DNA from: Cercospora beticola | Taxonomy: Eukaryota > Ascomycota > Dothideomycetes > Mycosphaerellales > Mycosphaerellaceae | Direction: 5' to 3' | Length of the DNA stretch: 64,000 bases | Assembly (NCBI RefSeq): GCF_033473495.1 | Contig: NC_088935.1 | Location: 1 to 64,000 of the forward strand | Shown: one piece after another, positions 1-64,000 of the stretch | Layout: each line of letters begins with the position of its first letter | How positions within the stretch are numbered: the stretch's first letter is position 1 | Program-made: the position numbers and the translations under genes | Notes under the pieces: model-generated | Database searches by the model: none | What the model was told of the DNA's origin: nothing | What the model saw: only the letters and a program-made list of their open reading frames with translations

Positions 1-205
1 ACCCTAACCCTAACCCTAACCCTAACCCTAACCCTAACCCTAACCCTAACCCTAACCCTAACCCTAACCCTAACCCTAACCCTAACCCTAACCCTAACCC
101 TAACCCTAACCCTAACCCTAACCCTAACCCTAACCCTAACCCTAACCCTAACCCTAACCCTAACCCTAACCCTAACCCTAACCCTAACCCTAACCCTAAC
201 CCTAA
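1..205. repeat. Telomere repeat tract (CCCTAA)n, left chromosome end
   Basis: About 34 perfect CCCTAA units start at base 1 and end near 205, where one degenerate unit (AAACCCAAAGG) leads into unique sequence. The C-rich strand reads 5' to 3' into the chromosome, so this is a left telomere. The TTAGGG-type repeat is usual in filamentous ascomycetes. No subtelomeric satellite follows. Confidence 0.98.
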
Positions 206-941
206 ACCCAAAGGTGCATTCGATGACTCTTGAGAGCAAGGAATGGAGGTTCATCTGAGGAGGGTGTGAAGACCACGATCGGTGGCGTCACCTCTCGCCC
301 GAGCATGTCCGGCCAGGCCAATCGTTCGATTTCTTGATATCTGGCAACAGGATCTTCGACGACTCTTGTATAATGCACTGCGACAGGTATCTGAGAAGGC
401 TCCCAGCCTCTACAAGATCAGTCTTGACGTTACACAGGAGAGCAGACATTGAGAGTCTCACTCCGTGGTACGGCACGGATGCCGGTACCAATTCCCGCGG
501 CTATGGGGTAATTTTACTCGATGGGCGTACCAAGGTGCGTCTGCTGTAGCACTTGGCGGCAAGCGCGGCTGGTGGACCATCTCGAACTATCTTGGCCATC
601 GCCCACCACGTTTTTGATAGGACAAAAAGGATGAGATGAGGACTTAGGAACTGTATAGAGAGCGCCTCCATTGGGTACATGCAGTCGACGAGGTGTCGGA
701 TTTGGCATACCGCGTCCAATTCTTGATGTGTCGTAGCACACAAGTCTCGTAGCACTGTCTGTGGCTGTTGCAAGTGTGGAACTGAGCTCGCCCCACCGTC
801 ACTTGCGGGATGAGGATCGCCGCGATTCATGAGAACTGCATCGTCCATATAGTGACAGTGAAGAGCAGCAATTGAACTCGCAACATCAGCATTTAACGTC
901 TGTCGATATCTCAATTGACCTTCGAGCATCTTGCAAAGGCC
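206..941. other. Telomere-proximal spacer
   Basis: About 740 bp of unique sequence between the telomere tract and the first gene. Several short overlapping ORFs occur on both strands, but none has a recognisable domain. I see no tandem satellite and no RecQ-helicase fragment. It must contain the promoter of the MFS gene that follows. Confidence 0.6.
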
Positions 942-2433
942 ATGGACTCGGGGCGCGAATCCAAGGCGATGAGCAGGAAGAGCGGCCTCAGCTCTTCAAC
1001 GAAGCTGGTCGGGCTCACCGCCTTTGTTGCGACCTTCATCGACGGCTCTTTGTATGGAGTGGTGAGTGACTGCTGCCACGACAGCCCGTCAGCAACACAT
1101 GCTGACCGTCGTGCGCTCGCAGCTGGTGCCAATTCTTCCATATTCTCTCGTTGAGAGACTGGATGTCGCACCCGAAGATGGTAGGCAGGATCTTCCGACT
1201 TCTCTCACTCCCGAAGAGATCGTGCATGACGCTGACGAAGATGAGACAGTTCAATTCTGGCTGTCCAGTATGCTGGTCGCCTTCGGGCTTGCCAACGCCA
1301 TCAGTTCACCATTCATTGGTTGGACATGCGCAAGCATATGCACGATGAGAACCATGTACCTGATAGCTCAGAGCACAGCTCTGCTGGCCACGCTGCTCAT
1401 GTGCTTTGGCGGCAGCATATGGATCCTCATAGTCGCAAGATGTCTGCAGGGAGTGACAGCTTGTGCGATCTATGTCAGCAGCATAGGCATGATACATGAG
1501 ATGGTGCCATCTGGCCTTCGAGGAGCCTGGATCGGCTTTGCTCTTAGTGGACTGAGTGCTAGTCTGGTTGGCTCGCCATTTCTTGGCGGTCTCCTCTACG
1601 ACCATGGAGGATACAATGTCGTCTTCTATGCCATATCAGGTTTGATCGGCGTTGCAATTGGACTACGGCTGAGCATAGCCGATGCTCCGCTGAGGAATAC
1701 TGCACCGTCCTCAGACATATCCGAGGAGTCGCCGCTTCTGCCGGCTACAACTGTCCAAAGCAGCGGCGCAGGCAGTGGAATAGGGTTGGAGTTGCGCCGG
1801 ATGCGGCTTGTTCTAGCATCTCGACGCCTCCGGGCTGCGCTTCTTGGCGGGTTCATCCATACCACGGCCATCACTGGATTTGACGCTGTTCTTCCACTCA
1901 TGGTGCAGCGTACTTTTTCTTGGGGGTCGACACTGGCTGGGACTGCATTCCTCGTACTGGCCTTGCCGAGCTTACTCAGCACGTTTGCCGGACTCCTATC
2001 GAGCAAGTTTGGAGCTCGAAATACTGCCGCTTGTGGATTCTTCCTTACCATATGTGGAATATGGCCAATGGCCTTGATACGCCACAACCAAACTGTCGAT
2101 CACATTCTTTTGTATATCTTGCTTGCCACAACCGGACTAGGCCTGACCTTGGTGCTTGCTCCATTGGCCACGGACGTTTCGGATGTAGCAGATGAGTTGC
2201 GTGGTACGCATCCCGATCTCTTCGACCGCGGAGCTTTTGCTCGAACTTACTCCACCTTCAATATCGGCATCAGTCTGGCCACTGCCCTTGGTCCTGCATT
2301 GTTGGGTTCTCTGTACCATGTTAGCACATGGGCGGTGACGGTCACCGTCTTGACAGCCATCTGCGCTGTCGCTGGCATTGTTGTGTTTTCATTTACTGGC
2401 GGGCGTGACCAACAGGACGAAGATACTGAATGA
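942..2433 (+). CDS. MFS transporter, DHA1 (drug:H+ antiporter) type
   Basis: Exons 942-1061 and 1123-2433 give 476 residues; the 61-nt intron has a GTGAGT donor and CAG acceptor. Splicing joins the first membrane segment (FIDGSLYGV) to the following LVPILPYSL stretch. The ATG at 942 is preferred because an upstream in-frame codon at 915 is TTG. The protein shows about 12 hydrophobic segments, a motif C-like stretch (GSPFLGGLLYDHGG, about residue 200) typical of antiporters, and a polar central loop containing the DISEESPLL sequence. Family members export small molecules at the plasma membrane. As the outermost gene of the cluster it is a plausible exporter of the product or a self-protection pump. 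The gene order is ordinary for such clusters; only its distance from the telomere is unusual. Confidence 0.88.
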
Positions 2434-2463
2434 GTATCGGAGTCGATAAGCACAGCGCGTGCA

Positions 2464-3518
2464 TCATAGTTTTCCATATTTAACCAGATAGCCTCCGTCC
2501 ACGGCGACGATTTGTCCGTTTATATACTCATTTGTTACCGCGAAGAGGATTGCCCCTGCGAAGTCCACATCGTTGCCTGGTCTTCCAGCCGAAATCTCGC
2601 TGCATGTTCCTGGCGGCAGAACAGACTTCTGACTTTGATCGCTGCTGCCCGTGGTGATCTCACTCGGAAAAAGTCCAGGCGCAATGGAGTTGACTCTGAT
2701 GGAAAGGCGGCAATTAGCAATCTCCACCGCCAGCATCTTGGTCAAGTGAATCGTTGCAGCCTTGGCCGAGTTCGAAGCAAATCGGCTGAGCGACTCCTTG
2801 ATGAGGCCGTTGATCGAGGATATATTTATGACAGTGCTTGTCCAGCCGGGCCGGCGGGCGCTGGCACGCTGTAGCAGCGGGAGGAAAGCTGTCGTTACGA
2901 AATAGACCGCAGCCACATTTGTTCGATACACATCATTCCAGTTTTCAAAGGTGGCATTCTCCACGTCGAACAAGTTTTGTCTCACTTCTACTGCGCTGGA
3001 ACCCTCGGGACACTGTCGATTGCTGTATATTCCCGCATTGTTGATGACGATATCGACGTGACTCTCTCGTTTCTCCAGTTCTTGGACGAGGCGCCTTTGG
3101 AAAGTCAGTCATGCTCATGCCACCGATTTCACCTGGAGAGCATTCCATACGCAATCTCGTCTTTGCGCGAAATGTCGGCGACCAACGGTATGATTGAGCC
3201 TTTGATGCCTTGGCCGTGTACTTGCACGACACGTTCCAACTTCGCAGCAGTGCGACCTACAATGTACACCCTGCAGCCGTTGACAGCACTGCAAGTTTCT
3301 GTAAGTCAATGTCGTGCATGGTAGAAAGTAAGGCGTTCGTGGCACTGACAGCGCTTGTGCTGCCATCAGCCCGAGGCCAGAGCCGCCGCCTGTGATCACA
3401 GCAACCTATTGCAAGTCATCAACGCAATGCAGGGTGGCGGTTTTCCGGAATGTACACCTACTCTTCCTTCTACATTGAAGATTCTATGCAGATCGAACTC
3501 ATGATTGTTTGTCGACAT
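2464..3518 (-). CDS. Classical SDR family protein lacking the catalytic tyrosine
   Basis: Four exons (3518-3462, 3405-3350, 3288-3151, 3094-2464) give 293 residues; the introns are 46-61 nt. The Rossmann motif TGGGSGLGL lies near residue 25 and the NNAG motif near 100. The sequence after ISSINGLIKES should carry Tyr-x-x-x-Lys. It reads SNSAK, so serine replaces the catalytic tyrosine while the lysine is kept; the codons there are TCG AAC TCG GCC AAG. Most SDRs reduce carbonyls with NAD(P)H and need that tyrosine, so this may be a pseudoenzyme, a binding partner or an altered enzyme. The closest relative in the window is the intact SDR at 12,783, with which it shares a PLVADIS stretch. An alternative donor for intron 3 (38 nt instead of 56 nt) also keeps the frame. 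It converges closely (30 bp) with the MFS gene. Confidence 0.85.
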
Positions 3519-4645
3519 GATGGGGAGAGGGGTTGGGGCTCCAGCGGTGCTTGTGAGGGAATGCTTTGAGCCACAACGTTCCACGTTCACAAAACCTTTT
3601 TGCAATCTCGTTCACGATTACTCTGAAGAAGTTTTGCACATGTATTCTTCTTACCACCAGGTCATACGTTATACCTAGCGCTCTTGCTCCTCTCCATTGG
3701 CAAAAGTCCTTGCGACCCAGACGTTCTGGAAGCGATCCACCATCGAAGCTGTCTATTGCGTTGGGCATGATTGCAGCCACCGTTTGCGTGTCCTTTCCGT
3801 TCACGGGAACATGCCCGACTGTACGGGTTTGCAGATGCTGGCCCACTCACTACATTTTCCTGCCTGCCGGCAAGCACAGAAATGTTGAGCTGCGACAGAG
3901 GTGGACGGAAACGTTGTTCCGCGCGCATGCCTCGTAGAAAGCATGTGACTTGGGATTATTCTTCGCTGCCTTGCACCATCGTATCCACAATTCTTTTGAG
4001 CCTGGAGAGATTCATGACTCCAATGCAGGATTGACCCACTGTATTTGGCAAGCAGCGGGCTCGTTCATCATAGCACGCAGATCATGTAGATCTATGCAAG
4101 CTTCCCGGATTGTAACAATCCTTCCCAGCACATCGGATCACAACAGCTTGAGCTCCCCTTGCTGCAGCATGCAGGACGAGAACGCCTGCAGCATTCGTGC
4201 ACGAGCTCCGGAACTCCGCTCGTGTGCCGAAGATCTGCGAACCTCTGATCAACATCGGGCATATAGTGCAGCGTCAACAGGACTGCGAGGCGAGGATGGA
4301 ACCTCACGTATACGCATGCATCACATGAACATGATGCGCGTCGTCGGTCTTTCCGGCTTGGTCGTGTCTGTCTGTGGGTCCATGGATTGAACAGCTCTTG
4401 CTGCATGCGGTGAATGCACTCCGTAGTGGCACTGCAAGAATACGAGACCCACAGACAATGGACTGACGCCAGCGGCAGCTTACTGGGAAGCCTGTGATGC
4501 CATAACGGACACCGCCGTGACACATGGAATGATCTGGGACACCCAGTTGTGCGCACCTAGGTCGATACAACATTTAGTATGGTTCTCGAGACTAGCTTGG
4601 CTGAATGAGTTGTCCATCAGTCCACTCCCTATGTCTATGCTACGC
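3519..4645. other. Intergenic: SDR promoter and NRPS-like 3' region
   Basis: About 1.1 kb between two minus-strand genes. It must hold the SDR promoter next to 3518 and the terminator of the NRPS-like gene next to 4646. The ORFs here (for example minus-strand 3499-3846) have no domain I recognise. I see no clear repeat. Confidence 0.5.
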
Positions 4646-7600
4646 TCATAACTTCGCCCGGTGGGATGGCGTCGATGGCAAGAATGCAAGCTCGTCTCGG
4701 AGGTAGCGCAGATTGCTCTTGATGGCTTGCGTGATATGTGGTTTCCTTGCCGTCATGAGCTTTGTTGGTGCTTTCAACATGGTAGCAGAAATACATCCTG
4801 TCCCTGGCCTCAGTATGTCTTGCAATGCCCACAGGCAATGCTCTGTGCCACGCTTTTCGACGTCGCTCGCCAGCAGCTTCCACCATCTGTCATCGTTCAC
4901 TGCCACCATAATGTGTCCAGTCTCCTGTATCACAGAACTCCAGAAGTCTCGCATCCAAAGTCCATCCAAGACTTTTATCACCACAAGCTCTGTCGCGTCC
5001 ATCAGGCTAGCCTGACAAACTGTGTGTGCCACTGTGCGGACATCTGCAACGAAGAGCCAATTCTTCAGTTCTCCACGACTATACGTTCCCAGCTGTATTG
5101 CTGCCTTGGTGAGCCTCCATAGATAATCGTCAGGGTTCGCTATGCCCCGTTGTACATCTCCAATGACAAAGCTGGGCTTCACCACATGAATCGAGTGGCC
5201 TCTGCTGCTGCTAGCGCGTGCGAAACGCCGGACCAGAATCTCAGAAACAACCTTGCTCTGCGAATAGCCCGTTGCATGAGCACAACTCTTAATCATGTCT
5301 TGCTCATCTTCATCCTCGAGTTGGAGAGCCTGGCCACCTGAAACGTAGACGAATCGTAGTCCACCAGGACGCCTTGCGATGGCTTCAAGCAGCTGTAGTG
5401 TCGACATTGTGTTCACAGATCTTAGGCTTTCGTAGGCAAGATTCCAGTCTACCTTTGCACCATTGTGCATGATAGTATCCAGGTTCTCTCCCATGTTGGA
5501 GCTGTCAGTGATATGCTTCCAATGGAGGTCACTTAGACCCAGGTTTGGCCGAGCGAGATCTCCTGGCCATACTTCTAAACGATTGGAGTAGGTGCTTGAC
5601 CACCAATTTGCCTTCTTCGCTGCTGTCATGACTCGTTCGAGGCCAGCCTTGACATCCGGTGCACGAACGTGGATGAAGACCTTGCGAACTTTGCTCATAC
5701 AAAGTAGCTGCCGCAGTATTTCGATGCCTAGGAAGCCTGTTGCTCCGGTCAAGAGCACGTGTGACATTGGTGATTTGGTCACTGGTCTTCTTCCGTTGAG
5801 AGGCTCCTTCAGCTCGAATCCTCGTGCCAATGTTGAGATCTCGTCTTGGAAGCAGGTTGAGCTGCTGCTGGCTGCTGCCTTTACGTCCTTAGCCTGGAGT
5901 GCAGCTATCCTTCGATCGAGTCCGACGATGGTTAGATCTGGTTGAATGAGTTCGTCCACCAACACTTGCACGCCATAATTCTGCTTGACCGCTTTCGAAA
6001 TAGTGACCGCTTGCACGGAGTCGATGCCTGCATTAGCCAAACAAAAGTCTCGACCGATAAGAGCATCATACTTTTGTTTGTCACCATTGCTCAATATCTT
6101 GCTGACGATAGAGTTCAACTCCAAAGGCGTAGTGCAGCTGTCTGGCAGGAGCGGAGAAGAGATGTCTTGGCCAGAGTCCGTGATCGAGAGACCAAGCACC
6201 CAGTCATTGATCTTTTTGCGGTCTATCTTTTTGGAGTCAGTTAGAGGAAGGCGATTGACTACAAGCCATTCCGATGGTACCATGTATGGTGGTAATTGTT
6301 GCAAGAGAAGTTGCTCCAACGAAGCTGACGAGAATCCGCGCTGTGAAAGATCTCGAGGAGACACAGGAAGCAGAGGAGTAGCTGAGTCGAGAGCAACTCG
6401 GAGTTGTACGACTGCCACAAGTTTTTTAGCATGCACGCCCGATTGCGGGAACACAATCAAGCATTTCTCTACGAGAGCATGCTGTGAAAGGCGGTGCTCA
6501 ATCTCTGTGAGCTCGATGCTCTGACCTCGGACTTTGACTCTAATGGACCAAATCAGCACCAACTGCTACTATTCATTTCTTGATGATCACTTACCGTGTG
6601 TCTCGGCGACCAATGAACTCAATTTCACCATGCGGGGTATATCGAACAAGATCGCCAGTTCGGTAGAATCGCCTCTGAGGCCCTGGTAGCTCTGCATGAG
6701 ACTTCCAGTCGTTATGGTGGAAGAATGCCGCAGCCGTCTTTTGTGGATCTTTGAGATACCCTCGTGCTAGCGCTGGGCCCTCAACAACTAGCTCACCTAT
6801 GGCTCCGATAGGTGCAAGTCGGCTTGAACTCTCAGAAGCGGCGATCCAACATCGTGCACTAGCCAGCGGACGGCCAACGATCTGGGGCTCGTCTTGCATA
6901 TTGCAGTACATCTTTGCCAGACAGCCTCCGGCCTCTGCGGGCCCGTAGCAGTTGATCACCCGATGCACTCTTCCAACGAAATGTGCGACATGTACACGCT
7001 CGACTGCTTCTCCAGCCAAGACCAGCGTCTCCAATGATGGCACTTCTTTGGGATCGGGAATACTAGCCAGCGCAAAAGAGGGCGTCAGATCAACCCAATT
7101 GACTCGGAAGTCTTGGATGACTTTAGTGAGATCATTCTTGCGGTCTTGCTCCGACGGGATGCAGATGCATCCGCCGTGATGGAGTGTAGCAAACATATCC
7201 ACAGTGCTGACATCGAACGTGTATGCGGCGAAGCTCAGCACCCTCGATCTGCTGCTGAGGTGAAGCGCTTCTCCATATGCTTCATTCAGGGTACAGACGG
7301 CAGAGTGCTCTACGACGATGCATTTCGGTTGGCCAGTGGTTCCGGATGTCAGGAGGATGAATGCACTTGTGTTGGGGTATATTACTGGCAGTGGGTTCGA
7401 TGCAATACTTTCTTCTGGCAGGCTGTCCAGAAATGTGTCATCAATCTGCAGGACTCTTGGTCCCAAGAATCGAAATGACGGCGCTGTGAGTTTCGACGCG
7501 AGTATGATGCGGGACTCTGTGCGATCGATGATAGAGCGGAGCCGTTGCTCAGGATGATTGAAGTCGAGCGGAATGAAAGCACCACCAGCCTTGAGAATAG

Positions 7601-8607
7601 CAAGCGTGGCAATGACTGCAAACTTTGACTTTTCAAATCCATATGGGACAATGACTTCTCGTGTGACTCCGAGTTGAACAAGTAATTGAGCAAGTTTCGT
7701 GGACAAATGATCGAGCATCGCATATGTCATATTTCCATCCCAGGCACAGATTGCAGGCTCCTTTGGTCTTCTCTGCGCATGCATAGCGAAGATCCCTGGA
7801 ATCGTTGTAAACATCTCCTTTGGAGCTTCCTTGTTCCAGTGATAAATCTGACTTAGATCATATGCTGTCAACGGCTCAAGGCTCCCAACTGACCGCGCAA
7901 TAGCTTGGGAGGAAATAGCGTAGAGAATGTGTTGATAGGACTGCAGCAGATTTTGAAGTATCTTCACCGAATGGTGCGGTCCTTGGAGCTCGATCGTTGG
8001 ACTCGAAAATTGGGAGCTTGGGGTGACAATCAGACAAAACTCAATCTGCACAGAAGTCAGATTTCCACGGCAGTATTGCATTGCGAAAATTGGTTCCCTT
8101 GTTGCTCACCTGTTCTCTGCCGTGCACACCAAGCCACATTTCTGAGTTCACCGGAACTCTGCTGACGACGTCTCGGCTCTGGAACAAAATCATGGTGTTG
8201 TAGTGCACCAAATGCTCCGCGTCGAACGGCGTCCCTGTGGATTTGTTGGATATAAGCTCAAACACATGTCGAAGGGAGCCTTGGCTTGGAATCTCGAGAC
8301 TATAGGTGGTGATTTCTGGTTGTCCGTTCGTCCCATGGCCAGCTTGTTTGATCGTTGTCCTGTCCGATCTGGTGTCCTTCACTGATGCGAAAGCGATAAG
8401 GTCGGTGGCAAGATATGATCTCAGAAACAAGGCCCATGCCGTCAATATGAGCTCTGTGGAAGAGATACCATCCCTTGCGTAGCAAGTTATCAATCCACCG
8501 GAAGATTTCGGTCCTCCACGGAAGATCTGATCCTCCGAGGATGAATGGCTCTCATTGCTGCTTGCGATGCTGAATCTACAATCGTTGATCTTCGAGTGTG
8601 CTGCCAT
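4646..8607 (-). CDS. NRPS-like carboxylate reductase (partial C, A, T, R domains)
   Basis: Exons 8607-8110, 8045-6595 and 6539-4646 give 1280 residues; the introns are 64 and 55 nt, GT-AG. Residues 1 to about 220 resemble the end of a condensation domain (ELILTAWALFLRSY near 65) but carry no HHxxxDG motif. The adenylation domain follows, with LLTSGTTGQPK (about 395), NCYGPAEAGG, FYRTGDLVRY and FIGRRDTRVKVRGQ. The carrier domain has the phosphopantetheine serine in NAGIDSVQA (about 825). The C-terminal thioester reductase has TGATGFLG (about 890) and a YSQSK catalytic pair. A-T-R enzymes activate a carboxylic or amino acid, load it on the carrier and release it by NADPH-dependent reduction to an aldehyde or alcohol. 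The substrate is not predictable by eye. The start at 8607 is the first ATG in frame; an ATG-initiated open frame at 8726 could belong to an upstream exon. This is the likely core enzyme of the cluster. Confidence 0.9.
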
Positions 8608-8937
8608 GACGCATGAGCGGCTTTGCGAATGACTGCACACAGAGTCTCGTTGAGGATCTTGTATAGCATGGAGGATTGAAATCGATTTTCACATGTCAGC
8701 CACTTCGGAAGTCTAATACTCTGCATGTTCCACTTCTCGTATGCATCTCAGCTGCCAAAGTGGTTGCTGCACAGCCCGTGCGAGTTCTGAGAATCACGCG
8801 TTGAGCAGAAGCGACCCATGCATGAGCTATGTCGAGCGGCATTAGCGTTGGGTGAGCTTTATGGGTTACGTGCTGCTTGGAAATTCCCTCGCCAGCCTGA
8901 GCTCATAATACTGCCGCTATATAGTTGCAAAAGTTCA
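8608..8937. promoter_or_regulatory. Divergent promoter between NRPS-like and P450 genes
   Basis: About 330 bp separates the minus-strand NRPS-like start from the plus-strand P450 start, so the two genes probably share control sequences. A TATATA box lies at 8918-8923. It is only about 15 nt before the ATG at 8938 but 42 nt before the next in-frame ATG at 8965, which could favour the later start. Confidence 0.5.
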
Positions 8938-10721
8938 ATGGCGACCTCAGCCCAGGCCATAAACATGTCGTCGTTTGTCCTTGAACCAGAACGGTCGTTA
9001 GTACCACTTTTTGCCTTTCTTGCCATTCTGACCTCGGCGGCCATCTTCAGACACATCAATCGATCAAGCTTGAACCAGGTTCCCCACGCCCATTGGAGTT
9101 GCGGCGTATCTTCCGCTTGGGTCTTATGGCAGCGATATAGAGGAAAAGAACTAAAAATTCTGGAAGCAAAGCATCGAAAACTCGGCCCCATCCTGAGAGT
9201 CGGGCCGGCGGATTTGTCTATCAACTCTTACGAGCATGGAGTCAGACCGATATACAATGGAAGCTTTGAGAAGCCAGAATATTTCAGGTTCTACCGCTAC
9301 TACGGACGCAAAACCTCTTTCTCGAGTATGAAAAGACACGATCATTCCATGCGAAGGAAAAGAGTATCCGCTGCGCTGGCCAAGACGGCGTTGTTCACTT
9401 CGGAACCCCTTCGTACAACAGTGGACCAGATTCTCTACCAGAGACTCTTGCCCCTCATCGAAGGACACCAAGGACTTTCACTCGACATTCTACCTTTATG
9501 CTACGCCCTCAGTCTGGATGCGTTGACAAGCACTTTGTTGGGTGCTCCAGCTGGGACGAAGTATTTGCTTGATTTGCCCAGTGTTGGTCTTTGGCTCGAA
9601 AACTATGAACTGATGTACTGTAAGCAGGCGTTCTGGCCACAAGAGCTTCCGGGATGGACAAGAGCCTTGAGAAAAATCGGAGTAGACATGCTACCGAGGT
9701 CGTACTACACATCACGAGAAGCGCTTGAGGAGTGGCTTCTTGAGATCTGCGATCGGGCTGAGCTCGACATTACAGTCATGAACCCAACAGGTCTGTCAAA
9801 AGAGCCAGCTTCGTTGTATCAAGTCTTGAAAGCAGCAGTTGAGATAGACTCGCCACAGATGAGCCGCGAAGAGCAGAGACTGGAAATTGCAAGTGAGCTC
9901 TTCGATCAAATCTGTGAGCAACCCTCAAAACCATCCTACAAACACTTTCTGACCTCTCTCTATCGTAGCTGGCGCTCGAGAAGTTCTAGGTACTTCTTCT
10001 CCATCCAAGAGCGTCGATCCAGAGTACTAACTGCTGGCAGGGCTTGTATTGGCGTACACGATTCTCTACATCTCTCAAAATCCCGATGCACAAGAGAAGC
10101 TGAGGAACGAGGTTTTAGCCTGCATGCCTCGTGCCAAGTCTGAAGATGCGACCTATCATGATGACAGAGGCGGCGATGCAGAGTTGAAAGAAGCACAGTC
10201 GCCAGCTCCAGCATCGTTGGACCGACTCCCGTACCTATCAGCTGTCTTGAAAGAGTCCTTTCGCATGCGGCCGAACAGCACACCCTTGCCACGGGTCACA
10301 CCACAAGATCGTTCTGTGTCTCTCGCTGGATTCGAGATTCCTCCCAGTACGCGAGTCAACGTCTTCCAGTGGTTCATTCATCGGAACCCAGAGACGTTCG
10401 ACTGCGTCGACGAGTGGCACCCTGAGCGCTGGATCAGCGACAGCGGAACACTGAAAGTTGGCTCTGATCAACCTCTCTGGGCGTTCGGAAGTGGCAGCCG
10501 AATGTGTGTCGGCGCGTCGCTCTCGCAGTATTGTACGTATTCATAGAGTTGATGAATCCGTCATTGAAGCAATTGCTAATGCGGCCCTCGTTGTAGTGAT
10601 GAAACACACTCTTGCCGCCATATACTCACGATTTTCTTCGAAGATTGTCGCGAAGAAGCAGAATGTACAAGAACCAGGATCTCTCGAAGATGAAATCATC
10701 GTGGTGTTTGAATCTCTATAG
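8938..10721 (+). CDS. Cytochrome P450 monooxygenase
   Basis: Exons 8938-9913, 9969-9989, 10041-10532 and 10597-10721 give 537 residues. The second exon is only 21 nt; with it the I-helix reads DQISGAREVLGLVLAYT. Skipping it also keeps the frame but deletes the helix core. A hydrophobic N-terminal anchor (LVPLFAFLAILTSAAIF) indicates an ER-membrane enzyme. The K-helix ExxR appears as KESFRM, followed by PERW and the haem-binding FGSGSRMCVG with its cysteine ligand. The classic AGxDT proton-relay threonine is not evident; the equivalent positions read AREVLG. P450s usually hydroxylate, epoxidise or couple intermediates in such clusters. Alternative starts are 8818 and 8965; I chose 8938 because it keeps the whole anchor with little extra sequence. 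Confidence 0.9.
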
Positions 10722-11078
10722 CAAGATATCAGGAAGCTGTCCTCTTATGTACTGCTCGGGCTTATCTTCGCGTCTGGCACGTCTCATACTCCAGCCATGC
10801 AAGCGATCAAGCAGGCAAAGCAGTGGCGGTCATCTCCTTCCAATCGAAGCTACAGCTTGAGCTCTACTCGTCACGGGATGATGGTGACCGGTGATAGCTC
10901 AGGTGCGGCTCATTTGTTCCAATTGGCGCGTCTTCCCGCTCCGCATGACATTGGTGAGTCTTAAGGCAACAGTGGCCAGGACCTCCCAAACTATTCATTC
11001 GTCTTCTTGTTATACACTTACTCTTGATCGCAACTCCCTCGTCCTCGCGGAGTGAGAGCTCGTTATCTGCCGCCTACG
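10722..11078. other. Intergenic: promoter of first Sur2-like gene
   Basis: About 360 bp between two plus-strand genes. A reading frame continuing past the P450 stop (10612-10860) has no domain content. It presumably contains the P450 terminator and the promoter of the gene at 11,079. Confidence 0.5.
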
Positions 11079-12306
11079 ATGATCGCAAACGAGACCCATC
11101 CCGTATATCCCGTCGAATCTCCGGCACCGACTTTGCTGAATGGCATCCCGGACCAGTACTTGATTATTCTACTTCCAATCGTCATCCACTGGGCAGCGTC
11201 TGCGGTCTTTGAAGTCTTCGATCGATTTGACTGGCTGAGCAAATATCGGATACATACATCGGCGGAGGAGCTCACGAAGAACAAAGTCACTCGGTGGGAC
11301 TGCTTTGTCTCAACAATAAAATGCCAGGTAAGTCTGAGTCCTTGAGTTTCAACACAGTGATAGTCATTCACGAGACAGCAGGCCATGCAGACTTGTCTTG
11401 GAATTGCTCTTACCTGGAATACCGACCCCGAACTGATGGAAGACGTCGAAGCGGGAATCGCGATGTGGACCAGACGCGCACGCGTTGTCTTGATGGCCTT
11501 GAAGCAGGTCATGGCATCCATTAGACCCCTCCTCGGAGTAAGTGATTCTGCTCTATCATGGCCCCGATCTGCGATTGATATCGCCCGCGATACGCCAAGC
11601 GCACTCGATCTGTCAGCGGGCAAGGCCTTGTACTGGTATCTGGTGCCACTAGTCAAGATCATTGTTGCACTGCTGGTAGCAGACGCGTGGATGTACACCA
11701 TACATCGCATGGAGCACACAAATAGGTGGATGTACAGTGAGTGATTCACAGTAATCGAATACAATCAAGCTAACACGATAGAAGAACACTTCCACTATCA
11801 ACACCACCGGCTATATGTTCCATATGCCTGGGGCGGATCGTACAATCACATATTCGATAGCATCGTCGTAGATGGACTTGCCTATAGCATCGGTTGCTGG
11901 GTGACGGCATTGCCCACCCGTTCAACGCTATTGCTGTTTGGGTACTCTACGCTGAAGAATGTATCAGACCACTGCGGCTATGTATTTCCATGGGACCCGA
12001 TACGAGCAATCACTGGCACCGATGCCAGTTTTCATGATGTCCATCATCAAAGTTGGGGTCTCAAGGTGAGCATGCGTCCTGCTTTCTGTCTGCAAGAACG
12101 ATTACGACTGACAAGGGTGATAGACAAATTTCGGCGCTCATTTGGCTGTCTGGGACTGGCTGATGGGAACGCACTTTGACGATGTTGCGGAGATTGCACG
12201 CCATCGGGCTAGAAGCCGTTTGAACGCGGAGAAGATGCTGCTGAGGAGTACTGCTCAACGAGAGGCGGACAGGGGCAGGTCCATCGATGCAGCGAAGCTG
12301 GACTGA
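11079..12306 (+). CDS. Sur2/BasA-type fatty acid hydroxylase superfamily protein, copy 1
   Basis: Exons 11079-11327, 11382-11736, 11782-12065 and 12124-12306 give 356 residues. The three histidine boxes of the membrane di-iron hydroxylase superfamily are present: HRMEH (HxxxH) after VADAWMYTI, HFHYQHH (HxxHH), and FHDVHH (HxxHH) before QSWGLK. Several hydrophobic segments indicate an ER-membrane protein. The layout (short N-terminal hairpin, NKVTRW segment, DHCGYVFPW, WLMGT near the C terminus) matches sphinganine C4-hydroxylases of the Sur2/BasA group as I know them. In sphinganine-analogue toxin clusters such enzymes hydroxylate long chains, but this cluster lacks the usual serine-palmitoyltransferase-like gene, so the substrate is open. 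The genes at 11,079 and 15,340 are paralogues with identical intron placement and opposite orientation. Confidence 0.88.
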
Positions 12307-12782
12307 GCATGGCGCTGGATGATCGTACCGAGTGCAGTGATGGATGAGATGCATGATCGCTATGGTAGTGTATGCACCTCGCGTCTTGTGATGCATATAA
12401 CGCGGGTGGAGCTATTCCCACAAGCTGCAGACCATGTGGAGACCTCCTCTCAGCCGTGTGCTAAATTCACGGGGCCTGTACATGCATAAGCATTTGGTGG
12501 CTTTCTGCAGGCGCATGCATCCTTGAGTGAATAGCTTAGCGTATGTTGAGATGCAATGCAGTCGCAGACGAGAACAACTCTTTGTACATCGCACAGCTTG
12601 AAATGGATCGATCACCGGAGCCCATCTGCGTCATGCCATCTCGAAGCCGGCGGGCTTGCAACGTACCAATGGTAGAGAAACCCATCGAATGGCCCAGTGG
12701 TTGTAATTCGTTGTGCTATTGCATGTGACTTCGGCCACAGATTCTCGACTGCAACAAAAAATCATCCGGAGACAAATCAGCC
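12307..12782. other. Intergenic: promoter of second SDR gene
   Basis: About 475 bp between two plus-strand genes. No ORF here has a recognisable domain. It should hold the terminator of the hydroxylase gene and the promoter of the SDR at 12,783. Confidence 0.5.
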
Positions 12783-13847
12783 ATGCGCAGTAAAGCACCA
12801 GAAGAAATCGAATCCCGCAATGTGTTCGACATATCATACGTGACGGCGGTGCTAACAGGTGCTGGATCTGGAATTGGGCTCATGATTGCACAAGCACTGG
12901 TGGCAAACGGAGCAAAGGTATACGTTGTAGATCGAAGGAAAGATGCTTTGGAAGTTGTCACTGCGATCTACAACACCGGCCCAGGAGTTATGATCCCGCA
13001 AGTATATCGTTGGGCTTTTGCCACGATCCGCTGACCTTTGACCTAGATTGGTCGCCGACATCAGCGTAAAGGAAGAGGTTATGGAGCTTGCGCAGCACAT
13101 TGGCTCTATCGAGGGGAATGGCATTCAGCTCCTCATCAATAATGCTGGCATCGCATTGGACCACCAAACACGATTTGCGGAGAATGGCCAACCGTGCTTG
13201 AAAGACGCTCATGCCATATCAGAACACTTTCTACGATCAACTCCGAGCGATTGGAGTAAGTCCTTCGAAACCAACGTTATGGGCGGGTTTCTGATGTCAA
13301 TGGCGTTTCTGCCTCTTCTGGAAAAGGGTTCTGGAATTTTCAACGGGCACACATCGAGCATAATCAACATGTCGAGCAACTCAGCTTTTCTGAAAGACAC
13401 GTGTCGAGGCTACATTTCTTACGCAGCCAGCAAGGCAGGAACGGTGCATCTCAGTAGAATGCTGGCCTCTCTGCTCACAGAGACGAGTGTTCGAGTGAAC
13501 CAGATAGCGCCAGGCACATTTCCTTCTGAGGTATGCACCAACATGGCAGAAGGCATGAGGTTCTGCTCATTGATCTTGTCCCTGACGGCTTCAGATGACT
13601 ACAGGATGCTCGGGAGCAGATCAGAAATCTGTCATGAACCGTCCCGTTGTTAATGCATCTGGTGAGTTCCGCCATTACTTCCTGGCTACAACTTCTAACA
13701 ACAACAACTTTCGCAGGTCGGGCAGGAAAAGAGTCAGATATCGCCGGCACGATACTACTTCTGGCCAGTGTTGCAGGATCCTTCTACAATCACCAGATCT
13801 TATTCCCTGATGGCGGCGAGACATTGATAGTCCCTGCAGCGATCTAG
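12783..13847 (+). CDS. Short-chain dehydrogenase/reductase
   Basis: Exons 12783-12997, 13047-13530, 13595-13661 and 13717-13847 give 298 residues. The first intron (12998-13046) only works as a GC-AG intron with the classic GCAAGT donor; it joins GVMIP to LVADIS, matching the PLVADIS of the SDR at 2,464. Motifs: TGAGSGIGL near residue 27, NNAGI near 103, serine in NMSSNSAF, and the catalytic YAASK near 210. It is therefore predicted to be an active NAD(P)-dependent oxidoreductase, unlike its tyrosine-less relative. Family members reduce ketones or oxidise alcohols on pathway intermediates. The gene converges with the DFR-like gene, leaving 107 bp between stops. The exact N terminus is the least certain part, because residues 1-20 lie outside the domain. 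Confidence 0.87.
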
Positions 13848-13954
13848 TTGGTGGCTTATGTTGAATGAGCCTGCGTCGATTGACGTTGCCGCTCATAGCA
13901 GCCGAATCAGATATCTCAAGCAATTCTTTGCCCACAGGCAATTGCATGACCTTC

Positions 13955-15036
13955 TCAAGAGGTCACTGCTTCCCTAAGACATGTCTCCAGGTCACTGAAA
14001 CCTGATCTTCCATACCGCTCAAGAATCTCTTGAGACCTCGCTGTGTCTACAGTTTTCAGATCTTTCGATGCATTCTCGATCCTCTCCCAATGCTTTGTCC
14101 CCCCGCCACATCCAGCGGCATCAAGTCGTTCCAGTACTTCGACAGTGTCGTTGAAGTTGAACGGACCTGCGAAAGCCAAGAGTCTCTCACCCACAACGTC
14201 TTCTTCTAGAAGAGCAGCAATATGCAAGAGTGCTGTGTCCGTGGCGTTCACATAATGCTGTGGAGGGAATACGTGTCGTAGGAGATGTAGATCATCCGCC
14301 TTGCCATCCCAAAGACCTTTGTACCACCCTCCTGTCGATGCAGATAATTTACTCGAGAGTATCCTGCCAATGACGCAGTTCGGTAAGACGGTGTTCAGGA
14401 CAAAGGGAGGCTTCTCCTCTTTCACGAATCTCCAGCACTCTAATTCTGCTAGAGTCTTGCTCGCAGCATACACAGCAAGTCTTCGATCTTCGGTGTAAGG
14501 TGGAGGCTGCCAGGCGAGCTCAACGTCTGCCCAATTCCAAGTGCTACTGTCCACGCGAAATTCCTTGTCGACGATAGGAGCAGTTGTCGCTGCTGAAGAC
14601 GATGTGAAGACAAACCGCTTGACGCTGGGATTACGGGCCGCAGCGCTCAGCAGATTCTTCACACCATTGACCACCATAGGAATGACTTTGTATGGATTCG
14701 GATCAAGGCTCAGGTCTGATGCAACATGTATCACTCCCGCGCAACCTACATTGCTTTAGCACTAACATGTCGAAGACCCAGCTTCGGGATAACGATACCA
14801 CTCAACAAATGGTCAAAGGCTCCTTCGGTGGCCATGTCGGTAACGACATGAATGTCCAATGCCTCGGATCCCCACTTCCCGTCGAAGACTTCGTGCAGAT
14901 ATCTTCCTTTGTACGCATCGCGAACTGTGCCACGTACACGATAGCCATGCTCAAGAAGCTGCTCTGTGACATGAGTGCCAACGTAACCATTGGCACCAGT
15001 TACCAGAATGAGGGATTGCATCGGTATGGCTGGCAT
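13955..15036 (-). CDS. NAD-dependent epimerase / dihydroflavonol-4-reductase-like aldehyde reductase
   Basis: Exons 15036-14799 and 14745-13955 give 342 residues; the intron is 53 nt, GT-AG. The N terminus has the extended-SDR motif TGANGYVGTHV (residues 13-23), followed by RVRGTVRD, typical of NADP-binding DFR-like enzymes. The core reads FTSSSAATTA with the catalytic YAASK about 50 residues later. Fungal members of this family (Gre2-like and cinnamyl/aldehyde reductases) reduce aldehydes or ketones. In this cluster it is an obvious candidate to act on an aldehyde released by the NRPS-like reductase; that link is inference. The ATG at 15036 leaves a 12-residue leader before the motif, normal for the family. 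Confidence 0.9.
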
Positions 15037-15339
15037 TGTCGTGGCGCAGAAGCCGTCCTGAATGAAATTCAGGGTCTTCGGAAAATACGTAAGGAAGTCG
15101 GAAGGCGTTGGGAGTCGAAGCTCGATGCATATAAGTACTCTAGCAGGGAAACGGCCCAGCTCGTGCTGGCGAATACATCACATGATGATGAGCTTGATAC
15201 TCTCTGCTTCGGAGAAGGCTGCTCGCTTGCACAACCAATCGAAACAGAATTGATCTTGGAAAGCAGCATGATCAATCAGAATCAAGTCGATTGAGTGCAT
15301 ATACAAATGTAAGATGGTAGAGCAATTCAACAGTCGAGT
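15037..15339. other. Intergenic between DFR-like and second Sur2-like gene
   Basis: About 300 bp between two minus-strand genes. It should contain the DFR-like promoter and the terminator of the hydroxylase. Short ORFs here are shadows. Confidence 0.5.
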
Positions 15340-16511
15340 CTAAGTCTGTCGCTTTAACATGGCAGCCTTTGCTGACTCTTTGTTGCGAATGTACAATATC
15401 TCAACGGCCTCATCGTCTCGCATGTCAGTTCCCATAAGCCGATCCCAGAATTGGAAATGCAGTGCAAAGTTATTCTGGCCATCGTCAACACTCGGTAGGC
15501 GAAATTCGCGACACGAATGCTTACCTTGATGCCCCACCGCTGGTGATGCTTGTCATGATACTGAGCCCCTATGGTTGTGAAGAAGTCGATGGGGTTCCAA
15601 GGGATGGCATAACCGCTATGATCGGTACAAGCCTTTGCAGAAGAAAAGGCGGAGAATATCATGCTCTCTCTGAGCGACATTCCAGTGCCTCCAATGGCGA
15701 TCGCGAAAGCCCCGACGCTGAGGAAGAGACTTTCGATGGGATGATCGTAGATACCACCCCAGCTGTACGGTATGAACAGTTCGTGGTGACGGGCGTGAAA
15801 CGTTTCTGCGTACAGTGATCAACCGTGCTCTGCTCATAGTGGGAGCAGTACTCACTGTACAGCCAGCGATTGCTGTGTTCTGCTCGATGAACGAAGAACA
15901 CCCAGGTGTCGGCGAGCCACAGCGCAATGTAAAATCGCAATAGCGGCATGATCCAGTGATAGAATATTCGAGCGGCCTGCCCTATGTAGGTATAATATTC
16001 AAGTGACAGTGTGAGATCTGCACTTGGCCAGGCGACTACGGCATAGGTGGGACTCAGGCTCTTTGTTGCGATGGCTGACATCGAAAGCAGCAGAACGCTT
16101 TGGATTCTCCGTTCCCAAAGTGAAAGTTCTACGCAGCTATGATCCAGATTTTCTTCCGAAGTGATTGCCCCGAGTAGAAGGCCGACAAGCGTCTGCATGG
16201 CCTGCGACTTCATTAATATCGCGCTCACGAACATGTCAAGCGTTACATGCCTGGATGCCAATCACGCCTCGAAGACATTCCGCACGGTTGACTTTGTTCC
16301 ACACTTGTTCTTCATCAAAAGTATGGATCTCATATCTTTTGAAGATTCCAAATTGCCGGAATGCCTCGTAGATACCGGCAGTGAGCCAATGGACTATGAT
16401 CGGCACTACCAACGAGAGATGGTAGTCTGAGATGCCATCCAAGAGAGGAACAATCGGCCTTGGTGGTCCACAGACCGAAGCAAAGCTGTCTGATGCCTCT
16501 GTATTGTTCAT
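15340..16511 (-). CDS. Sur2/BasA-type fatty acid hydroxylase superfamily protein, copy 2
   Basis: Exons 16511-16251, 16201-15856, 15805-15525 and 15474-15340 give 340 residues. The first intron (49 nt) has a GCATGT donor: the GC-AG site is at exactly the position where copy 1 has a GT-AG intron (before AMQT), and the paralogue alignment supports it. Histidine boxes: HRAEH, FHARHH and YHDKHH before QRWGIK. Other conserved blocks are DHSGYAIPWNP and WDRLMGT. The combined length of the first three exons is 888 nt in both copies. It is predicted to be an ER-membrane di-iron hydroxylase acting on a lipophilic chain. Copy 2 ends in a short, alanine/lysine-rich tail unlike copy 1. The pair probably arose by duplication within the cluster and may act at two positions or two steps. 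Confidence 0.88.
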
Positions 16512-16951
16512 GATCGTGTGTTACAGTATGTTGACGAGCTGAGCGGTCGATGTCGGGAGCACTCTCGACGCACAATCTGAGGATACAGGCAAGACCGCGA
16601 ATCTTGCTCGTGCGGTGCATTTGCTTCCCCTCAGACAGAGCTCCAATCGTCTTCGCTGGCAACGCGACTTGACGAGCATGGTCGCTTCAGCTCTAACGAC
16701 TTGACCACAAGACAGTATGCGGAGTGACGAACCCGATGCACGCTTCGAAACGTTGAGACAGCTTCGTAGAATGCAGATCATGATCGAGATACCGAATCGT
16801 GGTGATCCTTCAATGTGGTCGCAAACTATGCAGAAGTCGACTTGCATACTGCATACCCTAGCTCATATACCTGCCCAAATAGGCAAATGTCCATCCGTGC
16901 ATCCATCCCTGTCCTCCCCACACACCTTGCCCAAGTGAAGGATCGACCCCA
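16512..16951. other. Intergenic: promoter of second Sur2-like gene
   Basis: About 440 bp between two minus-strand genes. No domain-bearing ORF is visible. It presumably carries the promoter of the hydroxylase (next to 16,511) and the terminator of the SnoaL-like gene. Confidence 0.5.
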
Positions 16952-17461
16952 TCAGAGCTTTGTCGCACTTGCATTGGGACTAATGCCGACGAATTCGCCT
17001 GGCATCCACCACACCTCCGCAATCTTGCCATCTCGATATTGGTAAAACATGTGTTCCATGCATTTGATCTTGCCGTGCACCCGATGTCCCATGAATTCCT
17101 TCTGCAGGGGAGTGCACCGAAATTCAATCCTGCACCCGACTTGCTGCTTGCTCTCGTCGACAAGTAGCATAGCTAGCTGAAAGCGCATATCCGGAGCTGC
17201 GTCGATGTCTGTGCTGAGCAACTTCTCAAATTCGGCCAGAGGCATGGACTTGTCGTTCAATGTTACTGTTGAATGCATGTGTTCTTTCAAACCTGGAAAA
17301 GGCCGCGCGTTGATGGCATTGATGTAGGCCACGTACTTTGCTTCTAGAGAGTTGGAGGCGGCCATATTGTAGAAGTCGTGATCGTGATTTACAGATCGTG
17401 TCCGGGTTGCCTTGTCCCTTCGACTTTGATCCTGCACTATTACCTCAAATACTGCTTCCAT
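16952..17461 (-). CDS. SnoaL-like (NTF2-fold) protein
   Basis: A single-exon frame of 169 codons. From the internal methionine at 17365 (residue 33, MAASNSLEAKYVAYINAINA) the protein is 137 residues, the usual size of SnoaL-like domains, so translation may start there; the upstream ATG at 17461 is also in frame. The pattern fits this family: an N-terminal helix, a PFPGLKEHMHSTVTLND segment, then alternating beta-strands ending in HMFYQYRDGKIAEVWWM. SnoaL-like proteins act as cyclases, isomerases, hydrolases or non-enzymatic partners in polyketide and other pathways, so the specific reaction cannot be stated. It lies between two cluster genes, which supports a biosynthetic role. Confidence 0.8.
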   Translation of the reverse strand: MEAVFEVIVQDQSRRDKATRTRSVNHDHDFYNMAASNSLEAKYVAYINAINARPFPGLKEHMHSTVTLNDKSMPLAEFEKLLSTDIDAAPDMRFQLAMLLVDESKQQVGCRIEFRCTPLQKEFMGHRVHGKIKCMEHMFYQYRDGKIAEVWWMPGEFVGISPNASATKL

Positions 17462-17791
17462 TCCATCTTAGCGGGACGCCTTGCATCGTTGAGATCCGTG
17501 CATACAACTAATTTAGTGTCATGTTGGTGAGCTGTGAGGAGCTCCAATCCGATAATTCACGCAACTACGCGGGAAGAGAACTCTATTGCATAGATTTCTG
17601 CAACATCCTAGGCCAGCTTGGAGATCCACAATGTGTTGCAGAGTGGTTAATGCCGCGCGTCATCCAACGGTCGTGTGATCAGCTGCCTTGGAGAGGGGCG
17701 TTCGTGTGGACCTGGAATCAGCACATGGGAGGAAGGCCACCAAAGTGAATCACCTAGCACATTCGATCGTTACAACCCGGCAGGTCGCATC
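17462..17791. promoter_or_regulatory. Divergent promoter between SnoaL-like and SDR genes
   Basis: About 330 bp between the minus-strand SnoaL-like start and the plus-strand SDR start. The two genes are divergent and probably share this region. No motif could be assigned with confidence. Confidence 0.4.
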
Positions 17792-18822
17792 ATGCCAGTA
17801 CCGCTACCATTTCTTGGCGGCTTTCTGTATCGCCAGCTCTTCATCACGCCCTCGCTGCCCAAGGCCCGGTTTGACGGACAGAACATCATCGTCACGGGAT
17901 CTAATGTCGGCCTGGGACTCGAGGCAGCCCGTCACTTTGCTCGTCTGGGTGCATCACGAGTCGTCCTAGCAGTCCGTGATCTAGCAAAGGGCGAAGCAGC
18001 GAAGAAGTCCATCGATCGCGATGTTTCTCCATCATGTGTCACTGTCATGAGGCTAGATCTCACCAGCTACGACAGCGTACAAGAGTTTGCAGCACGCATC
18101 GATGAGGAGCTTGATCGTCTGGACGTCCTCTGCGCCAACGCTGGCATCGCAACCGGAACTTTTCGTATCGCAGAACAAGACGAGAGTACCATTACGACTA
18201 ATGTTGTGAGCACTTTCTTGCTTGCTTTTCTCCTCCTGCCGAAGTTGAAGACGACTGCGGAGCGATACAATGTATTGACCACTCTCACATTCACCTCGAG
18301 CGAAGTTGTAAGTTCATTTGCCCATGGAGGTATATGGTTTTCTCACTGATTGTGCTACCCTAGCATGAATTTACCGACTTTAGGGCCCCAGAAGAGGAAG
18401 ACATACTCACTGCGCTCTCGGATCCAGTAAAGGCCAATATGGGTGAGCGTTACTTTGTGAGCAAATTGCTGCAGGTATTTACTACTCGAGAGATGGCAGC
18501 CCGCGTAGGAGACTCCTATCCGGTGGTCATCAATTGTTTGAATCCTGGGTTTTGTCACTCTGAGCTTGCCAGAGAAGCAGGATGGTACTTATACATCATG
18601 GCCGTTCTTTTGGCAAGATCAACGGAAGTTGGAAGTCGAACCATAGTGGCTGCAGCGGCAGCAGGGCCAGAGTCTCATGGGAAGTACATGAGTGAAAGTA
18701 TGATCACGGAGCCAGGCGAGATGGTAAGGAGTAGAGAGGGGACCATACTTCAGAGAAAATTTTGGGCTGAGTTATGTGCGCGACTAGAATCGATCAAGCC
18801 GGGGATCACAGCGAAGCTGTAG
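17792..18822 (+). CDS. SDR, retinol-dehydrogenase/WWOX-like
   Basis: Exons 17792-18307 and 18364-18822 give 324 residues; the 56-nt intron has a GTAAGT donor and TAG acceptor. The start at 17792 is chosen because the upstream extension of the frame has no domain content. Motifs: TGSNVGLGLEAARHFA near residue 33, ANAGIATG, and YFVSK as catalytic pair after the intron. The final 60 residues hold a hydrophobic segment (LYIMAVLLA) and are typical of fungal retinol-dehydrogenase-like SDRs. Substrates of this subgroup are usually lipophilic ketones or alcohols. It converges with the NmrA-like gene, 200 bp between stops. Confidence 0.88.
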
Positions 18823-19022
18823 TCAGATGAACATCCCTAGCTTGAGAGTCCTGTAGCCTCAACCGTACACTAGTGAGAAAGATGAATGGACTGCACTTGC
18901 TCAACACGACTTCATCTCTCAAAAAGTGCTCAGCAACCTAACGACACATAGCTTCGAGATTCAGCAGTCTCTCCGACTTGTCGAAGAGCCACCATGTTTC
19001 ACAGCACTCTGGACGATCCGAT

Positions 19023-20150
19023 TCACAGCAAGCTAGCTGGACGAGCCCGCTCCTCGCCCACGGCGACCAGAAACTCTGTAACACTATCGAAATGAACATT
19101 CCCAAAGAGCTCTTTGCGTTGTCGCGCCACGATATCACGTGGCATCGCACCGGCCTTCGTAATCATCATCTCCTCCACGCTTGCCATGTACAGCTTCTCC
19201 ATGTTCTCTGGAGTTGCGGGGAGTGCGTTGTCTCGCTCGATGTCGCTTTCGGAACGATAGAATTTGGTCAATTTTCGGCCTGAGACATGATATTAGTGGA
19301 AGCTACAACAGATACAATTAGTGTCACTGACCGTAGAAGTCTTCCATAATATGACAGAGCTCGTTGAACGACGCCCACTGTCCAGCGATGAATGTTTTCG
19401 AAGGCTATCATGCATTAGTCTGTGACGGGATGGGTGTTATTCTCAAGGCCGGACTGACCCAAGTCGGAGCGCTGAGCAGCGCGACGAGTGCTTTCGCTAC
19501 GTCGCGAGCACTCGTGAAAGATTGGATTTCATCCCCGGAGCCTCTGATCAGAGCCGTCCAGTCATTAGGATTGATCGGGAACTCATGCGAGTTTGTCGGC
19601 AGGAAAGTCTTTTCATCCCTCAACAAATAGTCCATGAACCATGCATTGTTCACGATTGTCCACTCAATTTTTCTCTCCGATTCAAGTATGGTCCGAAACG
19701 GCGCTCGTGAGGTAGCATAGTGTCTTGGAAGCATTGGGAAGTCCTCAATGTTTCCAGCGAACTCCGAGGGTATAAACCGCTTGCAGTTCTTGGATTGACG
19801 ACATGCTTCGAGCCAAGCGCAATGAAGGTCTACGAACTGTTGTCCATCGGCGTTGTTGAACGATATAAAGACACTAGCATTCGTTTCGTTCAGAGTCCTT
19901 CTGACTGCCTCCGTGCTGTAATCACAGGCGCGTCTATCAATCTTGCGGGACTCAAAGAAATCGTCGGGTTTAAGCTGAAGTTTCTGGAGTTTCAGTATTG
20001 CGACAACCTTCAGAAGTATTTCTCAAGTCAACTTGCCTGTCTTGTGATGACGACGAAGTCGTAACGACCATCAGCTATCAGCTCATCACATACGTACTTC
20101 CCAAGGTTGCCCACTGAGCATAATGCGATCACTTGGCGAGTATGACCCAT
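19023..20150 (-). CDS. NmrA-like family NAD(P)-binding protein / isoflavone-reductase-like
   Basis: Exons 20150-20037, 19983-19459, 19404-19332 and 19279-19023 give 322 residues. Intron 1 (20036-19984) needs a GC-AG splice (AG|GCAAGT): continuing the frame hits a stop, and no GT donor restores phase. The N-terminal VIALCSVGNLGKYV is the dinucleotide-binding loop. The middle shows LNETNASVFISF and CKRFIPSEFAGNIEDFP, diagnostic for NmrA-like fungal proteins, then TIVNNAWFMDYLL. NmrA proteins lack a typical SDR Tyr/Lys pair; relatives include redox-sensing regulators and isoflavone-reductase-type enzymes. Within biosynthetic clusters both roles are known, so this could be an enzyme or a regulator that senses NAD(P). 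The C-terminal exon holds a helical region ending in GEERARPASLL. Confidence 0.85.
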
Positions 20151-20735
20151 TGCTGCAAGATGAGACTGCTCAGGTTTGTTGTGAGTCGAGATCGTGAAAG
20201 TTTGAAAAGGTTGAGGTTTTGCATTTGGAGGTAAATCGCACTAGATCAAGAAACACTTCTCGCTACGAAGCTGTGCCTAGTGGAGCTGCAGGTACGGGCA
20301 AGATGTCATGATCATGAAAGCTCAGCGGCATATTAGCTCCGATCTTTGCAAGGCTTCTCATCATTTGCATTTCTAGATTTGATTCCCGACGAGCTTTGTT
20401 GTGTCATCAAGTGGAGTTTCTCTGCATTTCGTGCTTGAATTGTGTATACAGAGAATGCTCAATTGACTGAGTGACATATTCTATTCGGACATCAGGCTGG
20501 AAGAAACAGGCCACAACATCGACGGCCTACTGCAGTCTCCGTTATTTAGTATAGTTCACTTTGCCATTCAATCAGCTGGCATCATGATTGTTATTGAGGC
20601 TTGAACTGCGTGGCCGCACAATACTATTCCCAAACGCAATAGCTGCGACGACACACTGATAAGACGACTGAGTGTGACACCTGTGATGCTCTCCACACTC
20701 CGCGAAGCGCACAGGTATCGACGCCAGTTGCGGTA
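20151..20735. other. Intergenic: NmrA-like promoter
   Basis: About 585 bp between two minus-strand genes. A TATTTAGTATA-type sequence lies near 20,542-20,552. No gene is visible. It should hold the NmrA-like promoter and the transaldolase terminator. Confidence 0.5.
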
Positions 20736-22075
20736 TCAAAGTTTCGCACGTAGTTTATGCTGCGCCATGAGACTCTCAGCATCCACCTGAAACTTGCAGA
20801 AGACAGCAATAGACTACTCCAAGATTAGATTCACGTGAGGCAAGTCTTTCCAAGGTGCAACTTACATCCTCGGTTTTCGCCCTTCCCCTACCTTGTGTGC
20901 AGTAAGCTCGCAGAAAGCCAGCCTCGTCGTCGATGTAGCTTTGCTTCGTCAAACGAGCAGAATGTGCCTGGAGACTCTGGGCCGCTGCATGGAAGACGGA
21001 TTTCTCTTCAAGCCGGTCAACTGTATCTTTTGTATTTGAAAGCTCTTCCAGGACTTCTGCTGGGAGGGTCATTGCATCGACCCCAGCCATGGTGATGATT
21101 TCGTCGATCGTCATAAATGCGCAGGATTTGACCTTAGTGGGGACTCCGTGTTGCTGGTAGTACATCTGGGCTTGTAGGAACAGATCCATGATGGGCTGTG
21201 TATCATGGTACCTGCGGCGTTCAGCATGCCATCTCGGGATCTGCTAGCGCAGACTTACGAAGTGTCCAGATGAGCTCGCAGTTCATGAGCAAATGGTGAG
21301 ATGGATATGCACCCTGCTTCACCGGCTAGCACAACTTGCTCCATCGTGAACAAAGTGGTTGCGAGAGTCTTGATATTGTCGTCTTTCAGCTTTCTGCAGG
21401 CCTGAAGCCCTTCCCAAGTCGCCGGGACCTTCATTATTAGTCTTGACAGATCGAAGGACGGATCCAAATCGTGTGCTATCTTGTGAAAACCTGCACAAAA
21501 TGCTTAGCGTACGAGAGTGTACAGATGTGTGATCATACTCACGATGGCCCGTTTTGTACACCTTCTCTGTATTCCAAGAATAGAGTGGATTGCACATGAC
21601 ATGTATTGAGCCGCGAATTAGAGGAATCATCCGAAGGGACAGCAATATCATCTGCGGATGGTCAGCCTGACAGGAAACTAGGTCCTCCTAGACAATGAAC
21701 CATACCCCGTACTCCACCGCCAGCTCTTCGGGAGAGACATCTCTGAAATCGGCCTCGGCTCGGCTGGCGTGAGCAATAGCTTCCTTGAGCAGCGCAGCGT
21801 GTTTCGGATTGCTCAGCTGAGCAAAGGCTTCCCACTTCAAGCGATTAGTTCACAATGCCGAAGCAAGATCACCAACCGTATCTTGCCTGATTCGATGTAC
21901 AATCCTCGAATGGTCCCAATTTCTCTGCAGCTGCTCATAGTCAGAAACGGTCATGTATCTGAGAGAAGCCGCTTATACCTGTCGGATCGAGGCAGTCATA
22001 GTCGATAGAAGATCGTTCACGAAGATATGTCAAGAGGTCGACAGAAGTTGGAGTGGCTGGAGTGATTGGTGACAT
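20736..22075 (-). CDS. Transaldolase
   Basis: Seven exons (22075-21979, 21930-21887, 21834-21706, 21651-21543, 21490-21259, 21211-20866, 20786-20736) give 335 residues. Intron 2 (21886-21835) is GC-AG (CAG|GCAAGA); retaining it gives a stop. The Schiff-base lysine lies in LIMKVPATWEGLQACR, the best landmark of the family; DCTSNQ near residue 45 and ISPFAHELR also match. Length is as usual for eukaryotic transaldolases. These enzymes move a dihydroxyacetone unit between sugar phosphates in the pentose phosphate pathway. Here the gene is embedded in a biosynthetic cluster and has more introns than a housekeeping copy would normally need, so it is probably a cluster-specific paralogue that supplies precursors or performs an aldol-type reaction. 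The last exon encodes only 16 residues. Confidence 0.9.
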
Positions 22076-23200
22076 GGCTGGAAAGTGTGCTAGCTAGGTA
22101 CAACAGAGGCAAATTCCCTTCCAACGATTGCTACGTCTTTACGATAATCACTGTACTGTGATATAGCAGCACTGCCCGCCATTGCTCTAAGGCACATCTT
22201 GCTGCCATCGCAAATTTTCATGTGATACTTCTCTTCTCGTATCATGCCAGGCGTTGTCGTTGATGCAGGCCGAGCTCGTTCCCGTTCACGTGCGAAGGAG
22301 CTATGGCAACATCTTTGCAGCATGCATGTCATTTATGCAAACTCACAAGGGGCCGCAGCGGGCATCCGTCCCGTTCCCGTGAGGATCATCGTTGAAAGCG
22401 AAGGACGGCGAACACGTGGTCCAAGTGCAACCGAACCCCACTGAATGAGCGGGGAGCCATCGACGGCAACCAGCATTTAATATCAAAGGCTTGGCAAGGT
22501 CGCGCTCGCGCGGCTGGTGGCGGCTTAGTTGCATAAGTACGAGCTTGTGCATATGCTTCAGCATCTGCAAGTCGTCGTTGATCCTTGCATCGGGCCTCGT
22601 GTAATGAAAGCATGAGCAAGTGTGGCAAAAGTCGATGCCTCTTGAGATTCAGTGCTGCAACTGAAAATGATGCATTTGCTATACGATACGAGAATGTACG
22701 TTACGACAGTATTCGTACTGCGTGATTCATTGGGGCTGTCCGAGTAAGGCGTTGATGGACCATGATAGCTGAGAAGAGGGACACAGTCGTCCAGCTCTAG
22801 GCCCCTCGAGCTCCAAATATTCCCGAGACACTACTTTTGATCTTCTTGCTGGGCAGTGTCTTCGACTGTTTCAACGAAATCAGACGGGGACTGGCTGCCT
22901 TCTCTAGTACGTAGTCCCTCAATAAGACAGACGGTGCGGCGCAGTCAGATCTTCAATTGTCTCGATAGAACAGATACAACCATCCAAGATCTGCTCATTC
23001 AACCGTCTTCTTCCATCGGTCGGAGCATCCCGCGAGCATGGAACGCCAAGATTCGTGCCTGTAGGTTGTGTGGTACCATCCCACCTCTACCACCCATTGC
23101 TGATAAGGTGCACGTGAGCAAGATAGCAGATACCTCATAACTCACCGCCGCGCGGTCGATTCTGTCATTTCACTCAACACCGTCTCTGCTGTCGTTCTAT
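22076..23200. promoter_or_regulatory. Divergent intergenic region, transaldolase and permease
   Basis: About 1.1 kb between the divergent transaldolase (minus) and permease (plus) starts. Only short ORFs without domains are present. It must hold both promoters; no binding site could be named. Confidence 0.5.
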
Positions 23201-25000
23201 ATGGACCGCCCTCTGTTAGGTGATCTCGAAGCCAGATCTAGCGGCGGCAGCTTTTCCACGATGAGCGACTCCACCAAGGATGCCTGTCTGTCCGTTCAGC
23301 AGGAAATGGAGACAGAGGAGCATCCGATCCGAAATGCTGACGAAGAGGTATTGGCAAGCCTAGGGTATAAACAAGGTAGCGATGAAACTGGTCTTTATTG
23401 TGAAATGTGAACGCGTATCTGACGCAGTGGCAGAGCTGAAGCGTGGTCTCGGGCTATTCGAAAACTGGGCAGCGACATTCGCGGTATGAGCCTCACTACG
23501 ATGAAAAGCCACGTCCTGACATTGATTGGAGTGCATGAACTTCGTCTCCGGCCTTCCAATCCTTTTTGGCTGGGTTATGGTAACCAGTGGCCCTCAAGCA
23601 GCTTTCACATCTTGGACAGTCGTTAGCTGCATTTCCTGCATCTTGGCTGCGAACCTCGCAGAGATTGCCGCTTCTTTGCCAACATCGGGAGGAATTTACT
23701 TCTGGACGTACTGGATGGCGGGTCCGAAATGGGGTCCTTTTCTGAGTTGGAATACTGCCGTGAGTGTCCCCTAACGGCTTGTGGGAATTCTTGCTCTCGG
23801 CTTTGATTCTGATACTCGCAGTGGTGGAACTGGTCCGCTTGGGTCTTAGCTGTGCCTGGAACGCAGCAAGGTGCTACGAATTTCTTGCTGTCGGCATTGC
23901 AGATCAACTATCCGGATGCTACTGTCCTCCATGAACGCTGGCTATCCTTTGTGCTGGTTCTGGCAGGCCTCTGCTTTGCTGTTGTGCCGGTCACTGTCAG
24001 CCAGCGCTGGTTACAGATTTACTTCCGCATCACGATATTCATCTTCTTCGTGCTTTTGTTCCTCTTCTGGACCTGGTTTCCGATCGAAGCGCGCGGCAGA
24101 TTCCAATCTGCAGATTTTGTGTTTGGAAAGTTCCGGAACGGAGTTAATCAAGGCGACTCACATCAGGCTTCGGATGCGTACTGCTGGGTTATCAGTTTCC
24201 TCTTCGGCGCCTGGGAGTTTGGAGGCTATGATGCATCTGCACATCTGGCTGAAGAAACCAAAGATGCCAGTAAGACCGTTGCCAGGGGAATGGTTCTGTC
24301 CACCGTCAGCACCACGATTCTTTCGATACCTACGCTTGTCTTGATCCTGTTCTGCATTCAAGACTTCGACGCTCTGATCTCTTCTCCCTACGCAAACAAT
24401 TGGGCAGAGTTCTTGGTGCAGGTTATTGGCCGGCGAGGAGCTACCGCGATCCTCATCCTGAACTGGATAGATTGTACATGCGCAACGACAGCATCAATGT
24501 TATCCGCGCAACGCGTAACGTTTGCGCTATCAAGGGACGGTATTCTGCCAGGGTCCGCCATCTTCAGAAAGGTCAATCCTCGTACATTGATTCCCATAAA
24601 CGCCGCTCTGCTGGTTGTAACTATCGCCACAGTGGTCAGCTTTGCTATCTTGGGATCAACAGTCGCATTTAGCGCCATCACTGCAACAACGGTGATCTGC
24701 CAGAGCATGAGTTATCTTTTCGTGCTCGGAACGCGATACAGCCTCGGACGATCGACATTCGCCCCGGCATCGTGGAATCTTGGTCGCTTCTCGGTACCAA
24801 CAGGCTACTTGTCAATGCTCTGGCTTTTATTCTTGTGCTGCATCCTTCTTCTCCCGCAGGTGTACCCTGTGACCTTGCAGACATGGAACTATTCGCCCTT
24901 GTGCCTAGCAATCGTTACTGTAGCATCGCTTGTCGGGTGGATACTTCCTTGGGGTTGGGGAGGTAGACACTGGTTCAAAGGTCCTCGTAGATCGATATGA
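23201..25000 (+). CDS. Amino acid/choline-type permease (APC superfamily)
   Basis: Exons 23201-23375, 23428-23483, 23532-23759 and 23822-25000 give 545 residues; all introns are GT-AG, 48-62 nt. The protein has a polar N-terminal tail of about 75 residues and about 12 membrane spans. Landmarks are GLGLFENWAATFA before the first span, AASLPTSGGIYFWTYWMAG (a hallmark of fungal GABA/choline permeases), AWEFGGYDASAHLAEET, and LSAQRVTFALSRDG. Family members import amino acids, GABA or choline across the plasma membrane. As the last gene of the cluster it might supply an amino acid substrate to the NRPS-like enzyme; that is inference. An unrelated neighbouring permease outside the cluster is the alternative. 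Confidence 0.9.
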
Positions 25001-27758
25001 TGTCGATTGAAAGTCCGCGCGATCGGTTTGAACTCTCGTCAAGATAAATGACGAGCAGTATGAGCAGCTGTTTCTCGTTGGAAGTACCTGTGGTATTGTG
25101 ATATTGTGGTGTCTCCCCAGGCCGCCCAGTCGCCTCCTTGTAACAGATACACTCCTATGCCTCTACTGGATTTCACCAGCTCTGCTCAGCTATCCCGAGT
25201 ATATGCCACTAATATCAGGCAGAGCGGGGCACCTTGATTGTGGCAAGGCCCAGCAGGAAATCACGAGACTTCGTCATAAACACAGGAGGGCCTTGTCGCA
25301 GAATGTCCTGCCATTCTCCCAAATGTAGCATGGTGACCATGACCCTTGCAAAGGCAAAGACCTGGTACCGAGATATTGTGCAGGCATCAGGGTAGACCAT
25401 AGGGAGAATCCTGTCTCCCACCAACCAAGTTTGCACTTCATCATTTTCCACGTTAGTCGAGGGAGGGAGCGCGTACCTTGATTCATTTCTCGGAGATTTT
25501 CTTGCAAAATATACGAGCAAAGAGAGGCCATTGGAAGCTGCCAGGACATCGAGAGAGGGATGATGGGGGCGGAGGAAGGACTTACTTGTTAATGAAGGCA
25601 TCGTGAAGCGTGCAAGCTCGAACTGTGGTGCCAGGTCCGAGAAGTGCACCACGACGGTTAACTATTGGCTTGGTTGTTGGGAAGTTGTGATGCGAGATCA
25701 GATGTGGTGTGTATGCACGACTCCATGGGACGGCTGGATAGCTTGGTGTTGCCGAAGCTGCTTGTACCCATTGCAATGGACAAGGCGCAGCTAGAGCGGT
25801 GAGCTGTTGGAAAGACAGCAGTTGTCGTGGTCCGGCTCGAGGCTTTCGTAGTGGGACGACGAGATGCCAATTTGATGGAAGCTTTGCCGTCTTAGAAGCT
25901 TGCAAGGAGCAGGCGGATTGTACTCGAGTGACCATAGTTGTGATTATGGCGAAGGCTATACGGCCTTGTCGGACAGAATGCGGGATGGCATGCTCCTGCG
26001 GTTGGATTGACCTTTTCGAACTGGCCTGTGGAGACATACGATGCCTCTAGTGAGGCTCGCAGTCGCGTCCGAAGAGACTACTGGTTTTAGAAGTATTGAC
26101 ATGAACCGCATTGGGATGTTGATGATGCGAGAAAACGTGGTGTGATGCACCAGATGATGTGAGTCAAAGCCGACGTGGTGAGACGGCAATGCACTGACGA
26201 GGGACGTCTCTTCCAGTGCATGTAAGTAGTGGTAAGAGAATAGCTAGGCTAGCAGGGCTGCCATAGCACAAAGAATTGGCGGACTTTCGATGCACAAACG
26301 AAAGTCCTACGCCTGGACTTGTCTCTTGTGGTGTGAATTGTGGCCAGGAACATTGCGTTTGCATGGTCTGCGGCAGCTGTATACCTTTACTGGTGTCGAG
26401 TGGCATGCTGTCGAGATTCAGCTGGTCTGGCTGACAAGAGCTCAATGCGCAAACGAGGTGCGTCATGGTCTTTGCGGAGCGACCAGTTGCAGTGCTGCAC
26501 TTCATATGCCGCTGACGTTGAAGTTCGTGGGATCGCAGAGCGGGCGATGGTAGTTGTTGTGAATGGACCGCGCACTGTTTGGTCGCAAGGGTCGGTATGA
26601 GTGATTTTGTCTGACCAGATGCCAGCAAGACCGCCGCACGTGTTGCTACGCTCGTAGGACGGTCGGCTCTTCGGCATGGCACAGGGTTTGCAGTATGTAT
26701 GGGGTTGTAAGAGGGTTGCTGGTTTGATCACCGCAGACCCAGGTGGTTGGAAAGGGTGCCGATCTGGTGAAGTCGTCTTGAAAAAAACTCGACACGGGTG
26801 CTTGATGGGGCTTGCCAGTTGGCGATCGGACTGTTGTCTTTTTGTTGGACGTCATGTGTACTGCAAAAGCAGATGAGGTACATTTGCGGAACGAGGTATG
26901 GCAGTCGTTGAAGAACTGAGGACAGGTCAGTCATGATTCGCAATGGGTCTAGGGGCTTGACGTACAAAAAGAGCGCCCGTAGGACTCTTGTCAGTCGATC
27001 AGTCGCGGCAAAGGATATGCGGCGGTTGGTGACTCGGCCATGTGCTGGGCCAGGCAAGCTCTTAAAGAACTGAGTTGCAAGTTGCACGTTATCGAGGAAC
27101 ATCTCGAGGTTCCAGTGAGTTTGGTGGAAGAAGCGGCAGTTGGCCGCTGCGCAAAAGGTCTGTTCACAGAGGTCAGTAAAGGCGCACGGGAATCCCGAAC
27201 CTCCTGGTAGCTTTCTGTCGGATGTTGATCTTGAAGAGAGTGAAGAGAAGGATGAATGAGAAGAAAAGAGTTTGGATTTGTGCGGTGGCAGGGGCCAGCT
27301 GCAAGGAAGTCTTGGCGGCCCGCGTGAAAAGTGAAGTGAAGTTCAACGCTTGCGCAACTCAACAACGCTTGCTGCAACATTCTGGAAAAAGACACTACTT
27401 CTACCAAGCCCAGTTCATGCTTGACTGAAGATCGTTGACCAGGTCACAAGAAGGGATCGCAATGCAGCATCGTTACACATCAAATTGCAGGAGCTGTAAC
27501 ATTCGCAAGAGCGCGATCTTCCATTGACAACAACGAACAAGCGAATGGCAACCTTTAGCTGCGGAGGCCCTTGTTTACATCATTGATACCAAATCAGTCG
27601 TTGACACGGTGCCCATCGCGACGATGAAGACGTGCTCAAATGGCGTTTCAGATGGTGGAATAATCGAAGATTGTCGAATTGATCGCCAGTAGGACATATT
27701 ATTGTCGCGATAAAGATGTTGCGAAGATTCGATACAGTTTACTCCAGGATGCTAAGCA
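25001..27758. other. Gene-poor stretch with unresolved minus-strand frames
   Basis: A 2.7-kb span without a gene I can support. Several overlapping minus-strand frames of 100-170 codons occur (25215-25652, 25582-26037, 26164-26682, 26728-27102, 26991-27407), rich in Ser/Thr/Pro, with no domain. On the minus strand a CT-rich leader around 27,200-27,270 followed by CAAC-rich sequence looks like a fungal 5' untranslated region, so a transcript starting near 27.2 kb and reading leftward is possible. I cannot assign exons. It could be a decayed gene, a non-coding RNA or a rapidly evolving protein. Confidence 0.4.
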
Positions 27759-29162
27759 CTAAAACACACTATACCATACTATTTCACTTCCACAGGTTAC
27801 TGACAGAGCTCTGCCGTCTGGCGACAGATCTAGCAATCTGCGACGGCGCCCTGATCTATGAGCGTAGGGTGACGTAGTATCCAGCTTCAAGGCTCCTGTA
27901 GAAACTTCTGCGCCAAGCTCCACGCTGAAGCATCCAAGTGAGCAATCGGCACCACCATAAAGTACCCACAAAAGTTGCGCGTCGTTTGGTGCGAACGCCA
28001 GATCCTGGATTTTTGCATTCACTGAGACTCGCCAAACATCCGTGCCCTTCACTGCGTCCACAATTCTTAGAAAATGATCGTGTGATTCATTGCAGAATCC
28101 ACCAATCATTCTGTTGTCCGGAGAAAAGGCAAGGGGCGTCAAACCATCAATACGACAGGCGATTTTCGATGTTGTCATGTCCCAGATGTCGACAGACTTG
28201 AGGAGGGGGTCCTGATTTTTCAGGATAGCAGCAAGCAGTGCGCCGTGTGGATAAGAAAACAAAAAATCAGGATATGAGCCCAGTAAGCGAATCTTTCTTG
28301 TTGTCGTCCCCCTCCCTGGATCCAAGATAATTGCTTCAAATTTTGATGTGAGTGGTCCGGTTGCACGGTGCGCTTCACAGATACAGACCACCTGACCATT
28401 GGATATGAATGCTACTTCACGGAGCGAGCCTGACGTGAAGGGTACGAGATCTATCGTGCGTAACACCTTCCCAGTAATCCCGTCGCAAATCACGACTGCC
28501 GACCGCGGAAATGCCTCGTCATTTCCATCGAATGCTAGCAGCGTGCCGTCAGGAGAAAACGAAAACGGGCGTGCAGGACTCTTGCTCAATGCACGTATGC
28601 TCTTCCTAGTAGCCGGATCGCAGAGGTTAAGACCGTGAGCGCTCGAGATGATGAGACGCTCGCCTGATGGAGAGGACGACACTTGGTCGAACCATAATCT
28701 TGTCTTCGTTGTCGATCGGTGTTCTAGACGAATATGCCGGGGGTCTAGAGAGAGAGGCGCTCGCGGATCATCCATCACGCGGCGAAACGAGTTCGCATCG
28801 ACTCTTTGACTGACTTTAATAGGCGCACCTGCTACTAACATCGATGCTGCAGGGATTTGCTGATCCCTAGTCCGCAAGAATGGGGTATTGGATTGTCCCA
28901 ACGCCTTCACATTATCTTCACCCGACAAACACTGCATGGGCTGTTTCACAGCTATCATGGTGCGATCCGTGTCTTCAGTGCCATTCCAGCTTGCAGAGGC
29001 ACGCGTGCTAAAGGGCCTAGTCTGCGGGCTGATTTCCCGATTTACGGAGCTGTCCGAGGCAGAATCATGGCTAGACGGACACATCGGCAGTCTCTCTTGG
29101 AAATTGAACCAGGTATGATCAAGGCATGAATCAGCACTCGGCCGACCATCCGGATGTGGTCT
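27759..29162 (-). CDS. WD40-like propeller portion of a kinase-propeller fusion (downstream of in-frame TGA)
   Basis: The frame is open from 29162 to the stop at 27759 (467 codons) and is continuous, in the same frame, with the kinase gene upstream; only a TGA at 29163-29165 separates them. The first residues after that stop (RPHPDGRPSADSCLDHTWF) are the end of a protein kinase domain, so this is not an independent gene unless translation restarts at the ATG at 29084. The rest holds WD40/YVTN-like beta-propeller blades: repeated FSPDG, FSPDN, APNDAQ and LSPDG turns at roughly 40-residue spacing (SFSPDGTLLAFDGND, PLAFSPDNRMIGGF). An S/T-rich linker joins kinase and propeller. Such fusions are typical of fungal signalling or NLR-like proteins, but no NACHT or HET domain is seen. 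Confidence 0.7.
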   Translation of the reverse strand, partial: RPHPDGRPSADSCLDHTWFNFQERLPMCPSSHDSASDSSVNREISPQTRPFSTRASASWNGTEDTDRTMIAVKQPMQCLSGEDNVKALGQSNTPFLRTRDQQIPAASMLVAGAPIKVSQRVDANSFRRVMDDPRAPLSLDPRHIRLEHRSTTKTRLWFDQVSSSPSGERLIISSAHGLNLCDPATRKSIRALSKSPARPFSFSPDGTLLAFDGNDEAFPRSAVVICDGITGKVLRTIDLVPFTSGSLREVAFISNGQVVCICEAHRATGPLTSKFEAIILDPGRGTTTRKIRLLGSYPDFLFSYPHGALLAAILKNQDPLLKSVDIWDMTTSKIACRIDGLTPLAFSPDNRMIGGFCNESHDHFLRIVDAVKGTDVWRVSVNAKIQDLAFAPNDAQLLWVLYGGADCSLGCFSVELGAEVSTGALKLDTTSPYAHRSGRRRRLLDLSPDGRALSVTCGSEIVWYSVF

Positions 29163-30126
29163 TCAAAGAGTTTCCACGAGATCACGAGCAGGGAGGCTTA
29201 CAAGTTGCATCCGCTCCACGGGAAAATGAGCTCGTCCCTGGACATATTTGGAAAGCAGGTGAAAATCCTGGGCAGGGAAAGGGAAGCCGCCTGTCAGTAG
29301 CAAGAAGTAGATGATCCCTATTGCCCAGATTTCCACAGCACTAGTATACGAGGATCCACTGCTATCGTGAGAGCTGTCGCCTCCTTGTGCGCGAATGCCT
29401 AGTATTTCGGGTGCCATATATCCGGCAGTGCCAGCGACAGTGCGTAATGACGACAAATCCTCCACAAGGCGTTTGCTCAGACCGAAATCAGCAATTTTAA
29501 CATGCCAAGCTGGGCCTCCCTGGACGACAAGAAGGTTCTGTGTTGGAGATAAGTCTGGACTCGTGATACGTCATCACACGATCACGTACCTGAGGCTTCA
29601 GATCTCGATGTGTGTAGCCTGCACGGTGCATATGCGCAATGCCTCGCAGGGTCTGGCTCACTATCAACCTCGCTTCGGGCTCGGGCAGACCTTGACTCTG
29701 ACGCACGTAGTCCTGGAGACTTCCATGCTGAACCAGTTCCATCACGATGCAGATATTGGCTCCGCCGTCGTACCATCCTTCCGAACGGACAAAGAAAGGC
29801 TCGTACTCGGGCTTCGAGAATCGGGCGATGGCTTCCAACTCCCTGCTAAAATCAACCCTTGTAGCTCGTTGGGATGCGGTCGGCTTCTCGATATGCTTGA
29901 CGGCTCTCACGGCGGCCTTGTTGCGCCCTTCAATGCATACTTCGCGAAAAACAGCACCGAATGCGCCGGCGCCGATGGGCTTGTATTCCCGCCGCCAGAC
30001 GTGCTCTTCGATCGGTTCGCTACGCCAGCCGTAGTATGTGTGCTTCGTGTAAGCGTACCTGGAGTCTTTCCACAAGGTTGCATCGATGCGGGTGAGGTGT
30101 AGCAAGTCAGTGCTAGTAGTTGACAT
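29163..30126 (-). CDS. Serine/threonine protein kinase, interrupted by premature TGA
   Basis: Exons 30126-29590 and 29537-29163 encode 303 residues before a TGA. Kinase landmarks: glycine loop IGAGAFGAVF, the VAIK-type lysine in VRAVKHIEK, catalytic loop HRDLKPQN (split by the 52-nt intron), DFGLSK, GTAGYMAPE, and EIWAIGIIYFLLLTGGFPF. The stop falls after ARDLVETL, just before the subdomain XI arginine (DGRPSA), which continues in the same frame downstream. The truncated product lacks the C-terminal helix of the lobe and would probably be unstable. A single C-to-T change (CGA to TGA) would explain the stop. The start at 30126 is preferred; in-frame ATGs at 30258 and 30315 are possible. All catalytic residues are intact, which argues for a recent lesion, a sequence error or readthrough. 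Confidence 0.8.
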
Positions 30127-30628
30127 TACGGCTGTCGCACTCTGCTCAGCGTGCGAGGAGCTCTCTCTTTGTGAGTCCAGGCGATAACGGAGCGACCCCT
30201 CACAACGCCTGAGAGCCAGCCGAGCCCAGTCAATGTTATGCAAGCCTGGTGGGATCATGTGGCGCGATCGATTGGTTGTGAAGCACATTCGCAGCGGCTT
30301 TCCCGTGCCTTGCATTCATTCATCTGTGTTCTCTCGCTTTATCATTACCTTACTCTTGCCAAAGTGTCCACGCATTGCTACAGACGAGATGAACATGGAT
30401 CGAAGCTTCCCATTGCATTACTGTCAAATCAAGCAACCATAATCTCCGATGTTGACATGAAATGTGCTCGAGGTCTTGGCACGGCAATCCTGTAAGGCTG
30501 TACCCAAGCCACAGCCGCGGCGCTTGTCGCCTCAAGATCGAACTCTGGTCATCATCAGTCTTGAGTCCCCATGCCGAAACGACAGTTCATTGACCTACCC
30601 CAGCGCGATTTCGGAAAGACGAGTCCGA
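30127..30628. other. Intergenic: kinase promoter
   Basis: About 500 bp upstream of the minus-strand kinase gene. Alternative in-frame kinase starts (30258, 30315) lie here. Nothing else is recognisable. Confidence 0.4.
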
Positions 30629-30903
30629 ATGGAACGAAAGCCGCTCACTGAGCTCCCCAAATGTAGGCTGCCCGGAAAGATGAGAGAGTCGTACCGAGAT
30701 GTCGTAATTGATTGCTTGACATGTCTTGATGAAGACAACATGGACTTGGGAGAAGAAGGCGAATTGGATGATGATGCTGATGGCGTAGCTGTTGGAATGC
30801 GGTATATAGAGAAGGTATGTCCGAATTCCTGCCCGGTATAACATCCGTGAGTAGGCTAATGCACATCCAGGTCCTTTCGAAGCTTGATAGCATTACCATG
30901 TAA
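30629..30903 (+). pseudogene. Orphan C-terminal fragment of a fungal multidomain protein
   Basis: Two exons (30629-30814 and 30871-30903; 56-nt intron with GTATGT donor, CTAAT branch and CCAG acceptor) encode 72 residues. The text around RESYRDVVIDCLTCLDEDN, an acidic stretch and VGMRYIEKV resembles the conserved extreme C terminus that I recall from large fungal proteins of the HeLo/NACHT-ankyrin type; that match is from memory and uncertain. Such a tail normally follows hundreds of residues, but upstream lies only the divergently oriented kinase gene. It is therefore best read as a gene relic whose body was lost by rearrangement. The functional splice site shows that decay is not old. Confidence 0.45.
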
Positions 30904-30993
30904 ATGCTCTCAGGGAGCGGATGATACATCATCAGCATTCCTGGTTCTCCGGCATAGTGGTTCCGTAGACCAGATAGCGACCGAATTTCCCAA

Positions 30994-32303
30994 TCATCGT
31001 TCTGTCTTCGCACCAGCCTGCTCCACATGTGCAACAAAAGTCGTCCACTTGCCCCTCCAAACTCCACTGCCTTCTGCATAACTCTCAGTCAAATTCAATG
31101 GCGACCCATCTGCTACAAACTCCGCATTTCGCGTCCATTGTTGAATTTCAAGACTCGAGTTAATCGCCGGCAAATCCAACACGAACGAATTCCAATATTG
31201 CCTCCCACTCGCACTCGTCGAAACATCGGAAGCGGAAGTCTTTCCTCCGACAGGAAGATACTCAACTAATCCATTGGGATGCCAGATCGATGCCCAAGCT
31301 GATGAGTGGTGACCGTTGCTGTCTGGGAAAATGTTCCAAGACATGAGCATTTCTCCGGTGGGAAACCGGAGCCAAACGGCCCAGTAGACGCTGGGTAAGG
31401 CGAAGTAGCCGTACTGACGTCCGTAGTGGGCGAATGACTGCGTGCTGTCGATTGGGGAGGTGACACCGTTGACTGTGAAGGTGCCGTTGATGCGAAGGTT
31501 CGGGTTTGTCTAGTTGAAAGAAGAGTGTTAGATCCGCAGTGTGGATGAGTATTGCAAAAGTCGAAATTTGCTCACCCAATACCATGAGAAGCCTGGAAAT
31601 CCTGCGAACGGGTCTACCTGAGTAGGAGACGGGGGCAGTTGAACACCTCCGCTGCCCGCAAGATAGAAGTTTGAACCTGCAGGCATGAGTTGCGCGTCTA
31701 CTCGTACTGCATCGTACTCAGTGACCCAATTCATGAAGGTGTGTTGCTCTGCAGCTGTCTCAACAGATATATTCTGCGTATGACTAGTAATTGAAAGTCG
31801 GTCCTCGCGAGCAGTGACTGGTTCCGCGCGAACGGTGGCTTGAAACGGGACAGAAGTATTGGACAAATCAGAATACACGCTGTAGACACGCAACAGATCT
31901 CTGCCCTCGAGGCAGATGATGTTGGAGAGATGGTGTTTCTTGTTGTCCATGGTCGTGATGAAGAACCAGGTGGAATGACTGCGTGAGTTTGTCAGACCTC
32001 CAGCAATTGGAATGGGACTACGATGATCATTATAGTCGATGGTGCATACCAATTCACCGCTGTCACATCATCTGACTGGTACGCGAGAGTCGACGTAGCG
32101 TTATAATGATTCAGTGCAGGCTGCGACAGATGTTAGAAGACGTTCCTCTTCGTCAAGAATCTCCCTTTCCCAGATGACCGTACCGCATTGGTCTTTTGGC
32201 CCGTAATTGGGAAATCTTTCGGAGCCCATGACAGAGGGACTGAGGCTTGAGCGATGACAGAGCGTGACCACAAGGCAGAAATCAACCAAGAGAATAGAGT
32301 CAT
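30994..32303 (-). CDS. Secreted AttH/kievitone-hydratase-like protein
   Basis: Exons 32303-32184, 32120-32050, 31978-31576 and 31509-30994 give 369 residues; the introns are 63-71 nt. A signal peptide is clear (MTLFSWLISALWSRSVIAQA). Residues after it contain STWFFITTMDNKKHH, FPGFSWYW, SFAHYGRQYGYFALPSVYW, GEMLMSWNIFPDSNG and HPNGLVEYLPVG. These blocks match the AttH-like double-lipocalin family, which includes kievitone hydratase (an enzyme fungi secrete to detoxify a legume phytoalexin) and hydroxyneurosporene-synthase-like or Diels-Alderase-type proteins. The secretion signal favours the hydratase-type, host-facing role over an intracellular biosynthetic one; the substrate is unknown. Several N-glycosylation sequons (NAT, NLT) are consistent with secretion. 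Confidence 0.82.
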
Positions 32304-33286
32304 GTCTTCGATCGCGATGCTAAAGACCTGAAGTCTTGACGAAGCATAATATCTGGCAGCAGGACGTGCACAATTATATGCAATTGTGAACGGCTTTCTC
32401 GACTTGGAGTCGGAGCAAGCCGCGCCCTCCAGTATGAAGTCCGGCTTGCCACTCGCCAATGGCGACGTTGACGTGACCTGCACCTTATGGTGGTGTTCTG
32501 TAAGACGAAGAGCACGGTCCGCCTCGCTGACCGGCCCGGGCAGTAAGTGAGACGCTAGCTCAGACCAAAGAACTTCTTTGCATACGTGAGCGAGCAGGAG
32601 AACGAAGTGCATATTGTTAGCATCCGCCATACTAACGCCTTCTATGTCCCGATTTTGATGACCTACGCTTGTCATGGGTGCCCGGTGTCCTGACTTCCTC
32701 CCGAAGTAGGACGAGTAGGCTGGCATAAAGCTATGCCTCCCAGATCTGTTGAGTCCAGGACAGGAAATAGTGGCTCTCGCTGGTTTTTGGCACGATGCGT
32801 AGGCCCCAATAACATGATTCCAGAACTGCAGAAGTAAGCCCTAGTGCGGCTGGACAACAAATCGGCATCAATTGGAGTTGAACCACTGATGCGAAGGCAC
32901 GCAAGAGTGGCGCACCAATGGGCTGGTTCATGACGAAGAAAGTCCAGGTGAAGTCGATGAAGAGCTTGAAGATGCCTGGTGGGTGCCGCGGACAAGTCCA
33001 AATGCTTTTGTGTCGTCCTAGCTGGATGGCGCGGGTTCGAAATGCTGCATGCTCTGAAGGCTGGATGCAGAAGAAGCGGTCTCGGGCGCAGGACACGCGC
33101 TGCAGGTGTCTGGAATATGAGAAGAAAACCCACGCGAAAGGCAGGATTTGGATTAATGTAGACTTGATAGCAAAGATACGATGCCTCATTTTCGCTCAAC
33201 AACATCTTCCTCGATTCAGGCACTTCCGCTCTTCGAGCTGATTGCCGTCAGTATCACAATGACCTTCCAGGGACTGTGAAATGAAC
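32304..33286. other. Intergenic with an unresolved hydrophobic minus-strand frame
   Basis: About 980 bp between two minus-strand genes. A 152-codon frame (33189-32731) contains a strongly hydrophobic run (FIDFTWTFFVMNQPIGAP, then a cysteine-containing segment) that might be a membrane-protein exon, but I found no domain or flanking exons. The AttH promoter must lie near 32,304. Confidence 0.35.
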
Positions 33287-33997
33287 TTACTCAGCATGAA
33301 ACGTCACATCCACTGCCAACTTCATGACAACCTCCTGCGGCGTAAGCTCCAGCGGCGTAGAATCCAGCAGGATCGAGGCTCCAGTCCCAGCACCGCCTCC
33401 TCCAATTTCCTGGCTCGCCATGTGATATTTGCGACCAGCACTACGATACCCATCTGCCTCGAGTTCAACAGGCCGCGGGTTCCCACAGCCAAGAGCATCA
33501 CAAAAGTCCTTGGCAGTCCTCATGGCATCGCTGGCAGCCATCTTACGAAGTTGCGAGCGGTAGGTAGCCTGGGTCTCTTCGGTCAAGACCCATTCGATAT
33601 CTTTGACCTCAACATGAGCCACCGATGAAACTTTGGCTCCGAAAGCGCCAAGGGACTTGAATTCTTTGAAGCGGATGTCGAATGTGATGCTGCTTCGAAA
33701 TTGGCGAGGTTGAAGTTGGCCCTCGTCGTTGCGTGGGCTGAAGATTGTGGCTGTGAGAGAAGTCTTCGACCATTGCGCGAGAGGAGAAGCGGCTTTCGCC
33801 TCAGGAGTGCTGTCAGAAGGTGATATCTCACGGAGGAGCTTCTCCACGTGCTTGGCGGCATTCAGAGCCTCGTCGGAGACTGCTTCCTTATCGTGGCCCT
33901 CGCTCTTGACCAAGACGTTGATGACAGCTCTCTCAGCTGGAAGCGGGATCTCTGCATTGCCTTCGACTTTGAGGGAGAAAGGAGTAGTGGTTGCCAT
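33287..33997 (-). CDS. SIMPL (DUF541) domain protein
   Basis: A single exon of 236 residues from the ATG at 33997; the frame extends upstream to 34129, but that part lacks domain content and the MATTTPFSLKVEGN start fits the family. The domain opens with KVEGNAEIPLPAERAVINVLVKSEG, the typical SIMPL first strand, and contains RQFRSSITFDIRFKEF, VEWVLT-like and QLRKMAASDAMRTAKDF blocks, then EVVMKLAVDVTFHAE at the end. SIMPL-domain proteins occur in bacteria and fungi; their biochemical role is poorly defined (periplasmic stress proteins in bacteria, a signalling adaptor in animals). No signal peptide is present, so it is probably cytosolic. The gene looks intact and ordinary. Confidence 0.85.
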   Translation of the reverse strand: MATTTPFSLKVEGNAEIPLPAERAVINVLVKSEGHDKEAVSDEALNAAKHVEKLLREISPSDSTPEAKAASPLAQWSKTSLTATIFSPRNDEGQLQPRQFRSSITFDIRFKEFKSLGAFGAKVSSVAHVEVKDIEWVLTEETQATYRSQLRKMAASDAMRTAKDFCDALGCGNPRPVELEADGYRSAGRKYHMASQEIGGGGAGTGASILLDSTPLELTPQEVVMKLAVDVTFHAE

Positions 33998-34932
33998 CTT
34001 GAATGTGAGACTCTGCTGGCTTGGATGATCTGGCTGATTGAAGTGGAGGAAGAGAAAGATCGTGTTGTTCCTACCTGACGGGCGAGGATGCGACCTTTTA
34101 TACCCTGGAATCGAGTACCGCATTGCCATCTCGATGAGTCACGAGTTACATAGCATCACACGCCGCAGACATGCATGCTCATCTTCCCACACGACAATGC
34201 CATCGCGCTGCCAATGCTGGCTGAACCGATGCGGGCGCATAACCGACTTGGCAGGTTCCGACCGGCGCTGCTGCCTTGCACAATGAGGCGGAGCACAGAG
34301 TTCGCAGTGCTTGTTCGTATGTACTGCTAAGGGAGAGAGCATCACCACGCGGCGATCTGCCGTCTGGATAGATGGTAGCGATCGTGTTGCACTCTCTTGC
34401 CGCTATTGTAACCAGTGGGGACTTTGTAAAACCAACTACGAAGCATGCTGACCGGATGAAGGTCGAGGCGTCGTCCTGAACGTTTGATTGTCGCGGGAAT
34501 GTCGTTCACATCCTGTGAACTGGCCGAAGCGAAGGTATGGGCAACCTTGGGCGTATCCATCCATGTCCAGGCGGCGGTGCCGTCGAGTTGGATCGTGTAT
34601 CACCAGTCAGCTGGATATTGGTGAGGAATTCGGTCTGCTAGACTTGATAGTAATAGGATTGGGTGGTTGTTGAGCAAGAGGAGGTGAAGGTGAAGTCTTT
34701 GTTGCTGCCTAAAGCTGGACCGCTGTTATCGATTACTTCTTCACAAGCTAGTCCGAAGTGGTACTAGCGCAGGTAACGGCCCGGGCCCAAGAGTCAACTT
34801 TATGCGGGGTCTAGCCTCTTGCCCCAACTACTGCAGGTCCGCCGAGGCAAGCATAGCTGCACATGATACATCCAACATCCACTCCTTCTTCATATCCTTC
34901 TCCTTCTTTGCGACCCCATCAATCCGGCCACA
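33998..34932. promoter_or_regulatory. Divergent intergenic region, SIMPL and glutaredoxin genes
   Basis: About 930 bp between divergent genes. Only short domain-less ORFs are present. A CT-rich leader at about 34,880-34,920 directly precedes the glutaredoxin ATG, typical of a fungal 5' untranslated region. Confidence 0.5.
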
Positions 34933-35787
34933 ATGCCTTCAACACGTCAATTCCGCACAATCGGCCTCATCGCCTTCCTGACCATCGCGATCATCTACTA
35001 CCTCTCCTACGGCGCGTCGAATACCCACGAATCCGCATTCTACACACGCACACGCGCCGCAATCGATCGCAAGAAATCAGCGCTGGAACGCGACCGCGTT
35101 GTAGCCGATGAGCGAGATCGCGCAGAAAGGGTGGAGCGATTGCGAAAAGAACACGATAAAGCAGTCGCAGACGATGAAGCCGCGGACCTGACGAGCAGCG
35201 AGAGCAAGACGAAAGCGAAAGTTGAGCCCGCGTATACTGAAGTCGTGGCTGGTGGAGAGAAGAGGGTCAAGGGACAGAAGCCATTGATGAGGCCTGGGAA
35301 TGAGAAGGTCGTTGAAGGCGTTCCCGAGGGCATTGCGGATGACGATGGGGTGGCGAAGGTTGGGAATGTGAAGAAGCCAAAGACAGCGACAGAGGACGAA
35401 GACGAAGAAGCAGCTCGCAAGAAGCGAAAAGAGGAAGAGGAAATTGAGACGGAATTGAATGATATTCTGCGCAAAGGGCCTATAATCGTGTTCTCGAAGT
35501 CGTATTGCCCGTACTCCAAGAAGGCGAAACATATTCTGCTGGATCTGTACGAGATTACGCCGAAGCCATACGTGGTCGAACTGGATATTCATGAATTGGG
35601 ACCTGGGCTGCAAAGGCATTTGGCAAAGAGCACTGGACGAAGGACCGTGCCGAATGTGCTGGTCAATGGAAAGTCGATCGGTGGAGGAGACGATATCGAG
35701 GAGCTGCATGAGAGTGGGAAGTTGGCGGAGACGCTGAAGAGTATGGGTGGGAAGAGGGTGATGGGCGTAGATCGAAAGAAGGACTGA
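34933..35787 (+). CDS. Membrane-anchored dithiol glutaredoxin (Grx6/Grx7-like)
   Basis: A single exon of 284 residues. A signal anchor lies at residues 9-26 (IGLIAFLTIAIIYYLSYG). Then comes a long charged, helical stem rich in Lys/Glu/Asp (about residues 40-180, with a KKRKEEEEIETEL run), probably coiled coil. The C-terminal glutaredoxin domain (about 185-270) has the dithiol active site SKSYCPYSKKAK, the TVPNV cis-proline motif and GGGDDIEEL for glutathione binding. In yeast, Grx6 and Grx7 sit in the early secretory pathway and use glutathione to control thiol redox state; the same layout is seen here. CPYS at the active site indicates a dithiol rather than a monothiol enzyme. It is intact and looks like a housekeeping gene. 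Confidence 0.92.
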   Translation: MPSTRQFRTIGLIAFLTIAIIYYLSYGASNTHESAFYTRTRAAIDRKKSALERDRVVADERDRAERVERLRKEHDKAVADDEAADLTSSESKTKAKVEPAYTEVVAGGEKRVKGQKPLMRPGNEKVVEGVPEGIADDDGVAKVGNVKKPKTATEDEDEEAARKKRKEEEEIETELNDILRKGPIIVFSKSYCPYSKKAKHILLDLYEITPKPYVVELDIHELGPGLQRHLAKSTGRRTVPNVLVNGKSIGGGDDIEELHESGKLAETLKSMGGKRVMGVDRKKD

Positions 35788-36650
35788 GGGAGAGCGTAAG
35801 TGAACAGGGGTGAAGAGGCGTGGTCATATCGACTGTGAGGTGACATTGGGGAGACAGCAAAGCGATTGGCCATATCTTCGAGAAAAAGATTATGAGAAAA
35901 TTGCAATGGCTTCCGCGATATGTCGCTGGGCTGCGACAGCTCGTGTGGTCAAGCATGAGCGCGCGTCGGCGCAAAACGGATGCAGCGAAGGCACTCCGTC
36001 AAGCGAAGAATGGATGCCAAAGGCAAGACTTTGGCAAGAAGATACGCAGAGAACGCCATATGGATGGCTACGGGGAAGAAGCAGAGTGAAAAGATTGATA
36101 CCCAGTTGGAAAAGCAATCTCTTTATTGTAGCAGCGCCGAAGACAGACCAAGAAATGACACATCGTCTACAGCCAGCCGCTTGGCAACAGCAAGCGTTCA
36201 AAATTGCTGCATTCACCGTTCGTAAAGCCACAGCCTTGGTTCCAAGAACGTGGCCTTCCCCAGAGTTGCTACATGTAGGGCTCAGCCTCGCCGCGCTGGC
36301 AGTGCCCAGCGGACCACCACTTGGACGGATTGTCAACTCATGTACTTCGCCCCACTGCAAGCCACGCCTTTGCGCTGATCCAGCCTTGTGGTCTGCGGCG
36401 TCTGACATCGCGATATTGGTCAGCGGGAGCACAATGAACCACCACAGTGGCCCACTGCCGAGTTCAATGGCTGCCACCTCCGCTGTCGAGCATCCGGTGT
36501 GGACGAGACAGACATTCGTCGCCTCGAAACATGCCACCAAATCGTTATCCTGTTCAAGGGAGGACATTCTTCTTCATCTCCACCTGCGGCGTCAACAGAT
36601 GATTTCGTGAGCACCCTGTCGCCTGTCTGCACAAGTACAGCGCAGCACAC
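35788..36650. other. Intergenic with overlapping domain-less frames
   Basis: About 860 bp between two plus-strand genes. Two long frames overlap on opposite strands (35810-36610 plus, 35890-36567 minus), but neither shows a domain, a plausible signal or introns, so I call neither. The promoter of the next gene should lie near 36,600. Confidence 0.45.
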
Positions 36651-38512
36651 ATGGCCAAACGTCAGTCCCTGCCGCACTGGCTTGTGCCAACAACACTGCT
36701 CGTGTCTTTCATCGCGGACATTGCACTCGCGGTCGGACACCACTACTTCTACTCAAGGTTACATGACCGTCGAGTTGACCAAGCACGCTGGCCGCAAGGC
36801 ACTTACGTAGCCATCGGCACCGGCCGTGCGTTCCTCGTCCGCGCCGCCTTTGTCATCACCATCTCGACTGTCTATTGGCAGATCTTCTGGCAACGACTGC
36901 GAAAGCCTCTTTCGCTGTCAACTATTGATGATCTGGCAGACCAGCTAAAGGTTATCTATCAACTCTTCAACTGGATTAGCTTGAAAGCTAGCCCTCTGTT
37001 GGGGCTTCTCGCCTTGCTCGCCTGGTTGATACCTCTGGCGGTCGTCTTCCCGCCCTCAGCGCTGAGAGTTGTGCCGAAGGAGTTTCGTTCGCACGGAATA
37101 AAGGAAATACACCTTCCAGGCTACAACAAGAGAGACATGTTTGTCAATACTTACATGTTGGCCAAAGACCAGCCAACTGTGATGAGAGGCGGTGGCTACG
37201 ATTTTGACGCCGAGTGGGCTGGACCAACGAATCGTATCAGACGAACTTTGTTTGGAGCAGCATACCAAGGACAGCTCCCAAGCATTCCGGCCCCACAAGC
37301 GAACTCCTCTTACGATATCACGTTCTACGCTCCCTCCATACAGTGCATGCCTATCAGCAGCCCGAACGAGATTCTCCGTGAGCTTGACGTAGCGGGCATC
37401 CAATGTCTGAATGGCTCCACGGCCTGTGGCACTACGTTCAGTACTTTCCACGTGTCATGGGTCGCCGAAAGCAGTATCGTGCCCTTCAATATCACTAGTT
37501 CTTTGGAAGACGCGTCGCTTGGCATAGCAGAATATGTTCCCTTTCCCTACCAGGACTACGTTCTGCCCTCCGACGCTCGCCTCGGCACAGACGACTCCAG
37601 ACCGCAGGCATTGTACTTGGCCTACCGTGACAATATGGCTCAGAAAGGTCTGCATTCTAACGATGTGGCTCTTTTGAATTGCATGCTTTACAACGCCACT
37701 TACACGGTATCCTTCAATTTCAATAACGGGAATCAAGATGTGAGCATCAATGCCATCGAGCTCCAGAATGTCATCTTCATCGAGAGCTCAAGGGATCGTG
37801 CCTCCTGTCCGGGGGCTTTTGGGCTGAATACTCCCGAGGTCCAATCGTACCTGGCTTATATGGAAGTCGTCGGAGAGCTACTTCTCGGTATGTTGTTCTC
37901 GGGAGACCTACCAAGAATAGACAAGACTCACATACTGGAGACCGAACTTGCATTTACTGAAGAATTGTACCCGCTTTATGCCAGTTACTCAAAGTCCTCC
38001 ACAACTCCGCGGCCATTGCGGCCATCATAGAGACCCTTGAGGAGATTTTCCAGAACATGACATTATCTCTTCTCACCATTCCGGAGATCGCAGCAGAAGA
38101 GCCAATCATGTCCAATGTCTCTTTATCTGTCACCCATAACGCCTATCGCTACAACAAGGAACGGCTCTTTGCGGCGTATGGGGCGGCCGCCGCTGCAACT
38201 TTTCTCGCTGTCGTGGTCGGTCTATACAGTCTTGCGGTGACAGGCACTTCGTACAGCAACACCTTCTCCACTGTGATCCGAGTCGCTCGTGATCAGACGA
38301 TCGGCGTTCACATTCAGCATAAGGACAGGCTTGGTCAGGATCCGCTGCCAACATACATCGGGGAAGCTAAACTGCACCTGGACTGGAACGAGCTGGCCGA
38401 GAAGTCGAAGCCTGAGACTTTCTCTCGAAAGTTACACCAGTCTGATGATTCTGGTGGTAGCGACCTGAACACGAAGACTGCTCATGTACAGACTTCGTTG
38501 CTGAGGGGCTGA
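36651..38512 (+). CDS. Large fungal membrane protein of unknown function, probable frameshift
   Basis: The frame from 36651 encodes three membrane spans at the N terminus (LVPTTLLVSFIADIALAVG, then FLVRAAFVITI, then SPLLGLLALLAWLIPLAVV) and an extracellular region of about 270 residues with paired cysteines and many Asn-x-Ser/Thr sites. It ends at 38030. The next frame continues as VLHNSAAIAAIIETLEEIF and a last span (AAAAATFLAVVVGLYSLAV), ending at 38512. The two must be one gene. Either a 107-nt intron (37888-37994, GTATGT donor, AAAG acceptor) joins them, giving 584 residues, or a one-base loss near 37,975-37,990 shifted the frame. The region the intron would remove (DKTHILETELAFTEELYPLY) looks coding, so I lean to the frameshift. 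The overall layout is common among orphan fungal membrane proteins; the function is unknown. Confidence 0.7.
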
Positions 38513-38722
38513 GGGAGGCATGCGCATTCGAACTCGTTCTGCCTGCTGGATAAGTCCGACACCCATCCTAGCATAGATTCTCGTAAAATCCCCAATCGAC
38601 TCTGGACGTGCGAAGGCATTCAAGACTGGGTGTGAGAGGGAGAAGAACGCGGTCGCTGGAGATGTATATGCATGGCAGCCCTACACTCTTAGCTTTGAAC
38701 TTGACAGAATTCCCCTTTTGAA

Positions 38723-38741
38723 CTCCGAACCTTGTTCGGAG
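38723..38741. repeat. Short perfect hairpin
   Basis: CTCCGAAC, three loop bases (CTT), then GTTCGGAG: an 8-bp perfect stem 210 b downstream of the membrane-protein stop. It could take part in 3'-end structure or be chance. Confidence 0.5.
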
Positions 38742-38881
38742 CGCTCAACTTCATGATCTTCGGGGTTCATGATCCTGGTCGCTGACAATCAACCCCGATC
38801 TCATTTGATGAGTGATGAGTGAACATGGTCAGCACTACTCAGCCCTATACAAGGGTGCAGAAAGCCCTACATCCGAGTATC

Positions 38882-39240
38882 CCCTGGCTACTAAATCGAG
38901 CCCCAGTTCCAATATCGAGCCCCAGCTGGTGAATCAAAATTTGACACCCCTCATCAGTGTTAGACTGAAGTTGTCAAGGTGCACTGCCGCCTCTCTCGAC
39001 ACTCGCCATCGGCTCGGTCTCGTTCGTTGCCTAAAAGAAATAATGCTATCTTTTTTAGGGGCCCATGCCTCACGCGCTCGGGTATCGTACATCGTCGCTA
39101 TTGCTCGCAGGCTCGCAGCTCCGAGTACTCACTTCGCTCGCAAGCTCGCCTCGCTTGTCTAAAGCCGGTTCAAATTGTCGGTAACTGCCGGCTAACGTGG
39201 AGCTCGATATTGGAACTGGGGCTCGATTTAGTACTCAGGG
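38882..39240. mobile_element. MITE-like element, 359 bp, long terminal inverted repeats and 6-bp target duplication
   Basis: The left end reads CCCTGGCTACTAAATCGAG and continues to about 38922; the right end (39200-39240) is its reverse complement, with CCCTGAGTACTAAATCGAG when read on the minus strand. About 32 bp starting at TACTAAATCGAGCCCC are identical between the two ends, followed by small differences. The element is flanked on both sides by AGTATC (38876-38881 and 39241-39246), consistent with a target-site duplication. The interior has no transposase frame but contains smaller inverted segments and a CTCGC-rich stretch around 39,100-39,160. This is the signature of a non-autonomous DNA transposon; the superfamily is not identifiable by eye. 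Confidence 0.8.
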
Positions 39241-39631
39241 AGTATCCGAATGTTCGCTCTTCGGCATGCTATGCTCCCAGCTATCTTGTACGGGAAAATC
39301 TCCGGCTATCGCTGTTCACTTGCATGCCTTTTGGCAAAATACCTTGTCCTTCGCAATTTGGTAATGCTGTTTGGTTCTTTTTTTGGCCAGCTGATCCTAG
39401 TTCAGGCTACTACTACCATGCTCGATTCCAAACTCTCGACACTTAGTCAGCGGCGTGAAGCATGGATACCAGGTCTACAAATGTGGATAGCAATCCGGTG
39501 GATTGTAATTCTAGAGACTTGATCGCTATTCGACCTAATGAAGTTGGCAGACACTCGTTTTATTTTCTATTGGTGATATTCTTACTATCGATGCAGGCGA
39601 CGACTTCTCATTCCTTCGGACAGATCTTAAA

Positions 39632-41895
39632 ATGCGACTTCTCAGCATAGCATCCGCAAGCCTAGCACTCTTCAGCAGCACCACACTTGCAGCATGTCCT
39701 TACCAAAATAGCGGCCATGCTGCGTCTTATCACGGCTACAACGCCCCTCACGCCAAACGGGATATCTCAGTATCACTTACGTCCAAGACAGGCAACACAT
39801 CAACACCCCGTCCGGATGGGAAAAAGGGAACCTTGATGTTCAATCGTCTTTCTCCACGATCCTCCGTCCTCTACATCGCCAACAGCGACGGCACAAATGC
39901 TCGAAGACTCCTATCCAACTCTTCTGCTGTCTTCGAATACCATGCGACGTTCTCGCCCGATGGGAAATATATCATCTACACTTCCGAGAAAAGAGGAGCA
40001 GGCCAAGCGGATCTGTATCGTGTCCGGGTGAACGGAACTGGAATCGAAGAACTCGTAGCGACAGATGCAGTGGATGATCAAGGTGTTCTTTCTCCTGATG
40101 GGAATTGGTTGGCGTATGTCAGTTCAGGTAATGGCTGGAAAGCGAACATTTGGGTGAAAGATTTGGAAACGGGCGAAACCCGAAACTTGACCAACACGGC
40201 ATCCGTGAAAGGCGTCTCCTGGAGTCCAGACGGCTACTTCAAACCCGCCTGGTCTCCAGACGGTCAATGGATCGCTTTCAGCTCCGACCGCAATACGGGC
40301 TGGTACAGTCACAGCGACGGAACAGCATGGGAAAATACGCAGGAACTTTCGATCTATGCTATTCGACCCGATGGAACAGATTTTCGGCTTGTCGCCACGA
40401 AACCTGGTTATGCACTCGGAAGTCCCAAGTGGTCTTCCGATGGAAGACGTATAGTCTACTACGAAATGGAACGAACTCAAACCTACAACGCCCGTTCCGC
40501 AGGTCTCTGGAATGACGCCGCGAATCAGATCTGGTCAGTAGATTTCGAGACTGGCGAGACGAGGCAGGAGACGGAGACGAATGTTCTTAAAGTTTCGCCG
40601 CAGTATGTCAGTGATGAGCTCGGAATAGGGTACTTCGTCAAAAGCCATGCCGATGTTGCGGGGATTTACTACACCAACAAGGCCAACGCCACCGTCACAT
40701 CCCGGACTTTACAGATGCCATTCAACAATCCCTCCTGGTCTCCGGACGGAAAACAAGTCGTATTCGAAGTCCTCAACCGCGAGCCTCCGAACCCTTCTCA
40801 CAAACCTTTCAGCCCAGATCCAGAATGGATCTACGCGATCGGACGACAGTTCCCAACAACATCTCCGGATGGCGAGAAGATCGCATTCCCAGATCCATTC
40901 CGCAAAAATGTAGTCATCGCTAACGTTTCCGACCTCCATCATGCAGACAATGAGGATCTGAAAAACATCACAATTCCCGCCGCAGGGCCAATCAGAAATC
41001 TGACGAATAATCTCCAAGCACCACTGGAAGTGATTCAACCTGCTTGGTCGCCCGATGGAGAGTGGATTGCATTTGGAGCTGGAGGGTATTTCCAGCAGAG
41101 ACGACAATACGCTGCTGCGATTTATCGCGTGAAAGCGGATAATAGTTCTTTGCCGGAACGGTTGACGGTTTTGAGGAATAATTCTGGTAAGCGAGAACCC
41201 ACTATGAGTGTTTTCAGACTTGCGTGGAAGTTGTCGACTGACTTGTGATGTGCTATGAACAGGTTTCCCGAGTTATTCCCACGATGGTAATTCGATCGTG
41301 TACCGTCAGTGGGGTCCTCCTGGGTCGGCAGGGTATGGATTATACGTTTATGATATTGCGAAGAATGTCACTACGCAGCTTACGGAGGGAACGATGAGTG
41401 ATAATTTTCCGTAAGCCTTCCCGTCCGCCATCGGTAGTCCGGCGCGAAGTGTAAAGGTGGAAAGGTGGCTGACGAGTGCTTGAACAGATCCTTCTCCCCA
41501 GACGGCTCGCGCATTGTCTTCACGCGGAGGATGAATGTCACCAACTTCGATATTTGCACGATCAAGCCTGATGGCACGGATCTTCAGGTCCTGACAGATT
41601 CTGCTGCGAATGATGCCCACGGAGTGTGAGTCTGCCGGCATGCCCATGATAATTGTGGATTGGAGATGCACGTGCTGACCAAGTGACGACAAACAGATGG
41701 ACGTACGATGGTAGTAGGATCGTGTACTCGAGTGGTGCATCAGGATGGAAAGCTGAAGCAGCTACTTACGATCAGGCCGAGCAACCATACGGCCAGCTCT
41801 GGATTATGGATGCGGATGGCAGCAACAAGTATCAGATCGCTGATAGCTTGTGGGAGGATGCGATGCCGATCTATCTTCCAGGCGTGTACCTGTAG
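39632..41895 (+). CDS. Secreted TolB-like beta-propeller protein
   Basis: Exons 39632-41186, 41263-41410, 41488-41625 and 41697-41895 give 679 residues; the introns are 71-77 nt. A signal peptide (MRLLSIASASLALFSSTTLA) is followed by a likely KR processing site near residue 43. The rest consists of WD40-like/TolB propeller blades, each with an SPDG turn: FSPDGKYIIYTSEKRG, LSPDGNWLAYVSS, WSPDGQWIAFSSDRN, WSSDGRRIVYY, WSPDGKQVVFEV, WSPDGEWIAFGAG, FSPDGSRIVFTRR. At least eight such turns are visible. Many N-glycosylation sites support secretion. Propellers of this type bind carbohydrates or peptides, or act as the non-catalytic part of tricorn-like proteases; no peptidase domain is attached here. 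The gene appears intact, and the element at 38,882 lies about 390 bp before its start. Confidence 0.85.
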
Positions 41896-42405
41896 ACAGT
41901 CCAAATGGTGCGACTTACCTTCAGAGGCGAATCCAAGTCAGTCTTTGCGTCGGAGCATCACCTTTACACATGTTGCCGACGACGTACAGTTATGAGGGCG
42001 AACAGCCTCGAAGAGAGCAACCTGCACGAAAAGTCAGTAGCAGCAAAGTGCGACCTCGGCAGCACCAATACGAGCAGCACAAGGCCACACTTGCATTCCA
42101 GCCTCTCTAACGAACAAGGAGATAGAACTCCCGTCCGATGTCACACCCAATGGGGACATAGGAGAGGTCGGTAGCATGTTGCGCGCGAAGCGCGGGAGTG
42201 TATTCGGAGTATGTGCCCTATATCATCATCCTCCTCATCAAGCCCATGATCGCGCTCTTGCACAGAAGACCCAGCAGTTGTCTGGCCCAGAAGTCGTCCA
42301 AAGCCATCTCTTGACTTTCCGATTGCGCCTCGACGCCATTGCCTGGTATCATCTGGAACGTTCATGCAACGAAAAAACTTTTTGCCGTCATCAGTCGTGA
42401 TGCGC
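41896..42405. other. Intergenic between convergent genes
   Basis: About 510 bp between the convergent propeller and L9 genes. Small ORFs are domain-less. A short palindrome (GCGCGCGAAGCGCG) occurs near 42,181. Both terminators should lie here. Confidence 0.5.
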
Positions 42406-43139
42406 TTAAGCCTCCTCGACGATGTTGGTGCGCTCAGAGACGTAGATACCGTCCAAGAACTTTCGGATATCCTTGTTGCGGACACGGCAAATTTGCTGAA
42501 TGTCGGCGGCGGATTGGGAGACGGCCTCGAGGGAGTTGCCGGTCAGCTGGAGCTCATCCTTTACGTTCTTGGAGGCCTCGCAGTCGACACCTGGCTGCAT
42601 GGTGACGTTGCGCACAAGCTTCTCGCCCAAGAAGTTGCTGTTCCTCAATCAGTATTGTGCGCAAATTCGCAGAACAGTGCCAAAGACATACCGGATCTCC
42701 ACATTCCACAGACCAGTCTCGTTGTTCTTCTCCAAGTTGACGTTGATGGGAAAGTGAGCGTACACGTAGCGCAGCTTGTACTTGTAGCCCTTGGTGACAC
42801 CGATGATCATGTTGTTGATAAGAGTGCGGACGGTGCGGAGAGTAGCGACATTCTTGCGCGAGCCGTGGTGGAGCTCGATGTTGATGCGGTCTGGCTGTGG
42901 GTGGGAGAAGGCGACAGCCAAGTGACCGAGGTCCTTGACAAGCTTACCGCGTGGGCCCTCGACGGTGACCTGGCGGGTCTTGATGTTGACCTTGACTGGA
43001 GGCGCAGTTAGTATTCACTGTTCTCGCTGGTATTCCTCCCAATGCGCCAAACGTTGTCGGCGGTGGGAGCGGAGGACGGCGAGCTCGACGTACCACCCTC
43101 GGGGATGTCCAGCGTCTCCTGGGAGTAGATGTAACGCAT
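42406..43139 (-). CDS. RPL9: 60S ribosomal protein L9 (uL6)
   Basis: Exons 43139-43094, 42995-42692 and 42637-42406 give 193 residues, the usual eukaryotic L9 length. The start [15 protein letters not shown] followed by [19 protein letters not shown] is diagnostic. Other blocks are [52 protein letters not shown] and [17 protein letters not shown]. The protein is part of the large subunit near the sarcin-ricin loop and P-stalk base. The long first intron (98 nt) right after 46 coding bases is typical of ribosomal-protein genes. It is a single, intact housekeeping gene in a stretch full of broken accessory genes, showing that the whole region is not simply low-quality sequence. It is divergent from the broken GNAT gene, 173 bp apart. 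Confidence 0.96.
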
Positions 43140-43312
43140 GTTGTCGGTGTCGGGGCGGAGGTCGCTGGGTGAGTGTCGTGGAGGTGTTGGCGATGGACGA
43201 TGCTGCGGCGTCTGCAGAAGGGAAAAGTGCAATGGGCGGTGGTGCTGTGTGAGAATATCGGGTGTGTTCGTCGGGCTTGGCACATGGGCGCCGATTGGAG
43301 TCGCGCTAGCGG

Positions 43313-43915
43313 ATGTCTCCCGTGCGGGTGCGACGCGACCAGCTCAAGCTCAAGCTCAAAGAAGCAGAGCCCAAGACGGAGTGGGTTGCGAGTGTGTCTG
43401 CCGACTTCCTGAAGCCGGAAAGTGAACGCATCGGCGACTAACTCTCCGCTTGCTCCTTCGGGCAGCAGTGGCGAGGCCAAGGCATCTGGGGTGCTGACGA
43501 CAACCATTGGATCTTGGTGTTTGAGCGCTTCGCCGTCAACACGGAAGCCCGCCGCCAAGGCTGGGGCACGTAATTGGTGACGCGAATCATCGAACAAGTC
43601 CTCTTGCAAGCACGGCCTGCTGGTAAATCAGTCATTGTACTGACGCTGCCTTCATATCCCGAACGTGAACTGAATGCGAAGACCAGAGGCTTCTCGGCAG
43701 GCGAAAGACAGCGCTGGAAGGAAGATACGAAAAGAACTGCCATGGCATTTTGGAGATCCCTTGGATTTGTCCGCTTAGGCGAGACGCTCTTCTTCGCTTG
43801 GACCAGAAGCGCAAGACCAGGAACGGTCGTCAAAGGACCTGTCTCTGCGCACGACCTGCATCGGGACGCCGAGATCGACCACAGGAGAGGCTACTGGTAC
43901 ATGCTGAAGAGATGA
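43313..43915 (+). pseudogene. GNAT N-acetyltransferase pseudogene with two in-frame TAA stops
   Basis: One frame from the ATG at 43313 runs to 43915 with TAA codons at 43439-43441 and 43571-43573. Translated through, it shows the GNAT acetyl-CoA signature: a central strand (HWILVFERFAV), the Q/R-x-x-G-x-G/A loop as RRQGWGT immediately before the second stop, then LVTRIIEQVLLQA. The end reads TAMAFWRSLGFVRLGETLFFAW, the usual GNAT terminal strands. Both stops could come from CAA (Gln) by one C-to-T change. No intron removes either. The function would have been acetylation of an amine; the broken gene can at best give a fragment. The frame is otherwise well kept, suggesting recent loss. Confidence 0.75.
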
Positions 43916-44527
43916 ACGGCATCGTTCTCTGCCAAGTAGATCCCTCGAAGCATTGGCTTGAACTCTGTGATGCTCCGCGAAGAAGCCTTGTCCGTCCTCT
44001 CCCCTGACCACGAAACCTGTCCTCTGCTTGGAAGTGCCCAGTGGGAACCGCCAAATGTACAACAGCTTCAGTCTCTCAATACACGTTTCAAAACTGAAAC
44101 ATCCAACTTTGACTGCCATGGGCCTCCTCAAAGCCGTCTTGGAACATGTATTCGTTATAGCTCTAATTATGAAGTCTACTTCAAGCCCGTCTTATCTGGC
44201 CCTCCTCATCCTCGGCGCGGATTTAGTAAATGGTACTTAGCCTTTGGACCACGACCACCAATACCCCCCGGCCGCGTGCTTTTTCACGACGTCGGCTCTG
44301 GTCTGTCGGAACCCTCCGCATTTACTTCGGTCCGCAGATACTCAACTGTTGCATGACAGTGGTATTGCTGACTTGCCACAAGATGACAGTGCTATTGCTG
44401 ACAACATACGGCATGGCGACCGTATATAACTCACAAAATTGACCACCTGTCGATCCCAGACACGCCCGAAAACCTGCTTTCATTTCCCTCCTTCATCAAC
44501 CATTTGTCAGTCAACAAGCACGCAATC
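43916..44527. other. Intergenic: promoter of first small secreted protein gene
   Basis: About 610 bp. A TATATAA box is at 44423-44429, about 100 bp before the ATG. Frames such as 44230-44442 lack domains. Confidence 0.5.
44423..44429 (+). promoter_or_regulatory. TATA box of first small secreted protein gene
   Basis: TATATAA lies 99 bp upstream of the ATG at 44528, a usual distance for strong, regulated fungal promoters. The second gene of the pair has TATATTA at a similar place. Confidence 0.55.
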
Positions 44528-44879
44528 ATGAAGTTCTTCCTCGCCGCTGCGGCTCTTCTCTCTATGGCCTTTCCTTTCGCCTCAGCTGGGGTACGTTACT
44601 CTTGTCACATACCGTCGTGATCGATCCCATGCACCACAAGGAATCGCATCAGCTCTTTGCCCGGACGGACCTCCTTCATGAAGATGCCCGTTTTCTAACT
44701 CCTGTGCATGACAGCGCTGCCGGACATCACCTAATGGAGTCGGTTCTTGTGCTCCTGGCGTGGGCGAAAACGGCGGACGGTTGCAGGCGTGTGCGCCCAA
44801 TCATCCGTGCAAAGCGATGGGCAGCCAATGTTCCTTTAATATGGAACGGGACTCGAGTGGGTGGAAGGCGCATTGTTAG
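44528..44879 (+). CDS. Small secreted cysteine-rich protein, copy 1 (effector candidate)
   Basis: Two exons, 44528-44590 and 44715-44879, separated by a 124-nt intron (GTACGT donor, CTAAC branch, GACAG acceptor), encode 75 residues. Exon 1 is exactly a signal peptide (MKFFLAAAALLSMAFPFASA) plus glycine. The mature 54 residues hold six cysteines (exon-2 positions 2, 12, 26, 32, 39, 54), enough for three disulphides. The C-x5-CK-x5-C-x-FN-M-E pattern is shared with the gene at 45,437, as are the leader and the intron position. Small size, a signal peptide and high cysteine content are the usual criteria for fungal effectors or antimicrobial peptides; the function is not known. No single open reading frame covers it, so ORF-based annotation would miss it. 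Confidence 0.8.
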
Positions 44880-45436
44880 TTGGACCGATGAGTATTTGGC
44901 ATAGAGGGGAACAGCGTGAGAATTGCTTCCTGCACGGGAAGGCTACGACAAGTGACTCCATGCCTATATACAAACACGTGCTCGCGTTGCCTCCTTGTCC
45001 TTTTCTGTCTACACTGGTCAAGCAACATCGTTCGACATGCGCCTGTCTAATACTTATTGGTCAGCTTTCCAAAATCGCCGGTTGCTGGTTCGTCGTTGAC
45101 GGATACTTGGTAACCCGGCGCGAACCTCAACACTAGTGGTCTAGAACTAATGCCCACCCGTTAATCCTGGAATCCGAGAGAGCGAGGAGATTACCCGTAC
45201 GAGAATGCTCTCCGGTCCGCACTACTGTGGCTTCAATTCGGTGAGGGCCATACCCGTCGTGGGTATGGAAGAAAATAGCGCTCTATGTCCCATTGCCCAC
45301 TCATATATTAGCGCTGCCCTGCCCTGTGCCTAAGCCGACATTTACATTCTCGTTTGATCTAGGGAGAGAGCCAACACTACACGCCTGACCACTACACGCG
45401 TCTATCGCCAGCACGATATTAACCAGACACGCAATT
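44880..45436. other. Intergenic: promoter of second small secreted protein gene
   Basis: About 560 bp between the two paralogues. Short ORFs are domain-less. A TATATTA box lies at 45304-45310. Confidence 0.5.
45304..45310 (+). promoter_or_regulatory. TATA box of second small secreted protein gene
   Basis: TATATTA lies 127 bp upstream of the ATG at 45437, similar in placement to the box before the first copy. Confidence 0.45.
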
Positions 45437-45865
45437 ATGAAATTCTCTCTCGTAGCCGCGACCCTGCTCTCCGTTATCTATCCATTCGCGTTAGCCGGAG
45501 TACGTCGTCCCGTCCACACACAGCCATAACTAATGTCATTTATAATCAACATGAGAATTCCCCTTTCGAAAGACTGAATGTCCTTCTCTAATTCTTCTGC
45601 ACAACAGTACTGCGTCACGGACGGCTACGGAGGTGACGGACTTTGCTATCCTTGGACGAGCGACGAGAATAGCGGGAACTATCAAATGTGTACGCAAACC
45701 CATGGCTGCAAAGTGACTGGCAATGGCTGCATCTTCAATATCGAATACCACGAGGAAGATAAGAAGCATAGGAGCGACTCGAATGGTGGAGGGCGAATTG
45801 TAGTTGAGCGAAGAGTTTCTGGCATAAGAGGAATGAGAGGAGGAGGACAGCATGACAAAGGGTAG
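45437..45865 (+). CDS. Small secreted cysteine-rich protein, copy 2 (effector candidate)
   Basis: Exons 45437-45499 and 45608-45865 with a 108-nt intron (GTACGT donor, CAACAG acceptor) encode 106 residues. Exon 1 is again a 20-residue leader (MKFSLVAATLLSVIYPFALA) plus glycine, the same length and splice phase as copy 1. Exon-2 cysteines are at positions 2, 13, 28, 34 and 41. The last three share copy 1's spacing (C-x5-CK-x5-C-x-FN-I-E). The sixth cysteine is absent; instead there is a basic, glycine-rich tail of about 45 residues (GGGRIVVERRVSGIRGMRGG). The odd number of cysteines may mean a dimer, a lost disulphide, or a frame change that added the tail. The two are tandem duplicates in the same orientation. 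Confidence 0.78.
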
Positions 45866-46150
45866 GAGGGCAATCGGCGAGGATGTGGTGGGTTCGCGAG
45901 TTGTCTCGGCGCTACGCAGCATCTTGACTGTCTGCAGGGACACTCCTGCTTCGCGCTCCTTGAGCAATGGCTTTGCGAACAGTAGGACGCGACGTCTCCT
46001 GCACAATGCCAAACCTGCGTCGGAGAGCTGATCAGGACGCTGTCTATATGTTGCACCTGCGCGGCTCGACCCCTGTTCCTATCCTCTTTCTTCCGCGCTC
46101 ATGACTGCAGCCCAATTCTTGTGCGCATTACTTTGACAACTTCAGATCCC

Positions 46151-47632
46151 TCACGCCGCGACCGAATCGTTCTTATGTGCAAGACCGACTCTCACCCAAG
46201 CAATGGCCGCAGAAGCGCAGCAGAGCAACGCGCCAACGAACGATGCCATTCCCACATATGCCCCAGGATCCCGCGACGCTTGACTTTGCACCAACAGTCC
46301 AGCGACAGGAGTCCCCAAAAGTGCCGACAAGCCTTGAGTCATGTACATGACACCGGCAATTCGTGGGAGCTGATCTGCCCCGAAGAGCTCCATCAAGACT
46401 GCCGAGAACAAACTGATGTAGGCGCTGGCCAAAAGGCCGTAAAGGACAGTAAAGGTCACGAACAAGCCTCTGGCCGCCACTTCGTGCGTGCAACCAATAA
46501 CTGTGCTCGATACCCAGAATGCCAAAGTCGCGGCGGCAGTGAAAAAAGTGCTCAGGAAGAATGCGTTGACACGTCCAATGCGATCTGCGACGAAGCCAAT
46601 AGCAATTTTCCCGATAGCGTTGCAGGCATTGCTCACAGCAGTCAGGTTTGCGCCTTGATCGTCGTCGTATCCGATGGACCTGGCCTATGCGACTGTGAAG
46701 AAGACTGGGGTGTAGTAGGCGGCACTCTGGAACACCGAGCTCAGTGCTTGAGCGATGAAGCTGCTCTGCGTTGCCATTTTGCGCGAAGGAAGAGGAACGC
46801 TGAATGCTGCTCGCAAACGGGAACGTCCATCGTTGTCGGCGCGTATGCTGACAGTCAACGCAGGTCCCCACCGGAGAGAGCAACTCGAAGCGCAGATCAA
46901 GCCCGTTGCTAGGCCTCCTGTCAATCGAAGTGTGCTTCGATATCCCATGTGTTGAATACAAGTCGTGATGACTGGAGCCCAGATTAGTCCGCCGACGCCA
47001 GTCCCTGCGGATATAACACCCATGGCCAGTCCTCGATGCTGGTCGAACCACGTTGGCGCCACAGTCATCGATGGAATGAACGAAAGACATGTACCGATGC
47101 CGAGAAGGAGTCCTTGCGAGAGCTGGAAGTGCCAAAGTTCTTTTCCGAAGCTCGCAGCTACACAAGAAATACCGTAACTCACTCCGCCCACGAATGCGAC
47201 GGCCCATGGGCGGAAGTTCTTTGCCCATCCGACTGCCAGTGGGGCTCCCATGGTCATCAATGCGGCGGACAGTGTACCGATGAGGTCGATGGTCGCTGAA
47301 CTGGCGCCGGAGAATGGAGTGCCTTCGATCAACGCGAGGGACTCGTAGTGGGCCTGATAGACGCCGAAGCCGAAGAGAAGTCCGCATGCTGTGAAGTTGA
47401 TCATGAATGCAGAGATCAGGACGAGGGTACTTTGGCTGGATCCGGCATGATCAGCGACCTGTTCAAGACAGACGGATGCCAAACGCGATACCTACCTTTT
47501 GATCTTAGAGTACCACGGAGATCTTGCTGAATGCGCTCTGGCTCTTTCATTGGCGACAGCGATAGGAGAGCCACTTTCATCCTTCGACACTTCCATCGGG
47601 ATCGGGCTCGACGTTGTGGGCTTGAGGCTCAT
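46151..47632 (-). pseudogene. MFS monocarboxylate-type permease interrupted by in-frame TAG
   Basis: Exons 47632-47496 and 47429-46151 give 471 codons with a single TAG at 46685-46687. The N-terminal tail (about 45 polar residues) leads into IKSTLVLISAFMINFTACG, the usual first span of the fungal monocarboxylate transporter group. Later blocks include GLLLGIGTCLSFIPSMTV, WFDQHRGLAMGVISAGTGVGG, NACNAIGKIAIGFVADRIGR and GLSALLGTPVAGLL. The TAG sits after FFTVA in the loop before span 8; no intron can remove it and both sides are in the same frame. TGG (Trp) to TAG by a single G-to-A change fits the position. As written, the protein is cut after about 290 residues. Alternatives are a sequence error, readthrough or RNA editing. 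Confidence 0.8.
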
Positions 47633-48336
47633 TGCTTCGACTTGGGCAGATGGGGAAAGTCTGGAGACTGGACTGTGCTTCGAAGTGTTTCTTCGAATCT
47701 AGAGCCATGAAGTGCGGATGATATGTGCTTCGGCAGGAGTCCTGGAAACCACGACTGAGTCTGGGTGAAAGAGAAAGAATGCTCTGATCGCAGGAGGAAG
47801 TGCTGCAGCGAGCACTATCTATACCCTCTGCCGAAATATCTCTGACCCTCATTTCATCTTGTCACTGAAATGGCGTGGCTGTGAGTCACGGGGTACTCTG
47901 GCCACAACTTTACGATATGTCGGATTGAAAACTCGCCATTATGCTCCTTATGAGCCTCGCTCAGGACCCTTGTGCGCCTCAACGTTGATACATCCCTAGG
48001 TCCAAAGTTTCTTCACCTAGTGTTCGGCTCTTCTTACGGCAAGTTGGTGCGAGAGCTTTGAAGCTAGTTGTCAGAATTATTTAGCCTGAGCTTCGCCGTT
48101 GAACTGGCAGCGGTCTCGCTGTTTGCTTATATTTGACAACAGTGCTTACTGGCCTGAATACATAAATCTGAGGTGAGAATTTGCGCAGGTGCGATTGCAG
48201 TTCAGCAGGAGACGGCATGTACCGCTGCAGTCTTGCACTTTGTCAGGCCGTTCACTCATCGAATTCGAGCAGGAGATCTACGCCCAGTCCAGCGGCATCT
48301 ACAACTCAACAACAGAGCACCTCATATCGCACTATC
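47633..48336. promoter_or_regulatory. Divergent intergenic region, MFS and cysteine-synthase-like genes
   Basis: About 700 bp between divergent starts. Upstream in-frame extension of the plus-strand gene (to 48181) and a minus-strand frame at 47577-47852 have no domain content. It should hold both promoters. Confidence 0.5.
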
Positions 48337-49303
48337 ATGGCTAAGCCGATGCCTCCTACGGGTTCCGTCCTTGACACGATTGGCAATACACCAGTTGTTC
48401 AATTGAGCCATATCACACCGCCTACATCTGCGAAGGTCTACTTGAAACTGGAAGGTTACAATCCTACCGGCTCGTACAAAGACCGAATGCCACGAGCCAT
48501 GATCGAGGAAGTGGAGCAGAGAGGTGTGCTGAAACCAGGCATGTCAGTCGTAGAAGTCACCGGCGGAAGCACAGGTTCTGCTCTAGCCTTCGTCTGCGCC
48601 ATCAAGGGTTACAACTTCGAAGTAATATCATCTCCCATCTTCGCGGAGGAAAAATTGAAGACCATGCGGGCATTCGGCGCCAACCTCCATCTTGTCGAAA
48701 GTGCTTCTGGCGGGCATGATGCAAATCTTTTCCCGGAGATGAGAAAGCTGGCTGCAAAGCTGAATGAGAGGAGTGATTGCTGGTTCTCCGATCAATTCAA
48801 CAAACTCAGACGCAGTATCCGGCTACCAAACGATGGGCGAAGAACTTCTCCGGCAATTTCCAAGCGGAATTGACGCATTCTGCGGCGCAGTAGGGAGTGC
48901 TGGCATGCTCAAGGGCGTAGCCCGGGTTTTGAAGCACTCTTTCGGCAACGCCAGAATCGTCGCTTTAGAACCCACTTATTCTCCAATCCTCACGAAGGGA
49001 TACACTGGACACCATAATATCGATGGAATTGGCTCGGGCGCTATTCCGCCGCATCTGGATCCCAAGATGTATGATGAAGCCAGAGCGTACGATGAGAAGG
49101 ATGCGAGAGAGATGTGTAGGAGGTTGGCGAGGGAAGAGGGGCTTTTGGTGGGGACTTCGACTGGGCTCAATGTGCTTGCTGCGCTGAAGCTTGCCGAAGA
49201 GCTGGGGCCGGGCAAGGTTGTGGTTACGGTGGGGTGTGACACGGGGTTGAAGTATTTGAGTGGAGATTTGTTTGTCGAGAAGACGGCGGTGAATGGTGAT
49301 TGA
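48337..49303 (+). pseudogene. PLP-dependent cysteine-synthase-like gene with one-base insertion
   Basis: The first frame runs from the ATG at 48337: SVLDTIGNTPVVQLSHI, then NPTGSYKDRMPRAMI with the PLP lysine, then VTGGSTGSALAFVCAIKGYN. It loses frame right after SDQFNK. The second frame resumes as SDAVSGYQTMGEELLRQ, AVGSAGMLKGVARVLK, IDGIGSGAIPPHL and VVTVGCDTGLKYLS. The total length is 967 nt, one more than a multiple of three. The shift maps to the AAA run at 48802-48804, where one A too many would explain it. Restored length would be about 321 residues, normal for cysteine synthase/cystathionine beta-synthase-like enzymes. No intron signals are near. It is a recent pseudogene or an assembly error in a short A-run. 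Confidence 0.82.
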
Positions 49304-49592
49304 GTGGAGCTGTCGTACATTTTGTAGAGAAACCGGCTTATCCAGCTGCTGCTCCACAAGACCCGACGACTGTCTTGGATTGTCCCCACTCTCAGTCTCT
49401 TAACTCTCGGCGAACCGCTGACAGTTCAGCTGTCTTGTCAGACATTCACTCGTTGTTTTGTCTCTGCTGAAATCTGCCATCAGGGTCTGTGAGCCTTGAA
49501 AGAAAGTTGTGTGCCATGAGAGATCATGTATTTCCAGTGGCCTTCGCGGAGAGCTGCGGCCAACTCGACGATGTTATTCAATCTTTCTATTT

Positions 49593-50377
49593 CTATTGTG
49601 AGACTTTCGGCAGATATACGCTCATCTCGAAGCCATTGGTAAATGGCAATATCATATTCTGAAAGCCGTTCTGCGGGTCCCGCAAGTATGCCAGTAGATC
49701 TTTGTATCCATCTGCTCCGGAAATCGTGTTATCCGTCAGGACCACCGCGCCGTGTCGCAGATTCGGAAGGACAGTCTTGAGCGTTGGTAAGGATAGAGCG
49801 GACCAGACTGTCACACATGTCAGTTACAGTAAATCATCACGACGCGCGACAGATACTCACTGTCGAGCAGCAGAAGGTCAATCTTTGGCAAATCAACCTT
49901 CAATGTCTCCAGCAAGTCGCCAACACGCAGATCAATTTGCTGCTCAACCGTCGACCCGCACTGCGTCCAATATCCTCTTGCAATCTCCGCCTTCTGAGGT
50001 TCCTTCTCCGTCGCAATCACAGTCCCAGACTTGCCCGTCGCAGCCTTGGTCTGAGCAACAGCCAGGGCAAGATAAATAGTGCTCACTCCAAAGCTGGTTC
50101 CGGCTTCGACAACGTTCGTTGCGCCCGTTGCATTGATGAGCTGGTATACGAATTGGCATTTGTCTTGATCCAAAGCAATGAATTTGTCCAGCATAATTCT
50201 GTCAAACTCGCTGGCGGCTTTTTCTGCATGTTGATCTTCGAGGTCGCCTATCACCTTGGAGGAGAAGACTTTGCCGCTCTTCGATAGGACAGCTTCTTGG
50301 TCCAGGGATCTCTGGTGAAGTTCGGACAGGAGTTTGTGGATGTGCTCTGGGGCATCGATGGGTGTTGGGCTTGCCAT
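49593..50377 (-). CDS. SAM-dependent O-methyltransferase (class I, family 24-like)
   Basis: Exons 50377-49861 and 49807-49593 give 243 residues; the 53-nt intron has a GTGAGT donor and GACAG acceptor. The ATG at 50377 is preferred to the frame's upstream extension (to 50449), which lacks domain content. The SAM-binding motif is ATNVVEAGTSFGVSTIYLA; then comes TVIATEKEPQKAEIARGYW, with an acidic residue for the ribose. IDLLLLD carries the metal/catalytic aspartate, and VLTDN lies near the end. This layout matches cation-dependent caffeoyl-CoA-like O-methyltransferases, which methylate catechol-type hydroxyls. The physiological substrate is unknown. It lies between broken accessory genes and the regulator pair, with no clear operon-like partner. 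Confidence 0.88.
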
Positions 50378-50832
50378 GTTGTCGAAAGGTCGGACAACTT
50401 CTGGTCTGTGGTGAAGTGTTGCTTGGGAAAATACAGAGGCTTTTGTCAATCTGCGAGCTTCAAGCTTCGAGCTTGGTGTGACTGTTGATGGAGCTTCAAC
50501 AATCTTTGGTAAGCGAACGTCATGTGCCTTGGCATTGAGCTGGAGGGCAGCTGTTTGCGAAGCTAAGAAGCGGACCTCGACCCTTGCTCAGGAACTAGCG
50601 TCGTAAGGGCCACTCGGCCTCGCTATCACAGGCCCTATTCGAGGACCCAACTAGAAATCCTTGCTGCATGCACCGCGTTCGCCCAAGAATTCGGTATTAC
50701 TGGCTCCACAGCTTGTTCTCGAAGAAGTCAGATGCGATCAGAGCGACACCGGCCGAGAAAATTGTGTTACTAGACGCGAGAGCGTTGCTGAATATTGACA
50801 GTTCTCATTGTAATCGTACGAAAATGCTGCTG
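50378..50832. other. Intergenic: O-methyltransferase promoter
   Basis: About 455 bp between two minus-strand genes. Nothing beyond short shadow ORFs is visible. Confidence 0.5.
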
Positions 50833-52520
50833 TTATGTGAACCAAGGCACAGGAATACTCGACTCGATGCAAAGCCACCAAGGCACCGGCCCGGTCATGT
50901 CTGCGGATCCCCTCAGATCTTGCTGTCTCCATATGGTCTGAATGATGTTCCGCGTGATGCGAACATTGCCGACATTTCTTGCCGAGTCCATACAGTCCAG
51001 GACATTCAGAATCTTCATGCGCTGCTCCTCCGTGCGCGACTCGCAGGCGATTATGAAGACTGGCCAGGGACATGTTGCCACGCGGACCTGTCCTAGGGCC
51101 ATAAAAGCTTGGTCCAGATAAGCATTTCTCTGCGCCTCATCGCCATGCACAGGCACAACTCGCACGAGGTACAAAAGAGTTGCCAAGCGGTACAGTTCCG
51201 CCGTCGCTGTAGACGCTATGATTTGATCGCATGTGGAATGAGCCACCTCATCAGGACTGAAGTTTTGCGTCAAGTTTCGTAGTTTCTCTTCCAGAGCCAC
51301 GCGCATTTGCCACCTCGTGCCTGTGATGTCCCGATTAGCATGCTCTAGGACCTCAGCGCGCACCTTGTTGACGGAGGAAATGATATCGAACACTTCAATG
51401 GAGCAGCCGAGCAAGCCTACTATCTTCCTAAATGTCAGAGGTGTATAGAAATGGGCGACTGTATTACGAACCAGGTCCGGCCTAGTTTGCGGGTCCCTCG
51501 AGAAGGCGATCTCGCGGTGGGCTTGACTGTCTCGAAAAGGTTGAGCAAAGTTGCTCAGAATGTCGTAGTAGAGGATCCAATTTACGAGGAATTCGATCGC
51601 AGGCTGCCGCCTTTGGCTCGCAGGTAAGCAGCTCAAGATCTTCTTGGCACCCTCCAAGTGCGCATGGAATTGAGCTTCTTCTTCATCGAATACCTGAGGC
51701 TGGTCAGCAGTGTTAGTTTCGAAATGGCAAATTACAGAGCTCACACTATACATGCACAGCATCATTGCGGTAGCAAGCGTTGTCTCGGGGCTCACAACAC
51801 AGAGACCACCGCCCAAGGTTGTGACGGATTCGTGCAAGCCTTTCATGGCAGCCACTTTGTAAGCAAGCGCTGCACCTGGTAACTGGCGGTGATGTGCTGA
51901 TATGGCCAGCATGGAGTTGCATAGCGATCTGCTGACTTTATCGCGACTGGACAAGGCCATGGGCAATACTTGGAATTGAAAACCGTTCCATGCTCTCGTT
52001 GTTGAACACATTGGTGCTATGATCTGCTCATCTGCCATGCGTCAGGCTATGTGCACACAGAATGGGAGAGCAGATACGAACAATAAGTGAGCAGCATTGC
52101 GTCGTTGCCCACTGCTGGCAGGTGCAGAGTAAGGGACGGACTTGGCTCTGCGCATAGTCTCTTGATGATCTGAAGCCAGGTGAGACGCTCTTGCTTGGCT
52201 AGAGCGAAGTCACGGTAAGTAGTGTTGCAAAATCTGCGTTGTTGAGTGCTAATAGACTCTCCAGCGCTGAAACCTTCTGGCACGAAGCATACGATATGAT
52301 CGTCTCGCCTGCTTTGGAGTTGGTCGGGCCAGTTCAGCCTTATTCCATAGCCTTCACATAATCTCTGGGATCGATTGCAATTATTGCACCGTGGAATCGT
52401 TTTGTCGCAGCCGATCTTCCGTTCTAGGGCCGTACGTTAGTGAACTGATGAGCATTTGTGCAACCCTGCAGTCATCGGCTGCTTACGCTTGCAAGTCCAA
52501 CAGCCCCTTTTCGCCTTCAT
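50833..52520 (-). CDS. Zn2Cys6 transcription factor, Fungal_trans_2 type
   Basis: Exons 52520-52487, 52423-52082, 52031-51745 and 51693-50833 give 507 residues. The binuclear zinc cluster is at the very N terminus, CWTCKQRKIGCDKTIPRC followed by NNC and a sixth cysteine (C-x2-C-x6-C-x6-C-x2-C-x6-C), split by the first intron as is common in this family. The short linker leads into a helical regulatory domain (LLTYYEQIIAPMCSTTRAW, SMLAISAHHR, HLEGAKKIL) typical of the Fungal_trans_2 family. Intron 3 (51744-51694) removes 17 codons that would otherwise interrupt LCMYS and VFDEEE. It should act as a nuclear DNA-binding regulator. It is divergent from a second Zn2Cys6 gene across a 303-bp region. 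The targets are unknown; neighbouring catabolic genes are candidates. Confidence 0.85.
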
Positions 52521-52823
52521 ATTCAGCAGCGGCGAGCCATGTAGCAGGCATCCCGGTATTGATGCAAGATGTCAAATTATAGTCCATTCTAGACGTGCGT
52601 CAATGGACAAGATTGTGACTCCGCAGAGATCATTTGCGTCTATCCGTGTTACATGCGTGAACCGTGCGCGCTGAGTCAGCTTCGGTTTCGGTTTGAGCTC
52701 CACTTCTCTACATTACTCCTCTTCCCTTCTCCAATCAACCTCGGGGCAATTATCCCGGACTTCGGACGAATACATATACTTCGATCTTTCGCAAATTGTA
52801 CACCACGATGCGGTCACTCAGTC
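52521..52823. promoter_or_regulatory. Shared divergent promoter of two Zn2Cys6 regulator genes
   Basis: 303 bp between the two regulators' start codons. No binding site can be named with confidence. Autoregulation or cross-regulation through this region is plausible given its small size. Confidence 0.5.
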
Positions 52824-54976
52824 ATGTCGGCGTCGAATGGCGATACCGAAGACGGCACTGGCCTGGATCTTGAACAGTCGAACTGCGGACACGAAGCATT
52901 AGCATGCGAGAAGTGCAGGAAGGCGAAGCTACGATGCTCGAAAGAGCGTCCGTGCTGCTCGCATTGCCGGAGAACGCGTAATTCAATCAAACAAAGAGGC
53001 AGTAAGCTGAGCGTTGACGCTCTTTCGCAGAGTCACAATGCACGTACGCCACAAAACGAACGAAGCCTGGTGTTAAGCCCGGAGCAATCGAAGCCATACA
53101 CAGACGACTTGGTATTTCTTCCAACATTTGCTCTTATTCGCAAGTCTGACAATGTACATATCTGCTAGAGCAGCGAGCGAAACAGCAGGCCAACACAGCT
53201 CATTCACCCTTGACAGGCGAAGCGTTTCCTGACGCCTACGATGGCGTTCCAAAGAGAGCGTACGATGTCCTTAGTCTACTTGCACAAGAGCTCCCCAAAT
53301 TGGTCAACACCGCAGCTGAACCTTCCGTTGCGGCCACACAAGCAATCGGCTCTCCCAGCAAGAAGCGAAAACTCAGCACGGAGAACTCAGCAGTCGCCGG
53401 CCCCCATAATACACCATCGAACCCTTGTATCCAGTCATCAGATGCAGTAATCGACACCTATTTCAGTCACATTCACCCTTGGATCCCGATGATACACCAA
53501 GGTCGTTTCTCTCAGGGAAGTTCTGGTGCCACAACACGAGAGGAGACTTGCACCCTGCTTGACGCCATGACAGTCGCTGCTGCAAAATTTGTGCCAGGTA
53601 ATAAATTGACGTCCGAGAGCAAGACGAGCCTTCGAAAGCGGATATTTGAAAATGCCATAGCCCACTCATCTCTGGCAGCTCTCCAGGCATTGATCATTCT
53701 GGCCTTCGATGATCTAGGAAGTGGCAACATCGACCGGGCATGGCAGACACTTGGCTTTCTCACAAAAACCACAATCTACATGCAAATCTCTCAGGAGCCG
53801 GATGACCAGAATCGTCATCCATTTTGTCAGCCTGTCCGGCCACTCCGTCCTACTGATGACTTCACGACAACGGAAGAGCGACGCAGGATTTTTTGGATAG
53901 CTTTCCTCCTCGAGCGATGTTGCGCTGTCACCACAGGCTGGCCTACATCAACATATGCCGATGACATTCATCGTCGATTGCCTTGCGATGGACATCTGTG
54001 GCGGAAGGAAGAGTTGGTAGTTACGCCCTACTTCGGCACATGGGACAAATGCAGAAGCACACTGGAGCTGTCCACGATAGGTGCTCTCGCCTATAACATC
54101 GAAGCGACCGACTCCATGAGCCGCGTAATGTCCTACGTCTTGCAGTCCCGAGTAGATGTGCGAGACGCCGTTCAAATTACCGCCTGGCTTGGTCGCTTCA
54201 AGGAGCTCGACTCACGCCTGGTGCACTGGAAACTTTTGTTGCCGCAAAAGTGGCGAGCTAATCCCAACATGACAAGGCATGTTCCGCTCATGGATCCGAA
54301 TTTGACGACAGCACATCTCACACACAATGCTACCATGATTCTGTTGCACCAGATAATAGCATACGCTCCACCTCACTGGCATTTTCGGAGTCGGCTGCCT
54401 GTGGATTGCAGTGTCGATGCTTGTTACTTGGCAAGTGTCGAGATTGCTTCCATTGCAGAAAAGTACATCCACAGATCTCTTGCTGAGTCGCCAATGAGTA
54501 GTGCCTGTGCCTTCTGCTTGTTCATCGCGGCGCGAGTTCTACTCATCTGGTGGCAATCGAACGGGAACAACGGCCTGCCCTCTGAATTTTGGTCCATCCT
54601 GCGGAGCCTGGACGAGATGTCTGCACGGTGGACTGGAGTAGCGGCCGCCGGTCTAAAGCAAGACATTTTCGCCAGGTACGCTACAAGGCTAAGACAACTT
54701 CACAGTCTTTGTGTCTCAAATCTCTCGTATCGTATCAACGTCATGTATTGGGCTTCGGAAGCAAATCAAGATTTCAGCCTGTCGTTAGCACTAGCCACAC
54801 AACCAACAAGATCGGACTCGGACAACATTCCTTCCGCAGAGCCACACGCGGCAGATTTCGACGCAATTAGCGGACTCATGCTGGATCAAGACTTTGCCGA
54901 CCTGGATCGTATAATTGCATTCGATGACGGCATGATGTTTGCTGCAACGCTCGATACAACCTCCGCTATGTGGTAA
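52824..54976 (+). CDS. Zn2Cys6 transcription factor, Fungal_trans (PF04082) type
   Basis: Exons 52824-52977, 53031-53111 and 53169-54976 give 680 residues. The small second exon (81 nt) supplies the sixth zinc-binding cysteine: with it the cluster reads ACEKCRKAKLRCSKERPC, then CSHC and SQC, followed by the classic linker KPGVKPGAIEAIHRRL and a short coiled coil (LEQRAKQQ). Without this exon the zinc cluster would be incomplete, so the splice model is well supported. A nuclear-targeting-like KKRK lies near residue 140. The middle-homology domain follows (VIDTYFSHIHPWIPMIHQGRF, TTTEERRRIFWIAFLLERCC), typical of PF04082. A C-terminal acidic tail (MLDQDFADLDRIIAFDDG) may be an activation domain. 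It converges with GH88 (117 bp between stops) and is the best candidate regulator of the saccharide genes. Confidence 0.9.
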
Positions 54977-55093
54977 TACATATCGTCAGTTCCGGCTCTT
55001 GGTGGCGCGCAACAAGAAATTGTGGAATTCTATCAACGCAACCCCGTTCGCTAAGACTGGCAAAAGTTCTCCTCCAGCTGCCATGACATCTAT

Positions 55094-56656
55094 CTATGCC
55101 AGAACCATTCGCAAAAGCCTGTTGCCAAACTCCACAAGGTAGTAATCTCCGTACACCAGAGCATGATTTGCATATCGTTTCTTGGCGGTAGCGTTATTAT
55201 TGGCAGTTGCAAACTTCAAAATCCCGTCGAAGCGACTCCCAGCAATGGTCTCTTCTGCGCTGATCTTACTATTCGCATCCTGCACCAGGCACGTCTTCTC
55301 AAATGCCAACGCAAAGTTGAGAGTGCCTTCAATGATTGCAACCGCTGCTTCAAGATATCTCGATGCAAGTGCCGGTTCCTGAACTCCCAGCAGCGCTTGA
55401 GAAAGCCCAAGAAGTCCATTTGCAGCAATGGTACCTGCAGAGGAATCTCGTAGTGGCATTCGCTCATCATCCAGTGGCGCATCGAAGTCCCACAGAGGGA
55501 CATGTCTTCCGCAGAGTACAGATGCTGGAGCAGTCCACAAGCGATGGAGAAAGTACTCAACTAAGCCACACGCCGTCTCAAGGAATACTCGATCTTTGGT
55601 CCAGCCGTACGTCTCCACATACCCCATGATAGCCCAGGCTTGCCCGCGAGACCAAGTTGAGTCTTTCGAGTAGCCTTGCGCTGTAAGACGCGCTTTGAGC
55701 TCTCCTGTCCTTGGATCGAGATTTGCGACATGGCAAGTTGAATACCACTGGCCTTGATATGCCTCCGACTCGCCAACTGCCCAAGGCTGAAGTGATTTTT
55801 CCGGCCGAAGGTGTGTTTTCAACACGGTCTTTGCATGCTCTGTCGCCATATGCGCCAAGTTCACATCTCCAGAATGATGAGCAGCATAGTACAGCAAGTC
55901 GAGGTTACACAAGCTATCAATGATGACGATCATGTTGCTCTCTTGGTCTATAATCTCGATATCTTTCTTCCGAAGCAGATCCCAGCTCCTGATGGCCTTT
56001 GACGATGGGACGTATCTGGTTGCTAGACTATGGGCCGCACGAATGATCGAGGCTAGGCTATGTTGATTTCCAAGGAGTTCCCAGTCAGCTCGAAGTGCCG
56101 GCATGATGATGAAACCTAGATCATGCGTATCCGTACGGCTGTCCATTTTCCGAATCGGTTCGATCCAAGTCTCACAGAGAGAGGCGAACTCGCGGCGAAG
56201 GTTTTCTTTGCTTATTGATTCGCTGGCTTGAACGCTTTGCGGATACCTGTGCAATAACCGAGTATGTCAGCCACTGTTTGCAGCTCTGCTCGCACCTCCA
56301 TGGAACTGTTCAGCTTACTTAATGAGCCTTTCTAAGACTGCGTATAACGTTCCCGGAAAGAAACCACAAGTCCAAAAGTCTGCCGGTCGAAGACTATATT
56401 TGCCATTTGACTCTTGGTTCATCGGAACAATCTCTGGAAACTCGTGTGGGAGCGCAGACAGTGCGGCGTGTGCGGTACGAAGTGCTTTGGCTGTCACATT
56501 CTCGGCGAAGAGTTCTGACAAAACGTCGCTGATATCACGTTTTCCCACTGGACAGGTTGCAGCAAGTTCTTCAGAGTCGCACTCGGTAAGTGGTGTACTG
56601 CGACCAGTGCCAACGGAACTTTGGGGCGAAACATCCGTGCTGCTCTGCGGTGACAT
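55094..56656 (-). CDS. GH88-type unsaturated glucuronyl hydrolase
   Basis: Exons 56656-56319 and 56246-55094 give 496 residues; the 72-nt intron is GT-AG. The start at 56656 is the first ATG in frame; the frame continues upstream to 56740 only from a TTG, so an extra 5' exon cannot be excluded. No signal peptide is visible, so it is probably intracellular. Family landmarks are FWTCGFFPGTLYAVLERLIK near residue 105, DLGFIIMPALRADWEL, IDSLCNLDLLYYAAHHSGD, STWSRGQAWAIMGYVETYG (the strongest match) and DSSAGTIAANGLLGLSQ. The enzyme hydrates the vinyl ether of 4,5-unsaturated uronic acid residues to release them from oligosaccharides. It is divergent from the MFS importer across 449 bp. Confidence 0.87.
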
Positions 56657-57105
56657 ATCTGGAAGGATGGCCGATGAGACTGCATCTGCCAAATGGAAAC
56701 GAAGTGGATCTTGCAAAAGATGGGTTGCAAGTATTTTCAACGCTTACGCTTACCCTCAAGTATGGCAGCTCGCCATTCTTCAATCACTGGCACTCATTAG
56801 GGCAACTTCTCTTGCTTGGCCTGCCTGAGCTGTTCGGCGGCCTATGTCACGAAGCTATTGTCCTCCCGCTGCAGATCCTCCGAGCGCCGTGGCCAAGACT
56901 CCGGGAGAGAGGGGTCGGACTGTGGGATAGCTCCAACCGAGCCAGATGTGGCTGAATTGGACAAGCACACTGGCAGACCACGAAGCTGTCGCGCTGTATA
57001 CATATAGCATGTGTGAATACCGCCTTGCAGGATGTCGTCGTTCATAACGAGATCACGAACTCTTGAGTTGAATTCTTCAATAAACTCAACGCCTCTATCG
57101 CAGAG
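56657..57105. promoter_or_regulatory. Divergent promoter of GH88 and MFS importer genes
   Basis: About 450 bp between the minus-strand GH88 start and the plus-strand MFS start, suggesting co-regulation. A possible 5' exon of GH88 may lie in the first 100 bp. No motif is assigned. Confidence 0.5.
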
Positions 57106-58902
<1,797 letters not shown>

Positions 58903-59054
58903 GAGAGCGAGTTTGTTGTTCCTGAGCTCTCTGCCGCTCGGCAGCGAGATGTCCCGAAGCATCTTGAGCGCATGCCACAATTTATGGATACATATATGAT
59001 GGCTTTCATTGCATTGTTCGTCGTGTCGAAATCCAATCGATCGCCACCACCGCC

Positions 59055-61123
59055 ATGCCGCATATCCCGGGTTTCTCTGACAACCTTTTCGACTCGCGAT
59101 CTGGACTCGTCCACGCGGCTGTGACACTGCTGAAGCCGCTACATGCCTACAGATCTCCTCGCAATGCACGGATCAAGCTCGCAACAGGAACTGGTGCCGG
59201 CTTCTCAGAAACCGCTGCACAACTGGAAGGTTTTGCTCGTCCGCTATGGGTCGTTGCAGATCTACTCCGTCTGGAGTTAGAGCCTTTACACGAGGACGGT
59301 CAACTGAGCACCTGGCTAGAAGGACTGAAAGCTGGCGTGGACCCCGGGAGCGAAGAATACTGGGGTGATTTGTCCGATTTTGACCAGAGAATGGTGGAGA
59401 TGGAAAGTATTGCGTATGCCATATTGACAGCTCCAGAAATGTTTGGATTCCCAGACGACGAAAAGGCAAGAGCGAATTTGGTCGCTTGGTTGAGACAAAT
59501 CAATGAGCACAAGATGCCTCAAACGAATTGGTTTTGTGCCTTGAATTCGCACATTGACGAGATTTAGCTGACTGTTCTTATAGGCTTTGGTTCCGTGTTT
59601 TGGTCAACCTCGCGCTTGTTCGTGTGCTGAAGGTCCCCGTCGACGAAGTGAAGCCGCACATCGATCGGAGTCTGGAAGTCCTAGACACATTTTATCTAGG
59701 CGAAGGGTGGAACTCCGATGGCCTATGGTGTGACGAGCACAAGCAAGCGGACTACTACTCTGGCAGCTTTGCCATACAGTTCGCCCAACTCCTATTCGTA
59801 CGTTTTGCTTCAGATTATCATCCTGGAAGAATAAAGAGGTACAAACAGCAGGCGGCTGAATTTGCAAGCACATTTTGGAGATACTTCAGCAAGAACGGAG
59901 CTGCGATTCCCTTTGGCCGGAGCTTGACTTATCGCTTTGCATTCGCCGCATTCTGGTCTGCCGCATCAATAGCTGGAGTCGAACTTCCCGGGCCAGTCAA
60001 AGAGCCTGGAGTAGTGAAAGGCCTTATTACGAGACACTTGCGCTGGTGGGCGAAGCACGAAGCTATTTTCAACACAGATGCAACGCTCAATACCGGATAT
60101 GCTTACCCGAACATGTTTCTCGCCGAGAACTATACGTCGCCGCAGAGCGTCTACTGGTGTCTGAAGACTTTCGTCGTCTTGGCCCTGCCAGAGCACGATG
60201 AATTCTGGCAGTGTAAAGAGCTGGCTTATCCGGAGATTTGTCCAGAGGGCGATCTAGAGCGACTAAGATTGCTGAAACCTCCAATGCACATCATGTGTAA
60301 CACAGCGGAGCATCACTTCCTCCTGTCCTCTGGTCAATCAACAAAGAAACGCTTCAGAGCACGAGAAGCCAAATACAGCAAGTTTGCATACTCATCTGCA
60401 TTCGGCTTCAGCGTACCGTGCGGCCTTTATTTGGAACAAATGGCGCCAGATTCCACTTTGTCTGTGCGTCGCTCGCGGCGAGGTGATGATGAATGGAAAG
60501 TGCGCTTTAATCCATACGATGTTGTATATCAGGACATTCAGATCGGAGAAGAGACGATACCGACAATTTTGAGTTCGTGGAAGCCGTGGAAGGAGCACGA
60601 GGCGTCCATTCGCACAACGCTTATCCCTCCAATGGCTAAGTGGCCAGGATGGCACGTGAGAGTCCATCGTATCTACTCTCCTGATGAAGAGGTTGAATTT
60701 TTCGATGCCGGCTTCGCCATATCTGCTCAAACTCGAGACGATCGATCGATATTTGAGCGCCCCATTGCAATGCTGTCCTCGGATGGCGAAGCTGTCAGGA
60801 GGACTGAAGAAGGATGGTGGACCGACGATAGTGGATGCACTCTTGTAATATCTGAGGCTGGAGCGAGTGGAGTATTCTCAATGCGTAATGGTGGCCTCAA
60901 CGGTAAGGCGATGGTCATTCGAGCTGATCCAAATACGAACCTCATGGCACAAAGAACTCTCTTGCCAGCTGTGACAGGCGTGTTCAAACCCTCGACAGTG
61001 GCAAAGTACTCACTCGCAGTAACCGCCATCTTTGCAGTCGCGTCGCCAATCGACAATATTGATGTCTGGGCATTGTGGCGGAATGCACCAAACTTTGACG
61101 ATATTTTATCGGCTGTGGGATAG
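59055..61123 (+). CDS. DUF2264 (GH154-like) protein
   Basis: Exons 59055-59530 and 59584-61123 give 671 residues; the 53-nt intron joins QTNW to [12 protein letters not shown] (donor GTTTTG is weak, acceptor TTATAG is good). No signal peptide is visible. N-terminal blocks [14 protein letters not shown] and [15 protein letters not shown], then [27 protein letters not shown] and [28 protein letters not shown], match DUF2264 (PF10022), an alpha/alpha-barrel protein. To my knowledge the family is now CAZy GH154, with beta-glucuronidase activity shown for a bacterial member. The C-terminal 250 residues form a beta-rich domain. Only 152 bp separate it from the upstream MFS gene, so the two may be co-expressed. 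Confidence 0.87.
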
Positions 61124-62190
61124 GAAGAGATACCATCAGGACTTAGTACATTCAATGCACGAAAATCGTGGGTTCCCTCGGTCCCAGCTACTTTTCCACG
61201 TGAAGATCAGCTCGGGAAGCCGAATATCAATGCCGGACGTCTAGACTTTCCTTAGAATCCAATACGGTCGGTACCGGACCGTGTATGTTCTGCAGCTTCA
61301 CGAAGGTCACCGGTACATATTGCCTGCAACGACTGCCGCTATGCAGAGACAGAACGGAGGATTTTCTTCAAGCAGAACTTGCACGCAGACTTCCCCGCAT
61401 GTGAGGCTCTCGCCAGGCTCGGCGCCGCGCCGTAAGGGCCGCGCCAGCGCAGCCACGCGCCATTGAGGTACACGTTTCGATGTACCACGTGGCCCGCACA
61501 CGAGCTTCACGAGAGATCTGCTTCTTGCAGCGAACATGTGTCTGGAGAGCGATCGTCAGGAATACAACTCAAATTCGACGTCGAATGGGTATATCGACTA
61601 TTCACTTACATTTAAGCCCAACCCCTGTCGAGACACTCCACAATATGTCCAACAAGCATCAACACAAGCCTCCTTGATCGTATGCGCACGCGACGTGGCG
61701 AAGACCCGCAACAAAGCGCAACTAAAACCCGAAGTATCTTCTCCAACGAGCCCTAGACCAGGAGCTCAATTCGACTAAAACTGCGTCCCAGCCAGGGCCA
61801 GACCACCGGCACTGCCTGAAGTAGATTTTGAGTTGCGAAACCAGGCGAGTCCGCAGGATGACAAGCCTTGCCAACCCCGGTGGTCGAGATGGACCCCGCG
61901 TACCAAGAGAAATCTCCAGCTTGTTATAGGAGCTTCAGGTTTTTTGCCAAGAGGGCGGCGTCCGCCACGTCTCATACCACCGCGGGGCCAAGTAATATCC
62001 TGCTCGTTCGCACGATACGAAGCGCGCGTGTGCGCGCGCTCCGCGTGAGACTGAACCAGGTTCAGCAGGGCACGCGGTGGTATATACTGGACGTGCGGCG
62101 ATCCTCGGTCGTTCTGTTTCCTTCCCACTCCTTCGTAGTCGTATTCTTTTCCCTTGAGGTCCTGTGTTAGGCCTGTCAAATTTGCTCATC
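61124..62190. other. Intergenic: promoter of second ACS-family gene
   Basis: About 1.07 kb between two plus-strand genes. The first half has a GC-rich patch around 61,420-61,470; the second half has a CGCG-rich stretch around 62,020-62,050. A CT-rich leader at about 62,105-62,160 precedes the ATG. No gene is supported. Confidence 0.5.
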
Positions 62191-63829
62191 ATGGCGACCA
62201 TTGCTCAGGATGACAAGGTCATCTACACCGAGACCGCTCTCGAGAAGGCCGAGACACCCACGCCAGGCACTCCAGACGAGAATGACCCAATCACTTGGTT
62301 CACGCCTGAAGAAGGCCGCAAGATCAAGCACAGAATCGATCGCAGACTCGTAGTCGTCCTCGGCACGATGTACTGTGTCAGCTTGATGGATCGCACAAAC
62401 TTGTCCAATGCTGCCATTGCAGGCATGAGGACTGAAATGGAGATGGTTGGAAACAACCGCTACGTGAGTATTTACGCATCTCGGCTGCTGGAAATTCTCG
62501 ACTGACAATTTCCAGGCCATTGTTACCCTCGTCTTCTTCCTGACCTACACCCTCCTGCAACCCGTTGCTACGCCATTGACCCGCAAGATCGGACCAAAGA
62601 TCTTTCTCTCGAGCATTTGCGCTCTCTGGGGTATCGTCATGATTGGCATGGGCGTTGTCAACGACTGGACACATCTTGCTGCACTCCGAGTCATCCTCGG
62701 AATTTTCGAGGCCGGCTACTTCCCCGGAGCGGTGTATTTACTCTCGACTTGGTTCGTTCGATATGATGTCGGAAAGCGATATGCCATTTTCTACATGATC
62801 GGATCTTTGGCAAGCGCTGCATCCGGTATCCTCGCATACGGCTTGATGCAGATGAACGGACTGGCCAACTATGCTGGCTGGCGATGGTGAGTCACATGCC
62901 AGTGCTCCAGTGATCAACTTGCTAACAATCATTTAGGATCTTCATTATCGAAGGTATCCTCACCGTCCTAATCTCCATCCTCGGCTTCGTCTTTGTTGTC
63001 CCATTCCCGGATCAACAAGCCTGGAAATGCTGGGGCTTCCTCTCCGAGCGTGAGGTCCGCTACGTGATCGCCACTGTCGAGCACGACCGCGGTGACGCAA
63101 AGACTGAGGCTTTCACCATGAAGCGCTTTTTGACCCCAGCACTCGACCCTAAGGTCTGGGGATTCGCCCTCATCTTCCTTTGCACCACCACCATGGCCTA
63201 CGCTCTCGCCTACTTCTTGCCAATCATTCTCAACCTTGGCATGGGATTCAGCGTCGCACAGAGTCAGTGCTTGGTTGCTCCACCTTACGCTTTTGCCGCT
63301 GTGGTCATGTGGGTCGAGTCCTGGATTGGCGACAAGTACCGCATGCGTGGACCCCAGCTCATCTTCAACGCTACTGTTGCTATTATCGGTCTTACTCTTA
63401 TGGGCTGGGCCAAGTCTTCCGGTGTTCGATACCTCGGTGTCTTCATCTGCTGCGCTGGTGTCCAAGCCAACGTCGTCATGACCATGTCTTTCCAGGCCAA
63501 CAACATCCGTGGACAGTGGAAGCGTGCTTTCTGCTCTGCCAGCTTGGTTGGATTCGGGGGTATCGGTGAGTTTTCCTCTTCACACTGTAAAAGTTTGTTC
63601 AGTGGCGCTAACATCTGTCTCAGGTGGTATTGCCGGCTCTCTCGTCTTCCGCGAGGTCGACAAGCCAAGATATATTCCAGGTCTCTGGGCTTGTATCACT
63701 GCCAGCTTGCTCACAATCGTGGTCACCTTGATTCTGCAATTGCACTTCAAGCTCCAGAATCGTGCCGCTGATCGTGGCGAGAAGGACAACTTGGAGGGCG
63801 GTGGCCCAACTTTCCGCTACACTCTGTAA
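62191..63829 (+). CDS. MFS transporter, anion:cation symporter (ACS) family, copy 2
   Basis: Exons 62191-62463, 62516-62886, 62937-63565 and 63624-63829 give 492 residues; the introns are 50-58 nt. The tail before span 1 reads EEGRKIKHRIDRRLVVVLG, followed by YCVSLMDRTNLSNAAIAGM, the ACS hallmark. LQPVATPLTRKIGPK, RVILGIFEAGYFPGAVYLLSTWF and AGWRWIFIIEGIL also match. Span 10 contains MTMSFQANNIRGQWKRAFCSA. About 12 spans are present. It is distinct from the ACS permease at 57,106: the N-terminal tail and intron positions differ. Family members carry small organic anions such as tartrate, allantoate or vitamins. The protein ends at 63829, leaving 171 bp of downstream sequence in the window. 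Confidence 0.92.
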
Positions 63830-64000
63830 GAAACTGCGGATGTGGCCTTGAGATGATGTTACGAAGTATATACCCAAATGATGAAGATGAGTTCACGTTA
63901 CCAACATTCCAAGCCGCTCATGGTCCTCGTTTTCGATATTGCCACATCGTTGCCATCTGGAGGAATGACAACGGAGCGTGTCAAATAAGAACCCGAAATG
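63830..64000. other. 3' flank at window end
   Basis: 171 bp after the last stop codon. No further feature is visible; the window ends here. Confidence 0.6.

What the first reader, a model, noticed from the sequence alone, without database searches (positions are those of the whole stretch)
942..25000. Telomere-adjacent gene cluster built on an NRPS-like reductase with two Sur2-type hydroxylases and a transaldolase
The combination seen is an A-T-R reductase, two sphinganine-C4-hydroxylase-like enzymes, a P450, three SDRs, a DFR-like reductase, SnoaL-like and NmrA-like proteins, a transaldolase, an MFS and an APC permease. I know of no characterised cluster with this set. The A-T-R enzyme and DFR-like reductase suggest an aldehyde or alcohol product; the Sur2-like pair suggests a lipophilic chain; the permease suggests an amino acid input.
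Basis: partly seen in the sequence, partly recalled or inferred. Interest (0 to 1): 0.8.

Follow-up and report, generated by a model that had tools for sequence, protein, structure and literature searches.

The report
Fungal gene cluster with repurposed transaldolase
At the very end of a chromosome of a sugar-beet leaf-spot fungus (or a near-identical relative) sits an intact set of 13 genes for an unknown small molecule; it looks as if a sugar-metabolism enzyme, changed at the sites that normally grip phosphate, has been recruited to join carbon atoms onto an amino-acid-derived aldehyde, and related genes lie together in ant-infecting fungi.

Summary
All 13 named genes lie between 942 and 25000, about 0.7 kb from telomere repeats, with intact models. 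Three were found in Cercospora beticola records sharing one contig. The backbone is a degenerate half-condensation domain plus A-T-R. Locus tags and contig lengths show the NRPS-like gene linked to the transaldolase and/or hydroxylase gene in Ophiocordyceps, Hirsutella, Ustilaginoidea and C. berteroae. New point: the 'transaldolase' keeps the Schiff-base lysine (99 of 99 homologs examined) but lacks both phosphate-binding arginines; R181 is Glu, as in an engineered E. coli TalB variant with better affinity for a non-phosphorylated acceptor. Best reading: the A-T-R enzyme releases an amino aldehyde, the altered transaldolase adds a ketone-derived unit, and reductases and hydroxylases finish a polyhydroxylated alkaloid. 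The C-C step is inference. The 'lipophilic chain' is not supported: no PKS, acyl ligase or aminotransferase among the 13, and hydroxylase 1 lies apart from housekeeping Sur2. MIBiG was not searchable. New variant of a known kind.

The parts
1..205 (.). telomere repeats (CCCTAA)n
   Evidence: read directly
942..2433 (+). MFS transporter, 476 aa, 1 intron
   Evidence: PF07690
2464..3518 (-). SDR1, 293 aa; catalytic Tyr of YxxxK not found
   Evidence: (PF00106)
4646..8607 (-). NRPS-like: degenerate half-C, A, T, R; 1280 aa
8965..10721 (+). cytochrome P450, 528 aa, haem motif FGSGSRMCVG
11079..12306 (+). di-iron hydroxylase 1 (Sur2-derived), 356 aa, HRMEH/HYQHH/HDVHH
   Evidence: (PF04116)
12783..13847 (+). 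SDR2, 298 aa, YAASK kept
13955..15036 (-). DFR / aldehyde-reductase-II-like reductase, 342 aa
15340..16511 (-). di-iron hydroxylase 2 (Sur2-like), 340 aa, HRAEH/HARHH/HDKHH
16952..17365 (-). SnoaL-like protein, 137 aa
   Evidence: (PF07366)
17792..18822 (+). SDR3, 324 aa, YFVSK kept
19023..20150 (-). NmrA / isoflavone-reductase-like reductase, 313 aa; best solved-structure matches are A622 homologs
20736..22075 (-). transaldolase-fold protein, 344 aa, altered active site (K147, D27, N46, T171, S191, F193 kept; M109, L169, E196, M237 at E96, N154, R181, R228 of TalB)
23261..25000 (+). APC-type amino acid permease, 523 aa
   Evidence: PF13520

Best explanation
A 13-gene biosynthetic cluster for an unknown nitrogen-containing small molecule. 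Step 1 (inferred from domain logic): the half-C-A-T-R enzyme activates one alpha-amino acid, loads it on the T domain, and its R domain releases the amino aldehyde. Step 2 (inferred from the changed active site and from gene linkage): the transaldolase-fold enzyme, which should still form a Schiff base but no longer grips phosphate, adds a non-phosphorylated ketone unit (dihydroxyacetone-like, or taken from a free ketose) to that aldehyde or to a derivative. Step 3 (inferred): the amino ketone closes to a cyclic imine, is reduced by the NmrA-like and aldehyde-reductase-like enzymes and SDRs, and is hydroxylated by the two di-iron enzymes and the P450; SnoaL may help a cyclisation or hydration. 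The APC permease and the MFS move substrate and product. The expected product class is a polyhydroxylated pyrrolidine/piperidine or amino-polyol. Shown here: gene content, intact frames, linkage of three of the genes in other fungi, and active-site changes. Not shown: every chemical step.
For: Intact genes and families. A code DVVDVACGCK, same or near-same in the related clade; carrier Ser and R-domain Tyr and Lys in 63 of 63 homologs under 1450 aa. NRPS-like and TAL hits on one contig in 9 species within the two listed top-120 sets (C. beticola itself and 8 others), three of them outside the close clade and with different A codes. TAL: Schiff-base Lys 99 of 99, Thr156 99 of 99, Asp17 89 of 90 ungapped, Asn35 81 of 86 ungapped; R181 kept in 1 and acidic in 84 of 99; R228 kept in 3 of 99; the housekeeping TAL of the same genome keeps all ten positions compared. 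TalB F178Y/R181E was found by screening for affinity to a non-phosphorylated acceptor (passages, PMC3962226). FSA, structurally related to transaldolases, adds dihydroxyacetone to protected amino aldehydes to give iminocyclitol precursors in vitro (passages, PMC8062046 and PMC4285126). Enzymes annotated as transaldolases can be aldolases (6 of a purified set; passage, PMC7230286). The swainsonine cluster offers a parallel: R-domain release, proposed ring closure to an iminium, reduction by SwnR or SwnN (passages, PMC5473758).
Against: No chemistry is shown. E96 is Met and N154 is Leu in the TAL, so donor and proton transfer may differ from both TalB and FSA; F178 is kept, whereas TalB F178Y was the variant that uses free dihydroxyacetone well; FSA, which takes free dihydroxyacetone, itself keeps Arg at the R181 place, so loss of that Arg is not needed for such chemistry. 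Some fungi with a close TAL (O. sinensis, Seirophora scorigena, Kuettlingeria) showed no NRPS-like partner in the listed hits. A minimal A-T-R enzyme can make pyrazinones with no aldolase (abstract). No shared promoter motif was found, no regulator lies among the 13, and no expression data were seen for this locus.
Confidence: 0.42

Rival explanations
1. Pyrazinone/pyrazine-type cluster: the A-T-R enzyme makes amino aldehydes that dimerise, as AsaC does, and the other enzymes decorate the ring. The transaldolase is a supply or bystander enzyme.
For: AsaC (A-T-R) alone makes pyrazinones (abstract and section 17 of PMC10512218); pyrazines from minimal A-T-R enzymes appear in listings; P450 and MFS genes are usual in such clusters (recalled).
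Against: The TAL has lost both phosphate-binding Arg, so it is unlikely to supply sugar phosphates; it is linked to NRPS-like genes in several orders. Two di-iron hydroxylases, SnoaL and five reductase-type genes are more than a pyrazinone needs (inference).
Confidence: 0.22
2. One reading: a sphingoid-like or other lipophilic chain is hydroxylated by the two Sur2-like enzymes and released or reduced as aldehyde/alcohol.
For: Both hydroxylases are in PF04116 with three histidine boxes and are 38% and 35% identical to the genome's own Sur2.
Against: No PKS, FAS, acyl-CoA ligase or aminotransferase gene among the 13; Asp235 of the A domain points to an alpha-amino acid; hydroxylase 1 sits apart from housekeeping Sur2.
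Confidence: 0.12
3. The aldol partner is not the NRPS-like aldehyde: the TAL-fold enzyme does a retro-aldol or an aldol on a different intermediate made after the oxidations.
For: Active site fits any non-phosphorylated Schiff-base aldolase; Leu at 154 and Met at 96 suggest an unusual donor; the family is also found in many Aspergillus and Penicillium species whose gene neighbours could not be seen.
Against: Linkage with NRPS-like genes of differing A codes suits a shared early step.
Confidence: 0.18
4. Not one pathway: a subtelomeric collection of secondary-metabolism genes.
For: Subtelomeric position; no common promoter motif; only NRPS-like, TAL and hydroxylase linkage could be tested elsewhere; all three together on one contig were seen only in C. 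beticola, O. camponoti-leonardi and O. australis.
Against: Pairs of the three tested genes stay linked in distant fungi; all 13 frames are intact.
Confidence: 0.06

Closest known systems
asa (aspergillic acid) cluster, AsaC
   Same: single-module A-T-R enzyme, amino acid substrates, pyrazinone made by the A-T-R enzyme alone
   Different: no transaldolase or Sur2-type enzyme is named in the parts read (abstract and section 17 of PMC10512218); ours carries a degenerate half-C domain in front
SWN (swainsonine) cluster
   Same: thioester-reductase release, NmrA-like reductase, two hydroxylases, a transmembrane transporter; amino-acid-derived hydroxylated alkaloid is the product class proposed here
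   Different: SwnK has KS and AT domains; hydroxylases are Fe/2-oxoglutarate enzymes; no transaldolase is named in the passages read (PMC5473758)
E. coli TalB / FsaA and the engineered TalB F178Y/R181E
   Same: TAL_FSA family, Schiff-base Lys, Asp17, Asn35, Thr156; Glu at 181 as in the engineered variant; Leu at 154 as in FSA
   Different: Met at 96, F178 kept, R228 lost
Lincomycin LmbR
   Same: a transaldolase inside a natural-product cluster that builds part of the product
   Different: bacterial; builds an octose 8-phosphate (table entry and title of reference 14 in PMC4351081), so it works on phosphates
Sur2 sphinganine C4-hydroxylase
   Same: PF04116, histidine boxes
   Different: shorter than the genome's own Sur2 (356 and 340 against 461 aa); hydroxylase 1 in a separate clade

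Membership tests
NRPS-like A-T-R reductase | adenylation domain with Asp235 | tested here: met
   PF00501 190.7 bits; code DVVDVACGCK (GrsA positions recalled)
NRPS-like A-T-R reductase | carrier domain with phosphopantetheine serine | tested here: inconclusive
   PF00550 19.2 bits against cut-off 20.8; Ser conserved in 63 of 63 homologs under 1450 aa
NRPS-like A-T-R reductase | thioester reductase domain with YxxxK | tested here: met
   PF07993 139.1 bits; Tyr and Lys 63 of 63
NRPS-like A-T-R reductase | no working condensation domain | tested here: met
   no HHxxxD in residues 1-260; profile match only to the C-terminal half of C domains, probability 99.3
sugar-phosphate transaldolase (TalB type) | Schiff-base Lys, Asp17, Asn35, Thr156 | tested here: met
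   K147, D27, N46, T171
sugar-phosphate transaldolase (TalB type) | Glu96 | tested here: not met
   Met109
sugar-phosphate transaldolase (TalB type) | phosphate-binding Arg181 and Arg228 | tested here: not met
   Glu196 and Met237; NCBIfam talAB 105.6 bits against cut-off 396.2, a cut-off set for prokaryotes
fructose-6-phosphate aldolase (FSA) | curated equivalog score; Tyr131 | tested here: not met
   49.8 against 245.95 bits (prokaryote cut-off); Phe193
Sur2 sphinganine C4-hydroxylase | PF04116 with three histidine boxes | tested here: met
Sur2 sphinganine C4-hydroxylase | groups with housekeeping Sur2 | tested here: not met
   hydroxylase 1 and cluster-linked relatives form a clade (100/99) apart from own Sur2; hydroxylase 2 is a long branch, place unsure
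SWN-type cluster | NRPS-PKS with KS and AT | tested here: not met
   no KS or AT in 13 models
SWN-type cluster | NmrA-like reductase orthologous to SwnN | tested here: inconclusive
   PF05368 21.5 bits, below its 27 cut-off; PF13460 above; SwnN itself not compared
any MIBiG cluster | same gene set | not testable with these tools
   MIBiG not held

The most novel reading that the evidence does not exclude
A wide fungal class of clusters in which a transaldolase, changed so as to work without phosphate, is the carbon-carbon bond-forming partner of an NRPS-like reductase: it adds a sugar-derived ketone unit to a freshly released amino aldehyde. Different A-domain codes linked to the same TAL family would then give a family of natural iminosugar-like alkaloids, made by the same logic that chemists designed with FSA and TalB variants.
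Probability: 0.3. Interest if true: 0.82.

Novelty: new variant of a known kind. Interest (0 to 1): 0.6.

Why it matters
If right, it names a new way for fungi to build polyhydroxylated alkaloids, gives a naturally evolved enzyme for a reaction that has been engineered by hand, and offers a genome-mining handle (TAL with Glu/Asp at 181 near an A-T-R gene) for Ophiocordyceps, Hirsutella, Ustilaginoidea, Cercospora and lichen-forming fungi. Each step can be tested with purified single enzymes.

Tried and rejected
Condensation domain by Pfam: no match for residues 1-237 even at E 10; profile comparison then showed a C-domain remnant.

Shared promoter motif: none beyond controls (best 7-mer in 6 of 10 regions; random sets of ten background promoters reached 6 or more in 144 of 200 draws; no 8-mer in 5 or more regions).

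A second copy of the cluster in the genome: the closest of the NRPS-like loci compared (C9, L031) is 30-39% identical; other TAL genes found are the housekeeping one (C6) and a third on C9.

GC-AG introns as a mark of the cluster: 4 of 32 in my models against 1 of 77 predicted elsewhere with a GC penalty, but 17 of 94 when the penalty was relaxed; no enrichment can be claimed.

Literature by locus tags: only UV8b_06058 is mentioned, in a list of genes lowered by rapamycin (one passage, PMC12028740). An NRPS-like gene (g768) rises during ant biting in O. unilateralis (passages, PMC4545319); whether it is this one is unknown and I do not claim it. Passages of PMC4625970 and PMC7203126 gave nothing on this cluster.

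Substrate prediction from the A code: Asp/Asn at 278 might suit a polar or basic side chain; too weak, left open. RNA families and tRNAs: none in the window.

In one search the comparison with own Sur2 picked the wrong protein; redone. In the alignment FSA shows Leu at the E96 column, probably one column off Gln59. Structure comparison of the TAL model (pLDDT 95.5) was not possible (below).
Full report
Where it is. The window starts with about 205 bases of CCCTAA repeats and is the end of contig C1 (5,491,689 bases) of a 36.07-Mb, 10-contig genome. The NRPS-like protein is 99% identical over 100% of its length to a Cercospora beticola protein (the listed sequence differs by a gene-model gap), hydroxylase 1 is 100% and the TAL, after correction of a splice, is identical. 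The genome is C. beticola or something nearly identical. Those three C. beticola records list the same longest contig, 6,188,355 bases, so a differently assembled contig carries the locus.

Gene content. A small gene finder trained on the window, 20 stretches and eight search loci of the same genome, with manual splicing guided by paralogues and homologues, gave 13 intact models from 942 to 25000. Pfam supports 13 of 13. The two PF04116 proteins are paralogues (35% identity), as are SDR1 and SDR2 (39%). The next predicted gene, at 27759, has a kinase domain; a ribosomal L6 gene lies at 42406. No regulator is among the 13.

NRPS-like protein. Residues 1-237 show no Pfam match, but a profile of 20 such N-termini matches the C-terminal half of condensation domains taken from 34 NRPS hits (columns 227-472 of 473; probability 99.3, E 2.7e-20; no HHxxxD). 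Then follow A, T and R. The specificity code read from GrsA positions (recalled) is DVVDVACGCK. In the ten closest hits (P0001-P0010) the first nine positions are DVV(D/N)(V/I)ACGC in 9 of 10, and DAVNVACGV in Ustilaginoidea; more distant homologs have other codes, often DVIIAGIIC. The carrier Ser and R-domain Tyr and Lys are kept in 63 of 63 homologs under 1450 aa, out of 120 listed and 1076 found.

Linkage elsewhere. Using the contig lengths and locus tags printed in the three homology searches (120 of 1076, 120 of 150 and 57 of 57 listed), NRPS-like and TAL hits share a contig in nine species: C. beticola; Hirsutella minnesotensis (HIM_05244, HIM_05247); Ophiocordyceps unilateralis (XA68_13375, 13383); O. 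camponoti-leonardi (CP532_3060, 3030, with hydroxylase 3047 between); O. polyrhachis-furcata (L249_3146, 3182); O. australis (CDD81_2587, 2578, hydroxylase 2582, contig 40.8 kb); and, more distant, Xylographa opegraphella (MMC26_000719, 000723), Seirophora villosa (LQ345_002803, 002804) and Phlyctema vagabunda (same 1.92-Mb contig, distance unknown). Hydroxylase and NRPS-like also share a contig in C. berteroae (CBER1_06125, 06127) and Ustilaginoidea virens (UVI_02050960, 02051020). In O. camponoti-leonardi and O. polyrhachis-furcata the tags are 30-36 apart, so linkage there is looser. Against: O. sinensis, Seirophora scorigena and Kuettlingeria have a close TAL but no NRPS-like partner in the listed hits, and in Scytalidium lignicola the NRPS-like gene and the hydroxylase are on different contigs. 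This was read by eye from the tables. Linkage of the other ten genes was not tested.

Distribution. In a tree of 33 TALs chosen from the 120 listed, 12 form one clade (100/99): C. beticola, seven Hypocreales, two lichen-forming fungi and two metagenome sequences, with C. beticola nearest the lichens at weak support (83/80). No other Dothideomycete is in that clade among the 33. This patchy pattern suggests horizontal spread; it was not tested against a species tree.

The transaldolase. Against E. coli TalB and FsaA and the genome's own housekeeping TAL (C6, L029), the window protein keeps D17, N35, K132, T156, S176 and F178, but has Met for E96, Leu for N154, Glu for R181 and Met for R228. Among 99 homologs of 280-420 aa (21 of the 120 listed were dropped for length): K132 99, T156 99, Leu at 154 99, D17 89 (9 gaps), N35 81 (13 gaps), Met at 96 85 (Gln 10), acidic at 181 84 (R 1, gap 3), R228 kept 3. 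The housekeeping TAL keeps all ten. FSA keeps Arg at the R181 place. The model is confident (mean pLDDT 95.5). In TalB F178Y, two Arg and a Ser bind the acceptor phosphate, and R181E gave at least a two-fold better affinity for D-glyceraldehyde (passages, PMC3962226). Nature has therefore made the same change, plus the loss of the second Arg. FSA has Leu where TalB has N154. So the enzyme should be a Schiff-base aldolase or transaldolase for non-phosphorylated substrates; this is inference from sequence.

Other enzymes. Hydroxylase 1 falls in a clade (100/99) with the cluster-linked hydroxylases of C. berteroae, Ophiocordyceps and Ustilaginoidea and with sequences from Scytalidium, a lichen fungus and metagenomes, apart from Sur2 including the genome's own copy (C3, L035); hydroxylase 2 is a long branch whose place is unsure. 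Three histidine boxes are present in both. The DFR-like protein matches a 'ketoreductase' and aldehyde reductase II best among solved structures (E about 1e-69 to 1e-68). The NmrA-like protein matches isoflavone-reductase homolog A622 (E 2.9e-11), which I recall as a pyridine-alkaloid enzyme. SDR1 and SDR2 match Spm14 (9k8q), whose role I do not know; SDR1 has no Tyr in the YxxxK place.

How it probably works. Amino acid to amino aldehyde (A-T-R), aldol addition of a ketone unit by the altered TAL, ring closure to an imine, reduction, then hydroxylation by two di-iron enzymes and a P450, with transport by MFS and APC proteins. Precedents: FSA adds dihydroxyacetone to protected amino aldehydes on the way to D-fagomine (passages, PMC8062046, PMC4285126); six purified enzymes annotated as transaldolases showed aldolase activity (passage, PMC7230286); in swainsonine biosynthesis the R-domain product is proposed to close to an iminium reduced by SwnR or SwnN (passages, PMC5473758); a transaldolase (LmbR) helps build the lincomycin sugar (passages, PMC4351081). 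None is the same system.

Novelty. Seven full-text searches aimed at such a cluster (I saw listings, capped at 20 rows in 27, 42 and 43, and opened only the papers named in this report) gave no description of a fungal NRPS-like/transaldolase cluster; MIBiG and subscription papers were not searchable. I file it as a new variant of a known kind (NRPS-like cluster), with a potentially new enzyme role.

Noticed in passing
introns 12998-13046, 16202-16250, 19984-20036, 21835-21886: 4 of 32 introns in my cluster models are GC-AG. Elsewhere 1 of 77 predicted introns with a GC penalty but 17 of 94 with it relaxed, so enrichment is not shown. The TAL one is also used in database protein P0121.
   Followed up: partly
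2464-3518: SDR1 lacks the catalytic Tyr of YxxxK while its paralogue SDR2 keeps it: possibly a non-reductase role.
   Followed up: no
8965-10721: P450 I-helix reads AGAREV by eye, without the usual acidic-Thr pair, although the haem motif is intact; it depends on a predicted 21-base exon, so the model may be off.
   Followed up: no
L030 4289-5438 (G000 C9): A third transaldolase-like gene (361 aa) also has Glu at R181 and Leu at N154 and sits beside a gene that looks by eye like a sugar transporter.
   Followed up: no
501-995: Open minus-strand frame of 164 aa between telomere repeats and the MFS gene; no Pfam match up to E 0.1.
   Followed up: partly
59055-61123: DUF2264 protein (410 bits) in the right part of the window, with a Fungal_trans regulator at 52904-54976 and genes that look by eye like MFS transporters at 57106 and 62191: possibly a separate catabolic cluster.
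   Followed up: no
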